Assembly (NCBI RefSeq): GCF_900111495.1
Contig: NZ_FOIU01000001.1
Span: forward strand, 1,364,001-1,428,000
Direction: 5' to 3'
DNA from: Chryseobacterium wanjuense
GTDB taxonomy: Bacteria > Bacteroidota > Bacteroidia > Flavobacteriales > Weeksellaceae
Length of the DNA stretch: 64,000 bases
In this document: piece after piece, positions 1 to 64,000 of the stretch
Numbering within the stretch: the first letter of the stretch is position 1
Layout of the letters: each line of letters opens with the position of its first letter
Position numbers and translations under genes: made by a program
The notes under the pieces: model-generated
Database searches by the model: none
Told to the model about the DNA's origin: nothing
What the model saw: only the letters and a program-made list of their open reading frames with translations

Positions 1-704
1 AAAGAAAGGAAATCGTTGAGAATGCCATTTAAACTCGCAATAGCATTTTTAATTTTTTGGAGATGTTTAAGAATCTGCGTATTGTCTGAGATCTGAAGAT
101 ACTTTTCGATGAGTACCACCGAAAGCTGCATAGAGCTGAGGGGCGTACGGAACTCATGTGACGCCATGGAGACGAAACGGCTTTTCATCTTGTTGAGGTG
201 TTTCTCTTTTTCCAGCGAGATATTGGCTTCTTCTTTTGCTTCTTCCAACTCATAAAGCATTTGTTTGAGGGATCTTGTACGATGTTCTACAAGTTCTTCC
301 AGTTCGCTCGCGTATTTTTTTAAAAATTCTTCTGCTTCTTTTTCTTTGGAAAGGTCGTGGATAAATCCAGTGTATATTATTCTGTCCTCATATTGTACTT
401 CACTTACAGCCAGCCTGAAAGGGAACTGAGATCCATCCTTCTTCAGTCCTCTTACTTCTCTCCCCTTTCCTATTATTTTTTTTTCACCCGTATCCTGATA
501 ACGGTGCAGATAGCCATCATGTCGGCTTTTGTCCGGTTCCGGCATCAGCACGGAAATGTTTTTTCCGATCAGTTCCTCTTCTTTGTACCCGAATATTTTT
601 AGAGCAGACGGATTCAGGCTTTCTATTTTGCCTTTGCTATCTATAGTAATAATACCGTCAATAGCTGTTTCTATGATGGCACGTAACAGTTTAGCACTTT
701 CCAT
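1..704 (-). CDS. PAS-domain sensor histidine kinase, 5' part only (gene runs off the window's left edge)
   Basis: Reading the minus strand from the ATG at 704 gives about 234 residues with no stop. Residues 1 to about 120 form a PAS domain of the FixL type (start MESAKLLRAIIETAIDG, then GYKEEELIGKNISVLMPE). A charged coiled-coil linker follows, then a HisKA phosphoacceptor helix with the H-box SHEFRTPLSS. The catalytic ATPase domain lies beyond base 1 and is not visible. There is no signal peptide or membrane segment in the visible part, so the sensor is probably cytoplasmic. FixL-type PAS domains can bind haem or flavin, but the ligand here is unknown. A role in oxygen or redox sensing would fit the stress genes that follow; that is inference. 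Confidence 0.88.
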   Translation of the reverse strand, partial: MESAKLLRAIIETAIDGIITIDSKGKIESLNPSALKIFGYKEEELIGKNISVLMPEPDKSRHDGYLHRYQDTGEKKIIGKGREVRGLKKDGSQFPFRLAVSEVQYEDRIIYTGFIHDLSKEKEAEEFLKKYASELEELVEHRTRSLKQMLYELEEAKEEANISLEKEKHLNKMKSRFVSMASHEFRTPLSSMQLSVVLIEKYLQISDNTQILKHLQKIKNAIASLNGILNDFLS

Positions 705-811
705 ACTTAAATTAATAACCCAAATTAAAGGTAAGAATTTTAAAGGATTAATGATAAAAAATGTTACATAAACTTATAGTAAGCTATCAACGGCATTAAA
801 AAACCACAAAA

Positions 812-1687
812 TCAAAAATATATGTGTCCTCCTTCCGGAAGGATGAGTAAAGGAATTTCCATATGAGCGGCCTGCTTTTCGGCATGGCTGCGGGTTGTTA
901 TCCTGCTGAAAAAGCCCTGGTGATGATGTCCCAGAGCCATCATATCAATATCTTTATCTTTCAGGATATCTAAACCGTAATCTATATTTTCGCTGTAGAT
1001 ACAGTTGTAGCAGATTTTCCCGTCGAGATCTTTTAAGAATAATTCTTTTTTATGCTCATATTCTTTGTCCTGCAGCACTTCATTGGTACTTTGGATGATA
1101 TGCGTAATCAAAACTTCTGCATCGAAGTATCTTGCTAATTTCAATAGAGATTGAGCTGTTTTTATATCTTTTTTATCCAGATCGGTGGCAAAAGCAATTT
1201 TTTCAGGTTTCTTATATTCAAATCCGTCCGGGATGATGAGCAAGGGATGTTTGGTGAATTCAATCATTTTCAACGTATTGCTACCGAAAATAAAACGGGT
1301 AAACATTCCGGCGCCCTGCATTCCCATTACGATCATTAAAGTCTGGTTTTTTTCTGCAGTGTTGTTAATGATATTAATGGCGTCTCCTGCCTCACACGTA
1401 TAAGATATCGCGGGATGAAAAGGGAAAGCTTCATCTCCCCACAGTGTTTTTTCTTTTTTCTCTAATTTTTTTACGAGTTTTTTTAATCCTTCACTGTTTT
1501 CTTCCTGTAATGCAGGATATTCGTACAAAGCCCATGCAGTCTGCCCAAGCATAGGGTTTTCAAAAGGAAGGCTAAAGGCATGGCAGAGTTCTATATTGGC
1601 TTTTAAAGCATTAGCCACATGAAGGGCATAATAAGCAGCATTCTTTGCCGGCTTCGAATAATCGGTGGGTACTAAAATCGATCTCAT
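812..1687 (-). CDS. Universal stress protein, tandem UspA domains
   Basis: The protein has 291 residues and two UspA-type alpha/beta domains: the first starts RSILVPTDYSKPAKNAAYYA, the second KIAFATDLDKKD. The first domain keeps a glycine-rich nucleotide motif (GMQGAGMFTRFIFGSNT). In the second the equivalent stretch (GHHHQGFFSRITTRS) is degenerate, so only one half may bind ATP. The reading frame stays open to 1750, but the family N-terminus MRSILVPTDYS begins at 1687, four bases after the stop of the L,D-transpeptidase gene, so that start was chosen. The two genes are probably co-transcribed. Such cytoplasmic proteins respond to starvation, oxygen limitation or oxidants. Confidence 0.93.
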   Translation of the reverse strand: MRSILVPTDYSKPAKNAAYYALHVANALKANIELCHAFSLPFENPMLGQTAWALYEYPALQEENSEGLKKLVKKLEKKEKTLWGDEAFPFHPAISYTCEAGDAINIINNTAEKNQTLMIVMGMQGAGMFTRFIFGSNTLKMIEFTKHPLLIIPDGFEYKKPEKIAFATDLDKKDIKTAQSLLKLARYFDAEVLITHIIQSTNEVLQDKEYEHKKELFLKDLDGKICYNCIYSENIDYGLDILKDKDIDMMALGHHHQGFFSRITTRSHAEKQAAHMEIPLLILPEGGHIYF

Positions 1688-1691
1688 TGTA

Positions 1692-3062
1692 TTATTGTTT
1701 ATTAAGATTAAATTTATTTTCCAGATCTGCATCAAGATGGTAGATGTCATTGTAGAACACAGGTTTACCGTCTTTTATCATGCAGGTGAGATAGGCAATA
1801 TTTATGGGTACAGGTTGTTTTAAAACAAAGTCTTTATGATCATATTTCTGCATGGCAGTTTGCAATGCGGGAATTTTATCTTCTGCTCCATCATTTTTCA
1901 AAAGTAATGAAGCCAGCTCCTGAGCTTTTTCTACGCGGATACAACCGTGACTCAAGGCTCTTTCTGTTTTATTAAACAATTGTTTCTGAGAGGTATCGTG
2001 GAGATAAACCCCATACGAATTTGGAAAACGGAAAACAACGGAACCAAGGGCATTATCACAGCCGGAAGACTGTCTTACACTGTATTTGTAAGGATTTCTT
2101 CTGATTTCTCTCAGCTTAGACGGAGTGATGGTCACCATACCGCCGAATTGGTTGTACACCGCATAGTGGTGATTTTCGAGATATTTGCTGTCGCTTATGA
2201 TTTTTGGAAGCATTTCTTTTACGAATATACTTTGGGGAACTTTCCAGTCGGGTGCGGTGGTGAAATAATTAATATCACTTACCAAAACCGGACTTTTGGT
2301 GGAGGGTTTTCCTACAATCACCTTAGACTCGAATTTTTTGTTCTTACTATAAAATTCCAACGTATAAGAAGGAATATTGACCAAAATATAAGATTCATTT
2401 TCCGTGTTCAACCAGCGAAGGCGTTCCATATTGATGAGAATCTTTTTTATTTCTTCTGTATGGTTTTCAGGATTGTTGGCATAAAGCTTATTCAAATAAT
2501 TTTGAAAATCGGTATAAGCCTGTATTTTAGGGCGGGCCTGAAGGATTGCTTTAATAAAATCATTTTGTCCCCGTGCGTAAGATAATGCTTCAACAGAATA
2601 AAATCCATTAATGAAACCTTTATCAAACTGTGACGCGGTGTAAAAAGGATTGTATTTTCCGAAATGCAGATTATTAATAAGGCTGATGAGCGCATCTGTA
2701 ATCAGAATATCCTGCATGGCTTTATCTTTGGGAGAAATATTTTCCGGCGGATGTTTTAATACTCCAAGATTTTCAAATGATAAATTTTGCAAATGGTAGT
2801 CTGAAGAAGACAATCCTAGTTGATAGGCACAATCGAGCAAAAGCATGGCTGTCCATGTTTGTTCTGCTCTGGAAGGCATTATCCAGGCATAATCTGATTG
2901 ATTTTGGCTATAAAACCTCACAACAGATTTTGGATAATGTAATTTTTCAAGGGTTACTTTATCGTTCAATAAAGAAGTGATTTCTGTGTTCGTTTTCAGA
3001 TCCTGCCCTTTCAGCATAAGGATACAGAAAAAAATACTTATATAATTCAGTAAGGCTTTCAT
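1692..3062 (-). CDS. L,D-transpeptidase (YcbB-like) with signal peptide
   Basis: The 456-residue protein begins with a short hydrophobic export signal (MKALLNYISIFFCILMLKG). A scaffold region follows, then a YkuD catalytic domain: it has the segment YGVYLHDTSQKQLFN and the catalytic signature SHGCIR near residue 372, whose Cys is the nucleophile. L,D-transpeptidases of this family make 3-3 crosslinks in peptidoglycan or attach lipoproteins to it, and act in the periplasm. Length and order match the YcbB/LdtD class found in Bacteroidota. It lies directly upstream of the universal stress gene, which suggests the pair belongs to an envelope stress response. Confidence 0.92.
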   Translation of the reverse strand: MKALLNYISIFFCILMLKGQDLKTNTEITSLLNDKVTLEKLHYPKSVVRFYSQNQSDYAWIMPSRAEQTWTAMLLLDCAYQLGLSSSDYHLQNLSFENLGVLKHPPENISPKDKAMQDILITDALISLINNLHFGKYNPFYTASQFDKGFINGFYSVEALSYARGQNDFIKAILQARPKIQAYTDFQNYLNKLYANNPENHTEEIKKILINMERLRWLNTENESYILVNIPSYTLEFYSKNKKFESKVIVGKPSTKSPVLVSDINYFTTAPDWKVPQSIFVKEMLPKIISDSKYLENHHYAVYNQFGGMVTITPSKLREIRRNPYKYSVRQSSGCDNALGSVVFRFPNSYGVYLHDTSQKQLFNKTERALSHGCIRVEKAQELASLLLKNDGAEDKIPALQTAMQKYDHKDFVLKQPVPINIAYLTCMIKDGKPVFYNDIYHLDADLENKFNLNKQ

Positions 3063-3388
3063 GACTCGTGATTTTAATGATGTAAAATTGTGAATAACCC
3101 TTCAGGTAGAGAATGACTGTTATCACTTAAAAAAATGATCTAATCATATTGTTTCCTGTAAAACCCTCAAAAAAGCCCTGATAATGCACGATCTGCGAAA
3201 TAATTGTATTTTGTTTTGCTTAAAAAATAGTCGTTGCTATGCTTTTCATCGAAGAATGGAGAGCTTTTTTAAGCTGATCAACATCATATTTGATCGTGAT
3301 GGCTGTCATCTTCTTTCAGGTGAAGTTTAATGAACTTTGAAGTCGGAATTTCTATCAATTTAGTTTAACAATTTAATACTTCAATGTC
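3063..3388. other. Intergenic region between divergent genes
   Basis: This 326-bp gap should carry the promoters of the L,D-transpeptidase (minus) and the lipoprotein-BON-Mla genes (plus). I see no gene in it; the only ATG-started frame on plus is about 24 codons with unremarkable content. A near-palindrome, ATGATCTAATCAT (3135-3147), resembles the Crp/Fnr-like sites elsewhere in the window but its half-sites are one base closer and no TAnnTTTG box sits 20-22 bp from it. Confidence 0.5.
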
Positions 3389-4006
3389 ATGAAAAAGTTA
3401 CAACATATCCTTTTGATCTTTTTATTGTTGTTGGTTACCTCTTGCGGTTCTACTCAGATTGTAAACAGCTGGCGCGATCCGGATAAACATATCCATCCGG
3501 GAGACTGGAAAAAAGTACTGGTGGTAGCCTTATTGAAAAATGAAACGAACCGCCGTAAAGCTGAAGATGAAATGGTAAAATATCTTCATGGAAAAGGTAT
3601 TCCTTCTTATCAGTATCTGGATGGAAAAATTAATCAGTATGATGAAGAAGCATTAAGGAATACAATAAAAAAAGATGGTTTTGATGCTGCTATTACCGTA
3701 CGTTTGATAGATGTGGATAAAGAGAAAGTATTTATTCCCGAACAGCATTATATGTATCCTTTGTACTATGATGATTTCAGCAAATATTATTTCAGAAACA
3801 GGTTGTTTTTTTATACGCCGGGCTATTACACGGTGACAAAGAAATTTATTATAGAAACGGTGATCTATTCTATTCAGGATGATAAAATAATATGGTCCGG
3901 AATTACGGAAACCTACGATCCTCATGGTGTAAAACGATTAACTGATGATATCGCCGAAACCATCCGCAAAAAAATGTTGAAAGAAGGATTTATTGAAGAA
4001 AAATAA
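3389..4006 (+). CDS. Outer-membrane-type lipoprotein, uncharacterised (NSWRDP family)
   Basis: The 205-residue product has a lipoprotein signal peptide with lipobox LVTSC, giving a mature protein that starts CGSTQIVNSWRDPDK. The pattern of a lipidated Cys, an early SW(R/K)DP motif and then KKVLVVAL is typical of a widespread uncharacterised lipoprotein family in Bacteroidota and Proteobacteria. The middle is rich in Tyr and Phe. It is followed after 18 bp by the BON-domain gene, so the two are likely co-transcribed and both act in the periplasm. No enzymatic motif is visible and no function is assigned. Confidence 0.85.
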   Translation: MKKLQHILLIFLLLLVTSCGSTQIVNSWRDPDKHIHPGDWKKVLVVALLKNETNRRKAEDEMVKYLHGKGIPSYQYLDGKINQYDEEALRNTIKKDGFDAAITVRLIDVDKEKVFIPEQHYMYPLYYDDFSKYYFRNRLFFYTPGYYTVTKKFIIETVIYSIQDDKIIWSGITETYDPHGVKRLTDDIAETIRKKMLKEGFIEEK

Positions 4007-4024
4007 CGATAAAAATATCATATC

Positions 4025-4687
4025 ATGAAAACAAATGCAGAATTACAAAAAGACGTTCAGGATGCCATCAAATGGGAACCCCTGCTACATTCAGAAGAAA
4101 TAGGAGTTGCAGCAAAAGACGGTGTCGTTTCTCTTACCGGAACGGTAGACAGCTATGCCAAAAAAGTACAGGCAGAGAAAGCTGCTTCCAATGTTTCCGG
4201 AGTAAAGGTTCTGGTAGAAAATATTAAAGTGAAATTTCCCGATCCCAGATCAAAAACAGATAATGAAATTGCCCGCGAAATTGTAGCCGCATTCGAATCC
4301 AACACCGTAATTCCCGAAGAAAAAATACATGTGAAAGTTGAGGATGGATGGGTAGATCTTGATGGCGAGCTGGCCTGGGATTATTTAAGGGAAATTACCG
4401 AAAATTCAATACAGTTTCTTCCGGGTGTTAAAGGTATTTTCAACAATATTACGATCAAGTCTGATATTCAAAATACAATTGAAAAAAAAGATGTGGAAGA
4501 AGCCCTCCGCCGAAGCTCGATCGACAGTAAAGAGATTAATGTTTCGGTATCCGGAACAACAGTGACGCTTACAGGAGCAGTACACTCCTGGAGCCAGAAA
4601 AAAGAAGCCGAACGCATTGCCTGGAAAACACCAGGCATCGAACATGTAAACAACGAATTGGCAGTTGATTTTGAGTATGATTTTTAG
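4025..4687 (+). CDS. Triple BON-domain protein (OsmY-like)
   Basis: The 220 residues fold into three consecutive BON-like repeats at about 5-70, 80-148 and 150-217. Each has the alternating pattern ending in a G-V-x-x-V/I-x-N turn: SGVKVLVENI, PGVKGIFNNI and PGIEHVNNEL. BON domains bind phospholipid or envelope surfaces and are found in osmotic stress proteins such as OsmY. No N-terminal signal peptide is visible (MKTNAELQKDVQDAIKW), so export is uncertain. The gene lies between a lipoprotein gene and the mlaEFD-type transporter genes on the same strand, which supports a role in envelope lipid homeostasis under stress. Confidence 0.9.
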   Translation: MKTNAELQKDVQDAIKWEPLLHSEEIGVAAKDGVVSLTGTVDSYAKKVQAEKAASNVSGVKVLVENIKVKFPDPRSKTDNEIAREIVAAFESNTVIPEEKIHVKVEDGWVDLDGELAWDYLREITENSIQFLPGVKGIFNNITIKSDIQNTIEKKDVEEALRRSSIDSKEINVSVSGTTVTLTGAVHSWSQKKEAERIAWKTPGIEHVNNELAVDFEYDF

Positions 4688-4717
4688 CTCTCCTACTCTT
4701 TAAAAATAATTAACATC

Positions 4718-5482
4718 ATGGAAACCTTTTTTAAAAAAAACTTTACTCTGGTAGGTAAGATTGCTTCATTTTCTGCCCGGTTTTTCAAAGAGATTTTTAG
4801 ATCGGGTTTTGAATATAAAGAGTTTATAAGACAATGTTTTGTGGTTGGGTATCAGTCTTTGCCGCTAGTCACTATTACTGGTTTTATTATGGGACTTGTC
4901 CTTACGATACAATCTCGTCCCGCGATGTCCAGATTCGGAGCCGAATCGCTGATCCCAAGTATGGTTTCATTATCGCTGATAAGAGAAATCGCACCTGTGA
5001 TCACCGCCTTGATCTGTGCCGGAAGAGTATCCTCCGGTATAGGAGCAGAACTAGGCTCCATGAAAGTAACCGAACAGATCGATGCGATGGAAGTTTCTGC
5101 CATTAATCCTTACCGGTATCTTGTGGTAACGAGAACGTTGGCAACAATGCTGATGATTCCTGTTTTGGCCATTTATGCAGATCTGATAGGAATTGCAGGC
5201 GGATTTGTCGGCGTAAATATTCATAATGACCACAATATCCAGTATTACTTCTCCCATGTATTTGAATCACTGGAATACGTAGATCTTCTACCGGCCACTG
5301 TGAAAACATTCTTTTTCGGATTTTTTATCGGAATTATCGGCTGTTATGAAGGATTCAATGCATCGGGAGGAACAAAAAGTGTAGGGAAAGCTGCCAATTC
5401 CGCCGTAGTTTCCGCCTCGCTCATCATATTTATAATTGATCTGATAGCAGTACAGCTTACCGATCTGTTTTTTGAATTGTAA
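4718..5482 (+). CDS. mlaE: MlaE-family ABC transporter permease
   Basis: A 254-residue polytopic inner membrane protein of the MlaE/YrbE family. The characteristic core is present: GFIMGLVLTIQSRPAMSRFG, then REIAPVITALICAGRVSSG, the cytoplasmic coupling stretch GAELGSMKVTEQIDAMEVSA, and a C-terminal NASGGTKSVGKAA segment. With the ATPase and MCE protein that follow, it forms a complex that moves phospholipids between inner and outer membrane. Its stop overlaps the ATPase start by one base (TAATG), so translation is coupled. Confidence 0.95.
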   Translation: METFFKKNFTLVGKIASFSARFFKEIFRSGFEYKEFIRQCFVVGYQSLPLVTITGFIMGLVLTIQSRPAMSRFGAESLIPSMVSLSLIREIAPVITALICAGRVSSGIGAELGSMKVTEQIDAMEVSAINPYRYLVVTRTLATMLMIPVLAIYADLIGIAGGFVGVNIHNDHNIQYYFSHVFESLEYVDLLPATVKTFFFGFFIGIIGCYEGFNASGGTKSVGKAANSAVVSASLIIFIIDLIAVQLTDLFFEL

Positions 5483-6261
5483 TGAAAACTATTGAACAAA
5501 ATATTACTCCGGGATACCAGAATCCATTAGATAAATCATTCATAGAATTTAAGAATGTGTACAAAGCTTATGGTGATAATAAAGTTCTGAATGGCATTAG
5601 CTTTACCATTAAAAAAGGTGAAAATCTGGTTATACTCGGAAGATCCGGCTCTGGTAAATCCGTCGCAGTAAAGTGTCTGGTAGGACTTACTAAAGTGGAT
5701 CAGGGTGAAATAATAATATCAGGGGAAGATATTACAAAACTGAATGAAGAAGGGCTAAACCGCATCAGGATGAAAATCGGGTTTCTTTTTCAGAACGGTG
5801 CTTTATACGATTCTATGACGGTAAGACAGAATTTAGCCTTTACCCTACAGCATAATAATAAAAGCCTGAACGAAAATGAAGTGGAAGCAGCCATCAAAGA
5901 GGCACTGCAGAATGTAGGACTGGAAGAAGCGATCGATAAAATGCCAGCAGAATTATCCGGTGGAATGCGCAAAAGAATAGGATTGGCCAGAGCATTGATC
6001 ATTAAGCCACAAATCATCATCTATGACGAACCTACAGGAGGTTTGGATACGATCACAGCCCGCGAAATTATTGAACTGATACGCAGCATCAAGCTTAAAT
6101 ATAATGCAACCTCGATCATCATTACGCATGATCTTACCTGCGCAAAATATACGGGTGACAGAATCATCATCTTAAAAGACGGAGTGATAAAGGCAGAAGG
6201 AAGCTATAAAGATATTGAAAACAGTGAAGACGACTGGGTAAAATCATTTTTTGAACAGTAA
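5482..6261 (+). CDS. mlaF: MlaF-family ABC transporter ATP-binding protein
   Basis: A 259-residue ABC ATPase. The Walker A motif GRSGSGKS is at about residues 53-60, the signature LSGGMRKR near 157 and Walker B IIIYDEPTGGLD near 178, followed by the H-loop ITHD. It energises the MlaE permease encoded directly upstream, with which it overlaps by one base. The MCE subunit gene begins 12 bp downstream. Family, gene order and spacing all support a lipid transporter rather than a drug or ion exporter. Confidence 0.95.
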   Translation: MKTIEQNITPGYQNPLDKSFIEFKNVYKAYGDNKVLNGISFTIKKGENLVILGRSGSGKSVAVKCLVGLTKVDQGEIIISGEDITKLNEEGLNRIRMKIGFLFQNGALYDSMTVRQNLAFTLQHNNKSLNENEVEAAIKEALQNVGLEEAIDKMPAELSGGMRKRIGLARALIIKPQIIIYDEPTGGLDTITAREIIELIRSIKLKYNATSIIITHDLTCAKYTGDRIIILKDGVIKAEGSYKDIENSEDDWVKSFFEQ

Positions 6262-6273
6262 ACAAAATAAATC

Positions 6274-7332
6274 ATGAAAAACGAGTCATCAAACCAATGG
6301 AAATTGGGCATTTTTGTTGCAACAGGCATTATTCTTTTTATAGTAGCCATTTATTTCATTGGTGTCAACAGAAATTTGTTTGGTTCTAATTTCGTTTTGC
6401 GTTCAGAATTCGAAAATGTAAGCGGACTAAAACAAGGAAGCAACGTACGCCTCTCCGGAATTAATGTAGGAACGGTAGGCAAAATAGATTTTATCTCAGA
6501 CTCATTGGTTGTAGTGAAGCTGATCATCAAAAAGGATGTACAGAAATATATTAAAACCGATGCTGTCGCCAGCATAGCAACAGATGGTTTGGTAGGTGAT
6601 AAAGTGCTTATTATTTCTCCGGGGAATAGCTCCGGAACGGTCGTGAAAGAAAATGACATCATTGCTTCTTATAAAGCTCCGGAAATAGAAGATGTTTTGT
6701 CCAGCATTAAAAAAAGTGCCGATAATACCAAGATAATTACGGATGAGCTCGTTACTTTCAGCCGGAAAATGAATAATAAAGATGGTCTTTTAATGAAAAT
6801 ACTTACGAATAAAGATTTTGCCTTACGTATAGACAGAACGCTGGAAAATCTGCAGATGAGTTCTGAAGATCTGGCCCGTTTCACCCCTGTTTTAAACAAT
6901 AGAAACGGAACTATCGCCAAAATATTTACAGATAAAAAAATGGCAGATAATATCTCGAACAGTATTAATGATTTACAAAAAACTTCCGGAGAGCTGAGTG
7001 CTTTTGCCGCCAAAATCAATAATAAAAATAATGTGCTTTCCAAAATAGTGTCCGATGATTCTTTAGCTGTTTCACTGGAAAAAACACTTCTTCATCTTGA
7101 AAAAAGCTCCAATGACCTGAATGCTTTTACTTCAAAAATAAATAATGATGAAAATGTCGTATCCAAGCTTATCAACAACCCTGAGCTGGGAAGATCTGTA
7201 GATTCTACACTCATTAATATCGAAAAAGGTGTTGCCGAACTGAGAGAAATAGAAAAAGCAGCAAAGAATAATTTTTTATTAAGAGGTTATTTTAATAAAG
7301 AAAAAAGAAAAGCGAAAAAACTAAAACAATGA
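6274..7332 (+). CDS. mlaD: MCE-family lipid-binding protein (MlaD) with four C-terminal 41-residue repeats
   Basis: The 352-residue protein has one N-terminal transmembrane helix (GIFVATGIILFIVAIYFIG). An MCE domain follows at about residues 38-120, containing ENVSGLKQGSNVRLSGINVG. From about residue 167 to 335 the sequence is four tandem repeats of 41 residues. They begin NNKDGLLMKI, NNRNGTIAKI, NNKNNVLSKI and NNDENVVSKL, and each ends in a short amphipathic helix with S-x-D/E-L. These probably make a long helical needle or barrel in the periplasm. The tail is basic (KEKRKAKKLKQ). It is the substrate-binding subunit of the adjacent MlaE-MlaF transporter. Confidence 0.93.
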   Translation: MKNESSNQWKLGIFVATGIILFIVAIYFIGVNRNLFGSNFVLRSEFENVSGLKQGSNVRLSGINVGTVGKIDFISDSLVVVKLIIKKDVQKYIKTDAVASIATDGLVGDKVLIISPGNSSGTVVKENDIIASYKAPEIEDVLSSIKKSADNTKIITDELVTFSRKMNNKDGLLMKILTNKDFALRIDRTLENLQMSSEDLARFTPVLNNRNGTIAKIFTDKKMADNISNSINDLQKTSGELSAFAAKINNKNNVLSKIVSDDSLAVSLEKTLLHLEKSSNDLNAFTSKINNDENVVSKLINNPELGRSVDSTLINIEKGVAELREIEKAAKNNFLLRGYFNKEKRKAKKLKQ

Positions 7333-7382
7333 TTGTTGAGTTAAGAATCATTGCAAGAATAATCTCATTATTTTAAAATGCC

Positions 7383-8846
7383 ATGCCAACCTACTTTCAG
7401 ATTCATAAAAAAGAAATTAGCCTGTTCAGCGGTCTTTTTCTGAGTTTATCGGGATTTATTATTAATCCTTTCAGTTTGTCGTATCAGGCAAATCAGGTGC
7501 TTTCTGTGGCTATTCTGATGATTATCTGGTGGGTTTTTGAGGCTGTTCCTATGGCGATTACGGCATTATTACCGATCATTTTATTTCCTGCTTTCGGCAT
7601 CGTATCCCTTAAAAAAGTGGCTGAAAACTACGCCGATCCTATTGTTTTCCTTTTTATGGGAGGATTTTTCATTGCACTTGCCATCGAAAAATGGAACCTT
7701 CACAAAAGAATAGCGCTCGGTATCATCAGGCTTACGGGAACCAACGGCAACCGTATCATTCTCGGTTTTATTATAGCAACAGGATTTCTCAGTTTGTGGC
7801 TGAGTAATACAGCAACTACGATGATGATGTATCCTTTGGCTGTTTCGGTGATACAGGTTGTTGAGAATCACAATAAAAATGTAAAAAATATTAAAAACTT
7901 TTCTCTGGCATTAATGCTTTCCATTGCGTATGCTTCCAATTTTGCACTGGGCACTGTAATTGCGACTCCGCCTAATGTTGCTTATGTAGGATATATCAAA
8001 GACAGGTTCAATTTTACGATCAGCTTTTCCGACTGGATGATGCTGTTTCTGCCGCTTACTTTATTGTTATTATTCATGTTGTATGGATTATTAGTAAAAA
8101 TATTGTACCCTAATAACATTAAACACAGCAATGAAGCATCGAACGCTATTAAAAAAGCACAGCTTCGGTTAGGAGTAATGAACAGGGCGGAAATGAGAGT
8201 TTTATCTATTTTTGGTCTTACCGTTTTATTATGGATTACGAAAGATCTCATTAATGATTGGCAACATTATATCCTTTTAGATGATACGGCTATTGCGGTA
8301 TTGGGTGCATCCCTGCTGTTTTTGCTACCATCTGGTCAGAAAACAGGCAATAAATCTGAAAGATTAATGGCATGGTCCGATACCCGAAAAATGGCGTGGG
8401 ATATATTGCTGCTTTTTGGAGGAGGAATCGCGTTGGCTAATGCACTTGAAGCATCCCATCTGGTACAGGAATTTGCTTCCGGTTTAAGTACAGTTACTAC
8501 CACGAATTTGTTTTTACTTATACTGATCGTGTCGGCTGTCTCCATATTTTTAAGTGAAGTTATCAGCAACCTGGCTTTGGTATTGATCCTTTCACCGGTA
8601 ATTACTTCTCTGGCATTATCTTTAGGTATCAATCCTCTTCTACTGGGTATTCCTATGACACTCAGCGCCAGTTGTGCGAGTATGCTTCCGATGGGTACTC
8701 CTCCCAATGCGATAATTTTTGCTAAAGGTGATGTGAAAATTCAATACATGATGAGAACGGGACTTATTCTTAATGTACTTTGTGTGATCGTCATTTCCTT
8801 ATTGTGCTGGCTGTTTATTCCCATGATGGAAGGTCTGAAATTATAA
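7383..8846 (+). CDS. DASS/SLC13-family sodium:anion (dicarboxylate) symporter
   Basis: The 487-residue membrane protein belongs to the divalent anion:sodium symporter family. It has the first SNT motif (WLSNTATTMMMYPLA) and, near the C-terminus, the pseudo-symmetric SASCASMLPMGTPPNAIIF stretch. These two motifs form the sodium and carboxylate sites in VcINDY-like transporters. About eleven or more hydrophobic segments are evident. The substrate is most likely a C4-dicarboxylate such as succinate, but sulfate or citrate cannot be excluded from sequence alone. It starts 50 bp after the MlaD gene and ends 11 bp before the convergent P-type ATPase. Confidence 0.92.
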   Translation: MPTYFQIHKKEISLFSGLFLSLSGFIINPFSLSYQANQVLSVAILMIIWWVFEAVPMAITALLPIILFPAFGIVSLKKVAENYADPIVFLFMGGFFIALAIEKWNLHKRIALGIIRLTGTNGNRIILGFIIATGFLSLWLSNTATTMMMYPLAVSVIQVVENHNKNVKNIKNFSLALMLSIAYASNFALGTVIATPPNVAYVGYIKDRFNFTISFSDWMMLFLPLTLLLLFMLYGLLVKILYPNNIKHSNEASNAIKKAQLRLGVMNRAEMRVLSIFGLTVLLWITKDLINDWQHYILLDDTAIAVLGASLLFLLPSGQKTGNKSERLMAWSDTRKMAWDILLLFGGGIALANALEASHLVQEFASGLSTVTTTNLFLLILIVSAVSIFLSEVISNLALVLILSPVITSLALSLGINPLLLGIPMTLSASCASMLPMGTPPNAIIFAKGDVKIQYMMRTGLILNVLCVIVISLLCWLFIPMMEGLKL

Positions 8847-8857
8847 GATTTTCCTTC

Positions 8858-11362
8858 TTATTTTTCTTGATTAAATTTTATTCTCTTAATTAATTTTACC
8901 ATTTCATACCAAATTACAGACAGAAAACCAACTGAGCAGCAGGTCAATAGTTGAGAAGAATGTAATGGTTCAAAACCGAAAAACGCAGCCAAAGGTTCAA
9001 TATAGATCATAACAGCTACGATGAGGATGGTAACTGAAATAATAAGTGGAACAAGATTGTTTCTGTATTTTAAGGTTGTGATTATGGAATAATAAAAAGA
9101 ACGGTTAATTAAAGTAAGAAATATATTAGCCGTGATAAGGGTACTGAAAACCATTGTTCTTACTATATTTTCATTAAACCCTTCCGCCACTGCATATTGG
9201 TAAATAAACAAAACTCCGGCTGTAATGCACAATCCCTGTATGATGCTTGTTATTAATTCTTTAGCATTAAAAAAAGTTGTGGTGAAAGGTCTTGGTTTTT
9301 GACGCATTATATTCTTTTCCACGGGTTCGTTTTCATAGATAATGGAGCAGGTAGGTCCCATGATCAGTTCGAGGAAAATGACATGAAGGGGTGTCAGAAT
9401 ATTGGGATAAATCCAGCCGAAAGTCAATGGAATAAAAACCGTCAGAATAATCGGGATATGGATTGAAATAATATATTGTATTGCTTTTTTCAGATTAGAA
9501 TATATTTTTCTTCCCATCGATATGGCAAGGGTCATTTTAGCGAGATCATCGTCTACTAAGATCAGGGAGGCGGCTTGTTTGGCAATTTCGGTGCCTTTTT
9601 TTCCCATGGCGATACCGATGTGGGCGGCTTTCAGAGCGGGGCCGTCGTTGACACCATCGCCGGTCATTGCTACGATTTCTTTTTCTGCTTTCAGGGCTTT
9701 TATGATTCTGAGTTTAGCTTCCGGAAACATTCTGGTAAAAATATTGATCTTCTTTACACAATCCTGAAACTCAGCATCCTGCATTTTCATCAGTTCTTCT
9801 CCCGTAATGCTTTTTTCATGCCCCTGAAATCCTATTTGGCGGGCTATTGCCATAGTAGTATCTGAGTTGTCCCCTGTTATTATTTTCACAGAAATTCCTG
9901 CCTGGTAAAAGTCTTTCAGCACCTCCTGCATATTCTTCTTTGGAGGATCGTAGAATGCAACAAGACCTTTATAATCAAATATAAATTCCTGCTGATGCTC
10001 AGGAAAATTGTTCCCTGAAAAATCTGCAACTCCTACTCCCAATACCCTGTAACCTTGGGTTGTGAAATGTTTGATAGCCGTTCTTATATTTTCTTTTTCT
10101 TCAGGGTTAAGGTTAGAAATCTCCATAAATGCTTCCGGAGCACCTTTGGCCGCAATGATTCTTTTTCCGGTCTGATCTTCAAAAATATGGGTCATCATCG
10201 GTGGTTTGCCATCGAGGGGATATTCATGAATCATTTTAAAATAAGGACGCATATCTTCGGAAAAATGTTTTCCATAAGTTTCATGCAAAGCTTTTTCCAT
10301 CGGGTCAAAAGGAATCGGTTCACTCGCCCACATTGCGATCTCCAACAGTTTTTTTTCTTCTGCAGTGGATATCTCATCCGGTTGCAGTTCTTTTTGGGTA
10401 GAAATCACGAAAAGATTGGCCAAAGTCATTTCATTTTCGGTAAGAGTTCCGGTTTTATCTGTACAGATAATGCTGGCGCTACCGAGTGTTTCTATGGTTT
10501 TCATTTGTTTTACAATGATTCCCATTTTCATCAGGCGCCACGATCCCAGTGCCATGAATGTTGTAAACGCCACGGGAATTTCTTCGGGCAGGATACTCAT
10601 GGCCAGTGTGAGAGCTTTTAACAGACTGTCTATTACTTCATGAGATCGTAAATAATTCATGACCCAGACTGCTGCGAAAACGACAGACCCTACAATCACC
10701 ATTTTTTTCACAAAATCATTGATCTGTACTTCTAAAGGGCTTTTTTCATCCTTAATATTTTCAAGGCTTTTTCCTATTTTTCCGAGTTTGGTTTTGTTGC
10801 CGATTTCTGTTACCGTTGCTATAGCCAGTCCGCTTGCGACGATGGTTCCGGAATAGACGAGATGGTCTTCGGAGTTTTTATCTTTGTATACTGAAAAAGA
10901 TTCTCCGGTAAGTATCGATTCATTAACTGAAAAATCGTTGGAATGCACAATGATTCCATCTGCAGTGATGAGGTCTCCTTCTTCTATCATGATGCTGTCT
11001 CCTACCACCACATCTTCTGTTTTGATCTGTTGTACATCACCATTTCGGATCACTTTGCAGCTCGGCTGGGTAAATGTTTTCAGCTTTTCAAGGGCGTTGC
11101 GGCTTCTGGATTCCTGATATAATGAAATGGCAGAAACCAGGATAATGGCAAAGGCAAGAAATAACCCGTCATCGAATTGATTATTAATAAAATATAAAAA
11201 AGAGGCTACCAGTAGTAAAATCACCATCGGTTCTTTGATAATTCCTTTCAGGGAACGAAAAAAAGGATTTTCCTTTTTGTATTCGAGCCTGTTGTATCCA
11301 TATTCTTTTCTTGAAGAAATTACCTGCTGGTCTGTGAGTCCGGATATCTTGAAATCATGCAT
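8858..11362 (-). CDS. Cation-translocating P-type ATPase, PEEIP subtype
   Basis: The 834-residue protein has the actuator motif TGES near residue 150, the phosphorylation motif DKTGTLT near 300 and the hinge motif GDGVNDGPALK near 570. No N-terminal metal-binding domain is present. The M4 motif is LPEEIPVAFT, where calcium pumps have PEGL, sodium/potassium pumps PEGL, proton pumps PxGLP and soft-metal pumps CPC. The membrane topology (M1-M4, then six more C-terminal helices) is of the P2/P3 type. The ion cannot be read from the motif. The gene is convergent with the DASS transporter and has a Crp/Fnr-like palindrome about 96 bp upstream of its start, though the spacing to a -7 box fits the divergent small gene better. 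Confidence 0.92.
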   Translation of the reverse strand: MHDFKISGLTDQQVISSRKEYGYNRLEYKKENPFFRSLKGIIKEPMVILLLVASFLYFINNQFDDGLFLAFAIILVSAISLYQESRSRNALEKLKTFTQPSCKVIRNGDVQQIKTEDVVVGDSIMIEEGDLITADGIIVHSNDFSVNESILTGESFSVYKDKNSEDHLVYSGTIVASGLAIATVTEIGNKTKLGKIGKSLENIKDEKSPLEVQINDFVKKMVIVGSVVFAAVWVMNYLRSHEVIDSLLKALTLAMSILPEEIPVAFTTFMALGSWRLMKMGIIVKQMKTIETLGSASIICTDKTGTLTENEMTLANLFVISTQKELQPDEISTAEEKKLLEIAMWASEPIPFDPMEKALHETYGKHFSEDMRPYFKMIHEYPLDGKPPMMTHIFEDQTGKRIIAAKGAPEAFMEISNLNPEEKENIRTAIKHFTTQGYRVLGVGVADFSGNNFPEHQQEFIFDYKGLVAFYDPPKKNMQEVLKDFYQAGISVKIITGDNSDTTMAIARQIGFQGHEKSITGEELMKMQDAEFQDCVKKINIFTRMFPEAKLRIIKALKAEKEIVAMTGDGVNDGPALKAAHIGIAMGKKGTEIAKQAASLILVDDDLAKMTLAISMGRKIYSNLKKAIQYIISIHIPIILTVFIPLTFGWIYPNILTPLHVIFLELIMGPTCSIIYENEPVEKNIMRQKPRPFTTTFFNAKELITSIIQGLCITAGVLFIYQYAVAEGFNENIVRTMVFSTLITANIFLTLINRSFYYSIITTLKYRNNLVPLIISVTILIVAVMIYIEPLAAFFGFEPLHSSQLLTCCSVGFLSVIWYEMVKLIKRIKFNQEK

Positions 11363-11457
11363 ATGTATTATTTTAGAGGGAACTTGCGCTGTATAGTAAA
11401 GTTACTGCAATTAAATAATAATCGTATCATTTTCAAATGATTTAAATTAACTTTCCG

Positions 11458-11473
11458 TATGATCCTGGTCATA
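11458..11473. promoter_or_regulatory. Crp/Fnr-type palindromic site (copy 1 of 4)
   Basis: TATGATCCTGGTCATA fits TATGAYYNNRRTCATR. On the plus strand a -7-like box TAGCTTTA (11495-11502) begins 21 bp downstream, the same spacing as at the other three copies. This orientation would drive the small gene at 11646 with a leader of about 140 bases. On the minus strand the site lies upstream of the P-type ATPase, but no good -7 box is at that distance there. Confidence 0.6.
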
Positions 11474-11645
11474 TGAGTATCAGTATTTTAGGCATAGCTT
11501 TAATGCTTCAAAGACTTATCTTAAAATATTGGAACCGAAAAATGTATATTGTGGAAAACTTAATGTTAAAATTGTGTAATAAAAAATATATTGGTAACTA
11601 AATTGCATAAGTCTTATTAATTAAACTATTAAAAATTAAAAAGCT

Positions 11646-11864
11646 ATGAATATTTCTTACTATGATTTTAAAAATCTACCCAATCAGGAGCAATGCAATG
11701 TTGTCATGAATGAAGGACGTGTGATGAACGAAACAATTTCCGATACTTTAAAATATGTATTGTATGAAGTTTCTTATTTTACCGTTGAAATCATTTATAA
11801 CATGAAAAACAATAAAATCGAGGGAATGAATGTGTTTCAGAATAAATCTGCTTATTCTAATTGA
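11646..11864 (+). CDS. Small hypothetical protein, 72 residues
   Basis: I do not recognise this protein. It has 72 residues, two cysteine-free halves apart from QEQCNVVMNEG, and many Asn and Tyr (MNISYYDFKNLPNQEQ). No signal peptide or membrane helix is visible, so it is probably cytoplasmic. The A-rich start context (TTAAAAAGCT before ATG) and the upstream Crp/Fnr-like site with a -7 box support a real gene. Its stop codon ends one base before the stop of the convergent exonuclease III gene. It may be a small stress-induced protein under Crp/Fnr control. Confidence 0.65.
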   Translation: MNISYYDFKNLPNQEQCNVVMNEGRVMNETISDTLKYVLYEVSYFTVEIIYNMKNNKIEGMNVFQNKSAYSN

Positions 11865-12638
11865 TTATTTAAGCAGTTCTATCCAGACAGGAGCATGATC
11901 ACTACTCTTTTCCCAACCTCGCACATGTTTATCCACGCCGCCCGATTTCAGACGGGAAGTGAGATATGGGCTTAATAAAATATGATCCAGCCTTATGCCT
12001 GCATTTCGGTCATAGGCTTTGTATAAGTAATCCCAGAAGGTATAGATAACTTCGTCCGGATATAAAGTTCGGAGAGAATCCAGCCAGCCTTTTTTCATGA
12101 GATCCTCATACGCTTTTCTTACTTCAATCCTGTACAACGCATCATTTTCCCAACGTTCGGGTTTATAGACATCCATCGCAGTCGGAATAATATTAAAATC
12201 ACCGATAATAATCGCCGGAAGCTCCATTTTTATCAGTTCATCAGTTCGTTTTTTTAATCTTTTGATCCAGCTTAATTTATAATCGAATTTCGGCCCCGGA
12301 TACGGATTTCCATTGGGAAGATAAAGGCAGCAAATCACCATCTGATCGATAATGGCTTCGATGTATCGGCTCTGGACATCTTCATCATCTCCGGGTAAAG
12401 TATTCTGAACTTCCACAATCTCATGATTTTTTGAAAGAATCGCAACTCCATTCCAGCTTTTTTGTCCCTTCCAGATAGCCTGATAACCGGCATCATTGAT
12501 TTCCTTTATTGGAAAACGTTCCTGCGGGGCTTTCAGTTCCTGAAGACAAACGATATCCGGCTCTGCTTCCTTTAGCCATTGAAGTAAAACCGGCAGCCGC
12601 CCATTCACTCCGTTTACATTATAAGTTGCTATTTTCAT
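11865..12638 (-). CDS. xthA: Exodeoxyribonuclease III
   Basis: A 257-residue exonuclease-endonuclease-phosphatase fold protein of the ExoIII/AP endonuclease family. Motifs include TYNVNGVNGR at the N-terminus (metal and phosphate binding), CLQELKAP with the catalytic Glu, GDFNIIPTAMDV, RLDHILLSP and the C-terminal SDHAPVWIEL with the catalytic Asp-His pair. The family cleaves DNA at abasic sites and removes 3' blocking groups after oxidative damage. Length matches E. coli XthA (268). It stands alone, transcribed toward the 72-residue small gene. Confidence 0.94.
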   Translation of the reverse strand: MKIATYNVNGVNGRLPVLLQWLKEAEPDIVCLQELKAPQERFPIKEINDAGYQAIWKGQKSWNGVAILSKNHEIVEVQNTLPGDDEDVQSRYIEAIIDQMVICCLYLPNGNPYPGPKFDYKLSWIKRLKKRTDELIKMELPAIIIGDFNIIPTAMDVYKPERWENDALYRIEVRKAYEDLMKKGWLDSLRTLYPDEVIYTFWDYLYKAYDRNAGIRLDHILLSPYLTSRLKSGGVDKHVRGWEKSSDHAPVWIELLK

Positions 12639-12787
12639 GACTATTCCTGTTTATTTTCAAAAGGCAATAATTATTCCATGTGATGAATAAAAGATGATGT
12701 GAAATTTTTACTATTAATTAAAACTTTGTGGCATAATTTATTCATTAACAAGATAAGAAAGATTTAGTTAAAATTTAAATTCACTTT

Positions 12788-13015
12788 ATGAACTATAACG
12801 AAGCCCAACAATATAAAAAAGAAGCATTGCAAAAAGCAGATGAATCTGTACTGCAGAATTTCCATATCATCATCACCCCCGCTATCACAGACGAAAGCGC
12901 AAAATATATTGAAGATTTCTTAAAAAATCCTGATAAGTTTAATGATGAAAGCTGCAAAAAATACAGCTCCGACGGAGAGTTTGAAGTGGTAAGTTTTAAA
13001 AAAGAAAATGAATAA
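12788..13015 (+). CDS. Small hypothetical protein, 75 residues
   Basis: I do not recognise this family. The product has 75 residues and is mostly helical and charged (MNYNEAQQYKKEALQKADES, then a conserved-looking HIIITPAITDESAKYIEDF). No signal peptide or membrane segment is seen. It reads like a soluble cytoplasmic protein with coding-like amino acid composition and an ATG after an AT-rich stretch. It lies between exonuclease III and the DUF892 stress protein and may belong to the same stress set. Confidence 0.7.
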   Translation: MNYNEAQQYKKEALQKADESVLQNFHIIITPAITDESAKYIEDFLKNPDKFNDESCKKYSSDGEFEVVSFKKENE

Positions 13016-13161
13016 AAAAGCCATCAAAAGAGTTGATGACTTTTAATGATATTGAATAGAATGATGAAACTTTAGATACCACATTTTTCTATTTATGTCT
13101 AAGATGGTCTTATAGTTGTAGATTATTCACCAATCAAAACAATCACTAAAATATATTCATT

Positions 13162-13746
13162 ATGGAAACGAAAACACCAACCAAAAATGCGACTGCAAAG
13201 AAACCTGCAGCGACAAAAACAGCATCCAAAGCAACGGCAAAGACTCCGGCTAAAAAGAATGCTGCCAAAGAATTGAAAGACCTGTTTGAAGATTCGCTGA
13301 AAGACATCTATTGGGCAGAAAAAGCCTTGGTAAAAGCTTTACCGACAATGATGAAAAACGCTACTGACGCCAAACTGAAAGCTGCCATTGAAAAACATAT
13401 CGCAGAAACAGAAACACACGTTCAGAGACTGGAGCAATGCTTCAGTGCATTGGGGAAAAAAGCGCAGGCAAAAAAATGCGATGCTATGCAGGGATTATTG
13501 GATGAAGGGAAAAGTATCATGCAGGAAACAGAACCGGGAGCTGTAAGAGATGTAGGAATTATCGCTGCGGCGCAGAAAGTAGAACATTACGAAATCGCTA
13601 CTTATGGGACATTGGCGGCATATGCAAAGGTTTTAAAAGAAGATGAATGTCTCAAAAACCTTCTCGCTACGCTAAATGAAGAGAAAAAATGCGATGAATC
13701 ATTAACAAAAGTTGCCGACACCGCGCTGAACACTCAGGCGATGTAA
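13162..13746 (+). CDS. DUF892 (YciE/YciF-like) ferritin-like protein with lysine/alanine-rich N-terminal tail
   Basis: The protein has 194 residues. Residues about 1-35 are a basic, low-complexity tail made of Lys, Ala, Thr and Pro (KKPAATKTASKATAKTPAKK), resembling histone H1 or the DNA-binding tails of some Dps proteins. From about residue 36 a DUF892 four-helix domain follows: KELKDLFEDSLKDIYWAEKA, then KHIAETETHVQRLEQCF with ExxxH-type metal ligands, then KVEHYEIATYGTLAAYAK. YciF-type proteins are di-iron ferritin-like stress proteins of unclear reaction. The tail would let this one bind nucleic acid; that is inference. A strong terminator follows 16 bp after the stop. Confidence 0.92.
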   Translation: METKTPTKNATAKKPAATKTASKATAKTPAKKNAAKELKDLFEDSLKDIYWAEKALVKALPTMMKNATDAKLKAAIEKHIAETETHVQRLEQCFSALGKKAQAKKCDAMQGLLDEGKSIMQETEPGAVRDVGIIAAAQKVEHYEIATYGTLAAYAKVLKEDECLKNLLATLNEEKKCDESLTKVADTALNTQAM

Positions 13747-13762
13747 ACAACGATTTGATACG

Positions 13763-13791
13763 AAAAAAGAGACCGATGAGGTCTCTTTTTT
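13763..13791. terminator. Bidirectional rho-independent terminator
   Basis: A perfect 12-bp stem (AAAAAAGAGACC / GGTCTCTTTTTT) with a GATGA loop. It has A-run and T-run on either side and lies between the convergent DUF892 gene and the esterase gene. Confidence 0.92.
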
Positions 13792-13808
13792 ATTTTATGA
13801 TGTCTAAA

Positions 13809-14858
13809 TTATTTAGAAAATAATGCTCTTTTTAAGGTTGATGCGGCATCCAGAACAGATTCTTTTACAGCAGGGATGTGAGCCAGCGGATTCAGCATTC
13901 CGTAGTCGTGGATGAATCCTTTGTATTCTGTAACGGTTGTCGGTACTCCCGCTTCATCCAGTTTTCTGCCGTAGGCTACACCTTCATCATGCAAAATATC
14001 ATTTTCTGCAACCTGAACCAAAGCCGGAGGTAAGTCTTTCAATTCTTCCAAAGACGCCTGTAAAGGGGATGCATATTTGTTTTTGCGTTCATTAAGGTCG
14101 GGTAAATAATTGTCCCACATCCATTTCATCAACGGTGTTGTAAGAAATCTTTCCTGAGCAAATTTTGTATAGGATTCTCTGCTGAAATCAGCATCTGTAA
14201 CCGGCCATAGAAGAATTTGCTGTGATATTTTCGGTCCGTTTTTATCTTTAGCGATCAAAGCGACTACAGCAGCCATATTTCCGCCAACGCTGTTTCCTAC
14301 TACTGCGAGTTTGCTTGCGTTCACTCCTATTTCTTTGCCGTTCTGGGCTACCCATTTTGTTGCGGCGTAAGCCTGATTGATCGCTACAGGAAATCTCGCT
14401 TCAGGTGATGGTGTATAATCAGGAAAAACTGCTACAGCACCACTGTTGACCACCAAATCTCTTACTAATCTTTTATGAGTAGGATAATCTCCTAGAACCC
14501 AGCCTCCACCGTGGAAAAACATGAATACCGGAAGTCCTGCTTTGGCACCTTTTGGTTTTACAATGTGGATTTTTATGGTTTGTCCGTCCTGGGTGATCGT
14601 TCTTTCTGATTCTTCAATATCTGAATAGTCAAAATTGACAGATTTTTGTGCTCCTACCAAAACTAATCTTGCATCTTTCGGAGATAAGGTTTCTAATGGT
14701 TTTCCGTCTCCGCTGTTTAAGACTTTTAAAAATGCTCTGATTTCTTTGGAAATGTTAGGGTCTTGGGATGCAGGATTTTGTTGAGCAAATGCATTTGAAT
14801 TTAAGCTAAAAAATGTCATTGCTGATAATGCGATACCTTTAATAAATGTTGTTCTCAT
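13809..14858 (-). CDS. Secreted alpha/beta hydrolase, HSL-type esterase
   Basis: The 349-residue product has a cleavable signal peptide (MRTTFIKGIALSAMTFFSL, ending ANAFAQ-like at NAFAQQ). It has the hormone-sensitive-lipase oxyanion motif HGGGWVLGD and the nucleophile elbow GNSVGGN, a slight variant of the usual GDSAGG. The acid (AENDILHDEG) and His (GFIHDYGML) complete the triad. It should hydrolyse short-chain esters in the periplasm. The frame is open to 14936, but a perfect -7 box (14901-14908) lies inside that extension, so the ATG at 14858 was chosen. It is a separate unit from the cupin and epoxide hydrolase genes upstream. Confidence 0.92.
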   Translation of the reverse strand: MRTTFIKGIALSAMTFFSLNSNAFAQQNPASQDPNISKEIRAFLKVLNSGDGKPLETLSPKDARLVLVGAQKSVNFDYSDIEESERTITQDGQTIKIHIVKPKGAKAGLPVFMFFHGGGWVLGDYPTHKRLVRDLVVNSGAVAVFPDYTPSPEARFPVAINQAYAATKWVAQNGKEIGVNASKLAVVGNSVGGNMAAVVALIAKDKNGPKISQQILLWPVTDADFSRESYTKFAQERFLTTPLMKWMWDNYLPDLNERKNKYASPLQASLEELKDLPPALVQVAENDILHDEGVAYGRKLDEAGVPTTVTEYKGFIHDYGMLNPLAHIPAVKESVLDAASTLKRALFSK

Positions 14859-14900
14859 AATAAATAGATTTTTAATTATTTTTTGTTGATTTCTATGAGA

Positions 14901-14908
14901 CAAAGGTA
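14901..14908 (-). promoter_or_regulatory. -7 box of the esterase promoter
   Basis: On the minus strand this reads TACCTTTG, an exact TAnnTTTG match, 43 bases upstream of the chosen start. The expected -33 TTTG is only weakly matched. Confidence 0.55.
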
Positions 14909-15029
14909 TGGCGTATTGCAATCCGATATAAAGCATAAAAGTGCTTTATTGTTGTACTTTTTTCCTTTTTTGGTTAAGTTTTTAATGAGTTTAAATAAAC
15001 TTTTTAAATAAATAATAATTATTGAATTT

Positions 15030-15254
15030 CTACTGCTGATTATTTTTCCTGAAAAGATACGCTACGAACTGCTGTACCTTAGGACCTATGAAAAAGATCA
15101 CAGGAATGATAATAATGTAAGCCATTGCCCATGATTTTAGCCATTTTTCAAAGAAATTTTCGATATATCCTACATTAATGCTGATTAACGTAAATGAAAT
15201 AATACCTGTCGTGATGAAGCCCATGATGAACGCTCCGGCTATTCTCTGTTTCAT
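15030..15254 (-). CDS. DUF2798 small membrane protein
   Basis: The 74-residue product is two hydrophobic helices (GAFIMGFITTGIISFTLISI and AMAYIIIIPVIFFIG) joined by a short loop, ending in a basic tail. This layout and the opening KQRIAGAFIMGFITTG fit the DUF2798 family of two-helix inner membrane proteins, whose function is unknown. It lies 27 bp after the cupin gene on the same strand and is probably co-transcribed with it. Confidence 0.8.
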   Translation of the reverse strand: MKQRIAGAFIMGFITTGIISFTLISINVGYIENFFEKWLKSWAMAYIIIIPVIFFIGPKVQQFVAYLFRKNNQQ

Positions 15255-15280
15255 AACTTTTTAATAATAAAATTTTAATG

Positions 15281-15691
15281 CTATTTCTTCATGACAAGCA
15301 GCTGCTTTCCTTTCTGTACAATATATGTTGCGAGTTCGCTGGCTTTGCTGTTGCCTATATTTTTAGCAGAATGATTTTTTCCTGCCGGAATAAAAAGGAC
15401 TTCTCCTCCTTTCAGAATGACAGGTTTTTCACCTTCGATCTGATATTCAAAAGTTCCTTCCAGCACATAGATTACCTCTTCACCCGGATGCGAATGCATT
15501 CCGAAGGAAGTGCCTGTTTCAAAATCAATTCTTGCCTGAATGGTTTCATATCCTGAAGCCTGTAAGTCATATCTCTGAAGATTTGTTCGTGTAATTCCCG
15601 TTTGTTGCGAGAAACTTTTTACAGGGATAAAATAGATAGCTATACAAAGAATGTAAATCGCTTTAATGATTAATTTGTTTAAAAATTTCAT
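15281..15691 (-). CDS. Exported cupin-domain protein
   Basis: The 136-residue protein has an N-terminal hydrophobic signal or anchor (IYILCIAIYFIPVKSFSQ). A single cupin_2 domain follows, with the metal motif HSHPGEEVIYVLEG and the second motif PAGKNHSAKN. Two or three His plus one Glu would bind a divalent metal. Such exported cupins are often dioxygenases or binding proteins, but the substrate is unknown. It follows the epoxide hydrolase after a terminator-like hairpin and precedes the DUF2798 gene. Confidence 0.87.
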   Translation of the reverse strand: MKFLNKLIIKAIYILCIAIYFIPVKSFSQQTGITRTNLQRYDLQASGYETIQARIDFETGTSFGMHSHPGEEVIYVLEGTFEYQIEGEKPVILKGGEVLFIPAGKNHSAKNIGNSKASELATYIVQKGKQLLVMKK

Positions 15692-15709
15692 TTCTTCTTT
15701 ATTAAGGTT

Positions 15710-15746
15710 AAAAAAAATAAGGGCAGCAGCAATATCCGTTGCCCTT
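15710..15746 (-). terminator. Terminator after the epoxide hydrolase gene
   Basis: On the minus strand AAGGGCA (from 15746) pairs with TGCCCTT, followed by an A then a run of eight T. It lies between the epoxide hydrolase stop and the cupin start, so the cupin probably has its own promoter or depends on read-through. Confidence 0.7.
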
Positions 15747-15755
15747 TTATTGGTA

Positions 15756-17042
15756 TTATCGTACTGATTTGAAAGCGGCTCTCAATTCTTCTGAGAAAAG
15801 CTGAGGGTGTTCCCAAGCTGCGAAGTGACCGCCTCTGTCCACTTCATGGAAATAAACCAGATTTTTATATGCTCGTTTTGCCCAGCTCTCCGGAGATGCA
15901 TATACATCTTTCGGGAAGGTTGTCACGGCAACCGGAATCGTGATTTTGTCAGACTGCATCATTCCTGCACTGATGATGCTGATATTTCTGTTTTCCCAAT
16001 AGATCTGAGCTGCGGAAGAAGCAGAATTTGTCAACCAGTATAATGAGATATCATCCAAAACCTGATCTCTTGTCGGCAACTGTTTCGGATCTTTTCCGAA
16101 AGACCATTCATCGAAGCCCGGGTGTAGGAAGATCCATCCTGCAAGTCCAACAGGAGAGTCTGAGATAGAATAGCTTACGCCCTGCGGTCTTCCTTCCATT
16201 GTTGTTTTGTAGATAAAGCCCCCTGTTTTGATGGCATTGTTTAATTGTTCAAAAGCGGCACGTTCTTTTTGCGAAAAGCTTTCCGGTACTGTATTTCCAC
16301 CTAGAGCCATTCCCGCTTCGTTGGGTAATGTCGCAGGAAGATTGCTGTGAATTGCCAATAATCCCTGAGGAGCCTGTAAAGCCATTGAGTGAACAATTCC
16401 CGCACCCCAGTCACCGCCTTGTGCTACATAATTTTTATAGCCCAGACGTTTCATTAAGACAATCCATGCTTTTGCAATACGGTCGTTGCCCCAACCTTCT
16501 ACCGCAGGTTTACCCGAAAACCCAAAACCGGGCAATGAAGGGATCACAATATCAAATGCATCTTCGGCTTTTCCTCCGTAGGCCGTAGGATTTGTTAATG
16601 GTTCTATCACTCCCATGAATTCGAATACAGATCCCGGCCAGCCATGACTTAGAATCAGTGGCATCGCGTTTTTATGTTTTGATTTTACGTGGATAAAGTG
16701 AATGTCTATTCCGTCTATTTTAGTTTTAAACTGAGGGTACGAATTTAATCTTGCTTCAGCTTTTTTCCAGTCGTAGCTTGTTCCCCAATATTGGGCGAGT
16801 TCCTGCATTTTGGCAAGTTTTGCCCCTTGCTTTTCATCATTTACCAATTCTTTGGAAGGCCATCTTGTCTGTAAAATGCGCTGGCGAAGGTCTTTCACTT
16901 CAGCATCTGAAATATTTACTTTAAATGGCCGGATGGTTTCATCATTTTTTAATTCTGTTTTATTTTGAGCTGAAGCAATGGCAAATTGTACCATTAATGC
17001 TCCTGTGAATAATAATCGGGAGAGATTGTTTATTGTTTTCAT
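15756..17042 (-). CDS. Exported epoxide hydrolase
   Basis: The 428-residue protein has a signal peptide (LLFTGALMVQFAIASAQ). It has the epoxide hydrolase N-terminal domain (FKVNISDAEVKDLRQRILQT) and the alpha/beta-hydrolase core. The oxyanion motif is HGWPGSVFEF and the nucleophile Asp sits in QGGDWGAG, a microsomal-type epoxide hydrolase elbow. The late His is in VDRGGHFAAWEHP. It would open epoxides to diols in the periplasm. It lies 33 bp after the nitrilase gene and is probably controlled by the same TetR operator. Confidence 0.93.
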   Translation of the reverse strand: MKTINNLSRLLFTGALMVQFAIASAQNKTELKNDETIRPFKVNISDAEVKDLRQRILQTRWPSKELVNDEKQGAKLAKMQELAQYWGTSYDWKKAEARLNSYPQFKTKIDGIDIHFIHVKSKHKNAMPLILSHGWPGSVFEFMGVIEPLTNPTAYGGKAEDAFDIVIPSLPGFGFSGKPAVEGWGNDRIAKAWIVLMKRLGYKNYVAQGGDWGAGIVHSMALQAPQGLLAIHSNLPATLPNEAGMALGGNTVPESFSQKERAAFEQLNNAIKTGGFIYKTTMEGRPQGVSYSISDSPVGLAGWIFLHPGFDEWSFGKDPKQLPTRDQVLDDISLYWLTNSASSAAQIYWENRNISIISAGMMQSDKITIPVAVTTFPKDVYASPESWAKRAYKNLVYFHEVDRGGHFAAWEHPQLFSEELRAAFKSVR

Positions 17043-17075
17043 TTTGTTTGTTTAAATAATTTTGATTTTTAAATA

Positions 17076-18059
17076 TTATTCTGAAATAATTTGTGCCGAT
17101 GCAGAAATCTGCCCGTCGATACTGATATCATGTACCTGAGAAGCCGGAGTGCGGTCGATCACAAGACTTACCAGTTCGGGACGGCTGTAGTGGCCTTTTG
17201 CATCCATAAGACGCTTGCGGGAATCTATTTTAGATAAATCGATATCGGCGATCACTTCTCCTTCTCCGGATTTGATAGGTTCTCCGATGATCTGACCTTC
17301 AGGATTAATAATCGCAGTGAAACATCCTCCTGAAATGGGACCGATTGGCCCTCCTGTATCCTGAGCGATCTGCTTCTGCTGTTCTTCATCCAGCCAGCCT
17401 GTAGCACAAACTACGAAACAGGCAGATTCCATGGCGTGCTGACGAACGTTGATTTCTGTTTGTTCACTATGCAAAGGGCCAAGGAATGATCCTGGATACA
17501 TCGCCGAATGAATCTGTTCACCATCTGCAATCATCGCATATCGGAATAATGGATTGTAGTGTTCCCAGCAAGCCAACTGCCCTATTCTTCCCACTGCGCT
17601 GTCTACGGCTCTGAGACCTGAAGCATCTCCTTGTCCCCAAACCATTCTTTCGTGGTAAGTTGGTGTTAGTTTTCTTCTGCGCTGGATCAATGTTCCATCT
17701 GAATCGAAAAGAAGCTGTGTATTATAGATGGTTCCGCCATCACGTTCGTTCACTCCGATGGAAACGACCATATTGGCTTCCTTAGCGGCTTTCCCGATCG
17801 CATCTGTATCCGCAGAAGGGACAACGATGGATTCTTCCAACAGTTTCAAGTGTTCCTGTGCCATCGCATAAGGCGCCTGAATAAAAGAGAAATAAGGATA
17901 ATAAGGAATAATGGTTTCCGGGAAAGTGGCGAATTCCACTCCTTTTTCTCCCAATTCAAGAATTTTATTAATTATTTTATCAATAGTTCCCTGTTTGCTG
18001 TATAATACAGGGCTGATCTGCACGGCGGCAACTTTTACGGTTTTGTTTGAGTTCTTCAT
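17076..18059 (-). CDS. Nitrilase-family carbon-nitrogen hydrolase
   Basis: The 327-residue protein has the Glu-Lys-Cys triad of the nitrilase superfamily: Glu in FATFPETIIPYYPYF, Lys in RRRKLTPTYHERMVWGQGD, Cys in GQLACWEHYNPL. The CWEHYNPL context is that of true nitrilases (nitrile to carboxylate plus ammonia) rather than amidases. No signal peptide is seen. The frame is open to 18143, but the TetR-type operator at 18093-18104 lies inside that extension, so the ATG at 18059 was chosen. Next in the operon is an epoxide hydrolase, which suggests a xenobiotic or plant-nitrile detoxification unit. Confidence 0.93.
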   Translation of the reverse strand: MKNSNKTVKVAAVQISPVLYSKQGTIDKIINKILELGEKGVEFATFPETIIPYYPYFSFIQAPYAMAQEHLKLLEESIVVPSADTDAIGKAAKEANMVVSIGVNERDGGTIYNTQLLFDSDGTLIQRRRKLTPTYHERMVWGQGDASGLRAVDSAVGRIGQLACWEHYNPLFRYAMIADGEQIHSAMYPGSFLGPLHSEQTEINVRQHAMESACFVVCATGWLDEEQQKQIAQDTGGPIGPISGGCFTAIINPEGQIIGEPIKSGEGEVIADIDLSKIDSRKRLMDAKGHYSRPELVSLVIDRTPASQVHDISIDGQISASAQIISE

Positions 18060-18092
18060 AATAATGTGTGTTTTAAGGGTTTTGATAAAAAC

Positions 18093-18104
18093 GACCGATC
18101 GGTC
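18093..18104. promoter_or_regulatory. TetR-type operator upstream of the nitrilase gene
   Basis: GACCGATCGGTC is a perfect 12-bp palindrome of the kind bound by TetR-family repressors. It lies between the stop of the TetR gene (18124) and the start of the nitrilase gene (18059). This suggests the regulator controls the nitrilase-epoxide hydrolase genes and not only itself. Confidence 0.75.
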
Positions 18105-18123
18105 ATTTTTTAAGTAAAAAAAT

Positions 18124-18711
18124 TTATAACAGATTTTCTTCAACTTCCATTTTCAGGAGTTTTTCGATAGTTTTCATCTGTTTTGCACTACCTGTGATTT
18201 TTTTCATCATGATAGCTCCTTCGATCATGGCATAGGCTTTTATGGCAAATTCTTCGGCATTCCATTCATTACTGAATTCTTCGCTGTCTATACCTTCCTG
18301 AATAGTTGTTCTTATTTTTTTATGGATAGTATCTATTGTTTTTTTGATCTTTCTTCTCGATACGTCATTGGTGTCATCTACTTCCATTCCTAAGTTTAAG
18401 AAAGGACAACCTCCCTCAAAAGGCGGAATCTCCGGGTTTAGAAAGACTTCAAAATAATCAAAGAGTCTCTTCTTTACACTTCCGCTGCCTGCTAAAGCAG
18501 CATCCATAAGTTTCAGTTGCTTGTCGATATAGTATTCTACAACGGCATGGGAAATGGCTTCTTTATTTTCAAAGTGCACGTACAAACTACCTTTGGCCAG
18601 CTTTGTGACTTCGAGAATGTCGCTGAGGCTTGTTCCTGCGATTCCTTTTTTGTTAAATAGTAAAGCCGACTTTTCAATAATCAGTTGCTTTGTCTTTTCT
18701 GCTTTTCCCAT
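18124..18711 (-). CDS. TetR/AcrR-family transcriptional regulator
   Basis: The 195-residue protein begins with a TetR helix-turn-helix: KTKQLIIEKSALLFNKKGIA, TSLSDILEVTKLAKGSLYVH, FENKEAISHAVVEYY. The C-terminal ligand-binding half includes CPFLNLGMEVDDTND, with a Cys that might react with an electrophile. It is followed immediately by a perfect palindromic operator and then by the nitrilase and epoxide hydrolase genes. It is therefore probably the repressor of that set, released by a nitrile, an epoxide or an organic peroxide (ohr lies upstream); the ligand is unknown. Confidence 0.92.
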   Translation of the reverse strand: MGKAEKTKQLIIEKSALLFNKKGIAGTSLSDILEVTKLAKGSLYVHFENKEAISHAVVEYYIDKQLKLMDAALAGSGSVKKRLFDYFEVFLNPEIPPFEGGCPFLNLGMEVDDTNDVSRRKIKKTIDTIHKKIRTTIQEGIDSEEFSNEWNAEEFAIKAYAMIEGAIMMKKITGSAKQMKTIEKLLKMEVEENLL

Positions 18712-18781
18712 AGAATTTTTAATTATTAATTATAAATCAGATTGCTTTGATGATAGATACTATCCAAAAATGATCCTGTGA

Positions 18782-19210
18782 TTAAAGGATAATGGTTTCT
18801 ACTTTTATGTTACCTTTTACCATTTTAGAATAAGGGCATAAAGAGTGTGCAGCTTCTGCGACAGATTTTGCCGTTTCGTTGTCAATTCCCGGAAGGCTGA
18901 TGTTGAGACGAGCCTTTAAAGAATATCCGTCTGTTTCTGATAAAACCAGGTCTACTTCTGCATGTACGGTTGCATCTGCAGGGAATTTAATGTCTTTAGC
19001 AGCGGCAGCTTTCCCCATCGCTCCGATAAAACACGCAGACCAACCTGCTGCAAACAGTTGTTCAGGGTTTGTACCTTCTCCGATGGCTCCGGGAGCTGTA
19101 AGTTTCACGTTCAGTTTTCCGTCTGTACTTTTTGCTGAACCTCCTCGTCCTCCAATGGTAATGGTGGATCCTGTGTAAATTACTTTTTCGTTTTGAGTTG
19201 CATTTTCCAT
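18782..19210 (-). CDS. ohr: Ohr-family organic hydroperoxide reductase
   Basis: The 142-residue protein has both redox cysteines of the Ohr subfamily: the first in GWSACFIGAM, the second in AAHSLCPYSKMVKGN. Together with the GGRGGSAKSTDGKL start this separates Ohr from OsmC. Ohr reduces fatty-acid hydroperoxides in the cytoplasm using dihydrolipoamide. A textbook Bacteroidota promoter lies upstream (19274-19304), so it has its own transcription start. The TetR gene follows after 70 bp on the same strand. Confidence 0.94.
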   Translation of the reverse strand: MENATQNEKVIYTGSTITIGGRGGSAKSTDGKLNVKLTAPGAIGEGTNPEQLFAAGWSACFIGAMGKAAAAKDIKFPADATVHAEVDLVLSETDGYSLKARLNISLPGIDNETAKSVAEAAHSLCPYSKMVKGNIKVETIIL

Positions 19211-19273
19211 TGTCTTAAAAAATTTTAGTTAATATGTTTCTTGCTGATTTAGAGATACTTCTAAATTGCTCGA

Positions 19274-19304
19274 CAAAGGTATTGGTACGATGCAACGATC
19301 CAAA
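19274..19304 (-). promoter_or_regulatory. Consensus Bacteroidota promoter of ohr
   Basis: On the minus strand TTTG (19304-19301) is followed by exactly 19 bases and then TACCTTTG (19281-19274). Both boxes and the spacing match the established TTTG-N19-TAnnTTTG consensus. The leader to the ohr start would be about 58 bases. Confidence 0.85.
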
Positions 19305-19403
19305 TGACAATGATGTTCAAACGGACAAACTAGACTCCGAAACAGACATTTTGTATGGTGAAGTCTTATTTAATTTGGTAAAGAATAATTGAGTTTTGTG
19401 TTT

Positions 19404-19862
19404 TTAATCTTTCTTTTTGTACTCTTCAATATTTTTAAACTGATGATAAGAATCTCTGATGTGTTTTAACTGATCGGCGACGGTTTTTGAACTTTCAGAG
19501 GAAAGATCTCCGCTGCTCAAGGCGTTTTCATAGGCTTCAATAGCTGCTTTTTCGCCAAAAACTACATTTCCTAAGGTAGATTCTACGTTGGCAGACATGA
19601 AAGAGTTTTTAATGTCAATCCAGGTTCTGTGCAGCGCTCCGGCTACGGACGGCGAATCCTGGGCATTGCCTCCTCTTTCTGTGATGAGGTTAATGAGTTC
19701 GTTCTTCATCACTTTCGAGAAAGAAATCATGCGGGCGTATTCGTCTTTTACATCAGGATAATTTTCCCAGATTTTTCCTTCTACTTTTGCAAAACCTTGA
19801 ATCCTGTCGTTGGTAATGTGAAGCAGGTCATTCAAGACCGATATTTCTTGTTGATTTTCCAT
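19404..19862 (-). CDS. PA2169-family four-helix-bundle protein (DUF2383)
   Basis: The 152-residue protein is all-helical and ferritin-like. It has the DUF2383 features: ISVLNDLLHITNDRIQGFAK near the start, the middle ALHRTWIDIKNSF and FGEKAAIEAYENAL. Members are small stress proteins of unknown reaction that often lie near catalase or ohr-type genes. No signal peptide is seen. It is the second ferritin-like stress protein in this window after the DUF892 protein. Confidence 0.88.
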   Translation of the reverse strand: MENQQEISVLNDLLHITNDRIQGFAKVEGKIWENYPDVKDEYARMISFSKVMKNELINLITERGGNAQDSPSVAGALHRTWIDIKNSFMSANVESTLGNVVFGEKAAIEAYENALSSGDLSSESSKTVADQLKHIRDSYHQFKNIEEYKKKD

Positions 19863-19942
19863 GATAAAATATTTTTGTGGGTGTTGAAAAATTTGTACAA
19901 GAATTATGCCTTCAGGTTAAAAATTTACATTATAAATTCATG

Positions 19943-19969
19943 AAAAAACCGCCCTGGAAAAGAGCGGTT
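19943..19969 (-). terminator. Terminator of the bacteriocin-like peptide gene
   Basis: On the minus strand AACCGC pairs with GCGGTT across an 11-base loop and is followed by TTTT. It starts 26 bp after the peptide's stop codon, which gives that gene its own 3' end. Confidence 0.85.
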
Positions 19970-19994
19970 AATCCTTATGTAGCATGTTGTTATC

Positions 19995-20279
19995 TTAGCA
20001 AGTAGATCCGCATGCAAGAACTTTGATTGTTACAACACCATTTATGACACACTGTACCTGGCATAATGTCGTTTCCACAACACCTCCAAGCCCCGCAACA
20101 GCACCACCTACAGTAGTTACCACACCGGTTCCAACACCATTTACTACACCGCCAAGACCAGTTACTGTGTTGCCTGCAACAGTTCCAACACCATTCACAA
20201 CTCCTATGACGTTGTCAAGAATTCCGTTTCCATTGATTGTTTTCAATTCAGTTCTGTTCAATTTTTTTAAGTTTTTCAT
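19995..20279 (-). CDS. Bacteriocin-like peptide: class II-type leader, Gly/Val repeat core, two CX3C motifs
   Basis: The 94-residue product begins MKNLKKLNRTELKTINGNG. This matches the leader seen on many Bacteroidota bacteriocin-like peptides, which usually ends in GG; here it ends NGNG. The core (about residues 20-70) is built of repeats GVVNGVGT...GLG starting at residues 26, 44 and 66, almost only Gly, Val, Thr, Asn and Leu. The tail has four cysteines at 73, 77, 90 and 94 (CX3C-X12-CX3C). No immunity, peptidase-transporter or modification gene is nearby, so export would need a system elsewhere. It has its own terminator. Antibacterial activity is unproven; a surface-assembling peptide is an alternative. 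Confidence 0.8.
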   Translation of the reverse strand: MKNLKKLNRTELKTINGNGILDNVIGVVNGVGTVAGNTVTGLGGVVNGVGTGVVTTVGGAVAGLGGVVETTLCQVQCVINGVVTIKVLACGSTC

Positions 20280-20609
20280 GATTTAAATATTTTGTGATTA
20301 ATAATTCACTAATATATGAATAATTACAGTCTGTTAAAATAATTTTCAAAAAAATAATTAAAATTTTATATTAATTAATATTCAATTAACATAATTAATA
20401 TTTAGTATTTATTTCGTTCCCTATCTATTAATTTATTCCTTTTAAAAATAGATTAGAAATGATGTGTTTTTTTGTTTAAGTCATTTTACAAAGCTCAATT
20501 AAGTAATCGATTTATTTTACATTAATTTAAAAGGTTAAACCATTAATCAGAAATTTAATTGTCGTATTTTTGTTTATATAAATTCACGATATACTCAAAA
20601 CGATTTTAA
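20280..20609. other. AT-rich intergenic region with a plus-strand -7 box
   Basis: This 330-bp divergent gap holds the promoters of the bacteriocin-like gene (minus) and the Cof phosphatase (plus). An exact -7 box, TATTTTTG, is at 20565-20572 on the plus strand, giving a leader of about 30 bases to the phosphatase start. I see no other gene or repeat in it. Confidence 0.5.
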
Positions 20610-21419
20610 ATGATGGATACTTTTAATGCTGAAAACCCTACCCCAATAAAAGCTGTATTTTTCGATATCGACGGAACTTTAATAAGTTTTAAAACCAATA
20701 AAATCCCCGATTCTACCAAGAAAGCGATTGAAAATCTACGTCGTAAAGGAATTAAAGTGATTGTCGCAACAGGCCGTTCTATCAATACCTTGGCGCATAT
20801 CTCGCATATCGAATTTGATGGTTTTATTACTTTTAATGGAGGATATTGCGCGACGACTGATGGTGAAATTTTATCTAAAAACATAATTGACCCGAATGAT
20901 ATTAAGAATTTAATCAATTACGCTGAAAATTTTCCTTTAAGCTATTCGCTCATGTACGAAGATAAAGTGGAGATCAATGATGCGACTCCTGAAGTTGTTG
21001 GGATGTATGCTCATGTGAATCTTCCGGTTCCTCCTATTCATGATAAAGAAAATATTGATATTGAAAATGTATTTCAGGCGAATATTTTTCTTGGTCCTGA
21101 TGCTGAAAAAGAGTTCATGGAAACGGTAATGCCTAACAGTGTGGCTTCAAGATGGACGCCTTTATTTGCCGATGTGAATCCGGGAGGAATTAGTAAAAAG
21201 GTCGGTGTACAGACTTTTTGCGATCATTTCGGGATCGATGTTTCAGAAACCATGTCTTTTGGAGATGGTGGAAATGACATTTTTATGTTAAAATTTACGA
21301 AAATCGGAATTGCAATGGGAAATGCCAATGAAAATGTAAAAGAAATCGCCGATTATATTACGGAAGACGTTGATAATAACGGTATTGAAAAGGCTTTGCT
21401 GCATTTTGGACTTATTTAA
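20610..21419 (+). CDS. Cof-type HAD-IIB phosphatase
   Basis: The 269-residue protein has the HAD motif I FFDIDGTLISF, motif II ATGRS, a Cof-type C2B cap and motif IV GDGGNDIFMLK. HAD-IIB Cof enzymes dephosphorylate sugar phosphates, flavin mononucleotide or pyridoxal phosphate in the cytoplasm. The substrate cannot be told from sequence. Two Met codons stand at the start (MMDTF), so the exact start is uncertain by one codon. It appears monocistronic. Confidence 0.93.
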   Translation: MMDTFNAENPTPIKAVFFDIDGTLISFKTNKIPDSTKKAIENLRRKGIKVIVATGRSINTLAHISHIEFDGFITFNGGYCATTDGEILSKNIIDPNDIKNLINYAENFPLSYSLMYEDKVEINDATPEVVGMYAHVNLPVPPIHDKENIDIENVFQANIFLGPDAEKEFMETVMPNSVASRWTPLFADVNPGGISKKVGVQTFCDHFGIDVSETMSFGDGGNDIFMLKFTKIGIAMGNANENVKEIADYITEDVDNNGIEKALLHFGLI

Positions 21420-21556
21420 TTATTATTAAATTTTTCCTTTATTTTAAGCGTTTAAATGTTAAATTTTCATGTAAAAATTGATTTTGTGGTATTTGTTTAA
21501 GTTTTGTTTTTCACAAAAGGCACAATATGTGTATTAAAACTAACAGATAACATTAA

Positions 21557-21739
<183 letters not shown>

Positions 21740-21756
21740 TGTAAAAAACTGAAGAT

Positions 21757-21804
21757 AAAAGCTGGAAATGGGAAAACATAAATTCTTAATTTCCAGCTTT
21801 TTTT
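21757..21804 (+). terminator. Terminator after the lmo0937-type gene
   Basis: AAAAGCTGGAAAT (21757-21769) pairs with ATTTCCAGCTTTT (21789-21801) and a T-run follows. The 13-bp stem is perfect. Confidence 0.9.
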
Positions 21805-21818
21805 ATTAAAATCTAACA

Positions 21819-22033
21819 GTTGTTGTTTTGTTGTTGGTCAATCGCTAAGGCGCAAATTTTTAATAATTTAAATACTGTTTTAAGGCGCAAGGATTTTATC
21901 TTCGATAAAATTTAGTAACGCACATTTATTCTCGACTTCGCTAATTGAAATCTTTGATTTCTTGCGCCTTAAAATATAATAATTTGATTATAAAACTTGC
22001 GCCTTAGCGATTGACCAACAACAAAACAAAAAC
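21819..22033. repeat. 215-bp palindromic MITE-like element with 37-bp terminal inverted repeats
   Basis: The outer arms 21819-21855 and 21997-22033 are inverted repeats with one mismatch in 37 bp; they share GGTCAATCGCTAAGGCGCAA. A second perfect nested pair, TTTTAAGGCGCAAG (21878-21891) and CTTGCGCCTTAAAA (21961-21974), lies inside. The centre carries a small hairpin ATTTTATC/GATAAAAT. The AAGGCGCAA core thus occurs four times, two per strand. There is no coding sequence. It lies between the lmo0937-type gene and the end of the AraC gene. It resembles non-autonomous palindromic repeats of Flavobacteriia, mobilised or spread by an unknown route. Confidence 0.9.
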
Positions 22034-22071
22034 TACAAAAAAACGTCTATATTTTTATTTAAAATTTAAAC

Positions 22072-22962
22072 TTAATTCAAGTTTGTTTTTCTGAATTCCA
22101 AAGGCTTCATTCCCGTCTGTTTTTTGAAAAGACGTGTAAAATAAGAAGCATTCTCAAATCCCAGTTCATAAGCAATCTCCGTTACTCCTTTTTCTCCGAT
22201 TCGTAGCAAATTTTTCGCTTCTGAAATCAGGAAAATATGAATCAGCTCAATAGCTGTTTTACCGGATTCCTGCTTCAATAGATCACTTAGATAACGGGGT
22301 GAAATAGCCAGTTGCTCAGCAATATAGCTTACATTCGGAAGTCCTTTGTTCTCTAAGTTTCCTTCGTTAATGTATTTTTTTAATACATCATTGAATTTTG
22401 ATGTAGTTTTTCCTGTAATCTGTGCACGGTCAATAAACTGTCTTTTGTAAAAACGCTGAGAATATTTTAAAATGGATGAAACATGGCTTAAAATTATTTC
22501 ACGGCTGTATTCATCGGGGTTATTGAAATATTCATTCTGGATTTTTTCGTGAAGCTCAAGAATGATCTGCTCCTCTTTCGGTGAAAGATGGATGGCTTCC
22601 GTTACCTCATAATCAAAAAATCCGTATTGATCGATAGTTTTAAACAACTCATGACCGTTGAGATAATCAGGATCAATCATTAGCATAAAACCATTTTCCT
22701 CAAATTTCAGGTCTTTCATTTCAATCACCTGTCTCGGCTTGGTAAAAAACAGACAGCCATTGTCGTGGTCATAAGGCGTCCTACCGTACATGAAAATCCC
22801 GGATTTTATTTTTTTGAATGCAATAATGTAGCAGTCAGCAGTAAATTCCTGATTACCTAGAGTACAGGTTGAAAGACAGCCCACCAAACCCAAAAGCGGA
22901 TGCTGAGGCGGATCCCAAAGATTTCCTGCATGAAGTTCTGTGATGGTTTTATAATGTTTCAT
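22072..22962 (-). CDS. AraC-family transcriptional regulator
   Basis: The 296-residue protein has a C-terminal AraC double helix-turn-helix: the first helix pair is in VSYIAEQLAISPRYLSDLLK, the second is the family signature GVTEIAYELGFENASYFTRL followed by FKKQTGMKPLEFRK. The N-terminal part is a cupin-like sensor domain with unknown ligand. It is the last gene of a minus-strand cluster with an alpha/beta hydrolase (8 bp upstream), an SDR and an aldo/keto reductase, which it probably regulates. Confidence 0.93.
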   Translation of the reverse strand: MKHYKTITELHAGNLWDPPQHPLLGLVGCLSTCTLGNQEFTADCYIIAFKKIKSGIFMYGRTPYDHDNGCLFFTKPRQVIEMKDLKFEENGFMLMIDPDYLNGHELFKTIDQYGFFDYEVTEAIHLSPKEEQIILELHEKIQNEYFNNPDEYSREIILSHVSSILKYSQRFYKRQFIDRAQITGKTTSKFNDVLKKYINEGNLENKGLPNVSYIAEQLAISPRYLSDLLKQESGKTAIELIHIFLISEAKNLLRIGEKGVTEIAYELGFENASYFTRLFKKQTGMKPLEFRKTNLN

Positions 22963-22970
22963 GAAAAATT

Positions 22971-23810
22971 TTAATTTGATGCTAAAAATAAGTTGATATA
23001 ATCTGCTGTTAACTCAGGGAACTGATGCTGCGGCCCATGTCCCGATCCGTGCAGAATAATATGCTGCATACTGGGAGCATTCTGCAATAATGGAAACCAA
23101 TTATCTGTCGCAAAGCTGATATCATGATCGCCTGAAACCACCAAAACCGGAGTTTTTAAGGTTTTATAAGCTTCTCTGAAATTGAGTTTATCTTCTTTAA
23201 AACTTGCTGTTCCCGAAAAATACCTTTGAAAAATGTCCATTGTAGACGGAATCAAGCTGACATCCAGTCTTTGGCTGATCCTGTTGTGAGACTCTACGGC
23301 AGCAATTTTACTGGCTTCCAATGCCGGTTCGAAGAATAAATAATATTCATCATCTAGGTCATTAACAGGTTTCAAAGCATGATCATAGAAAACCTCCTCG
23401 ATCGGAATTTCGTTTTCCCCGGGAGGATTTGTTCCTATTAATACCGTTTTCAACACCCTGTCCTGGTTCTGGAACATCACCGTCTGCGCGACCAATCCAC
23501 CATAAGACCAGCCCAGAATATTGAATTTTTCAATCTCAAGAAAATCTGCCAGTTGAGGAACTGTGGCTGCAACTTCTGCGATATGTAAAGGAAGTTCTCC
23601 TTCCGAACTCCCGATTCCCGGATAATCCAACAAAATGATGGTATTATTTTCTGCAAGTTTATCCAAAAACAAAGGATCCCAGGTATCCATTATTCCTCTG
23701 AAACGATTGGTAAAAAACATGGGCATTCCTTTTCCAAACTTACGATAAGCGATGTTGTGACCATTAATGGGCGCAAATTGCGTTGCTGATGTTAAAGCAT
23801 TTGAATTCAT
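22971..23810 (-). CDS. Alpha/beta hydrolase
   Basis: The 279-residue cytoplasmic protein has the alpha/beta-hydrolase fold. The nucleophile elbow is GWSYGG, the segment LLDYPGIGSSEGE follows strand 3, the acid is in VVSGDHDISFA and the His in HGSGHGPQHQFP. The substrate is unknown. A perfect -7 box TACATTTG lies just upstream (23835-23842), so it may start its own transcript with the AraC gene, which follows after 8 bp. Confidence 0.9.
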   Translation of the reverse strand: MNSNALTSATQFAPINGHNIAYRKFGKGMPMFFTNRFRGIMDTWDPLFLDKLAENNTIILLDYPGIGSSEGELPLHIAEVAATVPQLADFLEIEKFNILGWSYGGLVAQTVMFQNQDRVLKTVLIGTNPPGENEIPIEEVFYDHALKPVNDLDDEYYLFFEPALEASKIAAVESHNRISQRLDVSLIPSTMDIFQRYFSGTASFKEDKLNFREAYKTLKTPVLVVSGDHDISFATDNWFPLLQNAPSMQHIILHGSGHGPQHQFPELTADYINLFLASN

Positions 23811-23834
23811 AGTCTTATGATTAAAAGTCTATAT

Positions 23835-23842
23835 CAAATGTA
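23835..23842 (-). promoter_or_regulatory. -7 box of the hydrolase-AraC unit
   Basis: TACATTTG on the minus strand is an exact TAnnTTTG match, 24 bases upstream of the hydrolase start. No TTTG is found at the -33 position. Confidence 0.45.
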
Positions 23843-23847
23843 AGAAA

Positions 23848-24672
23848 TTAATGGCCATGTGCAGCAATGCTTACTTCTTTCCATTCTTCAATGTCTTTTA
23901 ATCTGTTGTTATACATCTCATGAACGAATTGATAGGCTATTTTTCCTAATAATAATCGTAACGGAGGATTTTCGCTGTCCACAACTTTTAAAATAGGTTC
24001 GATGGTAGCATTCGGATCTCCCCAAAGTTCTCCATTTTCTCCTGTTGCTGCAAAACCTTCACGTACAGGATTATAATCTGCAATATCTGAAGTAGTTTGT
24101 GTTGCTGAGCTTCCCGCCCATTCTGTAGCGAATCCGTTGGGTTCGATTAAAGTGAATTTTATTCCTAAATGTGCCACTTCTGATGCAATAGTTTCACTTA
24201 AACCTTCCACAGCGAATTTTGAAGCATTATATAAACCTAGCATGGGTAACGTTTTGATTCCCAGAAAGCTGGAAACCTGAATGATATGTCCGCTTTTTTG
24301 AGCTCTCATTACCGGTAATACAGCCTGGGTCACCCATAACAATCCGAAAAAATTGGTTTCCATTTGAGCTCTTGCCTGCTCTTCTGTCGTTTCTTCCACT
24401 GTTCCGAAAAGTCCGTAACCTGCATTGTTAATTAAAATATCAATACCTCCGAAATGTTGCTGAATGGTATCGACTGCCTGCTGAACCTGTTCTTTATTCG
24501 TCACATCCAATTGTACCGGAAGAATATTATCTCCGTATTTTTCCACAAGATCATCCAACGCTGCAATATTTCTGGCGGAAGCGGCCACTTTATCACCTCT
24601 TTTTAAAAATGCTTCCGTCCATAGTTTTCCGAATCCTCTTGATGCTCCTGTTATAAAAACTGTTTTTGCCAT
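23848..24672 (-). CDS. Short-chain dehydrogenase/reductase
   Basis: The 274-residue protein has the SDR cofactor motif TGASRGFG near the N-terminus, NNAGYG, the catalytic Ser in IIQVSSFLG and the YNASK motif, here within LGLYNASKFAVEGLSETIAS. The preference between NADPH and NADH is not certain, but an Arg after the glycine motif and ASARN favour NADPH. The ATG at 24672 (MAKTVFITG) was chosen over the longer frame because an exact -7 box lies at 24721-24728, within the 5' end of that extension. The substrate is unknown. It sits in a cluster with an aldo/keto reductase. Confidence 0.93.
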   Translation of the reverse strand: MAKTVFITGASRGFGKLWTEAFLKRGDKVAASARNIAALDDLVEKYGDNILPVQLDVTNKEQVQQAVDTIQQHFGGIDILINNAGYGLFGTVEETTEEQARAQMETNFFGLLWVTQAVLPVMRAQKSGHIIQVSSFLGIKTLPMLGLYNASKFAVEGLSETIASEVAHLGIKFTLIEPNGFATEWAGSSATQTTSDIADYNPVREGFAATGENGELWGDPNATIEPILKVVDSENPPLRLLLGKIAYQFVHEMYNNRLKDIEEWKEVSIAAHGH

Positions 24673-24720
24673 TATCTTTCTTTTTTTATTGTTAAAAATT
24701 TTGTTTGTTTTTTGATAAGG

Positions 24721-24728
24721 CAAAGTTA
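24721..24728 (-). promoter_or_regulatory. -7 box of the SDR gene
   Basis: TAACTTTG on the minus strand matches TAnnTTTG exactly, 48 bases upstream of the chosen start. Confidence 0.45.
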
Positions 24729-24820
24729 TCTGGAGAAGCAGGTAAAAATTTAACCCATTTTAGCGGAATATTAGCACAGAATTACGTAAGAATAAATTAT
24801 AAAAAATTAAAAATAGTTTT

Positions 24821-24856
24821 AATTGACCAGTTCTTTAATCTCAGAACCGGCCAATT
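24821..24856 (-). terminator. Terminator of the aldo/keto reductase gene
   Basis: As minus-strand RNA AATTGGCCGGTTCT pairs with AGAACTGGTCAATT, using two G-U pairs, across an 8-base loop. AT-rich DNA with short T-runs follows. It starts 12 bp after the reductase stop. Confidence 0.75.
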
Positions 24857-24868
24857 AATGAAAGAAAA

Positions 24869-25858
24869 TTATGCCGGAGTCTGAGCTTTTTCATAAATCA
24901 ATCCTTCTGATTTTAATTCATTCCAGAAATCGGTAGGAATTTTTTCGTTTAAGGCATTGACATTATCCTCAACCTGTTCCGGTCTGCTTGCGCCGGGAAT
25001 AATGGAAGCAAATTCATCCGCAGCCAACACAAACTGCAAGGCAGCATGAACGGCAGTGGTATTGTATTTTTTTGCTATTTCATTGATTTTATTAAGCTTT
25101 TCTGTCATCCCCTTCGGAATCACATCCACATAATTGTAGCGGTTTCTTCCGGCGATAAAACCAGAATTGTATCCCGCTCCGGAAACAAGTTTTACTCCGG
25201 CTTTCTTTACAGCAGGAAGTAGTCTGTCGACCGCATCTTCATGATCCAGAATAGAATATTGCGTCGCCGAAAGACAAATATCAGGATCGGCAGAATCCAG
25301 GCAGTCGAGGATCGGTTCTATTTTATTCACGCCCATTCCCCAGGCTTTGATCACGCCCTGATTCCTTAATTCCGATAATACTTTAAAAGCGCCTTCTCTC
25401 GCCTGTTTTAAAAAATAGGGATAACGGTCACCCACCTGATCTTCAGACAAATCATGAACGTAAACAATGTCGATATGACTGAGCCGCGTTCTTTCCAGAC
25501 TTTCTTCGATGGATCTTTTGATGGCATCTGCGGTATAATTATGTTCAAAATCATAATTCAAAGGTGCTTTCCACATGGTTGGAGGGACTTCATTTTCAGG
25601 AACTTCCACGAATAGTCTTCCCACTTTTGTTGAAAATACAAATTCATCTCTGTTTTGCCCGTGAAGAAAATTTCCGAAGCGTCTTTCACTTTTCGTCAAT
25701 CCGTACCAGGGCGATGTATCGTAATAGCGTATTCCCAGATCCCATGCTTTCTGCAAAACTTCATAAGATTCTCCGTCGGTTAGTTTCTCAAAAGCGGTTC
25801 CTATAGCTACTCCACCTAGACCTAACCGGTGTTTTTCCGTTAAAATGTGTGATTTCAT
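24869..25858 (-). CDS. Aldo/keto reductase (L-fucose dehydrogenase-like)
   Basis: The 329-residue TIM-barrel protein begins LGLGGVAIGTAFEKLTDGES and has the catalytic region GIRYYDTSPWYGLTKSERRF (Asp and Tyr), with the Lys in VFSTKVGRLF and the His in IDIVYVHDLSED. This order fits the aldo/keto reductase family with D-threo-aldose or L-fucose dehydrogenase-like members. It would oxidise or reduce sugars or aldehydes with NAD(P)H in the cytoplasm. It is monocistronic, ending in a hairpin, and divergent from NDH-2. Confidence 0.9.
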   Translation of the reverse strand: MKSHILTEKHRLGLGGVAIGTAFEKLTDGESYEVLQKAWDLGIRYYDTSPWYGLTKSERRFGNFLHGQNRDEFVFSTKVGRLFVEVPENEVPPTMWKAPLNYDFEHNYTADAIKRSIEESLERTRLSHIDIVYVHDLSEDQVGDRYPYFLKQAREGAFKVLSELRNQGVIKAWGMGVNKIEPILDCLDSADPDICLSATQYSILDHEDAVDRLLPAVKKAGVKLVSGAGYNSGFIAGRNRYNYVDVIPKGMTEKLNKINEIAKKYNTTAVHAALQFVLAADEFASIIPGASRPEQVEDNVNALNEKIPTDFWNELKSEGLIYEKAQTPA

Positions 25859-26036
25859 ATATGGTGATATTTAAGATTTGGATTTTATTAAATACAAACA
25901 TCATGCAGAGCTTTGTTTAGAAAAATTTTAATTATAAAATGATTAATATATTTTAATTTTAATTTAAATACCCCTTCTAAGCTGTCTTTGGCGTTATTCT
26001 TGAATTAAAATGAGTACCACATCAATATCAATTTAT

Positions 26037-27299
26037 ATGAAAAAGCATATCGTCATTGTAGGCGGAGGTTTTGCCGGAATCAATCTGGTAAAATCTTTGG
26101 TGAATGATAACAGATTTCAGATTACGCTGGTTGATAAGAACAATTACCACTTTTTTCCGCCTCTTATCTATCAGGTGGCCACTTCTTTTATTCAGGCCTC
26201 AAATATCAGTTATCCCTTCCGCAGGCTGTTTTCCAACTATGAAAACGTCCATTTTCACATGGGAAAACTTGTAAAAGTAGATTCGGAAACTGATTCCATT
26301 GAAACCGATACCGGAAGAATCCGATATGATTATCTGGTGCTTGCTTTGGGAACGGAAACCAATTTTTTCGGAATGGAAAACGTGCAAAAATGCGCCCTTC
26401 CGATGAAAAGTATTGAAGAAGCCCTTTATCTCAGAAATTATATGCTGCTCACTCTCGAAGAAGCGGCACGAAATAAAGACGCAAAAGAAGCCGAAAAATT
26501 ACAGAATATTGTGATCGCAGGTGGCGGACCGACCGGTGTGGAACTTGCCGGAATGATGGCTGAAATGGGAAGATACATCGCACAAAAAGAATATCCTGAA
26601 ATAAAATTAAGATTTTCAAATATCTATCTGATCGATGCGCTTCCTTCCCTGCTTTCCCCGATGAGTAAACTCGCTCAGGAAGCGGCTTACAATAAATTGG
26701 AAAAACTGGGCGTGAAAATCATCCTGAATGTAGCAGTGAAAGATTATGTGGATAATAAAGTGATTTTAGCGGACGGAAAAACCATAGAAACCGAAACCCT
26801 GATCTGGACTTCCGGTGTGATCGGGCGTGAAGTTCCGGGAATTCCTGAAGAAAGTGTGGGAAAAGGCAGAAGATTGCTCGTGGATGCTTATAATAAAGTT
26901 CAGGGAACGAAAAATATTTATGCTTTAGGCGATATTGCTTTACAACTTACCGAAGAAAAATATCCGAAAGGTCATCCTCAATTGGCTCAGGTGGCGATTC
27001 AGCATGCTAAAAATTTTGCGAAAAACCTGAAACGTATCGAAGACGGAAAAGTTCTTATTCCTTTTAAATACAATGACAAAGGAAGTATGGCGATTATATC
27101 GAAATACAATGCGGTGGTCGATCTTCCGAAGTTTTCGTTTAAAGGTTTTTTTGCTTGGCTTACCTGGCTGTTTATACACATTATTCCGTTGGTAGGATTC
27201 CAAAACAAAGTGCGTCTGGCACTGGATTGGCTGAGATTGTTCATTACCAATAACCCTTCCATCAGGCTGATTCTTCAACCGAAAAGAAATAATATTTAA
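26037..27299 (+). CDS. ndh: Type II NADH dehydrogenase (NDH-2)
   Basis: The 420-residue protein starts MKKHIVIVGGGFAGINLVKS, the FAD-binding motif of NDH-2. A second dinucleotide motif, IAGGGPTGVELAGMMAEMG, binds NADH, and YALGDIA closes the FAD site. The C-terminal helix (GFFAWLTWLFIHIIPLVGF) anchors it to the inner membrane face. It passes electrons from NADH to menaquinone without pumping protons. The ATG at 26010 is also in frame and would add nine residues; the ATG at 26037 was chosen because it gives the family N-terminus and leaves space for a promoter-like box (TATTCTTG, about 25994). Confidence 0.94.
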   Translation: MKKHIVIVGGGFAGINLVKSLVNDNRFQITLVDKNNYHFFPPLIYQVATSFIQASNISYPFRRLFSNYENVHFHMGKLVKVDSETDSIETDTGRIRYDYLVLALGTETNFFGMENVQKCALPMKSIEEALYLRNYMLLTLEEAARNKDAKEAEKLQNIVIAGGGPTGVELAGMMAEMGRYIAQKEYPEIKLRFSNIYLIDALPSLLSPMSKLAQEAAYNKLEKLGVKIILNVAVKDYVDNKVILADGKTIETETLIWTSGVIGREVPGIPEESVGKGRRLLVDAYNKVQGTKNIYALGDIALQLTEEKYPKGHPQLAQVAIQHAKNFAKNLKRIEDGKVLIPFKYNDKGSMAIISKYNAVVDLPKFSFKGFFAWLTWLFIHIIPLVGFQNKVRLALDWLRLFITNNPSIRLILQPKRNNI

Positions 27300-27308
27300 A
27301 AAGTGAAT

Positions 27309-27378
27309 GGTGAATAGTGAATTTTGCTTCGCGAGTGAATCTTTAAAATTGACAGCGCAGCAAAATTCACTATTCACC
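27309..27378. repeat. Interspersed palindrome, GTGAAT type, copy 1
   Basis: GGTGAATAGTGAATTTTGCT (27309-27328) is the exact reverse complement of 27359-27378. It lies between the convergent NDH-2 and DUF3078 genes and could act as a bidirectional terminator. A related palindrome lies at 32878-32932. Confidence 0.85.
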
Positions 27379-27383
27379 TTCAT

Positions 27384-28307
27384 CTATTTCTTAAACCAAG
27401 ACTGATTATCCTTATTGTCAGAGCGTTTTTTACCTTTCTCGATATTATAGGCAAAACCTACTCCCAACGTCTGTTTCAGCTGGGTTCTTCTAATCTGATT
27501 ATGATCGTAAAGAAGATCCAAAGTAATATTCGTAGAAATAAATTTATTGATTTTCATATTTAAAACTCCGCTGTACGAAAGTACCAGCCTTTCCGGATGG
27601 TCGAGATAATTTGAGAACACGGAACCTGTGTTGGTAAGCGTAATATTCTCCATAATTTTCAGTTTATAAATGGCCGTTCCCAAAAAACCGAACTGGAATA
27701 ATGAGGAATCTCCGTCGTTTTTTAAACCATATGTTCCGGCGTGCTGCAGGTCTTCATCCAAAACGAAAGTCCATCTTGCATTGGCAGGGCGCAAAGTCAC
27801 GGTCAGGTTATCATTCGGCCTGTAAGTAACTCCGGCTCCAATATTGAAATAGCCGGGAGCCATAAAATTGGAAATTTTTGCAGCTTCAGGGTTGTTTCCG
27901 TCTGCATAACCTGCTGCAAACTGTGTCTGCAAGCTTGCTCCGCCGGAAATATACCAGTGTTTTGCAAATTCCCTTCCGTAATTGGTAGAAAGGTTGATGA
28001 CATCCTGGGTTTTTCTGGTTCCTATGCCTTTTGTATTGTTTTGTCCGTAGCCGAGAATGATAATATTTTCCCAGAGATCTTTGCCTTTTTCGTAGGTAAG
28101 ATTGTAATTTACTCCGGCAAGCCATCCCACGTTGTTGGCTCCACCGCCTACCCAGTTTGAAAATGCGGACTGATTGAGCATTAAAGTATTCTGCCCCTGA
28201 ATACTCCAGGCTTTTGTAGTATCTACAGCCGGTGCTTCAGTTTTTATCTCTTGTGAAAAAGCAAAAATTCCCAACGACAGGGAAAGGGGTAACAAAGTTT
28301 TTTTCAT
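27384..28307 (-). CDS. DUF3078 protein, outer-membrane beta-barrel-like
   Basis: The 307-residue product has a signal peptide (KKTLLPLSLSLGIFAFS, cleaved before QEIKTE). The mature part matches DUF3078: WSIQGQNTLMLNQSAFSNWV followed by GGGANNVGWLAGVNYNLTYE. Many alternating hydrophobic strands with aromatic ends suggest an outer membrane barrel. No function is known for the family. The ATG at 28307 was taken because the signal peptide begins there; the frame extends to 28328. Confidence 0.9.
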   Translation of the reverse strand: MKKTLLPLSLSLGIFAFSQEIKTEAPAVDTTKAWSIQGQNTLMLNQSAFSNWVGGGANNVGWLAGVNYNLTYEKGKDLWENIIILGYGQNNTKGIGTRKTQDVINLSTNYGREFAKHWYISGGASLQTQFAAGYADGNNPEAAKISNFMAPGYFNIGAGVTYRPNDNLTVTLRPANARWTFVLDEDLQHAGTYGLKNDGDSSLFQFGFLGTAIYKLKIMENITLTNTGSVFSNYLDHPERLVLSYSGVLNMKINKFISTNITLDLLYDHNQIRRTQLKQTLGVGFAYNIEKGKKRSDNKDNQSWFKK

Positions 28308-28487
28308 AATAATAAATGTTTGGTGCAAAATTATAAATAAAGTTTTTGTTAAAAAATATTAAATAAACTTATATAAAATTTAAAATAATACTTTTTATTG
28401 ACAGAATAATAATTTTTAACCAAAATTTTACTTTGGATATATAAAATAATTTGGATTTTGAATTTGAATGAAAATTAACAATAAAGC

Positions 28488-28519
28488 AAAACCCCTCTAA
28501 AAAAGGGGTTTTTCGTTTT
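28488..28519 (+). terminator. Orphan terminator-like hairpin
   Basis: AAAACCCC (28488-28495) pairs with GGGGTTTT (28505-28512) and T-rich sequence follows. No coding gene lies upstream on the plus strand before NDH-2. Confidence 0.65.
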
Positions 28520-28584
28520 TTACAACGTAGAATATGGATTTTTGTGTTTACTGCCCAAATCTAATAAGTCTTGCATAGTTTTTT

Positions 28585-28600
28585 TATGACCTCGATCATA
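28585..28600. promoter_or_regulatory. Crp/Fnr-type palindromic site (copy 2 of 4)
   Basis: TATGACCTCGATCATA fits TATGAYYNNRRTCATR. It is followed after 20 bp by TAAATTTA (28621-28628), a -7-like box on the plus strand, giving a site centre near -41. It drives the small membrane peptide gene at 28703. Confidence 0.75.
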
Positions 28601-28702
28601 AAAATTATCTTAAAATTTCATAAATTTAAATAACTGATTATCAGATGGTATTAATTTACTCTTATGGAAAGAGTATGGTTTAAAATTTGTTGATTTTACA
28701 TT

Positions 28703-28864
28703 ATGAAAACGAAGAAAATATTATCTCCGATTTTGGGAGAACATATTGGAACGAAAGGAGTTTCCAAAGGAATCGAAAATGCTGCCAAATATGTTGCAGT
28801 CGGCTTTCTGGCCTTGTTTGCACTAGGACTTTTTACAACTTCACAAAAAATAAATGCAGGATAA
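28703..28864 (+). CDS. Small single-helix membrane peptide, 53 residues
   Basis: The frame from the ATG at 28703 gives 53 residues: a basic start (MKTKKILSPILGEHIGTKG), a helix region (VSKGIENAAKY) and one membrane segment (VAVGFLALFALGLF), ending TTSQKINAG. I do not recognise a family. Support for a real gene is contextual: a Crp/Fnr-type site and -7-like box upstream, an intact frame, and a strong terminator 10 bp after the stop. It is too short to appear in usual gene calls. A role in membrane stress adaptation is inference. Confidence 0.75.
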   Translation: MKTKKILSPILGEHIGTKGVSKGIENAAKYVAVGFLALFALGLFTTSQKINAG

Positions 28865-28874
28865 ATATAAGAAG

Positions 28875-28900
28875 CGGATTGTTCATCAATCCGTTTTTTT
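28875..28900 (+). terminator. Terminator of the small membrane peptide gene
   Basis: CGGATTG (28875-28881) and CAATCCG (28887-28893) form a perfect stem with a TTCAT loop, followed by seven T. Confidence 0.92.
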
Positions 28901-29125
28901 ATATAATGAACTCGTTTAAACTTTAACCACAAAAGAAATAAAAAAGTTTTAAAAAATATTTGATTTTTATTCTTTTGCAGGCTTTTGTTTTCAAATAGCT
29001 AAACTTTAAATAATTCAATTTAGCTTTTGTATCTTTTGTAGTTGAATTTTTAAACAGACTTAATACATTCTAAATAGATTTTATTAATTATTATTATGTG
29101 CTATGTTTCACATATGAATTTTTAG
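28901..29125. other. Intergenic AT-rich DNA
   Basis: Together with the neighbouring terminator and candidate RNA this makes a 335-bp gap between the small peptide and DUF421 genes. I see no gene, repeat or site in this stretch. Confidence 0.4.
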
Positions 29126-29197
29126 TATATTTGCGAATCGAAATAATTTTTTTTCATCATTTGTGTTTTTTTAGGCTCCTTTTAGGAGCCTTTTTTT
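29126..29197 (+). ncRNA. Candidate small RNA, copy A (promoter box, shared 20-mer, terminator)
   Basis: An exact -7 box TATATTTG (29126-29133) is followed by AATAATTTTTTTTCATCATT (29142-29161) and TGTG plus a T-run. A terminator then follows: AGGCTCC/GGAGCCT with a five-base loop (29173-29191) and seven T. The same 20-mer and layout occur in copy B at 30029-30109. A transcript would be about 60 bases. No -33 TTTG is clear, so transcription is unproven. Confidence 0.5.
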
Positions 29198-29199
29198 AT

Positions 29200-29907
29200 T
29201 TATGTAATTCGTCTTTTATTGCTTGAGTGAACCCATTCATCTTTTTCACACTTAGGGCAGATTCCTGCATTACCTATCTGTTTTTCTTCGGTATGACCAC
29301 AAAATATACAGGAGTAATACCCTTCTTGTGTAATATTTTTCAAAGTATGATTAAGAGAATCGGGCATGATGGGAAGACCATATTTTACATTTTCATTCTC
29401 GTAATAAAAAACACTGATCTCACCCGAAATTTCTTCAATCGCTTTTTCTATCTGGCCTAATTGCGAAATACTTTTTAATCTTAATTCAGCAAAAAATTCA
29501 TCGCTTCCCAGATTTTCCTTTTTAAAGTTTTCAATGGCAAATTCTCCGTTTTCGACAAGACAAATGGATTTTCCTTCCACTAATTTTTCGAAGCCTTTAC
29601 TTTTCCCAATGAAATACGTCACGACTGAATATAAAACAATAATCACCAGAAACACAATGATCGAAGACACAATTCCCACATCTTTATTAAACATGGGATC
29701 TCCCGCCGCCGAACCCAGGCCGATGATAACGACCAGTTCAAAAAGAGAAAGCTGCTTCACTCCCCGCTTCCCTAAAACCCGCAGCCCGATGATAATCGTT
29801 ATAAACATAATGAAAGTCCGGAGGATAATTTCCAGAAGAAAGGACCATTCTTCGTGTCCCATCAATAATTCTTTCCAGTCGAGTTTTAATAAAAATACGG
29901 ATAACAT
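29200..29907 (-). CDS. DUF421 (YetF-like) membrane protein with C-terminal zinc ribbon
   Basis: The 235-residue protein has three membrane helices in its first 100 residues and the DUF421 hallmark GLRVLGKRGVKQLSLFELVV, then IGLGSAAGDPMF. The soluble domain continues LVENGEFAIENFKKENL. Unlike most YetF-like proteins it ends with a two-pair cysteine module, CIFCGH and CPKCEKDEW (about residues 205-226), which should bind zinc. DUF421 proteins affect spore coats in Bacillus but their role in Bacteroidota is unknown. It is flanked by two similar candidate small RNAs. Confidence 0.9.
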   Translation of the reverse strand: MLSVFLLKLDWKELLMGHEEWSFLLEIILRTFIMFITIIIGLRVLGKRGVKQLSLFELVVIIGLGSAAGDPMFNKDVGIVSSIIVFLVIIVLYSVVTYFIGKSKGFEKLVEGKSICLVENGEFAIENFKKENLGSDEFFAELRLKSISQLGQIEKAIEEISGEISVFYYENENVKYGLPIMPDSLNHTLKNITQEGYYSCIFCGHTEEKQIGNAGICPKCEKDEWVHSSNKRRIT

Positions 29908-30028
29908 AGAAAATTATTTATTATCCAACGTTCAAAAAATACGCCAATACAAGGCTTTGACTTTATCAGGATACTTTAGCTGAGCTTTGCTATTTCATAA
30001 TTTATTCTTTTCAGACTCTTTAGAAGTC
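29908..30028. other. Upstream region of the DUF421 gene
   Basis: Contains a weak hairpin AGACT/AGTCT (about 30013-30028) followed by ATTTTTGG. It resembles the terminators of the two candidate small RNAs, so it may be a remnant of a third copy. No gene is seen. Confidence 0.35.
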
Positions 30029-30109
30029 TATTTTTGGAAAAATTGCAACCCAATCTGAATAATTTTTTTTCATCATTCTGTGTTTTTTAAGTTTTTTAAA
30101 ACTCTTTTT
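30029..30109 (+). ncRNA. Candidate small RNA, copy B
   Basis: An exact -7 box TATTTTTG (30029-30036) is followed by AATAATTTTTTTTCATCATT (30058-30077), identical to copy A over 20 bases. Then come CTGTG plus a T-run and a terminator-like hairpin AGTTTT/AAAACT (30090-30103) with CTTTTT. The layout is the same as copy A but the terminator stem has a different sequence, so pairing rather than sequence is kept. Confidence 0.45.
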
Positions 30110-30459
30110 ATTAAATGAGCGAGTAAAATTTTAATTCACGCAATAGTTAATTATTTGGTTTTTGCGAGTTTATTTTTTTTTTAATAAATAAATATTTTTT
30201 GAAAATTAAATAAGTCTTTTTTTAAAACCGAAGTACTTTTTTTCTTAAATAATTAATTTTAAATATTTATTGCATATGGATAATTTTTGATTAATCACTT
30301 TTAGCATGTTATTTTTTGATACAATCTGCTTAATAATGTGATTTTCTTATGTATTTATGAGATAATTAAGTTTATTTATATTAAATTTATATTAAATAAA
30401 AATTATGTTTATGCATTTTTAATATTAAAATTTACCAAATCAAACAAACAAATGAAGCT
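30110..30459. other. Very AT-rich intergenic stretch
   Basis: About 350 bp of extremely AT-rich DNA upstream of the secreted repeat protein. I see no gene and no clear promoter; long A/T tracts would make it bent and easily melted. Confidence 0.4.
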
Positions 30460-31473
30460 ATGAAAAAAAAATTATTATTCGGGATTATGATAATCCCTTT
30501 ATTTACGTATGCTCAGGTAGGAATCAACAATACTTCTCCTGCATCGACATTAGACATCACTGCAAAGAACGCAACCGGTACTTCTACCAATGTTGACGGG
30601 CTCTTGGTTCCAAGAGTAGACAGACAGAAAGCCCAATCCATGACTTCAATTCCGATTTCTACCCTGATTTTTGTAAATGACGTTTCCACCGGAACCCAAA
30701 CGGGAACAGCCATAGATATGGATGCGATGGGATACTACTTTTACAATGGTACGTCCTGGACAAAACTGAATCCCAATGTCACTATTTACAATTCGGATGA
30801 AACACTTACCAGCAATCGTACTGTAAAGCAAAACACTAATACATTAGCATTTAAAGGAACGGTAAAGAACTTATTTTCAGTGGATGGAAACACTTTCTCT
30901 GTAGATGCTGCCAATGACAGAGTGGGTATCGGAACTGACTCACCAACCTCCAAGCTAGAAATCAACTCCGGTGTTGCCAATGACTCCGGGATGAAGTTTA
31001 GTAATATCAATTCCTCCTCACCGATCTCCAATGGTAAGGCATTGGCCGTAGATGCTACAGGGAAAGTCGTTACGATAAGCACATCTGCACCTCTTGCAAC
31101 GATTGTGGCCAATAATACGGCTCCCAATACGGGAAGTGGTACCAATTCGTCATGGACTTATACTTACAATCACTCAGGCGGACTTGCCTATATTACGGCA
31201 ATGGCTACGTGTTGGGCGAACGGTGCAACGCCTTCCAATGGTACTGCACTCTCTTTCACCATGACCAATTCTGCTGGTACAGTTGTCGTCAATAGAGTTT
31301 CACATCTTCCGGCTGCCGTACCGATCAATGTAAGGATTTCCATGCCTCCTTTTTTCCATGCGGTAAATTTGCCTGCGGGAACGTACACGATCAGGATATT
31401 TAAGGAGGCTGCCCATCCGCTGACTTTAGTAGATGCCGCCGATGTAGCTTCTATTACGATTTTAACATTTTAA
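30460..31473 (+). CDS. Secreted Thr/Ser/Asn-rich surface protein
   Basis: The 337-residue product has a clear signal peptide (KKKLLFGIMIIPLFTYA, then QVGINN). The start of the mature part, QVGINNTSPASTLDITAKN, and an internal GIGTDSPTSKLEINSG repeat the same G-I-x-T/N-xSP-xxxL-(D/E)I motif. This motif is common in Bacteroidota proteins resembling phage tail fibres or adhesins. The rest is rich in Thr, Ser, Asn and beta-forming residues, with no lipobox and no evident type IX sorting domain. Its function is probably structural or adhesive, which is inference. A strong hairpin follows the stop. Confidence 0.85.
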   Translation: MKKKLLFGIMIIPLFTYAQVGINNTSPASTLDITAKNATGTSTNVDGLLVPRVDRQKAQSMTSIPISTLIFVNDVSTGTQTGTAIDMDAMGYYFYNGTSWTKLNPNVTIYNSDETLTSNRTVKQNTNTLAFKGTVKNLFSVDGNTFSVDAANDRVGIGTDSPTSKLEINSGVANDSGMKFSNINSSSPISNGKALAVDATGKVVTISTSAPLATIVANNTAPNTGSGTNSSWTYTYNHSGGLAYITAMATCWANGATPSNGTALSFTMTNSAGTVVVNRVSHLPAAVPINVRISMPPFFHAVNLPAGTYTIRIFKEAAHPLTLVDAADVASITILTF

Positions 31474-31489
31474 TTTTAATTAAACAAAA

Positions 31490-31528
31490 AATAATTCCTC
31501 AGAGCAAAACTTTGAGGAATTATTATAT
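31490..31528. terminator. Terminator between the secreted protein gene and bioA
   Basis: AATAATTCCTCA (31490-31501) pairs perfectly with TGAGGAATTATT (31513-31524). The convergent genes on either side can both use it. Confidence 0.85.
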
Positions 31529-31575
31529 TTAGACTTAAACATTAAACCTTAAACCTTAAATCTAGAACTTTAAAC

Positions 31576-32841
31576 TCAAACCCCTTCCAAAACCTCTAAA
31601 ATAGCAAGATAAATAAAATCCAATTCCTGAGAAGTAATGCAGTAAGGAGGAACCAGATACATGACATTTCCCAAAGGTCTCATGATAATTCCCTTGTTTA
31701 AAAATTCTTCATATAAAAGTTTTCCAATAGTATTGAAATAAGAAGTTCCGTGTTCTGTTTTAAAATCCCATGCTAAAATTGTCCCCATTTGACGAATATT
31801 TTCAACTTTAGGATTGATTTCTAATGTCCTGGAAAATTCCGAATGCTTTTTACTTATTAAATTAATTTTTTCCTGAGTCTCTTCATTCAATAAAAGCTCC
31901 ATACTGGCCAACGCTGCGGTACAGGCCAAAGGATTTGCTGTAAATGAATGCCCGTGAAATAATGTTTTATATTTATCTTCAGACAAAAAAGCATTAAAAA
32001 TTTCCTTAGAACAGGTTGTGATTCCCATAGGCATTGTTCCACCTGTTAAGCCCTTCGAAAAGCACATGATATCAGGTTTTTCGGAAAAATAATCGGCAGC
32101 GAATAATTTTCCGGTTCGGCCAAAACCAGTAAAAACTTCATCCTGAATCATTAAAATTTCCTGCTCCCGGCAGAATTTCATTAGTTCTGATAAATCTTCC
32201 GGATTGTGCATCAACATTCCTGCAGCTCCCTGAACAAGCGGTTCATAGATAAAACAGGCGATATCATCTGCATTGTTTTTAATAATTTTTTTTAAATTTT
32301 CAAGATTTTCAGAAGTCGGTGTATCGATAAAAATCACTTCAAAAAGCATTTCCCCAAAAGGTTTTGTCCAGACACTTCTTCCGCTTACCGACATCGCCCC
32401 GAATGTATCGCCGTGATAAGCATTTTCAAACGCCAAAATTTTTGTTTTTTCCTTCCCCTGGTTATAGGCAAATTGAATACACATTTTCAGCGCCACTTCC
32501 ACCGCAGTCGACCCATTATCCGAATAAAAAACTTTCTGCTGATTTTCAGGAAGAAGCTTTAAAAGATTTTCTGAAAGCCGTATTGCAGGCTCATGCGTGA
32601 ATCCCGCGAATATGACCTGTTCCAAAGTAGTAAGTTGTTCAAAAACTTTTTGAGCAATATAAGGATGCGAGTGCCCGTGCAAGGTTACCCACCACGAAGA
32701 AACGGCATCGATGTACTTTTTTCCCTGATCATCAAAAAGATAAACACCTTGCCCTTTTACAATAGGAATGGCATTTCCCGCTGTTTTCATCTGTGTGTAA
32801 GGATGCCAGTTGACGGCCTGGTCGCGCTCGGATAGATTCAT
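31576..32841 (-). CDS. bioA: Adenosylmethionine-8-amino-7-oxononanoate aminotransferase (BioA)
   Basis: The 421-residue class III aminotransferase has NWHPYTQMKTA near the start, the BioA-typical WHPYTQ substrate motif. It has DAVSSWWVTLHGHSHP, the cofactor-binding IQDEVFTGFGRTGKLFA and the PLP lysine in CFSKGLTGG. It transfers an amino group from S-adenosylmethionine to 8-amino-7-oxononanoate to give 7,8-diaminononanoate, the third step of ring assembly. It is the last biotin gene here, separated from bioB by 94 bp carrying a palindromic repeat, so expression may be lower than the rest. Confidence 0.96.
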   Translation of the reverse strand: MNLSERDQAVNWHPYTQMKTAGNAIPIVKGQGVYLFDDQGKKYIDAVSSWWVTLHGHSHPYIAQKVFEQLTTLEQVIFAGFTHEPAIRLSENLLKLLPENQQKVFYSDNGSTAVEVALKMCIQFAYNQGKEKTKILAFENAYHGDTFGAMSVSGRSVWTKPFGEMLFEVIFIDTPTSENLENLKKIIKNNADDIACFIYEPLVQGAAGMLMHNPEDLSELMKFCREQEILMIQDEVFTGFGRTGKLFAADYFSEKPDIMCFSKGLTGGTMPMGITTCSKEIFNAFLSEDKYKTLFHGHSFTANPLACTAALASMELLLNEETQEKINLISKKHSEFSRTLEINPKVENIRQMGTILAWDFKTEHGTSYFNTIGKLLYEEFLNKGIIMRPLGNVMYLVPPYCITSQELDFIYLAILEVLEGV

Positions 32842-32877
32842 GAATTGTTAATAATAAGTAAAGTAATATTGTCAATG

Positions 32878-32932
32878 GTGAATGGTGAATTAATGATGTG
32901 AAAAAAAATTACAATTCACATTCACCATTCAC
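32878..32932. repeat. Interspersed palindrome, GTGAAT type, copy 2
   Basis: GTGAATGGTGAAT (32878-32890) is the exact reverse complement of 32920-32932. It lies between bioB and bioA and shares its GTGAATGGTGAAT-type arm with the palindrome at 27309-27378. It could attenuate transcription into bioA. Confidence 0.85.
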
Positions 32933-32935
32933 TTT

Positions 32936-33919
32936 CTAGCACATTGTTTTTTCTCTCATCATGGGCTTTAATCCTAAAGTTTGCAGCATTTGCATATCTT
33001 CAGAAACACCCGGATTTGGGGTTACCAATAAAGTTTCTCTTTCTCCTGTAAAGATTGAGTTGGCTCCGGCCATAAAACACCATCCTTGCTCAAATTCTGT
33101 CATTTCGATTCTTCCCGCGCTCAGACGAACCATGGATGAAGGCATGACAATTCTCGCTGTAGCAATCATTCTTACCATTTCCCAGGTGTTTGTTTTTTCG
33201 TTGTCCTGAAGCGGAGTTCCCTCTACCCTCGCCAATGCATTGATCGGAACGGATTCAGGATGTTTCGGCATCGTTGCCAGTGTTAAAAGCATGGAAATTC
33301 TGTCTTTATGAGTTTCTCCAAGACCGATAATTCCTCCTGAACAAACGGTGATTCCCGCTTTTCTTACATTATTAATAGTGTTGATTCTATTATCAAAAGT
33401 TCTCGTTGAAATGATTTCTTCATAATATTGCTCAGAAGTATCCAGATTGTGATTGTAGGCGTAAAGACCGGCTTCCTGAAGGCGAACGGCTTGTTCTTCT
33501 GTCAGCATTCCCAGAGTGCAGCAAACTTCCATTCCAAGTTCATTCACCCCTTTTACCATGTCGATTACCCTGTCGAAATCACGGTTATTACGAACTTCAC
33601 GCCATGCCGCAGCCATGCAGAAACGGGATGAACCGCCTTCCTTAGCTTTTTTGGCATGTTCGATCACTTGCTCCGTTGGAAGTAGAGCCTGAACTTTAAT
33701 ATTGGTGTGATAACGGGCTGCCTGTCCGCAATACGAACAATCTTCAGGACAACCTCCGGTTTTTATCGATAGTAAAGTCGACATCTGAACTTCTTCCGGA
33801 TTGTGCCATTCGCGGTGAACGGTTGCTGCTTTATAGATAAGTTCGAGAAGGGGAAGATTGTAGATTTCCTCTATTTCTTCTTTGGTCCAGTCGTTTCTGA
33901 TTTGATTTTTTTTATCCAT
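32936..33919 (-). CDS. bioB: Biotin synthase (BioB)
   Basis: The 327-residue radical SAM enzyme has the CxxxCxxC cluster motif at residues 57, 61 and 64 ([12 protein letters not shown]), the BioB segments [15 protein letters not shown] and [10 protein letters not shown], and [16 protein letters not shown] holding ligands of the auxiliary 2Fe-2S cluster. It inserts sulfur into dethiobiotin to make biotin. Its ATG overlaps the bioD stop by one base, so the two are translationally coupled. Confidence 0.97.
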
Positions 33920-34566
33920 TATTCTATTTTTTCTAATTGTTTTGTAGTATTTTCTATTGTTTCCGGTGTTATATCTTCAATGTCCGGAATTCGTATAATC
34001 TTTGTTTCCGGTTGAATATTTTTACAAATAATTCTTTCTGAGTCAGGTGGAAAATTTCCGTTAAGAATTAAATATTCCAGTTTTATTTTTCTTTGGTTTA
34101 AAGCTAAAATTGATAACAAGCTATGATTGATACAGCCCAAATAATTTCTCACGACCAATGCGACAGGAATGCTTAGTTTTTCAATTAAATCAATCATAAA
34201 ATCCTGATCATTAAGCGGCACCATCAAACCTCCTGCTCCTTCTATGATAAGATTATTTTGAGTTTTCGGTATTTTGAATTGATTTAAATTAATTACTTTA
34301 TTTTCCTCAAAAGCCGACTGGTGCGGCGATGCAGCCAATTGAAAACGATATGTTTCAGGATGGCAAACTACATTTTCTCCCACCCAATCTGTAATTTTCA
34401 TACTGTCAGAATGATGCAGATCTCCGGACTGAACGGGTTTCCAGTAGTCTGCCTTAAAATATTTTGTTAAAACAGCCGAGCAGACCGTTTTTCCAATTTC
34501 AGTTCCAATTCCTGTAACGAAAAGGAGTCTTTGTTCCGGGTTTTGTGTTTCGGGTTTTGTGTTCAT
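33919..34566 (-). CDS. bioD: Dethiobiotin synthetase (BioD)
   Basis: The 215-residue enzyme has the P-loop [20 protein letters not shown], the substrate segment [15 protein letters not shown] and the [10 protein letters not shown] motif. It closes the ureido ring using ATP, CO2 and diaminononanoate. The frame is open to 34620; the ATG at 34566 ([19 protein letters not shown]) was chosen because the extension only covers an interspersed repeat (34588-34611). It lies 82 bp after bioF and overlaps bioB by one base. Confidence 0.94.
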
Positions 34567-34587
34567 TTTTTTATATCCGTTATCATT

Positions 34588-34611
34588 GTCATTTCGACGT
34601 AGGAGAAATCT
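34588..34611. repeat. Short interspersed repeat, GTCATTTCGA...GAGAAATCT type, copy 1
   Basis: GTCATTTCGACGTAGG followed by AGAAATCT between bioF and bioD. A copy in opposite orientation, 20 of about 24 positions alike, is at 43347-43371. Similar short repeats are scattered in flavobacterial genomes. Confidence 0.6.
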
Positions 34612-34648
34612 GTCAATCAATATAATTCACTGTTAAACTACTTTTGCA

Positions 34649-35758
34649 CTAAACAAATTTTTTAATAATTCTCGTCAATTCTAGAATTTCCTCTTCTGTA
34701 TTAAAGCTATGCAGACAAATTCTCAACCTTTCTGTCCCTTCTTTCACCGTCGGACTGAAAACTGCATATGTCAAAAATCCATTAACCAATAATGTTTCTT
34801 TTAATGCCTTCAATTGATGATTATCAGGAACAATAATCGCCTGAATCGGGCTATTTTCCGCAGATGGACTTTTCAAATGCTGATCACGAAAAATTTTAAT
34901 ATTTTCTTTAAGCTTAATTGATAATTCACTATTCATATTTAAAAAATCATATCCTTTCTTGACGCTCATCCATAGAAAATCATGCGCTGAAGTCGAATAG
35001 ATAAAAGGTGATGCAAAATTGATCAGGTAAGATTTTACAATGTCATGAGTGAGAATAGCAGCACCATGAGTTCCGAGAGCTTTTCCGTAGGTAACCACTG
35101 TTGCCAGAACTTTTTCCTGCAACTGAAATTTATCAACCAAACCATATCCAAAAACTCCAAAAGCATGTGCTTCATCAACAATTAATTTTGCTTTATATTT
35201 TTCTATAATTTCAATAATTTCCTTAACAGGAGCCATATCTCCATCCATCGAATAAAGACTTTCGATTCCCACATAACATGATCCATCCTGCCTTTTTAAA
35301 ATCTGTTCTAAATGCTCAGGGTCATTATGTTTAAACTTTAATTTTTTCGCTAATGACATTTTACAGGCATCATGTACAGACCGATGAATTTGTTCATCAA
35401 CGATAATTGTATCATGACGGTTCGGAAGCGTTGAAAATAAAGCCAGGTTTGCACTATACCCCGAAGGAAAAAGCAATGCAGATTGATATTGATGTTCTTT
35501 TGCAATAAAGTTTTCGGTTTCAGTAACCATTGTACTGTTCCCGCTAATCAGCCTGGAACCGGTACTTCCGGATAACAATTGCGGATTTTCTGAAATATTT
35601 TTTAATAATACCTTTTGAAAATCTTTATTTCCGGCCAATCCCAAATAATCATTGGAATAAAAATCTATACCTTGCTCTTTTTGCCTTAAAATTCTTAAGG
35701 TTCCGCTTTCTTTTCTTTTTTCTAAAGCTTCCTGAAAATGGTGAAAATCATTAAGCAT
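34649..35758 (-). CDS. bioF: 8-amino-7-oxononanoate synthase (BioF)
   Basis: The 369-residue alpha-oxoamine synthase has FYSNDYLGLAGN, GSTGSRLISGN, the DEAHAFGVFGYG motif and the PLP lysine in VVTYGKALGTHGAAI. It condenses a pimeloyl thioester with alanine, the first committed step of ring assembly. It overlaps the upstream ferritin-like gene by 8 bp, so the two are almost certainly co-translated. There is no bioC, bioH, bioW, bioI or bioZ in the window. Confidence 0.95.
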   Translation of the reverse strand: MLNDFHHFQEALEKRKESGTLRILRQKEQGIDFYSNDYLGLAGNKDFQKVLLKNISENPQLLSGSTGSRLISGNSTMVTETENFIAKEHQYQSALLFPSGYSANLALFSTLPNRHDTIIVDEQIHRSVHDACKMSLAKKLKFKHNDPEHLEQILKRQDGSCYVGIESLYSMDGDMAPVKEIIEIIEKYKAKLIVDEAHAFGVFGYGLVDKFQLQEKVLATVVTYGKALGTHGAAILTHDIVKSYLINFASPFIYSTSAHDFLWMSVKKGYDFLNMNSELSIKLKENIKIFRDQHLKSPSAENSPIQAIIVPDNHQLKALKETLLVNGFLTYAVFSPTVKEGTERLRICLHSFNTEEEILELTRIIKKFV

Positions 35759-36374
35759 AATGAAGTTCTAAAACTTCTTTCGAAATGGCATTGATCCATT
35801 GCTCATGAAGGTCTTTTTCAATCGCTAAAACTGTTTCTGCATGGGTTTCCCAGTCATCAGAAAATTCATTTAGCTGATTAATCATTTCTTCCAAATGTCC
35901 TTCTTCTTCCAGAATGATAGATTTTACCATAACTTTAGAAGATGTTTTGGTAAGAATCTCCTGATAAACAGGATAAAGTTCATCGGCGCGTACTTCAATG
36001 GCATAAGTTACAAACAGATAAGCCGCATATTTCAATTCTTCTTTGGTCAATGAAAATGTTTTTTGAAGATATTTGCAAGCTTTGATATCTAAAGAGTGAA
36101 GATATTGCCTTGTCGCTACGGAAGCCAAAAGCTCATCTTTTTCATACGTTTTGCAGCTTTCCGGACTGATTTTTCCTATTTGTTTTTTTAGATAATAAGC
36201 ATGGCGATGCTCTTCTGCCGCATGCTTCAGCTGTATAAGATCAACTTTTGAAGGATGTTCGCACGCGGAAATTTTCCTTGCTCCCGCATTTTCCATGAAT
36301 GAAAGGGTGTTTAGCCATTTTGCGTGGGTTAGATGATGCTGAACTATTTTTTCTAAAAGATTGTAGAATTCCAT
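35751..36374 (-). CDS. Ferritin-like (putative di-iron) protein, first gene of the biotin operon
   Basis: The 207-residue protein is almost wholly helical with no signal peptide. Candidate metal ligands are spaced as in di-iron ferritin-like proteins: Glu28 (FMENAGARK), Glu55 and His58 in an ExxH (AEEHRHAYY), Glu127 or Glu132 (YAIEVRADELYP), and Glu157 and His160 in a second ExxH (LEEEGHLEEM). The gaps 28-55 and 127-157 are similar, as expected of two helix pairs. I do not know a named function. It overlaps bioF by 8 bp, pointing to a role in biotin synthesis. Di-iron enzymes can oxidise or cleave acyl chains, so a role in making the pimeloyl precursor is a hypothesis only. Confidence 0.8.
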   Translation of the reverse strand: MEFYNLLEKIVQHHLTHAKWLNTLSFMENAGARKISACEHPSKVDLIQLKHAAEEHRHAYYLKKQIGKISPESCKTYEKDELLASVATRQYLHSLDIKACKYLQKTFSLTKEELKYAAYLFVTYAIEVRADELYPVYQEILTKTSSKVMVKSIILEEEGHLEEMINQLNEFSDDWETHAETVLAIEKDLHEQWINAISKEVLELHYA

Positions 36375-36386
36375 TCTTTTCTGTTT

Positions 36387-36419
36387 TGGTTCAAAAGTAG
36401 TATATTGCCGGATGGTTCA
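36387..36419. promoter_or_regulatory. Divergent biotin/MocR control region: direct repeats and -7 box
   Basis: TGGTTCA occurs at 36387-36393 and again at 36413-36419, direct repeats 26 bp apart, as seen at sites of MocR/GabR/PdxR-type dimers. On the minus strand an exact -7 box TACTTTTG (36392-36399) for the biotin operon overlaps the first repeat. Binding there would block or alter that promoter. The gap between the divergent genes is only 65 bp. Confidence 0.6.
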
Positions 36420-36439
36420 GTGGTGCCAGTTTTTATATT

Positions 36440-37921
36440 ATGAATAGTCCGGTTGAGATTCCTTACCAAAGTTTTATTAAAATCAACAGAAATTCGGAAG
36501 TTGCCATTTATATGCAGGTGACCAATCAGTTAATTAATGCAATCCAGCGTGGCTTTTTACCTTTCGGAACAAAACTTCCGGGAACAAGAGCTTTGAGCCA
36601 ACTTTTACAGGTTCACAGAAATACGATTGTTGCGGTTTATGACGAACTTTTTGCGCAAGGCTGGGTCGAAAGCTTACCGAATAAAGGAACTTTCGTGATT
36701 AGAAAAAATGATGAAAAACCTGTCAGTTTTAATGATTTTAATCAAATAAATCTTAAAAATTATCCTAAAACCACCGGATTTACCTTTAAGACTTCCAATA
36801 TTTTAGATAACCCTTTTGAACGGTCAGACTGCGAGTTTGTTTTCAATGACGGAGTTCCGGATATCCGGCTTACCCAAATAGATCAGCATTCACGGATTTA
36901 CAGTTCAACATTAAAACGGAGGGCTCACAAAATTTCCCATTACAATCAGGATGGAAGTGAATTTTTTAAAAAGAATCTTTCTCAATATTTAAATTTATCA
37001 AGAGGATTGCCGATTTCGACTCACAATATTCTGATTACAAGAAGTACGGAAATGAGTATTTATATCGTTTCGGAAATTCTGCTTTCTGAGAACGATACGG
37101 TTTTGATTGGGGCTTTAAGTTATTTTTCCGTCAACATGATTTTTCAGAAAACCGGGGTGAAAATTGTTACCATTCCGATTGATGATGAAGGAATTGACGT
37201 AGAAGAAGTAAGGAAAATCTGTCAAAAACAGAAGATCAGGATGCTCTATCTTACGCCGCATCACCATTATCCGACAACCGTGACATTAAGCGCTCAAAGG
37301 AGACTGGAGCTTTTAAATCTTGCCAATGAGTTCGGATTTATTATTCTGGAAGACGATTACGACTATGATTTTCACTATGATAAAAGCCCGATTCTTCCGT
37401 TGGCAAGCGCTGATACCAATGGAATGGTGATTTACATAGGCTCTTTCGGAAAGTCCCTTGCTCCGGGTTTTCGCACCGGATTTATCGTGGCTCCGGAAAA
37501 TCTGATGACCGAAATGAGGAAATATCTTGGCATCATTGACCGGCAGGGAGATATTTTAATGGAACACGTTTTGGGAGAAATGATCGCAGAGGGAGAAATT
37601 AACCGTTATTTGAAAAAATCGGTAAAAGTTTATCAGGAGAGACTGGATTATTTTGTTCGCTTAGTTGAAGAAAATCTAGGAAATTATTTACAATTTAAAA
37701 AACCTTCGGGCGGACTTGCCATTTGGGCAGAATGGAAAATCCCGATCAATCTGATGCAGCTTTCCAGAAATTGCGGTCAAAATAACCTTTTTATTCCTAA
37801 AACTCTCCTCTACCAAAATAAAGACCTCACAGCCATGCGTCTAGGTTTTGGAAATTTTAATTTTGATGAAATGGAAAAATCTATCGAAATTTTTTCAAAA
37901 ACGGTAAAACGGATGTCCTGA
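36440..37921 (+). CDS. MocR-type (GntR + aminotransferase-like) regulator, divergent from the biotin operon
   Basis: The 493-residue protein has a GntR winged helix at about residues 10-85 (IYMQVTNQLINAIQRGFLPF, then LSQLLQVHRNTIVAVYDELF). A fold type I aminotransferase domain follows, with TPHHHYPTTVTLS, EDDYDYDFHYD and the PLP lysine in IGSFGKSLAPGFRTGF. MocR regulators sense PLP or an amino compound bound to PLP. It is divergent from the biotin operon with a 65-bp gap holding TGGTTCA direct repeats, so it probably regulates that operon. PdxR-like control of PLP genes is the alternative, but no pdx gene is near. Confidence 0.93.
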   Translation: MNSPVEIPYQSFIKINRNSEVAIYMQVTNQLINAIQRGFLPFGTKLPGTRALSQLLQVHRNTIVAVYDELFAQGWVESLPNKGTFVIRKNDEKPVSFNDFNQINLKNYPKTTGFTFKTSNILDNPFERSDCEFVFNDGVPDIRLTQIDQHSRIYSSTLKRRAHKISHYNQDGSEFFKKNLSQYLNLSRGLPISTHNILITRSTEMSIYIVSEILLSENDTVLIGALSYFSVNMIFQKTGVKIVTIPIDDEGIDVEEVRKICQKQKIRMLYLTPHHHYPTTVTLSAQRRLELLNLANEFGFIILEDDYDYDFHYDKSPILPLASADTNGMVIYIGSFGKSLAPGFRTGFIVAPENLMTEMRKYLGIIDRQGDILMEHVLGEMIAEGEINRYLKKSVKVYQERLDYFVRLVEENLGNYLQFKKPSGGLAIWAEWKIPINLMQLSRNCGQNNLFIPKTLLYQNKDLTAMRLGFGNFNFDEMEKSIEIFSKTVKRMS

Positions 37922-37989
37922 TTAATAACAATTTCAATAATTAAAATTTTATTTTTCTTACATATCATAAGGATTGGTTAGATTTTTGA

Positions 37990-39048
37990 ATGGTATTTTT
38001 TAAATCTAATTCACAAAAACCATTGAAACTAATCACATTTACAAATAAAGGTATTTACTGTCCACAGGGAAAATTTTATATTGATCCTTGGCGACCGGTA
38101 GATTTGGCGGTCATTACGCATGGTCACGCCGATCACGCCCGTTGGGGAATGAAAAAATATCTTTGTCATCATTTTACCAAACCAATTCTGCATCAGAGAA
38201 TCGGGCAAGATATTGAATGTCAGAGTGTAGAATATGGTGATGTTATCAATATGAACGGCGTGAAACTGTCCCTTCATCCTGCCGGTCATATCATCGGATC
38301 TGCGCAGATTCGCTTGGAATACAAGGGTTATGTGAGTGTGGTTTCAGGTGATTATAAAGTTCAGGACGACGGTTTAAGTACCCCTTTTGAGTTGGTAAGA
38401 TGCAATGAATTTGTGACAGAAAGCACTTTCGGGCTTCCGATTTACAATTGGCTGGAAGTTGATGATTTAAATAAAAAACTCCAGAGCTGGGTTTTAAAAA
38501 ATAAAGAAAACGATAAAACCTCAGTGTTCATCGGGTATTCTTTGGGAAAAGCCCAACGGATTATGAAGGCAGTTGAAGGTCTGGGAAAAATCCATGTTCA
38601 TTACTCTATCGGCAAATTAAATGAAGCTTTTGAAAACGTCGGAATTCAGCTTCCTGACTATGAAATTCCGGATTTTAGGGAGAGTGTAAAGCATGTTCAG
38701 GGAGAGATTGTTATCGTTCCGCCCGCTTTGCTGGATAGTAATGTCATTAAGAAAGTTCCGAATGCGGCAACAGCAATTTGCTCCGGCTGGATGCAGGTTC
38801 GTGGAGCCAGAAGATGGCGCAGTGCAGACGCAGGATTTCCTATGAGTGATCATGCCGATTGGAAAGGCTTATTGCAGGCTATAAAAGCGACGGAAGCAGA
38901 AATTGTTCACGTTACGCACGGACAGACGGAAATTTTTTCTAAATATTTAAATGAAATTGGAATAAAATCCGATGTTGTGGAAACTTTGTACGGAGATGAT
39001 GACGAGGAAGTAACGGAAAAAGAAATCATTGAAAATCCTGAGTCATGA
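37990..39048 (+). CDS. Ligase-associated DNA exonuclease, metallo-beta-lactamase fold
   Basis: The 352-residue protein starts as KGIYCPQGKFYIDPWRPVDL and has the metal motif THGHADHARWG, the HPAGHIIGSAQ segment, and the beta-CASP part ending SDHADWKGLLQAI and HVTHGQTEIF. This set is that of the exonuclease always found beside a LigD-type ATP-dependent ligase in Bacteroidota and Proteobacteria. It should trim 3' DNA ends. Its last four bases overlap the ligase start, so the two are coupled. Confidence 0.93.
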   Translation: MVFFKSNSQKPLKLITFTNKGIYCPQGKFYIDPWRPVDLAVITHGHADHARWGMKKYLCHHFTKPILHQRIGQDIECQSVEYGDVINMNGVKLSLHPAGHIIGSAQIRLEYKGYVSVVSGDYKVQDDGLSTPFELVRCNEFVTESTFGLPIYNWLEVDDLNKKLQSWVLKNKENDKTSVFIGYSLGKAQRIMKAVEGLGKIHVHYSIGKLNEAFENVGIQLPDYEIPDFRESVKHVQGEIVIVPPALLDSNVIKKVPNAATAICSGWMQVRGARRWRSADAGFPMSDHADWKGLLQAIKATEAEIVHVTHGQTEIFSKYLNEIGIKSDVVETLYGDDDEEVTEKEIIENPES

Positions 39049-40625
39049 AAAACTTCGCAGATTTGATCAATGCTTTGGAAAGCACCAATAAAACCAATGC
39101 CAAAATTGATGCGATCATCGATTATCTGGAACGCGCTCCGGATGAAGATAAAGTGTGGTTCATTGCTTTGTTTACAGGCAAAAGACCTAGGCGGAACGTG
39201 AATACAAATTATATGAAAGAATGGGCACTGGAAATTACAAAACTGCCTTTCTGGCTGTTTCAGGAAAGCTATTCTTCGGTGGGAGATCTGGGTGAAACAC
39301 TTTCGTTAATTCTGCCTCCCCCAACGAAAAAAATTGAGCGTACACTTTCTCAATGGATGAATGATATAATTGATTTAAAAAATAAAACCGACCTCGAAAA
39401 AAAAGAATTTGTTTTAAACTCCTGGAACGGTTTGGATTACACGGAACGATTGATTTTCAATAAATTATTAGGCGGAAGTTTCAGAATCGGGGTTTCAGAT
39501 AAGACGTTGATTAATGCCTTGACAAAATTCTCAGATCAGGAATCAAGCACCTTAATGCATAGTTTAATGGGAAAATGGCTGCCTGATGAAATTTCATTCA
39601 AAGAGTTGATTTCGGCGGAAAAAATTAACCCTGATAATTCAAAACCCTATCCTTTCTGCTTGGCCTATCCTCTGGAAAAAGAACTGGAAGAATTGGGAAC
39701 TCCCGACGAATGGCTGATCGAATATAAATGGGATGGAATCCGCGGACAAATCATTAAAAGAAACGATGAAGTGTTCATCTGGTCAAGAGGTGAAGAGCTG
39801 ATTACCGAACAATTTCCCGAAATTGCAGAAGCCGTACAACAGATGCAGGGCAATTTTGTGATAGATGGAGAAATACTTGCGGTAAAGGAAGGTAAGGTTT
39901 TAAATTTTAATGAATTACAAAAAAGATTAAACCGAAAAACACTCACCAAAAAAATGCTTTCGGAAATTCCTATTGAAGTTTTTGTTTACGATTTGCTGGA
40001 GCTTGAAAATAATGATTTAAGGGAAAAATCTATTTCGGCGAGACGGGCAATGCTGGAAGAATTATTGTTAAATGAAAATCCTCAAAACATAAAAATTTCC
40101 CAGGTTATAGATTTTGAAAAATGGGAAGAACTTGATCAGATACGGGAAAACTCCAGAGAAATTAACAGTGAAGGATTAATGTTAAAGCAAAAGAATTCGC
40201 CCTATCATTCGGGAAGAAAAAAAGGTGATTGGTGGAAATGGAAAATCAACCCGTTAACCATTGATGCCGTGCTCATCTACGCTCAGAAAGGGAGCGGACG
40301 AAGAAGCGCCTACTATACCGACTATACTTTTGCTGTGAAAAACGGCGATTCTCTGGTCACGATTGCCAAGGCATATTCGGGATTGACCGATAAGGAAATT
40401 ATGGAGGTAAGTAAGTTTGTCAATAAAAATGCTATCGAAAAATTTGGACCCGTGCGAACGGTAAAGGCAGAACTCGTTTTTGAAATTGCCTTTGAAGGAA
40501 TTGGGTTCAGTAATCGTCACAAAAGCGGTGTAGCACTGCGTTTTCCAAGAATCGTACGATGGCGGAAAGATAAAACGGTCGAGGAAATTGATGATTTGGA
40601 TGAGATCAAGAAATTGATACAATAA
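39045..40625 (+). CDS. ATP-dependent DNA ligase, ligase-associated repair cluster
   Basis: The 526-residue protein has an N-terminal DNA-binding domain (about 1-200), the adenylation motif EYKWDGIRG with the active Lys near residue 227, then FVIDGEILAV, SEGLMLKQ and a C-terminal OB fold beginning WWKWKINPLTIDAVLIYAQ. It lacks the polymerase and nuclease domains of full LigD. It seals nicks in the cytoplasm as part of a repair set with the exonuclease, helicase and PdeM encoded next to it. Confidence 0.95.
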   Translation: MKNFADLINALESTNKTNAKIDAIIDYLERAPDEDKVWFIALFTGKRPRRNVNTNYMKEWALEITKLPFWLFQESYSSVGDLGETLSLILPPPTKKIERTLSQWMNDIIDLKNKTDLEKKEFVLNSWNGLDYTERLIFNKLLGGSFRIGVSDKTLINALTKFSDQESSTLMHSLMGKWLPDEISFKELISAEKINPDNSKPYPFCLAYPLEKELEELGTPDEWLIEYKWDGIRGQIIKRNDEVFIWSRGEELITEQFPEIAEAVQQMQGNFVIDGEILAVKEGKVLNFNELQKRLNRKTLTKKMLSEIPIEVFVYDLLELENNDLREKSISARRAMLEELLLNENPQNIKISQVIDFEKWEELDQIRENSREINSEGLMLKQKNSPYHSGRKKGDWWKWKINPLTIDAVLIYAQKGSGRRSAYYTDYTFAVKNGDSLVTIAKAYSGLTDKEIMEVSKFVNKNAIEKFGPVRTVKAELVFEIAFEGIGFSNRHKSGVALRFPRIVRWRKDKTVEEIDDLDEIKKLIQ

Positions 40626-40665
40626 CTTTAATTTATAAACACAAAGAATTTATTTATAATTGAAA

Positions 40666-40751
40666 ATATTTTTCGTTGGCAAAGGCACTTCGTTCAGCAA
40701 TGATAACAGAAAGCCTTATCTGAGTGAAACGTCTTTGCGAATGAAAAATAT
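40666..40751. repeat. Long imperfect hairpin between the ligase and helicase genes
   Basis: The arms 40666-40697 and 40720-40751 match at 25 of 32 positions as DNA, and at 29 of 32 as plus-strand RNA if G-U pairs count. The loop is 22 bases. The excess of G-U changes suggests selection on an RNA fold. It lies in the 184-bp gap between ligase and helicase genes and may be an interspersed repeat or an attenuator. Confidence 0.7.
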
Positions 40752-40809
40752 GCAGAGAATATTTCAAAAAATCCTTGCGGACATTGCGTTAAAACAAAAA
40801 AAATAAATT

Positions 40810-43263
40810 TTGAGCAACTTTGAAAATACCAGCGGATTCAGAGTCATTCACGAGTGGATGGCGGATAAAGGTATTTCCCCTTTCAAATTTCAGACCGATA
40901 CATGGCAGAAATTCGGAAACGGATACAGCGGAATGGTGGTTGCTCCGACAGGTTTTGGAAAAACTTTTTCCGTTTTTTTAGCGTTAATTGCGGATTTTTT
41001 AAACCAGCCTGAAAAATATAAAAAAGGTCTCAAAATGCTTTGGATAACTCCTCTCCGCTCCCTTTCGAAAGATATTGCAAAAGCGATGCAGGAAGCGATT
41101 GATGAGATTGGCCTAGATTGGAGTGTAGGTGTGAGAAACGGTGATACAGATCCAAAAGTCCGGCAACAGCAGGTGAAAAGTATGCCTGAAATTCTGGTTG
41201 TTACACCCGAAAGCCTACATCTTTTGTTAGGTCAAAAAAATAATGCAAGATTTTTCAATGAAATGAAATGCGTCGTTGTTGATGAATGGCACGAACTCCT
41301 GGGCTCAAAGCGCGGTGTGATGGTTGAATTGGGCATTTCCCAGTTGAAAAAATATGTTCCGAAAATTAAAATCTGGGGAATTACGGCAACGATCGGAAAT
41401 ATTGATGAAGCGATGGATGTTTTAATTCCATATGATATTAAAAAAACAAAAATTACAGCCAAAGAACATAAAAAGATTGATATTCTCTCAGTTTTCCCTG
41501 ATGAAGTTGAAATTTTACCGTGGGCTGGTCATTTGGGAGCAAAACTTGCAGATAAAATTGTTCCGATAATTCTTGAGTCAAAATCCACGATTGTCTTTAC
41601 CAATACGCGAAGTCAGAGCGAAATGTGGTATCAGCTGCTGCTCAATGCTTATCCTGATTTTGCGGGACAAATTGCCATTCACCACAGCTCAATCGACGCT
41701 CATTTGAGGATCTGGATTGAAGAAAATCTGAGTTCAGGCAAACTGAAAGCCGTTGTTTCCACTTCATCTTTAGATTTAGGTATCGACTTCAAACCTGTTG
41801 ATACTGTGATTCAAGTGGGTTCTGCAAAAGGCGTTGCGAGATTTTTGCAAAGAGCCGGGCGAAGTGGTCACTCCCCTTTTGAAACCTCAAAAATTTACTG
41901 TGTTCCGACACATTCTTTGGAATTAATTGAAGTGGCAGCGCTGAAGGAAGCTGTTAAACAAAAAGTAATCGAACCCCGCGAACCGCAGGTTCTGTGCTTT
42001 GATGTTTTGGTTCAGTTTTTAATGACTTTGGCTGTTGGTGACGGATTTTATGCTGAAGAATTACATGAAAGGATTAAAAAAGTTTATGCTTTTCAGGAAA
42101 TGACTGAAGAAGAATGGAAAAGTATTTTGGATTTCCTTACCATAGGCGGAAGCGTTTTGAAAAGCTACGAAGAATTTCATAAAATCGTTATCATGGAAGA
42201 CGGGCTGTATAAAGTGACTTCACGAAAAATAGCCATGCTTCACCGGATGAATATGGGGGTAATTGTAAGTGATGCCATGCTTAAAGTGAAATTTATTTCC
42301 GGCGGATATATCGGGATGGTGGAGGAATATTTTATATCAAAATTAAAAAAAGACGAAAAATTTATACTTGCCGGAAGAGTTCTTGAAGTGGCGATGATTA
42401 AAGATATGACGGTGTATGTGAGAGCGGCGAAAGGGAAAGCTTTTGTTCCAAGTTATTTGGGAGGAAGACTGCCGTTGAGCTCTAATTTAGGACATTTTTT
42501 AAGAGAAAAATTGTCGGGAGCCCTTAATCCGAAAGCTTCAGAGAAAGAACTGAAATTTTTACATCCATTATTGGCTAATCAGGAAGAACGTTCACATATC
42601 CCGAGAGAAGATGAGTTTTTGGTTGAATTAATAAAAAACCGTGAAGGCTATCATTTGTTTATGTACCCTTTTGAAGGGCGTTTGGTGCATGAAGTGATGG
42701 CTGCTTTGGTTGCGTATCGAATTTCAAAGCTGGCTCCGATTTCCTTTTCAATGGCGATGAATGATTATGGTTTTGAACTGTTTAGCGATAAAGAAATTCC
42801 TTTAAATGAAGAAAATTTAGATAAAATTTTAACCAGGGAAAATTTAATGACCGATGTGATTTCCAGTATCAATTCTGCGGAGATGGCCCGTCGCAAATTC
42901 CGGGATATCGCGGTGATTTCAGGAATGGTAATTCAAAATTATGCAGGAAAACAGCGGTCTAATAAATCGCTGCAAAGCTCTGCGGGATTAATATTCAAAG
43001 TTTTGGAAGATTACGATTCGAATCATTTTTTGGTAAGACAGGCTTATACAGAGGTTTTCAACGCACAATTGCAGGAACAAAGACTGGTGGAAGCATTCAT
43101 GCGGATCGAAAAATCAAAAATTATTTTGAAATATGCTAATACTTTCACACCTTTGAGCTTCCCGATTAAGGTTGATAGTTTGCGTCAGACCCTTTCCAGT
43201 GAAGGTTTGGATTCGAGGATTCAACGGATGCTGGAACAGGCGAAGAAATGGAGAGGAATGTAA
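40810..43263 (+). CDS. Ligase-associated DEXH-box helicase (Lhr-like)
   Basis: The 817-residue protein has the helicase motifs APTGFGKTFS (Walker A), ITPLRSLSKDI, VVDEWHELLGSKRG (DEWH), GITATIGN, TNTRSQSEMWY, STSSLDLGIDFK and QRAGRSGHSP. The C-terminal Lhr-core domains follow. The start is TTG (40810); the next in-frame ATG is at 40858. It unwinds damaged DNA and works with the adjacent ligase, exonuclease and PdeM. It starts 184 bp after the ligase gene; the hairpin at 40666-40751 is in that gap. Confidence 0.94.
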   Translation: MSNFENTSGFRVIHEWMADKGISPFKFQTDTWQKFGNGYSGMVVAPTGFGKTFSVFLALIADFLNQPEKYKKGLKMLWITPLRSLSKDIAKAMQEAIDEIGLDWSVGVRNGDTDPKVRQQQVKSMPEILVVTPESLHLLLGQKNNARFFNEMKCVVVDEWHELLGSKRGVMVELGISQLKKYVPKIKIWGITATIGNIDEAMDVLIPYDIKKTKITAKEHKKIDILSVFPDEVEILPWAGHLGAKLADKIVPIILESKSTIVFTNTRSQSEMWYQLLLNAYPDFAGQIAIHHSSIDAHLRIWIEENLSSGKLKAVVSTSSLDLGIDFKPVDTVIQVGSAKGVARFLQRAGRSGHSPFETSKIYCVPTHSLELIEVAALKEAVKQKVIEPREPQVLCFDVLVQFLMTLAVGDGFYAEELHERIKKVYAFQEMTEEEWKSILDFLTIGGSVLKSYEEFHKIVIMEDGLYKVTSRKIAMLHRMNMGVIVSDAMLKVKFISGGYIGMVEEYFISKLKKDEKFILAGRVLEVAMIKDMTVYVRAAKGKAFVPSYLGGRLPLSSNLGHFLREKLSGALNPKASEKELKFLHPLLANQEERSHIPREDEFLVELIKNREGYHLFMYPFEGRLVHEVMAALVAYRISKLAPISFSMAMNDYGFELFSDKEIPLNEENLDKILTRENLMTDVISSINSAEMARRKFRDIAVISGMVIQNYAGKQRSNKSLQSSAGLIFKVLEDYDSNHFLVRQAYTEVFNAQLQEQRLVEAFMRIEKSKIILKYANTFTPLSFPIKVDSLRQTLSSEGLDSRIQRMLEQAKKWRGM

Positions 43264-43346
43264 ATTATCAAGAGTTAATGTGAATTTTTACATGACTTTG
43301 TTTTTAAAATAAAGCGTGGTGGAATGAAGAATCTACAACCCAGATC

Positions 43347-43371
43347 AGATTTCTCTTGACTTCGAAATGAC
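43347..43371. repeat. Short interspersed repeat, GTCATTTCGA...GAGAAATCT type, copy 2 (opposite orientation)
   Basis: AGATTTCTCTTGACTTCG followed by AAATGAC between the helicase and PdeM genes. It is the reverse-complement counterpart of 34588-34611. Confidence 0.6.
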
Positions 43372-43400
43372 AAAAATGACGTAGAATTTTTTTAATTAAA

Positions 43401-44045
43401 ATGAAATTAGTAACAAAAAATATAAACATTCAAAACGAAACTTTTACTTTAACCAATCAGCGGGCTGTATTTTGGAAAAAGGAAAAAGCACTCATATTAT
43501 CTGATCTGCATATCGGGAAAACGGCTCATTTCAGGAAAAACGGAATTGCATTGGCTAATCATATTATGAAAAATGATTTGGAACGTTTGTCGATTTTGAT
43601 AGAATATTTTCAACCTGAAAAATTTATTGTTGTTGGGGATCTTCTTCACGCGGGTGATAATTCTGATGTGGATGAATTTTGCGAATGGCGAAATCAGTAT
43701 CCGGATTTACAATTTTATTTAATTGAAGGAAATCACGATAAAATTTCAAAAAAATTGGAATCCAAATTATGCTTAAATCTAAAAGTAGAAGTCCTTGAAA
43801 TTGATAATTTTATTTTCATCCATGATTTTGAAAAAAATCAACCGAAATTCCAGATTACGGGTCATATTCATCCGGGTTTTGTCATCAATTCGCCGGTGAA
43901 AAATATTAAGCTGCCGTGTTTTGCAATCAGCCCGGATCAATTGCTGCTTCCGGCTTTCAGTGAATTTACAGGATTGGATACAAAAAATCTCCCTAAAAAA
44001 GGAAGATTCTATGTTTTTACGGATTCTGAAATCTATGAGATTTAA
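43401..44045 (+). CDS. pdeM: Ligase-associated endonuclease PdeM (calcineurin-like phosphoesterase)
   Basis: The 214-residue metallophosphoesterase has the full motif set: SDLHIGKTAHF, VVGDLLHAGDN, IEGNHDK and ITGHIHPGFV. The SDLHIGK-AHFRK start is typical of PdeM. It completes the ligase, exonuclease and helicase cluster and should act on damaged nucleic acid. Its last four bases overlap the end of the convergent acetyltransferase gene. An interspersed repeat lies between it and the helicase gene. Confidence 0.92.
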   Translation: MKLVTKNINIQNETFTLTNQRAVFWKKEKALILSDLHIGKTAHFRKNGIALANHIMKNDLERLSILIEYFQPEKFIVVGDLLHAGDNSDVDEFCEWRNQYPDLQFYLIEGNHDKISKKLESKLCLNLKVEVLEIDNFIFIHDFEKNQPKFQITGHIHPGFVINSPVKNIKLPCFAISPDQLLLPAFSEFTGLDTKNLPKKGRFYVFTDSEIYEI

Positions 44046-44563
44046 TCCAACGTTTTTTTCATCATAAGATCAGTTTGCTCATCATCTCCCAATCGGAAAA
44101 TGTGTTTGTCAAATTCTACAAAACCGTTTTTCTTATAAAAATTTACCGCTCTTACATTTTCTTCCCAAACACCCAGCCAAATGTATTTTTTATATTGCTG
44201 TCGGGCGATTTCCAGGGATTTATCGTATAAAAGCTGTCCGATTTTTTTTCCGTGATATTCGGCTTTTACATAAATTCTTTCAATTTCAAGGGACAATTCG
44301 TCCTGTAATTCTGTCTGAGCTTTTCCTGAATTTAACTTCAGATAACCAATCGGGTTGTCTTCTTCCCAGGCAATAAAAAACTGAGAATCAGGGTTGTTGA
44401 GTTCGGTTTTTATTTTTTCTGTAGCAAAACTTTCATCAAGGTATTTTTGCATCGCTTCTTCCGAATTGCTTTTTGCAAAGGTTTCATAAAAGGTTTCTCT
44501 TCCTAGTTTCTGAAGGATTTCCAGATCTTCCGGATTGGCTTTATTGATGATAATTGCTGACAT
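44042..44563 (-). CDS. GNAT-family N-acetyltransferase
   Basis: The 173-residue protein has the acetyl-CoA-binding pattern of GNAT enzymes, ERIYVKAEYHGKKIGQLLYD (the Q/R-x-x-G-x-G/A loop as HGKKIG), followed by the YIWLGVWEENVRAVNFYKKN motif and GFVEFDKHIFRLGDDEQTD. This arrangement is common in protein or small-molecule acetyltransferases of Bacteroidota. The substrate is unknown. Its end overlaps the convergent pdeM by four bases. Confidence 0.92.
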   Translation of the reverse strand: MSAIIINKANPEDLEILQKLGRETFYETFAKSNSEEAMQKYLDESFATEKIKTELNNPDSQFFIAWEEDNPIGYLKLNSGKAQTELQDELSLEIERIYVKAEYHGKKIGQLLYDKSLEIARQQYKKYIWLGVWEENVRAVNFYKKNGFVEFDKHIFRLGDDEQTDLMMKKTLD

Positions 44564-44673
44564 TAGTTGGTATTAATTTATGAATTGATAATGAAATTAT
44601 TTCTTTAGAAATCTATTTTAAATGAATAATATTCTTTGATAAAAATTTAAATAAAATGCTTCAAATTGTAAAA

Positions 44674-45255
44674 TCAGGAGAATAAAATTTTATCAAAAGC
44701 TTCTGCTGCCAAATGTACCTGAACCGTCCAGTCATCCGCAGCCTCACTACCCGCATCATCCGAAATATATTTTAAACAAAGAAACGGAATCTTCTCCTTC
44801 ATAGCAATCAAAGCAAGAGGATAGGCTTCCATATCAACAATATTGTAATCGGTTTCCGAGTGGTTCATTTCAAAGCTGTCACCGCTTCCGCAGATACCTT
44901 CCGGTAGGTCGTTTTTTCTAAGACCATACTCCAAAATCGGCGGAATTCCGGAAAGCGGAGTTTCGTATAAACCAAATCCGAGACCTCTCACATCCATATC
45001 TCGCTGGATGAATTTTGTACAGCAAATAACCTCTCCTTTATGAAAATTTTTACTTCCGGCAGATCCGAGATTAACAATCAGTTTTGGTTTTCTGCGATGG
45101 ATTTCTTTGGTTAATTCCATGGCAGCATTTACTTTTCCGATGCCTGTAATTAATTTATTTTTATCGTTAAAAACCTCTCCCGCTTCAGAATCCAGGGCAA
45201 AAACAAAAAGCGTTTCTTCCACCGGAAATTGATGTTTTTCGTTTATTTTTATCAT
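44674..45255 (-). CDS. Nucleoside phosphorylase / MTAN-like nucleosidase
   Basis: The 193-residue protein has the purine nucleoside phosphorylase fold: ITGIGKVNAAMEL, VNLGSAGSKN, the substrate motif IVDMEAYPLAL (VDMEA) and SDDAG for the catalytic Asp. It is shorter than typical MTA/SAH nucleosidase (about 230). It may cleave methylthioadenosine, S-adenosylhomocysteine or another nucleoside. The gene lies 12 bp after the DsbA-like gene and is probably co-transcribed. Confidence 0.85.
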   Translation of the reverse strand: MIKINEKHQFPVEETLFVFALDSEAGEVFNDKNKLITGIGKVNAAMELTKEIHRRKPKLIVNLGSAGSKNFHKGEVICCTKFIQRDMDVRGLGFGLYETPLSGIPPILEYGLRKNDLPEGICGSGDSFEMNHSETDYNIVDMEAYPLALIAMKEKIPFLCLKYISDDAGSEAADDWTVQVHLAAEAFDKILFS

Positions 45256-45267
45256 TCTATTAAAAAA

Positions 45268-45966
45268 TTAAATTTCACAACCTTCTGTATCACAGGAAGC
45301 TCCATTGTCTGAATCCTTCTTCAAAGGAGAAACGGTTTCATCATAAGTTTGCTGAAGTGCACTGGCGAAAAGTTCCACAGGCTGCGCTCCTGAAACGGCA
45401 TATTTTCCATTTAAAATAAAGAAAGGAACGCCTGAAACTCCATTATTTCTGGCTTCCATAATGTCCTGATTTACATCGTAATCAAATTCTTCGGAAGTTA
45501 AAACTTTTTCCGTTTCAGTGCTGTCAATGCCTAAACTTTCAGCAATGGAAATTAATGTCTGCAGGTCGCCAACGTTTTTTCCGTCAATGAAATGAGCAAT
45601 AAACAAAGCCTCTTCCATTTCATTGGACTTGTTAAATTTTTTAGCAAGATGAAGCAATTTGTGGGCTGAAAAAGTATTGGTAATTAATGCTTTATCAAAA
45701 TTAAAATCAATTCCGGCACCTTTACCCATTTGCTGCACCTGACCGATCATTTGCTGAGCCTGAGCTTCCGGAAAACCTTTCTTCTCTTTAAAATATTCGA
45801 TGGTATTTTTGGTTTCCTTCGGATCTAAAGTCGGATCGAGCTGGAAGCTTTTCCACTCTACCTGAACTTCATCTTTGAAGGGCAATTTTTCCAAGGCCTG
45901 TTCAAAATTATTTTTACCTATATAGCAAAACGGACACATCACATCCGACCAGATTTCTATTTTCAT
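45268..45966 (-). CDS. DsbA-family (FrnE-like) oxidoreductase
   Basis: The 232-residue thioredoxin-fold protein has the active site DVMCPFCYIG close to the N-terminus, no signal peptide, a helical insert, the cis-Pro loop in GVSGVPFFILNGKYAVSGAQ and a cysteine pair at the tail (GASCDTEGCEI). It is of the FrnE/2-hydroxychromene isomerase-like cytoplasmic type, linked to oxidative stress in other bacteria. An exact -7 box TATATTTG (46021-46028, minus strand) precedes it. Confidence 0.92.
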   Translation of the reverse strand: MKIEIWSDVMCPFCYIGKNNFEQALEKLPFKDEVQVEWKSFQLDPTLDPKETKNTIEYFKEKKGFPEAQAQQMIGQVQQMGKGAGIDFNFDKALITNTFSAHKLLHLAKKFNKSNEMEEALFIAHFIDGKNVGDLQTLISIAESLGIDSTETEKVLTSEEFDYDVNQDIMEARNNGVSGVPFFILNGKYAVSGAQPVELFASALQQTYDETVSPLKKDSDNGASCDTEGCEI

Positions 45967-46020
45967 TGTCGTTAATTGAAATTTATTTTAAAATTAAATC
46001 AAATTGAAATAATTTCACTC

Positions 46021-46028
46021 CAAATATA
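46021..46028 (-). promoter_or_regulatory. -7 box of the DsbA-like gene
   Basis: TATATTTG on the minus strand is an exact TAnnTTTG match, 55 bases upstream of the start; no -33 TTTG is visible. Confidence 0.5.
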
Positions 46029-46059
46029 CTTATTTCATGATAAGAATTTAATATGCTTT

Positions 46060-46074
46060 ATCGGTTTTACCGAT
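46060..46074. promoter_or_regulatory. Palindrome, possible operator, upstream of the MBL hydrolase
   Basis: ATCGGTTTTACCGAT has 6-bp perfect arms and a three-base centre. It lies between divergent genes, 58 bp upstream of the metallo-hydrolase start. The binding protein is unknown. Confidence 0.4.
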
Positions 46075-46131
46075 GATGGGTATTGAAAAAAAACGTTTTT
46101 AAAATTTAAAAATAATGAAGAATTTTGCAGT

Positions 46132-46863
46132 ATGAAAATTATACCACTCAAAGAAGGAAATTTTTCTACAAATGAGACAAAAGACTTTACACTTTTAACA
46201 AATGAAAATGTTGAAACTGCTAAAGGAATAAAGATGTCTGTACAGCCTTTTCTTATTATTACCCATAAGGATATTATTCTTCTGGATGCAGGAATCGGAT
46301 GGAAAAATGACAACGGGAAAACGGTAATTTCTGCTATTCTCGAAAAGGAAAATATTCACCCAAATCAGGTAACGAAAGTATTGCTTTCACATCTTCATAA
46401 AGATCATATTGAAACTGTAATAAGCCGTACGGAAAACGGTTTCCAGGCTACCTTTCCCAATGCTGAAATCTATATTCAAAAACGGGAATTGGCTTTCGCA
46501 ATGGAAAATACGGGAAGCTATTCTTTTGATTTTGATACCCTTGAAAAGCTGATCGAACTTGAAAATATTGTCTGGATGGATGATAATAAAGGAAATATCA
46601 CAGATGAAATTTCATTCGAGGTTGTGGGTGGTCATACCCCATTCATGCAGGTTTTCTGGATCAGGGAAAATGATGAAACTGTCTTTTACGGTGCAGATGA
46701 TCTTCCACAGGAATCCTACCTGAAATATCATCTTGCCTACAAGAGTGATTTCGATGGCAGAAAAGCAATGGAGCTGAGATTAAAATGGCAGAAAGAAGCC
46801 ATTGAAAATCACTGGAAAGTGCTGCTGTACCATGATCTGGATAAAGCTATCCTGGAGTTTTAG
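46132..46863 (+). CDS. MBL-fold metallo-hydrolase (lactonase-like)
   Basis: The 243-residue protein has the metal motif LSHLHKDHIETV (HxHxDH), an LLDAGIGWKND segment, the later ligands VVGGHTPFMQVF and FYGADDLP, and the His in LLYHDLDKAI. The spacing resembles quorum-quenching lactonases and other cytoplasmic hydrolases of this fold. No signal peptide is visible. The substrate is not predictable. It stands alone with its end facing a small HTH gene. Confidence 0.9.
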   Translation: MKIIPLKEGNFSTNETKDFTLLTNENVETAKGIKMSVQPFLIITHKDIILLDAGIGWKNDNGKTVISAILEKENIHPNQVTKVLLSHLHKDHIETVISRTENGFQATFPNAEIYIQKRELAFAMENTGSYSFDFDTLEKLIELENIVWMDDNKGNITDEISFEVVGGHTPFMQVFWIRENDETVFYGADDLPQESYLKYHLAYKSDFDGRKAMELRLKWQKEAIENHWKVLLYHDLDKAILEF

Positions 46864-46864
46864 C

Positions 46865-46900
46865 CGAAAAAAAAATGGTTTAAAGATCATTAAACCATTT
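46865..46900 (-). terminator. Terminator overlapping the stop codon of the HTH gene
   Basis: AAATGGTTTA and TAAACCATTT form a perfect 10-bp stem. On the minus strand it is followed by eight T. The stem includes the last codons and stop of the gene ending at 46880. Confidence 0.85.
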
Positions 46901-47221
46901 ATAAATATCTACCTCAGAAGGTATGCTGAGCTTTTTTCTAAGCCTGTTTTTTCTGTTTTGAATGGCCTTTGGAGTAACAAAGGTATAAGTGGCAATCTCT
47001 TTGGTCGTAAGGTTTAGTTTTAAATAAATACAAAAAATCAGTTCCGAATTTTTAAGATTGGGCTGAATAGCAGATAACTTTCCGAAAAAATCCGGATCTA
47101 CTAATCTGAATTTGTTCAGCAAGCGCGGAGAATTTTCTTTGGCCAAAGTTAAAATCTCGTCTTGAACAAAAATCTTTTGGTTTATATCGTCTAAATTGAA
47201 TCCTGGTTTATCGTTTCTCAT
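46880..47221 (-). CDS. Small helix-turn-helix regulator (LuxR-like output domain)
   Basis: The 113-residue protein is little more than the C-terminal output region of Bacteroidota TPR-HTH regulators. It has DPDFFGKLSAIQPNLKNSEL, then the LTTKEIATYTFVTPKAIQNR recognition part and LRKKLSIPSEVD. The sensor part with TPR repeats and coiled coil is missing. Stops lie immediately upstream, so it is not an open frame that was missed. It may be a stand-alone DNA-binding protein or a remnant; the 554-bp gap upstream fits either. Confidence 0.7.
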   Translation of the reverse strand: MRNDKPGFNLDDINQKIFVQDEILTLAKENSPRLLNKFRLVDPDFFGKLSAIQPNLKNSELIFCIYLKLNLTTKEIATYTFVTPKAIQNRKNRLRKKLSIPSEVDIYKWFNDL

Positions 47222-47775
47222 AATAATTTCTCATCTCTACTAAGTTCTGTTGTCCAAACGGAGGCTCAGAATTAAATCTTCTATACTTATTTTTTCAAAT
47301 TTTAATAATAATTTGAACCTTGAAGTTTCAACTTTTATTAAATCTTTTACATGAGCTAAGTATTGCTAGTCCTTCTATACAGGCGTTTTCTTTATTTTTA
47401 TAATTAGTCTTAAAAATTTTCTTAAAGAGAAATAAAAGCAAAGAAAGAAAAAATGATTAAAATTTTCTCGAATTGAAATACCACATACATACCACGCGAG
47501 CCTTTAAATGCTATCCTTGATTTACTTTTGTGCTTGTTCTCTTAAATTGTGAATATGCCTATATATTACTATGGATCAAAAGTAGCTAATATTCGCTTCT
47601 CTTTTTATGATCGTAATCAACACCCGGATAAAATTTTAGCAGGTCTGTAATGGTAAATTTTCATCATTAAATTTCTATAAAAAGTAAGATTTAATAAAAA
47701 TTATATTTAATTATTTTGGATGGCTATTCTTTAATTTTTAAATTGAAATTAATTTTTAGATTAAATTATTACATC
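47222..47775. other. AT-rich 554-bp gap
   Basis: No gene is convincingly visible. It holds a small hairpin TTCAAATT/AATTTGAA (47294-47317) and a 31-residue frame on plus (47555-47650) with coding-like but unrecognised sequence. It may be decayed coding DNA from an older longer regulator gene. Confidence 0.4.
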
Positions 47776-48615
47776 ATGGAAAAAGTTGGATTTATAGGCC
47801 TTGGAAATATGGGACACCCGATGGCAAAAAATTTAGAAAAAGCAGGATTTTATTTATCTGTTTACAATAGAACTGCAGAAAAAGCAGAAGATTTTAAAGA
47901 AAAATCTAAAGTTTGTAGTACGGTGAGTGAGTTGGTACAAAATAGTGACATTATTTTTACTATGCTTACCAATGACACGGCTGTGAAGGCTGTTTACGAA
48001 GAAATTTTTACACAGAATATTACCGGAAAGCTTTTCATTGATATGAGTACGATTTCGCCGGAAGCATCCAGGGAAATGGCCGATGCCATCAAAATAAAAG
48101 AAGGCAGATTCATCGATGCACCGGTTGCCGGAAGTACAAAACCTGCTGCCGAAGGGACGTTGATCATCTTGGCCGGAGGTGAAGAAAAAGATATTGAAAG
48201 GGCAAAACCTTATTTGCAAAAACTGGGAAAAGTTATTAAACATTTAGGCAAAAATGGAAAAGGAATTGCAGCGAAACTTTCCGTTAATTATTTTATTTCA
48301 ATAATTTATCAGGGATTGGCGGAAACTATTTTATTTTCTGATAAGCTTGGAATCGACCGTAAAGATATGCTCGAAATCATCAACGAAAGTGCAAGCGGAA
48401 GCGGCGCCACAAAAGTGAAAACTCCCCTATTGATCGATGATCAGTACGAACCGGCTTTTGCTTTAGATTTAATGCTAAAAGACATATTGCTGGCAAAAAA
48501 TGCAGGCGCAGATTTTCCTTTGTCAAAAACTTTGATTGAAACGTACCAGTCTGCGCATGATGCAGGTTTCGGAAAAGATGATGTGATCGGAATTATTAAT
48601 TATCTGAAAAAATAA
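47776..48615 (+). CDS. 3-hydroxyisobutyrate dehydrogenase-family NAD(P) oxidoreductase
   Basis: The 279-residue protein has the Rossmann motif VGFIGLGNMGHPMAKNL, the substrate region DMSTISPEASREMADA, the DAPVAGSTKPAAEGTL loop and the conserved catalytic Lys in GNGKGIAAKLSVNYF. It belongs to the beta-hydroxyacid dehydrogenases, oxidising short hydroxyacids such as hydroxyisobutyrate, glyoxylate or tartronate semialdehyde. The frame is open to 47716, but MEKVGFIGLG at 47776 is the family start. Confidence 0.93.
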   Translation: MEKVGFIGLGNMGHPMAKNLEKAGFYLSVYNRTAEKAEDFKEKSKVCSTVSELVQNSDIIFTMLTNDTAVKAVYEEIFTQNITGKLFIDMSTISPEASREMADAIKIKEGRFIDAPVAGSTKPAAEGTLIILAGGEEKDIERAKPYLQKLGKVIKHLGKNGKGIAAKLSVNYFISIIYQGLAETILFSDKLGIDRKDMLEIINESASGSGATKVKTPLLIDDQYEPAFALDLMLKDILLAKNAGADFPLSKTLIETYQSAHDAGFGKDDVIGIINYLKK

Positions 48616-48621
48616 TTTTCG

Positions 48622-49248
48622 TTACATATCAAGTTGTCGTTGAAATTCTTCAATATACTTGGCCAGATGAATACCGTCTGCCAAACCATGATGCGCTTCA
48701 ACAGAAACAGGAAGGAATTTCTTTCCGTCACGGATATTAAACTTCCCAAAAGTGATTTTTGGGATACATTCTTTCGGATCAAAATTGGTCGGATGCAGCA
48801 AGGCACTGAAAGAATTCCACGGAATGGTGGTGTGTCTGATATGGTTGATCGGCAAAACATCATTGCTGATGCCTAATCCTGTAGAGTTCTGCACAGATTT
48901 TATTTCTTTCTGCAAGCCTTGGTTGAACGTTTCAAAATCTTCAGAATAATGGAAGAATGAGAAGCCAAATGTTCCGTCTGCCCTTCCGATCGTGCTTCCA
49001 CCGTGCACTTCATCGTACAAAATCACCTGATCACCGACGATTCGAAGCTTTAGCTCTTCTACAGAATTTACGGCAACCATCGATTTGTGAAGGTAATAAG
49101 CAAAGAACGAATGGCCGTTTTCTTTTGCTTTTTCGTACGCTTTGGTGCATTCGACCTCAGTCGTGAAGCCGAAATACGGACTTTTCATTTTAGAGAAAAA
49201 TTCAAAATGTTCTTTTCTTTTCCAGCTCGCGATATCTATTACCTTCAT
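48622..49248 (-). CDS. Chloramphenicol acetyltransferase-like protein
   Basis: The 208-residue protein has the CAT fold. The C-terminal motif VEAHHGLADGIHLAKYIEEF includes the catalytic His of HHxxxDG, and the start MKVIDIASWKRKEHFEFF and GFTTEVECT fit CatA. The length matches CatA (about 215). It could acetylate chloramphenicol with acetyl-CoA, but chromosomal flavobacterial copies are often of unproven activity. The gene is compositionally like its neighbours and no mobile element is near, so it is probably intrinsic. Confidence 0.88.
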   Translation of the reverse strand: MKVIDIASWKRKEHFEFFSKMKSPYFGFTTEVECTKAYEKAKENGHSFFAYYLHKSMVAVNSVEELKLRIVGDQVILYDEVHGGSTIGRADGTFGFSFFHYSEDFETFNQGLQKEIKSVQNSTGLGISNDVLPINHIRHTTIPWNSFSALLHPTNFDPKECIPKITFGKFNIRDGKKFLPVSVEAHHGLADGIHLAKYIEEFQRQLDM

Positions 49249-49397
49249 TAAATTTTTTTTGCAAATTTCAGGAAGTTTTATGATTTTAAAAAATTGTATC
49301 AGAAATTTTTGATGTTAATATTCTAAAATCTCTATAAAAAGATCCTTTTTTGTTTAAATAAAATATTGTTCCTTTGTATTTATCATCTGGTATTTTT

Positions 49398-49988
49398 ATG
49401 AAAAAATCGGAAGCAACCCGCCTTACTATTCTTCAAAAAGCATTTGAACTGATCTATGAAAATGGCTATCAGACAACCAGCGTGGATGAGATCATTGCAA
49501 CAACTCAGGTGACGAAAGGGGCCTTCTATTATCATTTTAAAACTAAGGACGAAATGGGGCTTGCAATCATCAGAGAGCTCATGATTCCTAACTTCAAAAA
49601 TACTTTCATTGAGCCTTTTCAAGATTCTGTGAATCCGTTAGATACGATTTATAATTTAATGTATAATTTATTAATGGAAAATGAAGCTTTAAAGGTTGAA
49701 TACGGCTGTCCCGCTTCCAATTTTACGCAGGAAATGGCTCCTTGGAATATTGATTTTACCAAAGCTTTAAACGAACTTTCTCTGCAGTGGGAAAAAGCGA
49801 TGATTGACGCGATTGAAAAAGGAAGAAAAAATGGAGTTATTAAATCTTCAGTCAATGCAAAAGAAGTGGCTGTTTTTACCCTTTCCGGGTATTGGGGCGT
49901 AAGAAATTTAGGCAAACTGGAAAATTCTAAATCTGTATATCTTGTTTATTTAAAAGGACTTAAGTCTTATTTTGATTCATTGAAATAA
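49398..49988 (+). CDS. TetR/AcrR-family regulator
   Basis: The 196-residue protein begins KKSEATRLTILQKAFELIYE with the helix-turn-helix TSVDEIIATTQVTKGAFYYH and FKTKDEMGLAIIREL. The C-terminal ligand domain has a Cys in EYGCPASNFTQEM. ATG at 49398 was taken rather than 49374. It is followed after 10 bp by a long palindromic operator and then by a three-gene membrane operon, which it probably represses. Confidence 0.92.
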   Translation: MKKSEATRLTILQKAFELIYENGYQTTSVDEIIATTQVTKGAFYYHFKTKDEMGLAIIRELMIPNFKNTFIEPFQDSVNPLDTIYNLMYNLLMENEALKVEYGCPASNFTQEMAPWNIDFTKALNELSLQWEKAMIDAIEKGRKNGVIKSSVNAKEVAVFTLSGYWGVRNLGKLENSKSVYLVYLKGLKSYFDSLK

Positions 49989-49998
49989 TTTTTTTCAT

Positions 49999-50026
49999 TA
50001 AAAACATACTAGTTAGTATGTTTTTA
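49999..50026. promoter_or_regulatory. TetR-type operator upstream of the membrane operon
   Basis: The sequence is palindromic with 13-bp arms around GT; its core is ACATACTAGTTAGTATGT. It lies 10 bp after the TetR stop and just upstream of the -7 box at 50030-50037, so a bound repressor would block transcription. The hairpin plus T-run could also end the tetR transcript. Confidence 0.8.
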
Positions 50027-50029
50027 TTT

Positions 50030-50037
50030 TACCTTTG
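50030..50037 (+). promoter_or_regulatory. -7 box of the membrane/rhodanese operon
   Basis: TACCTTTG is an exact TAnnTTTG match, 21 bases before the ATG at 50059. Its -33 region is occupied by the TetR-type palindrome. Confidence 0.75.
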
Positions 50038-50058
50038 TCTTATTCTTAAAAAATAATC

Positions 50059-50517
50059 ATGTATCAAACGCTTACATTTTTACATTCACTGTTTCGATGG
50101 CTGGTTTTATTGAGTTTAGTCTACTCGATTTTCATCGCTTACAAAGGGTATTTTTCGGATAAAAAATTTTCAAAAACTGATGATTCGGTGAGACACTGGA
50201 CGGCGACAATTGCCCATATTCAGCTGATTTTAGGAATAACTTTATACTCTCAAAGTCCTATCATCAGGTATTTCTGGAATAATTTTAATGAAGCTAAGGA
50301 ATCTTTTGATCTTTTATTTTTTGGATTAATTCACATTTTTCTGATGCTGTTTTCGATTGTTTTAATTACCATCGGATCAGCAGTTTCAAAAAGAAAAAAC
50401 ACTGATAAAGAGAAGTTTAAAACGATGCTCATTTATTTTATTATTGCTTTACTTATCATTTTCATTGCGATTCCATGGCCTTTCTCTCCTTTTGCTAACA
50501 GACCTTATTTCAGATAA
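50059..50517 (+). CDS. Four-helix membrane protein, uncharacterised (cytochrome b-like layout)
   Basis: The 152-residue protein has about four transmembrane helices: WLVLLSLVYSIFIAYKGYF, ATIAHIQLILGITLYSQS, FFGLIHIFLMLFSIVLITIG, MLIYFIIALLIIFIAIPWPF. Scattered His residues (HSLFRW, RHWTATIAHIQ, GLIHIF) could bind haem or quinone, but no known motif is present. I do not know its function. It is the first gene of an operon with a DUF3817 protein and a rhodanese, controlled by a TetR-type operator. Confidence 0.85.
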   Translation: MYQTLTFLHSLFRWLVLLSLVYSIFIAYKGYFSDKKFSKTDDSVRHWTATIAHIQLILGITLYSQSPIIRYFWNNFNEAKESFDLLFFGLIHIFLMLFSIVLITIGSAVSKRKNTDKEKFKTMLIYFIIALLIIFIAIPWPFSPFANRPYFR

Positions 50518-50519
50518 TT

Positions 50520-50822
50520 ATGATTGACTTATTTAAAACAAAAATCGGACGCTTACGGATCATTGCAATTCTTGAAGGAATTTCTTTGTTAACCTTAGTA
50601 TTTATCGCCGTCCCAATGAAATACGGATTTGATAATCCTGCTTTCGTGAAGATGATGGGGCCAATTCATGGTTCATTATTCCTGCTGTTTCTATTCAATA
50701 CTTTAAGTGTGGGTGTCGAGCAAAAATGGAAGTTTAAAGAAATAACCTGGAAGGTACTTTTGGCGTGTATTATTCCGTTTGGAACTTTTTATATTGACAG
50801 AAAAATTTTAAATAAACTATGA
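50520..50822 (+). CDS. DUF3817 membrane protein
   Basis: The 100-residue protein has three hydrophobic segments with the DUF3817 motifs GRLRIIAILEGISLLTLVFI, MKYGFDNPAFVKMMGPIHGS and FLLFLFNTLSV, ending in FGTFYIDRKIL. Members are small inner membrane proteins of unknown function. It starts 2 bp after the previous gene and overlaps the rhodanese gene by 4 bp. Confidence 0.9.
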   Translation: MIDLFKTKIGRLRIIAILEGISLLTLVFIAVPMKYGFDNPAFVKMMGPIHGSLFLLFLFNTLSVGVEQKWKFKEITWKVLLACIIPFGTFYIDRKILNKL

Positions 50823-51190
50823 AAAATATAGTGATTTTTTTAGGAATTGTTCTGGTAATTTATGTTGTGTACAGGATTTATAAATACCAGACATTGGATA
50901 ATGGTTTGGACCAGCTCATCAAAAACGGAGCGGTCATTTTAGATGTAAGAACCGAAAAAGAATATGAAACAGGTCATATTGCGGGTTCTCAGAATATTTC
51001 ACTTGGAACAATTAGAGAAAGATATGTAGAACTTGATCCGGATAAGACATACATCACTGTTTGCTCTCATGGACTGAGGAGTGTAAAAGTTGAAAATATT
51101 TTAAAGGAAAAAGGATTCAGAAAAGTCTATAATGGTGGTGCGTGGAGTGATTTGCAGAAAAGCTTTAACCTGAAAGTTTCTGAAAAATAA
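50819..51190 (+). CDS. Membrane-anchored rhodanese-like protein
   Basis: The 123-residue protein begins with one membrane helix (IVIFLGIVLVIYVVYRIY). A rhodanese domain follows: GAVILDVRTEKEYETGHIAG, then the active-site loop VCSHGLRS with the catalytic Cys and YNGGAWSDL. Sulfurtransferase activity on a periplasmic or membrane-surface substrate is likely. It is the third gene of the TetR-controlled operon. Confidence 0.92.
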   Translation: MKNIVIFLGIVLVIYVVYRIYKYQTLDNGLDQLIKNGAVILDVRTEKEYETGHIAGSQNISLGTIRERYVELDPDKTYITVCSHGLRSVKVENILKEKGFRKVYNGGAWSDLQKSFNLKVSEK

Positions 51191-51315
51191 TCACTATTCA
51201 ATTTATTTTTTTAATTAAAATTCTTTTTTGATATTAATATTTTAAGATGGTAGGATTTTTGAATTATTACAGGTAATTCTTTTATTCAAAACCAATCACT
51301 TTAAAATATAATATT

Positions 51316-51825
51316 ATGTCAACAGAAAATCTTACCAATCAGGACGCGATTAAAAAAATTAAGGAATTATCGGAAAATGCAAAAATCTGTATGTTTTGTA
51401 CAGAGCTGGATGTTGTTCCGATCAATTCCCGCCCGATGACGCTTCAGGAAACGGATAACGAAGGAAATCTCTGGTTCATCAGCAGCGACACCAGCAACAA
51501 AAATTTTGAAATTAAAGATGACCGCAGGGTGCAGTTATTTTTTATGAATAATGGTGATTATCAGTATCTTTCAGTGTACGGAGATGCTACTATTTACAAA
51601 GACAGGTCAACTATCGAAGACAAATGGTCACCTATGGCAAAAGCATGGTTTGAGGATGGGAAAGATGACCCGACGGTTTCGATTATCCGTGTAGCGCCGA
51701 AGCAGACGTATTATTGGGATACAAAAGCCGGAAAACTGGTCAGTCTTTTCAATTTTGTAGCCAATGCTGTTACGGGAAATACAACCGATAATTCTGATGG
51801 TGTTGAAGGGAATGCAACGGTTTAG
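51316..51825 (+). CDS. Pyridoxamine 5'-phosphate oxidase-family general stress protein
   Basis: The 169-residue split-barrel protein has NAKICMFCTELDVVPINSRP, LWFISSDTSNKNFEIKDDRR and WFEDGKDDPTVSIIRVAP. These features match the general stress protein 26 group of flavin-binding proteins rather than true PdxH. It may bind FMN or F420 and reduce an unknown compound. It is monocistronic with a hairpin terminator 22 bp after the stop. Confidence 0.92.
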   Translation: MSTENLTNQDAIKKIKELSENAKICMFCTELDVVPINSRPMTLQETDNEGNLWFISSDTSNKNFEIKDDRRVQLFFMNNGDYQYLSVYGDATIYKDRSTIEDKWSPMAKAWFEDGKDDPTVSIIRVAPKQTYYWDTKAGKLVSLFNFVANAVTGNTTDNSDGVEGNATV

Positions 51826-51847
51826 AAAATATTAAATAACAAAATAA

Positions 51848-51878
51848 AAAGCAGTGAAAATTTTTCATTGCTTTTTTT
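51848..51878 (+). terminator. Terminator of the general stress protein gene
   Basis: AAAGCAGTGAAAA pairs with TTTTCATTGCTTT, with one G-U pair, followed by seven T. Confidence 0.85.
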
Positions 51879-51993
51879 ATTTATTTTAAAAGTTTATAAT
51901 TTTAAGTTAAATTAGACTTAATTTTATCATCAATTCATTTCCAAAAAAATTAAGAAATTGAAAACTCCAATTGAGAAACGATTTTGAAAAAAA

Positions 51994-52305
51994 TTAATAA
52001 AGAATCGGTGAATGATTAATTTTTGTCAGCTGTTCATTGATTTCAAAAATTTTGTAAGTCACATCTTCATATCCCCATTGGGAAAGCCTTACCATGTGCT
52101 TTTCGAGATAAATTTCCGCAGATTTTCTATTGTCAAAGAGATAAACCCCTCCTACTTCCTTATTTTTTTCATTTTCAGTCCACATTTTCCATATAAAACC
52201 TGGTTCTTCATTAATACTTTCCGCAAGTGTTTGTAAGTTTTCTGCCATTTCCTTTCCAAAAGGACCCTGATGTTGAAAATCAACATAAAGAATTACTTTC
52301 TCCAT
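51994..52305 (-). CDS. Small monooxygenase-like protein (YdhR-type)
   Basis: The 103-residue protein starts MEKVILYVDFQHQGPFGKEM and continues EEPGFIWKMWTENEKNKEVG and GVYLFDNRKSAEIYLEKH. This is the dimeric alpha-beta barrel fold of YdhR/antibiotic-biosynthesis monooxygenase-like proteins. The start at 52305 was chosen over 52341, which would add a basic stretch without fold. No cofactor motif is expected in this family, and the substrate is unknown. Confidence 0.85.
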   Translation of the reverse strand: MEKVILYVDFQHQGPFGKEMAENLQTLAESINEEPGFIWKMWTENEKNKEVGGVYLFDNRKSAEIYLEKHMVRLSQWGYEDVTYKIFEINEQLTKINHSPILY

Positions 52306-52430
52306 TTTATTTATTTTTGTTGAATATTTTAACTTCTGCATTGCCTATAAACAGGCACTTTTTGTTTAAATATACCAAAAATAAATCACACTATTTTGAT
52401 AATTGTAGCATAAAAAATGTTAAACTTGTC

Positions 52431-53090
52431 TCATGGCATTTCATCGTGAGACATATTAACCGGTTTGGATTGCGGTGAACCTTTTTCCCGAAGCCAGATC
52501 GAAAGAATCACAAGAGAAGCCACTGCCAGAAACTCACTCTGCCAGTTTTGAAACGATTCAAACCAAAATCTGGAATCTGTAATATAGTGTGAAGCGGTAG
52601 TGGTTGGCTTGTTTTTCGAAATCTGTTCTTCGTTGTAATCCTTCAAACTGCCGTAAAAATGTAAGGAAAAGCTTGCTAAAAATAAAAATGCAAAAGCTAA
52701 TGACAAAGAATGCTTATAAATTTTCAACCAAATTCCTCCTTTTTTCACAGGCCATGGAGCGTTGGGATGCGGCTCGGGGTCTTTGTCTACATCTTCTTTT
52801 TCATCCAAAGATTTCGATTCGCTGGAACCCTTCTGTCTCAATGAAATTGTCAGCAAAACATACAGCATCATCTGCAGGAATTCACTTTCCCAGTTTTCAA
52901 AAGTCGCCTGGATAAAATGTCCGCTGTAAACGTATTGTCCCAGACTCAACATGGCTTTTCCGTTTTCGGCAAGCTCTTTATTTTCTGTTTTCCAGCCCGT
53001 TAAAAACTGAGCGGCAAGACAGCAAATCATTAATATCAGCAAAACAATACTTAAGCTGTTGCGATATATAAAACTTGTTTTTTTAGACAT
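52431..53090 (-). CDS. DUF6766 membrane protein with internal duplication
   Basis: The 219-residue protein has about four transmembrane helices in two similar halves. Each half carries the motif E-x-F-x-N-W-x-S-E-F-L: ATFENWESEFLQMMLYVLLT, then ESFQNWQSEFLAVASLVILS, both followed by LR-KGS-x-SK. This is DUF6766, a family of unknown function often found near general stress genes. The start at 53090 (MSKKTSFIYRNSLSIVLL) was chosen over 53123. It sits between a small monooxygenase and an SDR. Confidence 0.88.
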   Translation of the reverse strand: MSKKTSFIYRNSLSIVLLILMICCLAAQFLTGWKTENKELAENGKAMLSLGQYVYSGHFIQATFENWESEFLQMMLYVLLTISLRQKGSSESKSLDEKEDVDKDPEPHPNAPWPVKKGGIWLKIYKHSLSLAFAFLFLASFSLHFYGSLKDYNEEQISKNKPTTTASHYITDSRFWFESFQNWQSEFLAVASLVILSIWLREKGSPQSKPVNMSHDEMP

Positions 53091-53249
53091 CTTGTACTGG
53101 GATTTTAAGTTTATTTTTTGCATTTCAGATACTGAATATGACTTGTGGTTCCGAATCTAATGTTCGAAGCTTCAACGATATATTTTTCCCTGATTGCTGC
53201 AGTTTCAAGACAGTTGAAATATCCGTAAAAGTTTGATGTTTAATTTCTT

Positions 53250-54002
53250 TTATCCATTGACGATCAGGCCTCCGTTGGGATGGAAAACTTGCCCTGTAAT
53301 CTGGGCAGCATCATCGCTTACCAAAAAAAGAAAGCTGGTGGCCACTTCTTCCGGTGAGGCGTTTCGTTCCAAAGGTGGTTTGTTTTCATCTTCTTCTTTT
53401 TCTCCAAAAGTTTTCTCGGTTAAAGGTGTTGCTACAGGTCCCGGAGCTACGGCGTTGATGCGGATTCCTTTGGGTTTTGCCTGTAAGGCCAATGATCTTG
53501 TGAAAGAAACAATGGCACCTTTTGTCGCGGAATAATCCAATAATTCCGGATGTCCCTGATAGGCTACTGCAGACGTTGTATTGACGATGGAACTTCCCTC
53601 TTTTAAATAAGGAAAAACAATTTTCGTTAACAAAATCATCCCTACAATATTGGAATCAAAGGTTTTTCTGATGTTCTTTTCCTCAAGATTTTCAATATTA
53701 TCGGAAGGAAACTGCATTCCGGCGTTGTTAATTAAAATATCAATTCCTCCGAATTCGGAAGCTGTTTGTTTGGCAGTTTCTTCGCAGAATTCATAATCAT
53801 TAATATCACCCTTGAAAATAATGCATTTTTTTCCGAGATTTTCAATTTCAGATTTAGTTTCTTCGGCATCATCGGTGTTGGAGTGATATATAATGGCAAT
53901 ATTAGCTCCATGACGTGCAAAAAGTAAAGCTACGGCCTTACCTATTCCACTGTCTGCTCCGGTAATGAGAACGGATTTGTTTTCTAATTTTAATTTTCCC
54001 AT
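53250..54002 (-). CDS. SDR oxidoreductase (general stress YdaD/YhdF-like)
   Basis: The 250-residue protein has the cofactor motif TGADSGIGKAVALLFARHGA, DILINNAGMQ, NTTSAVAYQGHP and YSATKGAIVSFTRSLA, followed by PGPVATPLTEKTFG. It matches the stress-induced short-chain dehydrogenases of the YdaD/glucose-1-dehydrogenase-like group. The YSATKG variant of YxxxK carries the catalytic Tyr and Lys. It lies upstream of the DUF6766 gene on the same strand, with 159 bp between, and close to catalase and CinA genes. Confidence 0.92.
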   Translation of the reverse strand: MGKLKLENKSVLITGADSGIGKAVALLFARHGANIAIIYHSNTDDAEETKSEIENLGKKCIIFKGDINDYEFCEETAKQTASEFGGIDILINNAGMQFPSDNIENLEEKNIRKTFDSNIVGMILLTKIVFPYLKEGSSIVNTTSAVAYQGHPELLDYSATKGAIVSFTRSLALQAKPKGIRINAVAPGPVATPLTEKTFGEKEEDENKPPLERNASPEEVATSFLFLVSDDAAQITGQVFHPNGGLIVNG

Positions 54003-54057
54003 AATTAAAACTACTTTTTATAACTTAATATATTGTTTTCTGAGTATCTGCTAAGTT

Positions 54058-54558
54058 TTATTTTAAAATTAATAACTGGTTAATTTCGCTTTTGAAGCAC
54101 CCCAGAATGAATTCTGTATAATACAATTGAGCATTCAGAGCTTGGGTTTTTGGGTGTAATTCCAATTTTTTGGTCATAATAATTTCCCCTTTGTAGGCAA
54201 AAGAGAAATACGCGAAAATCTTGTAAGAAGAATTCCTGATGGGTGTGCAATAGCCTGTTGTGGCAATCGACCAGTCGGATTCGAAGAGCTGGGCTACATT
54301 TAAAGCCATGGTTTCCACGATATTTTCTGAAACGCAGTCGCATTCTTCTGCTTCCGCTTTATTTACATTTAATAATCTGACTTTTTCGGGTAACGTATAG
54401 GCCGTCATACCTCCTTTATAAAACAAAGAAGCATTGGGCATTTGTGAAAAAGCAAGCTGCAAACAGCCTGAAGTTACACTTTCTACTACTGAAATCGTTT
54501 CGCCTGTTGTTAATAATGACTGGCTGATGTATTCTAGAAGGTTTTTTTGAAATTCCAT
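54058..54558 (-). CDS. CinA C-terminal domain protein (PncC-like)
   Basis: The 166-residue protein has the PncC/CinA domain opening VESVTSGCLQLAFSQMPNAS, FYKGGMTAYTLPEKVRLLNV and SIATTGYCTP. The family hydrolyses nicotinamide mononucleotide to nicotinate mononucleotide, but the usual TGG in the SxTGGL motif is SGC here, so activity is uncertain. The ATG at 54558 was chosen; the longer frame reaches back into the catalase gene. It lies 47 bp after catalase and is probably co-transcribed with it. Confidence 0.82.
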   Translation of the reverse strand: MEFQKNLLEYISQSLLTTGETISVVESVTSGCLQLAFSQMPNASLFYKGGMTAYTLPEKVRLLNVNKAEAEECDCVSENIVETMALNVAQLFESDWSIATTGYCTPIRNSSYKIFAYFSFAYKGEIIMTKKLELHPKTQALNAQLYYTEFILGCFKSEINQLLILK

Positions 54559-54604
54559 AATTAAAAAATTTAGTGTGGTGTGAGGGGTTATTTTAAGTTT
54601 TAGT

Positions 54605-56746
54605 TTAATTCTGAGCATTTCTTTCGAGTTCCAATTCCCAGACTCTGTGTTTGGCTATTGCTTCAATAAATTTCTCAGGACTTTTTTTGTTTTCCCACGT
54701 AATGATGGCGGGATCTTCATGTTTCTTTAATCCGACATTACTGCTCATGTAGAGAGCTTCTGTTCCGTCGCCGAAATAGATGGCTTTACAATGTTTATAA
54801 GCTTCATTAATAAAACGCAATACAAGAGGTTTGTTTTCCGGAGTCAGCAATTCTTTGGTAGAATCTTCGCCTGTTCCGATGAATAAAGCATCAAAACAAA
54901 CACTTGCCGTACTGCTCAAAGAATGTTTCGGAGTTAAAGATGATCCGTCGCTTGTCTTTACCGGAGCTAAACTTGGTGCGATGATTTCCACAACAGCGCC
55001 TTCTGCTTCCAGTTTTAATTTTAAATCATTTACAGCTTCTGCATCTACTCCATTACCCATAATAAAACCGATTTTTCTTCCCAGGATGGTATCTTTAACG
55101 GTATTCTGCATGCTCAAAGCTTTTGAGATTTTTGTATTGGGCTCTCTTTCCTCGCTTTGTAAGTCAGCAGGATTGGCATCTGCGGGAATGCTTTGATTAG
55201 GAAATTCCAATTCCTTTACCGTAACACCGATTTTTTCTGCCACTCTCCATGCTAAAGATTTATCAATGAATGCCAATTGCCCTACCACTCTTTCTCTTAT
55301 AGCAGGAATAGTCACTTTTGACAATTCGAATATCAAGGCATTTTGAAGATGTATTTTTTCCGGTGTCGACTGGCTGTTGTAGAATAATTTTGCCTGAGAA
55401 TAGTGATCTACGAAACTTCTGCTTCTTTCTCTCACTTTTGCGCCTGAAACTCTGGCTTCCTGGGATGCAAAACCACCCTCTGACATCATCGCCTGGAAAG
55501 GACATCCGCCGCCGATGGAGTTTGGCTCGTAGCTTACTTTTCCTTTGGGGATCTGTTGTCTCATGTATCCGTCGCGCTGGTTGTTGTGAACCGTGTTTAC
55601 GGATCTGTTGATCGGAATTTCATGGAAATTTGGCCCGCCCAGTCTTATCAGCTGAGTATCTGTATAGGAAAATAGTCTTCCCTGCAGCAGCGGATCGTTG
55701 GTGAAATCGATTCCGGGAACGATATGTCCGGGATGGAAAGCCACCTGCTCTGTTTCTGCAAAAAAGTTTTCAGGATTTTTATTTAAAGTTAATGTTCCTA
55801 CAAGCTGTACCGGAACTTCTTCTTCAGGGACGATTTTTGTAGGATCGAGAAGATCAAAATCATATTTGTCTTCATCTTCTTCAGGGATCAGCTGTACACC
55901 GAAATCCCATTCAGGGAATATTCCATTTTCGATGGATTCCCAAAGATCTCTTTTGTGAAAATCAGGATCTACCCCCGAAATTCTCTGCGCTTCATCCCAA
56001 GCTACGGAATGGACGCCTAGTTTTGGTTTAAAATGAAACTTTACAAAATGTGCTTTTCCTTCATCATTAATAAATTTAAAAGAGTGAACTCCAAATCCTT
56101 CCATTCTGCTGAAACTTCTGGGAATAGCCCTATCGCTCATCAGCCACATGATCATGTGCATACTTTCAGGCATCAGTGAAATGAAATCCCAAAAAGTATC
56201 GTGAGCAGAGGCAGCTTGTGGAATTTCGTTGTGTGGTTCAGGCTTTACGGCATGTACAAGATCCGGGAACTTCATGGCATCCTGAATAAAAAATACGGGC
56301 ATATTGTTTCCTACAAGGTCATAATTTCCTTCATCGGTGTAAAATTTTATTGCAAATCCTCTTACATCTCTCGCAAGATCGGTACTTCCCCTGTTTCCTG
56401 CAACGGTTGAAAACCTTACAAAAACAGGTGTTTCTTTTCCTACTTCCGTTAAGAATTTTGCTTTTGTATATTTGGCCAGGCTTTTATTTAGTTTAAAAAC
56501 ACCATGTGCTCCGGAACCTCTTGCGTGTACTACCCTTTCAGGAATTCTTTCATGGTCGAAATGGGTGATTTTTTCTCTTAAAATAAAGTCTTCCAGTAAG
56601 GTCGGTCCTCTGTCTCCGGCTTTTAAGGAATCCTGGTTGTTATTAATCTTAAGACCTTGATTGGTAGTAAGCTTTTCCTGATCGTTGGAAGTGCTGTGCG
56701 ATTCAAGCTGATCCAGCTTTTTGTTGGTTTTCTTAGGGGCTTTCAT
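54605..56746 (-). CDS. katE: Large-subunit catalase (HPII/KatE type, clade II)
   Basis: The 713-residue protein has the catalase core with the catalytic His in ARGSGAHGVFKL, the Asn region GNNMPVFFIQDAMKFPDLVH and the haem-ligand Tyr in GRLFSYTDTQLIRLG. A C-terminal flavodoxin-like domain (from about residue 560, GRKIGFIMGNGVDAEAVNDL) places it in clade II with E. coli KatE. It decomposes hydrogen peroxide in the cytoplasm. A Crp/Fnr-type site and an exact -7 box lie 250 and 217 bp upstream, giving a long leader of about 210 bases. Confidence 0.96.
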   Translation of the reverse strand: MKAPKKTNKKLDQLESHSTSNDQEKLTTNQGLKINNNQDSLKAGDRGPTLLEDFILREKITHFDHERIPERVVHARGSGAHGVFKLNKSLAKYTKAKFLTEVGKETPVFVRFSTVAGNRGSTDLARDVRGFAIKFYTDEGNYDLVGNNMPVFFIQDAMKFPDLVHAVKPEPHNEIPQAASAHDTFWDFISLMPESMHMIMWLMSDRAIPRSFSRMEGFGVHSFKFINDEGKAHFVKFHFKPKLGVHSVAWDEAQRISGVDPDFHKRDLWESIENGIFPEWDFGVQLIPEEDEDKYDFDLLDPTKIVPEEEVPVQLVGTLTLNKNPENFFAETEQVAFHPGHIVPGIDFTNDPLLQGRLFSYTDTQLIRLGGPNFHEIPINRSVNTVHNNQRDGYMRQQIPKGKVSYEPNSIGGGCPFQAMMSEGGFASQEARVSGAKVRERSRSFVDHYSQAKLFYNSQSTPEKIHLQNALIFELSKVTIPAIRERVVGQLAFIDKSLAWRVAEKIGVTVKELEFPNQSIPADANPADLQSEEREPNTKISKALSMQNTVKDTILGRKIGFIMGNGVDAEAVNDLKLKLEAEGAVVEIIAPSLAPVKTSDGSSLTPKHSLSSTASVCFDALFIGTGEDSTKELLTPENKPLVLRFINEAYKHCKAIYFGDGTEALYMSSNVGLKKHEDPAIITWENKKSPEKFIEAIAKHRVWELELERNAQN

Positions 56747-56962
56747 AGTTCTAATATTTTAGTGGTTGGGTTATTTAAATGGTTCAAATAAAAAATTATG
56801 CTGATAAGTAAATTAATTAATATTTAGTGATAGTATTTCCAGCTGTGACTAGTATTAGACAGCAATAAATTGATATTAAAACTTGAATTTTTTTTTAAAG
56901 CTAAAAAGCTTATTGTGTTTCCTCGGTCTGAGGTTTATGGGAACATGGATAATTTGTCACCT

Positions 56963-56970
56963 CAAATATA
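56963..56970 (-). promoter_or_regulatory. -7 box of the catalase transcript
   Basis: TATATTTG on the minus strand is an exact match, beginning 22 bp downstream of the Crp/Fnr-type site at 56993-57008. It leaves a leader of about 210 bases to the catalase ATG, with no obvious frame in it. Confidence 0.6.
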
Positions 56971-56992
56971 TGCCTTAAAGCGTCTACTTTCT

Positions 56993-57008
56993 TATGACCC
57001 AAGTCATG
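56993..57008. promoter_or_regulatory. Crp/Fnr-type palindromic site (copy 3 of 4)
   Basis: TATGACCCAAGTCATG fits TATGAYYNNRRTCATR. It lies just after the first Crp/Fnr gene and upstream of catalase, 22 bp before an exact -7 box on the minus strand. Confidence 0.7.
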
Positions 57009-57018
57009 TTGATTAATA

Positions 57019-57633
57019 TTAATATAAAATTTTCCGGTTTTCAATCTTAAGATTACCTTCTTTTTCCATTTTTTTTAAGGCTCTGATTACAGTTTCCACT
57101 CGTAAGCCTGTCAAATTCGCAATCTGTTGTCTTGTAAGCTCCACCTGAAAGCATTGCCCGCAATCGCCATCGTGATAACTTTTAAGGTAATCCAGCAATC
57201 CTTTCAACCTTAAAGCAGGATTTTGAGAAGACATACTTTGCAGCATAATTGCCTTGAAATAAAGTTTTTGCGAAAGACATGCATTCATTTCCAGTGAAAC
57301 ATGCGGATGTTTTTCCAGCATGTCCATAAAACTGCTTTTGGGAAGCCTGATGATTTCGCATGTGCTAAGACATACCGCGTTCATCACATAAAATTTTTCT
57401 AAAAAAAGCATGGAATCTCCAAAACTCTGGTGTTCTCCCAAAATATTATGAATAAATTCTTTGCCTTCTTCATTGTAATTGTTGAGCTTTAGCTTCCCCT
57501 TTAGAATTTGATAATAATAAACCACATGATCTCCTTCTCTATAGATCAACTCGCCAGGTTGATATGTTTTTACTTCTGCACCGAAAGAATACAAAAGTTC
57601 AGGCTCAATATTCATACAGCTTATTGTTTTCAT
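57019..57633 (-). CDS. Crp/Fnr-family regulator 1
   Basis: The 204-residue protein has a cNMP-binding-like beta-roll (about 15-120; PGELIYREGDHVVYYYQILK, then EFIHNILGEHQSFGDSML) and a winged helix ending LTRQQIANLTGLRVETVIRA. The recognition helix keeps the Glu and Arg (VETVIR) that in FNR and CRP read TGA/TCA half-sites. The FNR-type iron-sulfur cysteine cluster is not obvious, although several Cys are present (CMNIEP, CLSTCE, DCGQC). It is one of two adjacent paralogues and is a candidate activator of the catalase just downstream. Confidence 0.92.
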   Translation of the reverse strand: MKTISCMNIEPELLYSFGAEVKTYQPGELIYREGDHVVYYYQILKGKLKLNNYNEEGKEFIHNILGEHQSFGDSMLFLEKFYVMNAVCLSTCEIIRLPKSSFMDMLEKHPHVSLEMNACLSQKLYFKAIMLQSMSSQNPALRLKGLLDYLKSYHDGDCGQCFQVELTRQQIANLTGLRVETVIRALKKMEKEGNLKIENRKILY

Positions 57634-57679
57634 GCTTAGTAAAAGTTTTAATAAAATTGGAAAATTTGATATTGATTTT

Positions 57680-58276
57680 TTAATATAAAATTTTACGATC
57701 TTTAATTTTTAATATTTTATTTCTTTCCATTACTTTAATGGTTCTTATTGCAGTTTCTACGCAAAGGCCTGTAAGACCTGCCATTTGCTGCCTTGTGAGT
57801 GGAACCAGAAAAGAATATGGCGCTTGTTCTTTTTGAAAGCTTTTAAGGTAATCCATTAATGTTTTTAATTTTGAAACAGGATTGTGAGTATTCAAATTCT
57901 GTTTCATTACCAAGGCGTAGTAAATTCTTTGTGAAAGAAATGTGTTGATATCGCGGGATATTTCCGGATATAGTTTCAGAAGATCCAAAAAAATATGCCT
58001 TGGAAGCCTGAGAATTTCACAATTGGTGATAGCAATTGCGTTCATTGGATAAGGTTTGTTTATAAAAAGCATCGATTCGCCGATACTCTGTCCGGCTTCT
58101 AATAAAGTCTGGATGCTTTCCTTCCCATCTTTGTTGTAGTTGTTCAGTTTTACGTCTCCGGTAATGATCTGATAATAATAATTAGCAGGATCTCCTTCAC
58201 TGAAAATGATCTCAGTGGGTTTATAGGTTTTTATACTTGCTCCTACTGAATGCAAAATTTCTTCTTTGATAACCAT
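57680..58276 (-). CDS. Crp/Fnr-family regulator 2
   Basis: The 198-residue paralogue lies 46 bp upstream of regulator 1 on the same strand and has the same layout: PTEIIFSEGDPANYYYQIIT in the sensor roll and LTRQQMAGLTGLCVETAIRT in the recognition helix, again with Glu and Arg at the TGA-reading positions. Both end in RKILY. It lacks the FNR-like cysteine set, so it does not look like a classical oxygen sensor. Duplicate regulators may sense different signals yet bind the same site. Confidence 0.92.
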   Translation of the reverse strand: MVIKEEILHSVGASIKTYKPTEIIFSEGDPANYYYQIITGDVKLNNYNKDGKESIQTLLEAGQSIGESMLFINKPYPMNAIAITNCEILRLPRHIFLDLLKLYPEISRDINTFLSQRIYYALVMKQNLNTHNPVSKLKTLMDYLKSFQKEQAPYSFLVPLTRQQMAGLTGLCVETAIRTIKVMERNKILKIKDRKILY

Positions 58277-58599
58277 AAATAGTTGTTTTAATGTTAGTAA
58301 TGTTTAGCATCTTATTAGAAAAAATTGGGCACTACGTTTTATTATATACAAATATTGAACCTTGTTGATTTCTTAAAATGTTAAATTATGTTAATTCTAT
58401 TATTGATTTTTATCTTTTGTCCGTTATTTTTTTGATTTTCAATATAAATTATTAAGAAAGATTATTTTTATTAATTTATATTTACCTCTGAAATAAAAAT
58501 AAGATTTACCAATTAAAAAATCTGAAAAATCTGGTAACGGAAATGAAAATGAAACCCGCTTTTTTCTAAACGGGTTTTGTAAATCTATGACGTGTAAAT
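58277..58599. other. AT-rich gap upstream of Crp/Fnr regulator 2
   Basis: This 323-bp gap holds the promoter of regulator 2 (a near -7 box AATATTTG near 58347 on the minus strand) and the terminator of the small lipoprotein gene (58552-58577). I see no gene. Confidence 0.45.
58552..58577 (-). terminator. Terminator of the small lipoprotein gene
   Basis: AAACCCG (58552-58558) pairs with CGGGTTT (58571-58577); it lies 23 bp after the lipoprotein stop on the minus strand. Confidence 0.75.
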
Positions 58600-58803
58600 T
58601 TATTTTGTAACTTTAGTGGTATCCGCAGTATCTGTACGGTTTGTTGCTGTACTGTCTACTGAGATTGTATCGGCCGGAACCGGTGCTATTGTACTGTCTG
58701 CAACTATCGTTGTGTCAGATGCCGAAGTGGTGGAGGTATCTGCACTTTTCTTACAACTCAGGACTATAAATCCGAGTATCGTGAGTGTTAATACATATTT
58801 CAT
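58600..58803 (-). CDS. Small lipoprotein, Ser/Thr/Asp-rich, under Crp/Fnr-type control
   Basis: The 67-residue protein has a lipoprotein signal ending in IVLSC, so the mature protein is about 50 residues starting CKKSADTSTTSASDTT. The tail is almost all Thr, Ser, Asp, Ala and Val and is probably unstructured. No family is recognised. A Crp/Fnr-type site (58860-58875) and an exact -7 box TACATTTG (58830-58837) precede it with class II spacing, and a terminator follows, so it is a monocistronic stress-type gene. Confidence 0.85.
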   Translation of the reverse strand: MKYVLTLTILGFIVLSCKKSADTSTTSASDTTIVADSTIAPVPADTISVDSTATNRTDTADTTKVTK

Positions 58804-58829
58804 AACTTTATATTTTATTGGTGTTATTT

Positions 58830-58837
58830 CAAATGTA
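58830..58837 (-). promoter_or_regulatory. -7 box of the small lipoprotein gene
   Basis: TACATTTG on the minus strand is an exact match, beginning 22 bp downstream of the Crp/Fnr-type site. The leader would be about 20 bases. Confidence 0.75.
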
Positions 58838-58859
58838 TGGAAACATTTAGTTAAAAATT

Positions 58860-58875
58860 TATGATCTCGATCATA
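58860..58875. promoter_or_regulatory. Crp/Fnr-type palindromic site (copy 4 of 4)
   Basis: TATGATCTCGATCATA has perfect arms around TC. It is 22 bp from an exact -7 box, so its centre falls near -42, as in class II Crp/Fnr activation. Confidence 0.8.
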
Positions 58876-58893
58876 ATATTCATTTATGTTCGT

Positions 58894-59778
58894 TTATTTC
58901 GTAAATTTTTTCGTTCCTGCCACACAAAGAATAACTCCTACTGTGATCCCTAACATTCCTAAGCTTACCTGCTCATTCAGGAAATACGCAGCCAATGCCA
59001 ATCCGAAAAAAGGCTGTAAAAGCTGCAGCTGTCCTACAGTGGTAATTCCGCCCTGCGCGAGACCTTTATACCAGAAAATAAAACCAATAAACATACTGAA
59101 CAAAGCAATATACCCCAAGCCAAACCAGCCCTGAAAGCTTACAGTTTCGATATTTTTTGGAAAGTAAATAAAAAATAACGGCATCATTAAAGGAAGAGCC
59201 AAAACCAATGCCCAGGAAATCACCTGCCATCCTCCTAAAGTTTTTGACAATTTTGCACCTTCGGCATAGCCTAATCCACAAAGGATTACACCAAGCAGCA
59301 TCAAAATATCGCCAATCGGAGAAGCTGAAATTCCCTGCGAGACAGCAAACCCAATCACCAATAAACTTCCGATAATGGAAAAAAACCAAAACACTGGATG
59401 CGGTCTTTCTCCTCCGCGAAATACCCCGAAAATAGCAGTCATTAAAGGTAACATCCCCAAAAAGACGATGGAATGAGCAGACGTTAAATACTGCAAAGCC
59501 AGAGAAGAAAGTAAAGGAAATCCTATCACACAGCCTATCGAAACTAAAACTAAAGAAAAAATCTGATCTTTTGCAGGACGTTTTTCTTTATAAATCAATA
59601 AAACAAAAAGAGCCAGCACACCCGCGATTCCGGCACGTGCGATTGTTACGAAAATGGGATTCATCTCTGTCACCGCCAATTTTGTAGCCGGTAACGAACC
59701 ACTGAAAAGCAAAACCCCGATAAAACCGTTGATCCATCCGTTGAGTGTCTGATCTTTTGATAGTTTATGTGTTATCAT
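58894..59778 (-). CDS. EamA-family (drug/metabolite) transporter
   Basis: The 294-residue protein has ten hydrophobic helices in two EamA repeats: the first from GWINGFIGVLLFSGSLPATK to about residue 135, the second from about 155 with GLGYIALFSMFIGFIFWYKG and TVGQLQLLQPFFGLALAAYF. It probably exports an amino acid or related metabolite. The gene is divergent from a MocR-type regulator, a common pairing for amino acid exporters, so it is likely that regulator's target. Confidence 0.93.
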   Translation of the reverse strand: MITHKLSKDQTLNGWINGFIGVLLFSGSLPATKLAVTEMNPIFVTIARAGIAGVLALFVLLIYKEKRPAKDQIFSLVLVSIGCVIGFPLLSSLALQYLTSAHSIVFLGMLPLMTAIFGVFRGGERPHPVFWFFSIIGSLLVIGFAVSQGISASPIGDILMLLGVILCGLGYAEGAKLSKTLGGWQVISWALVLALPLMMPLFFIYFPKNIETVSFQGWFGLGYIALFSMFIGFIFWYKGLAQGGITTVGQLQLLQPFFGLALAAYFLNEQVSLGMLGITVGVILCVAGTKKFTK

Positions 59779-59847
59779 TGTATTGAAGATTAATTTTAAT
59801 AATTCAAAATTATAAAGGTTAAAAAGATAAACACAGTCTCAGTTTTG

Positions 59848-59855
59848 TATATTTG
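59848..59855 (+). promoter_or_regulatory. -7 box of the second MocR gene
   Basis: TATATTTG on the plus strand is an exact match, 17 bases before the ATG at 59873. No -33 TTTG is evident. Confidence 0.55.
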
Positions 59856-59872
59856 CATGAGTACAGTTTATT

Positions 59873-61285
59873 ATGAATAAAGAATATTTATACACCGAAA
59901 TAGCCAACGGAATCGCTTCACAAATAAGAAACGGGATATTAAAATCTGGCGATAAACTCCCTTCTGTAAGGAAATTATGCAAAGAACACCAGATCAGCAT
60001 GAACACCGCAAAACGTGTTTTTTTGGAGTTGGAATCGCAGTCTTTGGTAGATTCTAAACCGCAGTCGGGATATTTTGTGAGCAATATTCTTTCCGTAGAA
60101 CTGCCGCTTCCTGAAGTGAGCAAACCTTCATTAATTGCCAATAATGAAGAACCTAATGAATTGATCAATAAAGTATATGAAAACATCGGAAAGAAAGAAG
60201 TAACGCTTTTTTCCATCGGAATTCCGTCGGGAGATCTTTTGCCACAGGCTAAACTTAAAAAAGAAATCATCAACGCTACCCGAACTCTAAAGGAAGGAGG
60301 AACGGAATATGAAGAAATACAGGGAAATCTGAAATTACGAAGAATGATTTCCATGAGATCATTACAATGGGGCGGAAATTTTCATGAAAATGACCTGGTA
60401 ACAACCAATGGCGGGATGAATGCACTATCTTTCTGCTTAATGGCTTTGGGAAAACCCGGCGATACTATTGCCATTGAAAGTCCGTGCTATCCCGGGATTT
60501 TACAGTTGGCGAACGGATTAGGTTTAAAAGTTCTCGAGCTTCCGACCCATCCCACGACGGGAATTGAAATTGATGCTTTAAAAAAAGTCATTCCAAAGAT
60601 TGATCTGTGCCTTTTAATTCCGAATTATAATGCGCCTCTGGGAAGCTGTATGCCCGATGAAAATAAAAAGGAGGTGGTGAAAATCCTTTCAGAAAACGGA
60701 ATTCCTTTAATTGAAGATGATGTCTACGGCGACCTTTATTTTGGCTCCGACCGCCCGAAATGCTGCAAATCTTTTGATAAAGAAGGAAATGTATTGTACT
60801 GCAGCTCGATTTCAAAGACATTGGCTCCCGGCTATCGTGTGGGATGGATTGCTCCGGGAAAATACAAGGATAAAATTTTAAAGCTGAAATTCCTCCACTC
60901 TACTTCATCTATCTCAATTGTAAATGAAGCGGTGGCTAATTTTTTAAAATCCGGGAAATATGAAAAGCATCTTCAGCAGATGAGAAAATCTTTGCAAAAT
61001 AATTATCAGAATTACGTACAGACGATCGCAGAAGCTTTTCCGCAGGGTACAAAAACCAGCCGTCCACAAGGCGGACTTTCCCTTTGGGTAGAATTTGATA
61101 AAAATATTAAAACAACGCAATTGTACGACCTTGCGATCAAAGAAAATATAAGTATTGCCCCCGGAAGAATGTTTACCTTACAGGATCAGTTTGAAAACTG
61201 TATGCGTCTTTGCATCGGTTTGCCGTGGTCTGAGGAGACACAGGCGAAGCTGAAACAATTGGGGAATTTGGCGAAAAGAGTTTGA
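59873..61285 (+). CDS. MocR-type (GntR + aminotransferase-like) regulator, divergent from the EamA transporter
   Basis: The 470-residue protein has an N-terminal GntR winged helix (YTEIANGIASQIRNGILKSG, then HQISMNTAKRVFLELES). An aminotransferase fold follows with TTNGGMNALSF, NYNAPLGSCMPDE, EDDVYGDLYFG and the PLP lysine in SSISKTLAPGYRVGW. Its intact PLP site suggests it binds PLP and perhaps an amino acid. It is divergent from the EamA transporter, its likely target. It is only distantly alike the other MocR at 36440. Confidence 0.93.
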   Translation: MNKEYLYTEIANGIASQIRNGILKSGDKLPSVRKLCKEHQISMNTAKRVFLELESQSLVDSKPQSGYFVSNILSVELPLPEVSKPSLIANNEEPNELINKVYENIGKKEVTLFSIGIPSGDLLPQAKLKKEIINATRTLKEGGTEYEEIQGNLKLRRMISMRSLQWGGNFHENDLVTTNGGMNALSFCLMALGKPGDTIAIESPCYPGILQLANGLGLKVLELPTHPTTGIEIDALKKVIPKIDLCLLIPNYNAPLGSCMPDENKKEVVKILSENGIPLIEDDVYGDLYFGSDRPKCCKSFDKEGNVLYCSSISKTLAPGYRVGWIAPGKYKDKILKLKFLHSTSSISIVNEAVANFLKSGKYEKHLQQMRKSLQNNYQNYVQTIAEAFPQGTKTSRPQGGLSLWVEFDKNIKTTQLYDLAIKENISIAPGRMFTLQDQFENCMRLCIGLPWSEETQAKLKQLGNLAKRV

Positions 61286-61300
61286 GTTTGATTAAGCTTA

Positions 61301-61365
61301 GGATGGATGTTGGAAGCTGGAAGTATATCATTGTAAAACTTCCATCCTCCAGCTTCATATCTTCC
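61301..61365. repeat. Interspersed palindrome, GGAAGCTGGAAG type
   Basis: GAAGCTGGA (61313-61321) is the exact reverse complement of 61348-61356, and GGATGGATG (61301-61309) nearly matches the complement of 61339-61347. It lies between convergent genes and may serve as a terminator. It is a third family of short palindrome in this window. Confidence 0.65.
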
Positions 61366-61367
61366 CG

Positions 61368-61964
61368 CTATTTATTATCCGGAACGAAATTTTTTCTTGC
61401 TAATTCTTTTCTTACGCGGCTCAAACTTTCAGGAGTGATTCCCAAATAAGACGCGATCATCCATTGCGGAACTCTCAGTAATAAATCAGGGTACATTTTG
61501 ATGAATTTCATGTAGCGTTCTTCCGCTGTTTCGGCCAGTAAAGAATTGATCCTGTCCTGTAAACTTTTAATATGTTTTTGTAATAAAATATCGCTTTTTT
61601 CCAGACTGTTCGGAAATTCTCCCACTAATTTGCTGATAAAATCTGGGTGCAGCAAAAGCACCTCGGAATCTTCAACAGCTTCAATATAATATACAGACTT
61701 TTCATTGAAATAAAGACTGCTTCGGTCGGAAATCAGCCAGCTTTCAGGAGCAAACTGAATAATGTGTTCCTTACCGTTTTTGTCGATAGAATACATTTTG
61801 ATAAGTCCTTTTTCAACAAAGTAAATATATCGGCAGATCTCACCATATTGCAAAAGAAACTGATTTTTCGGTATTTTCTTTACTTCATAGTGTAAACTGC
61901 ACATGTTCACCTTTTCAACGGGAACACTTAAAACTTTTGCTAAATAATTATTAATATTTTTCAT
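61368..61964 (-). CDS. Crp/Fnr-family regulator 3, end of the bacillithiol-linked operon
   Basis: The 198-residue protein has a cNMP-like beta-roll (KNQFLLQYGEICRYIYFVEK, then EHIIQFAPESWLISDRSSLY) and a helix-turn-helix VPQWMIASYLGITPESLSRV RKEL region. The recognition helix (TPESLSRVRKEL) differs from the VETxIR of regulators 1 and 2, so it should bind other DNA. Its start overlaps the YtxJ stop by one base and it ends a tight four-gene operon, so it may be a thiol-stress regulator; that is inference. Confidence 0.9.
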   Translation of the reverse strand: MKNINNYLAKVLSVPVEKVNMCSLHYEVKKIPKNQFLLQYGEICRYIYFVEKGLIKMYSIDKNGKEHIIQFAPESWLISDRSSLYFNEKSVYYIEAVEDSEVLLLHPDFISKLVGEFPNSLEKSDILLQKHIKSLQDRINSLLAETAEERYMKFIKMYPDLLLRVPQWMIASYLGITPESLSRVRKELARKNFVPDNK

Positions 61965-62341
61965 TATACAATTTGATCTGCGGATATATGCTGATGTGAA
62001 GCATTGCTTATGGCTTTTCCGTTTTCTATTACTATTAATTGAGGGCTTTCGTGTCTTACACCAAAATCTTCGGCAATTTTATTGGAGAGAGATCTGTGTG
62101 CTAGCAAATCTAAGTAATATAACTCTACTTTTTGATCTAAGTTTTCTATCTCTTTTTCAAAATTTTTCAATACGGTCTTGCTGATGAAGCAGCTGGTCGA
62201 ATGTTTAAAGATAGCAATCCTGTTGTGGAAAGAGCTTTCAATGGCTTTTTGAAGATCTTCTTCCGATTCGATCTTTTTCCAGAAAGATTTTTTTTCAGAT
62301 TCTTCTCCCTTTCCACTAAATATTTTATCAAAAAAACTCAT
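61964..62341 (-). CDS. ytxJ: YtxJ-like bacillithiol-system protein
   Basis: The 125-residue thioredoxin-fold protein has the YtxJ motif FKHSTSCFISKTVLKNFEKE with a single Cys, then VELYYLDLLAHRSLSNKIAE and GVRHESPQLIVIENGK. Most family members have TSCPIS; Phe replaces Pro here. YtxJ is thought to remove bacillithiol from proteins. It overlaps the DUF1569 gene by 4 bp and the Crp/Fnr gene by 1 bp, with YfiT two genes upstream. Confidence 0.9.
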   Translation of the reverse strand: MSFFDKIFSGKGEESEKKSFWKKIESEEDLQKAIESSFHNRIAIFKHSTSCFISKTVLKNFEKEIENLDQKVELYYLDLLAHRSLSNKIAEDFGVRHESPQLIVIENGKAISNASHQHISADQIV

Positions 62342-62799
62342 ACATTAAATTGTTTCAGGTGATGATGAAGATGTTTATATTCTAAGAATCCCCAGTCTTT
62401 TTCGGTCATTTTTCCGAAAAGAACGTGATGATCAGGCAGTTTTCCTTGTTTGAAAGTGTTGCGGTATTCATCAAGTGTTTTCAGTAGGTTTTCTTTTTCA
62501 TCATTAAAATCACATTCAAAATTAACGATAAGTTTTTGAAAAGTAGGCATATTTCTGGGAATTCCGTTATTAAAAATCTGCATTTCTATTTTGGTTATGA
62601 TGCCTATTGTCTTAAAAAGAGCATTGACAGGAGGAAGTTCTATTTTCCCCAACGGAATTTGAAGGACATAATTACAATGTCTCATCATTTGGCATACATC
62701 CATTTTTCCCCATCTTTTCTGGGAATTTTCAGACAAATTGGAAATTCTTTTCATAATTTCCTCAAAATAAATACTGCTATGAAGACTTTTTTTTACCAA
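62338..62799 (-). CDS. DUF1569 protein (DinB-like fold), TTG start
   Basis: The 153-residue protein has the DUF1569 features HSSIYFEEIMKRISNLSENS, then WGKMDVCQMMRHCNYVLQIP and LGKIELPPVN. The family belongs to the DinB-like superfamily of metal-dependent transferases. The frame is open to 62853, but that start lies deep within the YfiT gene. The TTG at 62799, overlapping the YfiT stop by 7 bp, fits the start of the domain and implies translational coupling. Its function is unknown. Confidence 0.82.
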   Translation of the reverse strand: MVKKSLHSSIYFEEIMKRISNLSENSQKRWGKMDVCQMMRHCNYVLQIPLGKIELPPVNALFKTIGIITKIEMQIFNNGIPRNMPTFQKLIVNFECDFNDEKENLLKTLDEYRNTFKQGKLPDHHVLFGKMTEKDWGFLEYKHLHHHLKQFNV

Positions 62800-63329
62800 C
62801 CTTTTTCTTTCTTCAAATTTTCGATGTGAGCAAAATGATGGTTGCAGTGCCACGCGTACACTGCCAGGTAACTTCTTAGATCATAATCTTTATTTTGTTC
62901 AGGGTGATGAAAAGTTCTTTCAAACTGTTTGTTGGTCATGGTTTTCAGCAAGGTAGTCCATCTTTGGTGGGTTCCTTTGATCATTCTCATAGCTGGTTTT
63001 ATCGGCATATTGCGGCTGTCCTGCAGTTCTGCCCATTTTGCTTCATCGTACGGTCTGATGGTAGGATTATCTTCCGTGAGTGCTAATTTGAGTCGGATAA
63101 AGCTGTTGATATGGCTGTCTGCAATATGGTTTACGAGCTGTCTTACCGTCCATCCTCCTTCCCTGTATTGGGTGTCAAGCTGATCGTCGGTGAAATTTTC
63201 GATCAGGTTTTTCAGTCTGCCCGGAAAATCTTTAATCACATTAATATATTCATCAAGTTTGATATCGCAGATATTTTCAGGCTGCTCGAATTGCCCAATA
63301 GGAAATTTCTTATTCTCTAAATTGCTCAT
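62793..63329 (-). CDS. YfiT/DinB-type bacillithiol transferase
   Basis: The 178-residue protein has the YfiT-type pattern: RYPIGQFE-like start (KFPIGQFEQPENICDIKLDE), GGWTVRQLVNHIADSHINSF with a metal His, and the final YAWHCNHHFAHIENLKKEKG with two more His. YfiT-group proteins attach bacillithiol to electrophiles or are metal-dependent hydrolases. It is the first gene of an operon with DUF1569, YtxJ and a Crp/Fnr regulator, which supports the bacillithiol role. Confidence 0.9.
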   Translation of the reverse strand: MSNLENKKFPIGQFEQPENICDIKLDEYINVIKDFPGRLKNLIENFTDDQLDTQYREGGWTVRQLVNHIADSHINSFIRLKLALTEDNPTIRPYDEAKWAELQDSRNMPIKPAMRMIKGTHQRWTTLLKTMTNKQFERTFHHPEQNKDYDLRSYLAVYAWHCNHHFAHIENLKKEKGW

Positions 63330-63438
63330 TTTATTAGATTTAAAATTTTATGTTGTCGATTTGTCCGATAATTCGGTTTTGGACAATTTTTTGCGTGTTA
63401 GTTTTTGTAAATTTATCAAAAATTCGAGAAATCTAAAT

Positions 63439-64000
63439 ATGAAAAAAGCGTTAATAATCGTAGATGTACAGAATGATTTTTGTGAAGGCGGCGCATTGGC
63501 AGTTCCGGAAGCAAATGAAGTAATCCCATACATCAATGCTCTGATGGAAGAAAATGAGTACGATCAAATAGTTTTAACACAGGATTGGCATCCTGCAAAT
63601 CATAAAAGTTTTGCCAGCAACAACGGGAAAAATGTTGGAGAAAGTATCATTCTGAACGGCGTTCCGCAGTTTATGTGGCCGGATCACTGTATTCAGGGGA
63701 CTTTCGGGGCAGAGTTTCATAAAGACCTGAACAGGGATAAAGTCACTCATATCATTCAAAAAGGAAAAAATACCGAGATTGACAGCTACAGTGGTTTTCA
63801 GGACAATAATCATTTTATGAAAACGGGATTGGACGATTTCTTGAAATATCACGATATTCAATTATTGGAAATTGTAGGTCTTGCGATGGATTATTGCGTG
63901 AAATTTACCTGTCTTGATGCAGTTGCCAACGGATATATCACATGTCTGCATTTCAACGGAACTCGTGCGGTGAATGTAAAGCCGGATAACGGAAGGGATG
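63439..64000 (+). CDS. pncA: Nicotinamidase, 3' end beyond the window
   Basis: The visible 187 residues begin MKKALIIVDVQNDFCEGGAL with the catalytic Asp, then TQDWHPANHKSFASNN with metal-binding Asp and His, IIQKGKN with the catalytic Lys, and IVGLAMDYCVKFT with the nucleophilic Cys. This is a nicotinamidase (PncA), turning nicotinamide into nicotinate for NAD salvage. The gene runs off the right edge, so its length and stop are unseen. An inverted repeat TTGTCC/GGACAA at 63361-63386 lies upstream. Confidence 0.94.
   Translation, partial: MKKALIIVDVQNDFCEGGALAVPEANEVIPYINALMEENEYDQIVLTQDWHPANHKSFASNNGKNVGESIILNGVPQFMWPDHCIQGTFGAEFHKDLNRDKVTHIIQKGKNTEIDSYSGFQDNNHFMKTGLDDFLKYHDIQLLEIVGLAMDYCVKFTCLDAVANGYITCLHFNGTRAVNVKPDNGRD

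Follow-up and report, generated by a model that had tools for sequence, protein, structure and literature searches.

Four palindromes in a 64-kb stretch (the window) of the 4.67-Mb Chryseobacterium wanjuense genome are probably operators of dimeric Crp/Fnr-type class II activators of the kind represented by two regulators encoded nearby, RegA and RegB. We assign this reading a probability of roughly 0.8. The set under control would comprise katE or KGG genes, a lipoprotein gene and predicted small RNAs, with a role in NO, N2O and cbb3-oxidase functions elsewhere. In Chryseobacterium and its relatives, the palindromes suggest a circuit for stress response.

Table 1. Features of the window discussed in the text, in order of position.
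Feature	Position	Strand	Remarks
Site 1, palindrome	11458..11473	+	probably lineage-specific
Box TAGCTTTA	11495-11502	+	21 bp after site 1
Presumed sigma54-like -24/-12 element TTGGTAACTAAATTGCA	11591..11607	+	before 72-aa gene; similar in nine other upstream stretches shown
72-aa protein	11646..11864	+	homologues in 83/173 genus genomes
Predicted small RNA, ~70 nt	28482..28551	-	predicted start 28551 to T-tail; fold z = -3.16
Intrinsic terminator hairpin AAAACCCC...GGGGTTTT of predicted small RNA	28488..28512	-	terminator-like on both strands
Box TAGATTTG, predicted small-RNA promoter	28563-28556	-	21 bp after site 2; predicted start 28551
Site 2, palindrome	28585..28600	-	conserved output towards minus strand
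Box TAAATTTA	28621-28628	+	20 bp from site 2, faces 53-aa peptide; own genome only, not found in relatives
53-aa membrane peptide	28703..28864	+	probably not a direct target
SDR-family oxidoreductase, downstream of cinA	53250..54002	-	Pfam adh_short_C2 8e-60; co-transcription assumed
CinA/PncC-type protein, downstream of katE	54058..54618	-	Pfam CinA 1.6e-23; co-transcription assumed
katE, large-subunit catalase (HPII type), 713 aa	54605..56746	-	Pfam Catalase 3.5e-185
Box TATATTTG, katE promoter	56970-56963	-	22 bp after site 3; predicted start 56958
Site 3, palindrome CATGACTTGGGTCATA (minus-strand reading)	56993..57008	-	between regA and katE
RegA, Crp/Fnr-type regulator, 204 aa	57019..57633	-	helix VETVIR; Pfam cNMP_binding 3e-19, HTH_Crp_2 4e-10
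RegB, Crp/Fnr-type paralogue, 198 aa	57680..58276	-	helix VETAIR; 51% identity to RegA
Predicted lipoprotein, 67 aa	58600..58803	-	signal peptide ends LSC (by eye)
Box TACATTTG	58837-58830	-	22 bp after site 4; predicted start 58825
Site 4, palindrome TATGATCGAGATCATA (minus-strand reading)	58860..58875	-	before lipoprotein gene

The motif TATGAYYNNRRTCATR matches the window at the four places originally noted and nowhere else, giving seven strand-matches compared to a mean of 0.05 and a maximum of 2 in shuffled sequences. A genome-wide search returned seven sites and no match for a reversed-pattern control. Four of these seven sites fall inside the window (P for at least four of seven here = 1.2e-6, computed after the cluster had been noticed). 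Across the genus, 59 of 60 genomes carry the motif, with 0-12 forward matches per genome versus 0-2 for the control. Nearly all box-bearing sites are intergenic (108/110), in sequence of which 81% is coding. When 114 promoters are aligned, their sites read TATGAY-N4-RTCATA. A search allowing up to two mismatches was set aside, as many of its 29 matches (12.6 expected) arise by chance. The shorter word ATGAYYNNRRTCAT occurs at 11 sites in the C. wanjuense genome; we rejected C1:707107, C1:1515310 and C1:2640758, which fall inside coding frames and have no suitable box, together with C2:694023 and C2:388452, which lack a box at 18-25 bp.

Sites 1 to 4 are separated from their boxes by 21, 20, 22 and 22 bp, exactly as first noted. 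This spacing is conserved. Among 148 sites, TAnnTTTG starts at 21 bp in 52 and at 22 bp in 38, any other offset occurs at most three times, and 36 sites lack a box between 18 and 25 bp. Of the seven sites in the C. wanjuense genome, five are followed by a box at 20-22 bp, namely the four in the window and C1:146922; for C1:152492 the distance is 19 bp, and C2:388452 lacks a box at 18-25 bp. Class II activators act from a site centered at -41.5. The TAnnTTTG-type box occupies -12 to -5 according to PMC9723704, and with a spacing of 21 or 22 bp this puts the palindrome center at -41.5 or -42.5. The predicted class II position is thus supported by the spacing and the literature box position, with transcription starts (Table 1) that are themselves predicted by analogy with that position.

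Both regulators carry the VETxIR recognition helix that had been claimed for them, and both of their domains pass the Pfam cut-offs, which places RegA and RegB in the Crp/Fnr superfamily. The helix was matched in 155 of 156 sequences, a count that includes RegA and RegB twice (L298 also holds both) and uses a looser pattern than the strict one, which had missed 51 of 154. This helix type is common to four paralogues in the genome: RegA, RegB, RegC and RegD. The N-terminal cysteine cluster of the FNR subfamily ([4Fe-4S] oxygen sensors) is absent. RegA has one N-terminal cysteine (Cys6), found in 66 of 113 aligned RegA-/RegB-like sequences, and RegB has none there. CRP proteins that depend on cAMP have an Arg82-Ser83 phosphate-binding pair; in the alignment, RegA has YVMNAV where CRP has ERSAWV. 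By sequence, the best solved-structure match of RegA is DNR (3dkw, E 1.4e-13).

We computed the co-occurrence of site and RegA homologues order-wide. Where a homologue is found at E<=1e-24, the motif is present in 42 of 46 genomes (139 sites versus 15 for the control), the other four having a close homologue and no site. Genomes with only a weaker homologue have the motif in 17 of 51 cases and show no enrichment (21 sites versus 17). Of 99 genomes without any RegA match, 18 still have a site, and G054, which lacks a close homologue, has four forward matches. Outside the genus, co-occurrence is significant (Fisher p = 2.8e-6). In 73 of 79 named loci, some of them from Flavobacterium, Aquimarina and Salinimicrobium, site and box also lie within 600 bp after the RegA-homologue gene; since similarity to RegA was how these loci were collected, this adjacency is not independent evidence, and 71 of the 79 are from Chryseobacterium. 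The box follows at 21 bp in 59 of the 73 and at 22 bp in 14. An automated scan found no site after the regulator in the remaining six, one of which (L081) does have a site. The sampled loci were chosen rather than random, and orthologous sites are not independent of each other. Together, co-occurrence and adjacency support the Crp/Fnr-type nature of the sites.

The sites could instead belong mainly to the NO/O2-type paralogues RegC and RegD and form a micro-aerobic/NO regulon, with RegA and RegB acting elsewhere or competing. RegC (G000:C3:19273-19842) adjoins a frame that by eye resembles a cbb3-type oxidase gene, with TGTGATTTCAATCATA, 22 bp and TAGTTTTA in between. Other genomes in the family and order have sites ahead of or next to flavohemoprotein, globin-like, NosZ-operon, RIC and CcoN genes, and the closest structure to RegA is that of an NO sensor. 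However, it is a RegA homologue that the site follows in the (non-independent, mostly Chryseobacterium) loci above, and the Chryseobacterium target genes encode catalase, KGG, DUF and lipoprotein products, not respiratory ones. We consider this alternative somewhat unlikely. RegA and RegB are the likelier binders among the four paralogues that share the helix type.

The original prediction named four activated genes. Catalase and the lipoprotein are well supported as targets, with sites and boxes kept across loci, and their activation is what we would expect from this arrangement; the other two genes did not hold up. KatE scores 1034.9 bits against the NCBIfam catalase HPII model, under the curated cut-off of 1102. 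Site and box lie upstream of the regulators in 49 of the 79 named loci, and in 40 of these a lipobox ORF of 46-98 aa comes next. Lipoproteins are also the largest cluster among first ORFs after a site (19/108). The gene content (catalase, KGG/GsiB-like, DUF892/YciF-like; one representative protein per family scanned) fits general stress, a comparison that draws on the content of the sigma-S and sigma-B regulons. We rejected a conserved link between site 1 and the 72-aa gene, as palindrome and box precede only one of 30 homologues, the window's own. The element before this gene resembles the sigma54 consensus. The 53-aa peptide was likewise rejected as a target of site 2. Only in the window, one of ten loci keeping the palindrome, is there a box on the peptide side; in nine of the ten a box faces away, on the RNA side. 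Seven of 17 peptide loci have no palindrome at up to one mismatch.

Site 2 has a second box, TAGATTTG on the minus strand, which is better than the plus-strand one and had been overlooked earlier. Beyond it we predict a small RNA. The 601-base stretch holds eight terminator-like matches versus a shuffle mean of 0.2. In the genus, a terminator lies 20-60 nt after the box at 20 of 65 site-sides versus 20 of 409 control boxes (p = 6e-9); one of these 20 overlaps a lipoprotein ORF (L209), and those in L189, L208, L211, L228 and L247 precede a gene and so could be leaders. The layout of promoter, short body and terminator recurs in 12 further loci, one per genome. Rather than marking where an independent RNA ends, the hairpin could be no more than a leader terminator or attenuator belonging to the DUF3078 gene (27384-28328, minus strand), which begins about 160 bp beyond it, and similar hairpins stand ahead of genes in L189, L228 and L247. 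Yet in the syntenic loci L205 and L325, where the gene that comes after the terminator lies on the opposite strand, promoter, body and terminator are kept. We regard the leader explanation as unlikely.

The window's RNA body did no better than shuffles in a pairwise test against L325, and at Rfam gathering thresholds the window and five loci yielded a tRNA in L392 and no other match. An RNA model, R1, matches 93 of 173 genomes at E<=0.1, which is not an RNA count because some matches are protein-gene promoters, such as the lipoprotein site G036:C10:41891. In the structure derived automatically for it, pairing covers the operator but just 4 bp close to the terminator, and the R1 scores are therefore driven mostly by the sequence of promoter and body. 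The word TTTTCATC occurs in 5 of 28 cases versus a shuffle mean of 0.08; start-codon pairing was tested only as enrichment of words already seen.

In the mechanism we favor, dimers of the RegA/RegB kind would bind the half-site TATGAY through the VETxIR helix. Their sites would lie at -41.5/-42.5 of housekeeping-sigma promoters with a TAnnTTTG box. The 114 aligned promoters show no conserved element between palindrome and box except a preference for A directly after the palindrome. With no separate -33 element and the site at this position, the activator would substitute for the upstream element in class II fashion. That another family of repressor uses the palindromes to block the promoter sterically is very improbable: repressors can also use a palindrome at -41.5 and a site lies within about 15 bp of a regulator's start codon in three relatives (L286, L296 and L297), but a repressor would tolerate many positions, and the sharp one-face spacing, missing -33 element and co-occurrence with close RegA homologues fit activation better. 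The activators would switch on genes for KatE or KGG proteins and for a small lipoprotein, together with short, intrinsically terminated RNAs such as that predicted on the minus strand at 28585, a set resembling a general-stress regulon. In other members of the family and order, this site and this type of regulator are found beside NO, N2O and cbb3-oxidase genes, and serving these is probably the older role.

A single sequence rule, TATGAYYNNRRTCATA, 21-22 bp and TAnnTTTG, names candidate regulators, promoters and predicted small RNAs, and so opens the control of stationary-phase and stress genes in Bacteroidota to test. The data suggest re-use of an NO/oxygen-type regulator family for catalase and protective proteins, with the DNA word kept. 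According to PMC9723704, Flavobacterium psychrophilum has only sigma-A, one sigma-54 and ECF factors. If Chryseobacterium and its kin likewise lack RpoS- and SigB-type factors, it is possible, and we propose it tentatively, that a DNR-like Crp/Fnr activator, present in duplicate and taken over from an NO/oxygen circuit, runs their general-stress response. In addition to catalase and protective proteins, this activator might switch on RNAs of about 60-75 nt from several families, whose U-rich 5' parts (recurrent TTTTCATC, CCATAT) would pair with the start codons of mRNAs beginning AUGAAAA. We found no precedent for the motif, regulon or RNA set in an open-access library, in a search that was weak in part, since some of its wording would miss 'Crp/Fnr'.

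The arrangement resembles class II activation by E. coli CRP/FNR, in which the site is centered at -41.5 over the upstream promoter element and E and R of the recognition helix read TGA/TCA half-sites. It differs in that the promoter is of the Bacteroidota TAnnTTTG type, the half-site is TATGAY rather than TTGAT or TGTGA, and there is neither a cAMP Arg-Ser pair nor an N-terminal cysteine cluster. Among NO-responsive regulators of the DNR/NnrR type, DNR (3dkw) is by sequence the best solved-structure match of RegA, and relatives of the regulator elsewhere in the family and order lie beside NO/N2O genes; in Chryseobacterium, by contrast, the proposed targets are catalase, KGG and lipoprotein genes along with predicted small RNAs. 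The DNR box TTGATnnnnATCAA (PMC1274295) is similar to our palindrome, but the outer bases here are TA, not TT. The numbering of the helix positions 180/181/185 follows PMC1274295. HcpR2 is characterized by Pro, Ser or Gln at position 181 and GTAACnnnnGTTAC-type sites. HcpR and HcpR2 of Bacteroides are likewise Crp/Fnr-type regulators of Bacteroidota linked to NO stress (PMC1274295 and PMC13370916). HcpR2, however, has the motif GTAACnnnnGTTAC and Pro at position 181, where RegA and RegB have the Glu of VETxIR, with sites reading TATGAY-N4-RTCATA. In B. thetaiotaomicron, PMC13370916 describes SnoA as antisense to the hcp promoter and unchanged in level after hcpR deletion. FnrS (PMC8139620) is a small RNA from an FNR-controlled promoter, an arrangement like the one predicted here; in our case, several unrelated predicted RNA bodies occur in one genus, with no Rfam match in the stretches searched. 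The main text of PMC9723704 does not contain the term 'FNR'. The small RNAs it describes in Flavobacterium psychrophilum (Rfp18 and others) are like those predicted here in being short, independent RNAs from the same order.

The four palindromes lie in the window at 11458, 28585, 56993 and 58860, as originally noted, with no further exact match and a mean of 0.05 in shuffled sequence. The 4.67-Mb genome holds seven sites, and the probability of at least four falling in the 64-kb window is 1.2e-6, a value calculated post hoc, when the cluster had already been seen. The motif is present in 59 of 60 genus genomes, with 0-12 forward matches each versus 0-2 for the reversed-pattern control. Sites bearing a fitting TAnnTTT(A/G) box on one flank are almost always intergenic (108/110), compared with 81% of the sequence being coding. 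Two genomes have islands of sites that also contain several regulator paralogues (table). At L278 in the C. wanjuense genome, the site is followed at 21 bp by TAACTTTG and lies upstream of a GTG-started frame that, by eye, resembles a family 2 glycosyltransferase.

The conserved spacing is the strongest single result. The palindrome-to-box distances are 21, 20, 22 and 22 bp in the window, as noted, and a 21/22-bp peak is kept among 148 sites of the genus, family and order. These sites were selected, not exhaustive: seven came from the C. wanjuense genome and the rest were picked from match lists of 13 genus, 8 family and 10 order genomes. TAnnTTTG starts 21 bp after the palindrome 52 times and 22 bp after it 38 times, and no other offset in the range 0-72 accounts for more than three cases. 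When TAnnTTT(A/G) is allowed at 18-25 bp on one side, 112 of the 148 sites have a box and 36 do not. In E. coli, a site centred near -41.5 or -42.5 occupies the class II activator position. In 114 aligned promoters, the only preference between palindrome and box is for A directly 3' of the palindrome, and there is no -33 element except the right half of the palindrome itself. Because the flavobacterial sigma-A box spans -12 to -5 (Guerin and colleagues, PMC9723704), the palindrome centre falls at -41.5 (21 bp) or -42.5 (22 bp), which supports the proposed class II position.

The sites go with the regulators. A match of any strength to RegA, one of two Crp/Fnr-type regulators in the window, occurs in 97 of 196 order genomes. 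Where the homologue is close (E<=1e-24), TATGAYYNNRRTCATA is found in 42 of 46 genomes, with 139 sites versus 15 control matches; the genomes without a site are G222, G063, G171 and G237. Where the match is weak only, 17 of 51 genomes have the motif (21 sites versus 17 control). A site is still found in 18 of 99 order genomes with no RegA match (by subtraction, 77 - 59). Four of 60 genus genomes lack a close homologue, and their forward matches number 1, 0, 1 and 4.

Gene order was compared at 79 named loci retrieved by RegA similarity (71 Chryseobacterium, 8 other genera). In 73, the 600 bp downstream of the regulator gene contain a palindrome with at most one mismatch, followed by a box at an offset of 21 bp in 59 and 22 bp in 14; the same arrangement occurs in Flavobacterium, Aquimarina and Salinimicrobium. 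The recognition helix is VETxIR or IETVIR in 155 of 156 homologues (phmmer E<=1e-12, loci scanned), the exception being VETVIK. The specificity rule of PMC1274295 ties helix positions 180 and 181 to site sequence; in line with it, the regulators have no Arg at 180 and their site is without the G of TGTGA, while Glu is retained at 181. RegC, a third paralogue, adjoins a frame resembling a cbb3-type oxidase gene, and between the two lies a one-mismatch palindrome with TAGTTTTA at 22 bp.

Coordinates of features in the window and in related genomes
Feature	Coordinates	Remarks
Sigma54-like -24/-12 element before 72-aa gene	window 11591-11607	relatives among loci L334-L363
Predicted small RNA	window 28551-28482, minus	folds better than shuffles, z -3.16
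RegC (VETVIR)	G000:C3:19273-19842 (L299 1495-2094)	C. wanjuense genome
Site before GTG-started frame (L278)	G000:C1:146922-146935	
Site island	G152:C5:86129-135217	eight sites in 49 kb
Site island	G136:C1:693923-712122	six sites in 18 kb

Two of the four proposed target genes, those for the lipoprotein and the catalase, are supported. Upstream of the regulators, a second site with a box is present in 49 of the 79 named loci, and after 40 of these 49 sites comes an ORF of 46-98 aa that has a lipobox; for 37 of the 40, the predicted leader is 15-25 nt long. Among 108 mechanically picked downstream ORFs, the lipoprotein type forms the largest cluster (19), ahead of the regulators (11), a protein with KGG motifs (10) and a 100-aa family (7); KatE accounts for 4. 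Single representatives of other downstream-ORF families matched KGG, DUF892, DUF5670, DUF6766 and DUF2383 in Pfam. Genes of this sort are well known as members of sigma-S and sigma-B regulons. The sigma factors of F. psychrophilum are limited to sigma-A, one sigma-54 and seven of the ECF type (PMC9723704). An acidic Gly/Ser-rich protein starting MNTRN (L200 3462 and relatives) follows the site downstream of regA in 25 of 73 named loci, at the position where the window has katE; Pfam finds two KGG stress motifs in the L200 copy.

The 53-aa membrane peptide proposed as the target of site 28585 is not borne out, since only in the window, one of ten palindrome-keeping loci, is there a box on the peptide side. 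Homologues occur in 17 of 173 genus genomes; a palindrome with up to one mismatch is retained at ten of these loci, one of them the window, and is missing from the other seven. Nine of the ten have a box, 21 or 22 bp from the palindrome, that points away from the peptide, and past this conserved box come about 45 nt and then an intrinsic terminator. A model from these nine loci still gives weaker matches in L326, L328 and L330, which are among the palindrome-less loci. Aligned RNA-side sequences share a CCATAT...TTTTAAAA stretch. In a pairwise test against L325, the bodies of L318, L321, L323, L324, L329 and L332 beat all 100 shuffles, and those of the window and L322 do not exceed them.

This terminated layout is not unique to 28585, the RNAs themselves being predicted. 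A terminator starts 20-60 nt after the box at 20 of 65 box-bearing site-sides in the genus and C. wanjuense, versus 20 of 409 intergenic control boxes of genus loci (p = 6e-9); the count is 1 of 39 in other family genera and 0 of 13 elsewhere. One of the 20 cases overlaps a lipoprotein ORF (L209), and L189, L208, L211, L228 and L247 have a gene further downstream. Thirty loci were taken from the best matches of a covariance search of 173 genomes: 23 site-sides were pattern-readable, 21 of them with a terminator, and nine loci had none readable. The 30 loci included sixteen new ones, of which 12 were readable, and all 12 had a terminator. Terminators were part of the input to the model, so this support is independent only in part. 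The predicted RNA bodies, grouped by eye, form several unrelated families. L208 and L219 have palindrome pairs about 300 bp apart, each palindrome with a short terminated-RNA layout.

Site 11458 is genuine at the sequence level and is probably lineage-specific. The 72-aa gene was not recovered as its conserved target: palindrome and box precede it in one of the best 30 loci, that of the window, and three more have the palindrome without a box. Homologues of the protein occur in 83 of 173 genus genomes, and all ten upstream stretches compared have sigma54-like -24/-12 elements that resemble TTGGCAAAGAAATTGTGTA and lie a short way upstream of the start codon. Elements at -24/-12 are the known form of sigma-54 promoters. 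Promoters of this class are documented in F. psychrophilum (PMC9723704).

In other family and order genomes, this site and this type of regulator have respiratory or NO-related neighbours: L149 has an NO-inducible flavohemoprotein, L291 an iron-sulphur repair protein, and L281 a cbb3 oxidase subunit, the last as a fragment scoring under the curated cut-off. Operons for nitrous-oxide reductase are further neighbours. The palindrome before the NosZ operon of L282, where NosZ was named by eye, has a fitting box; those before NosZ operons in L288-L291 have none at 18-25 bp. Globin-like neighbours were likewise identified by eye only. A 92-96 aa membrane-like protein follows regulator and site in L151-L155, L157 and L285 (Flavobacterium and others); in L153, L157 and L285 the next gene is globin-like, and the L285 copy of the membrane-like protein has no NCBIfam match.

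Among known systems, FNR controls small RNAs such as FnrS in E. coli (PMC8139620). Bacteroides thetaiotaomicron has HcpR and a SnoA RNA locus, and the SnoA level is unchanged on hcpR deletion (PMC13370916). A meta-regulon study links flavobacterial CRP/FNR homologues as a hypothesis to carbon sensing via MalR-like sites (PMC8510549). The accessible text of PMC13277301 gives no binding motif for Riemerella CrpR1, and a search of open-access literature found no description of the motif, regulon or RNA set. The kind of system is already known, and the variant seen here, in its motif, promoter type, target set and RNA families, appears to be new.
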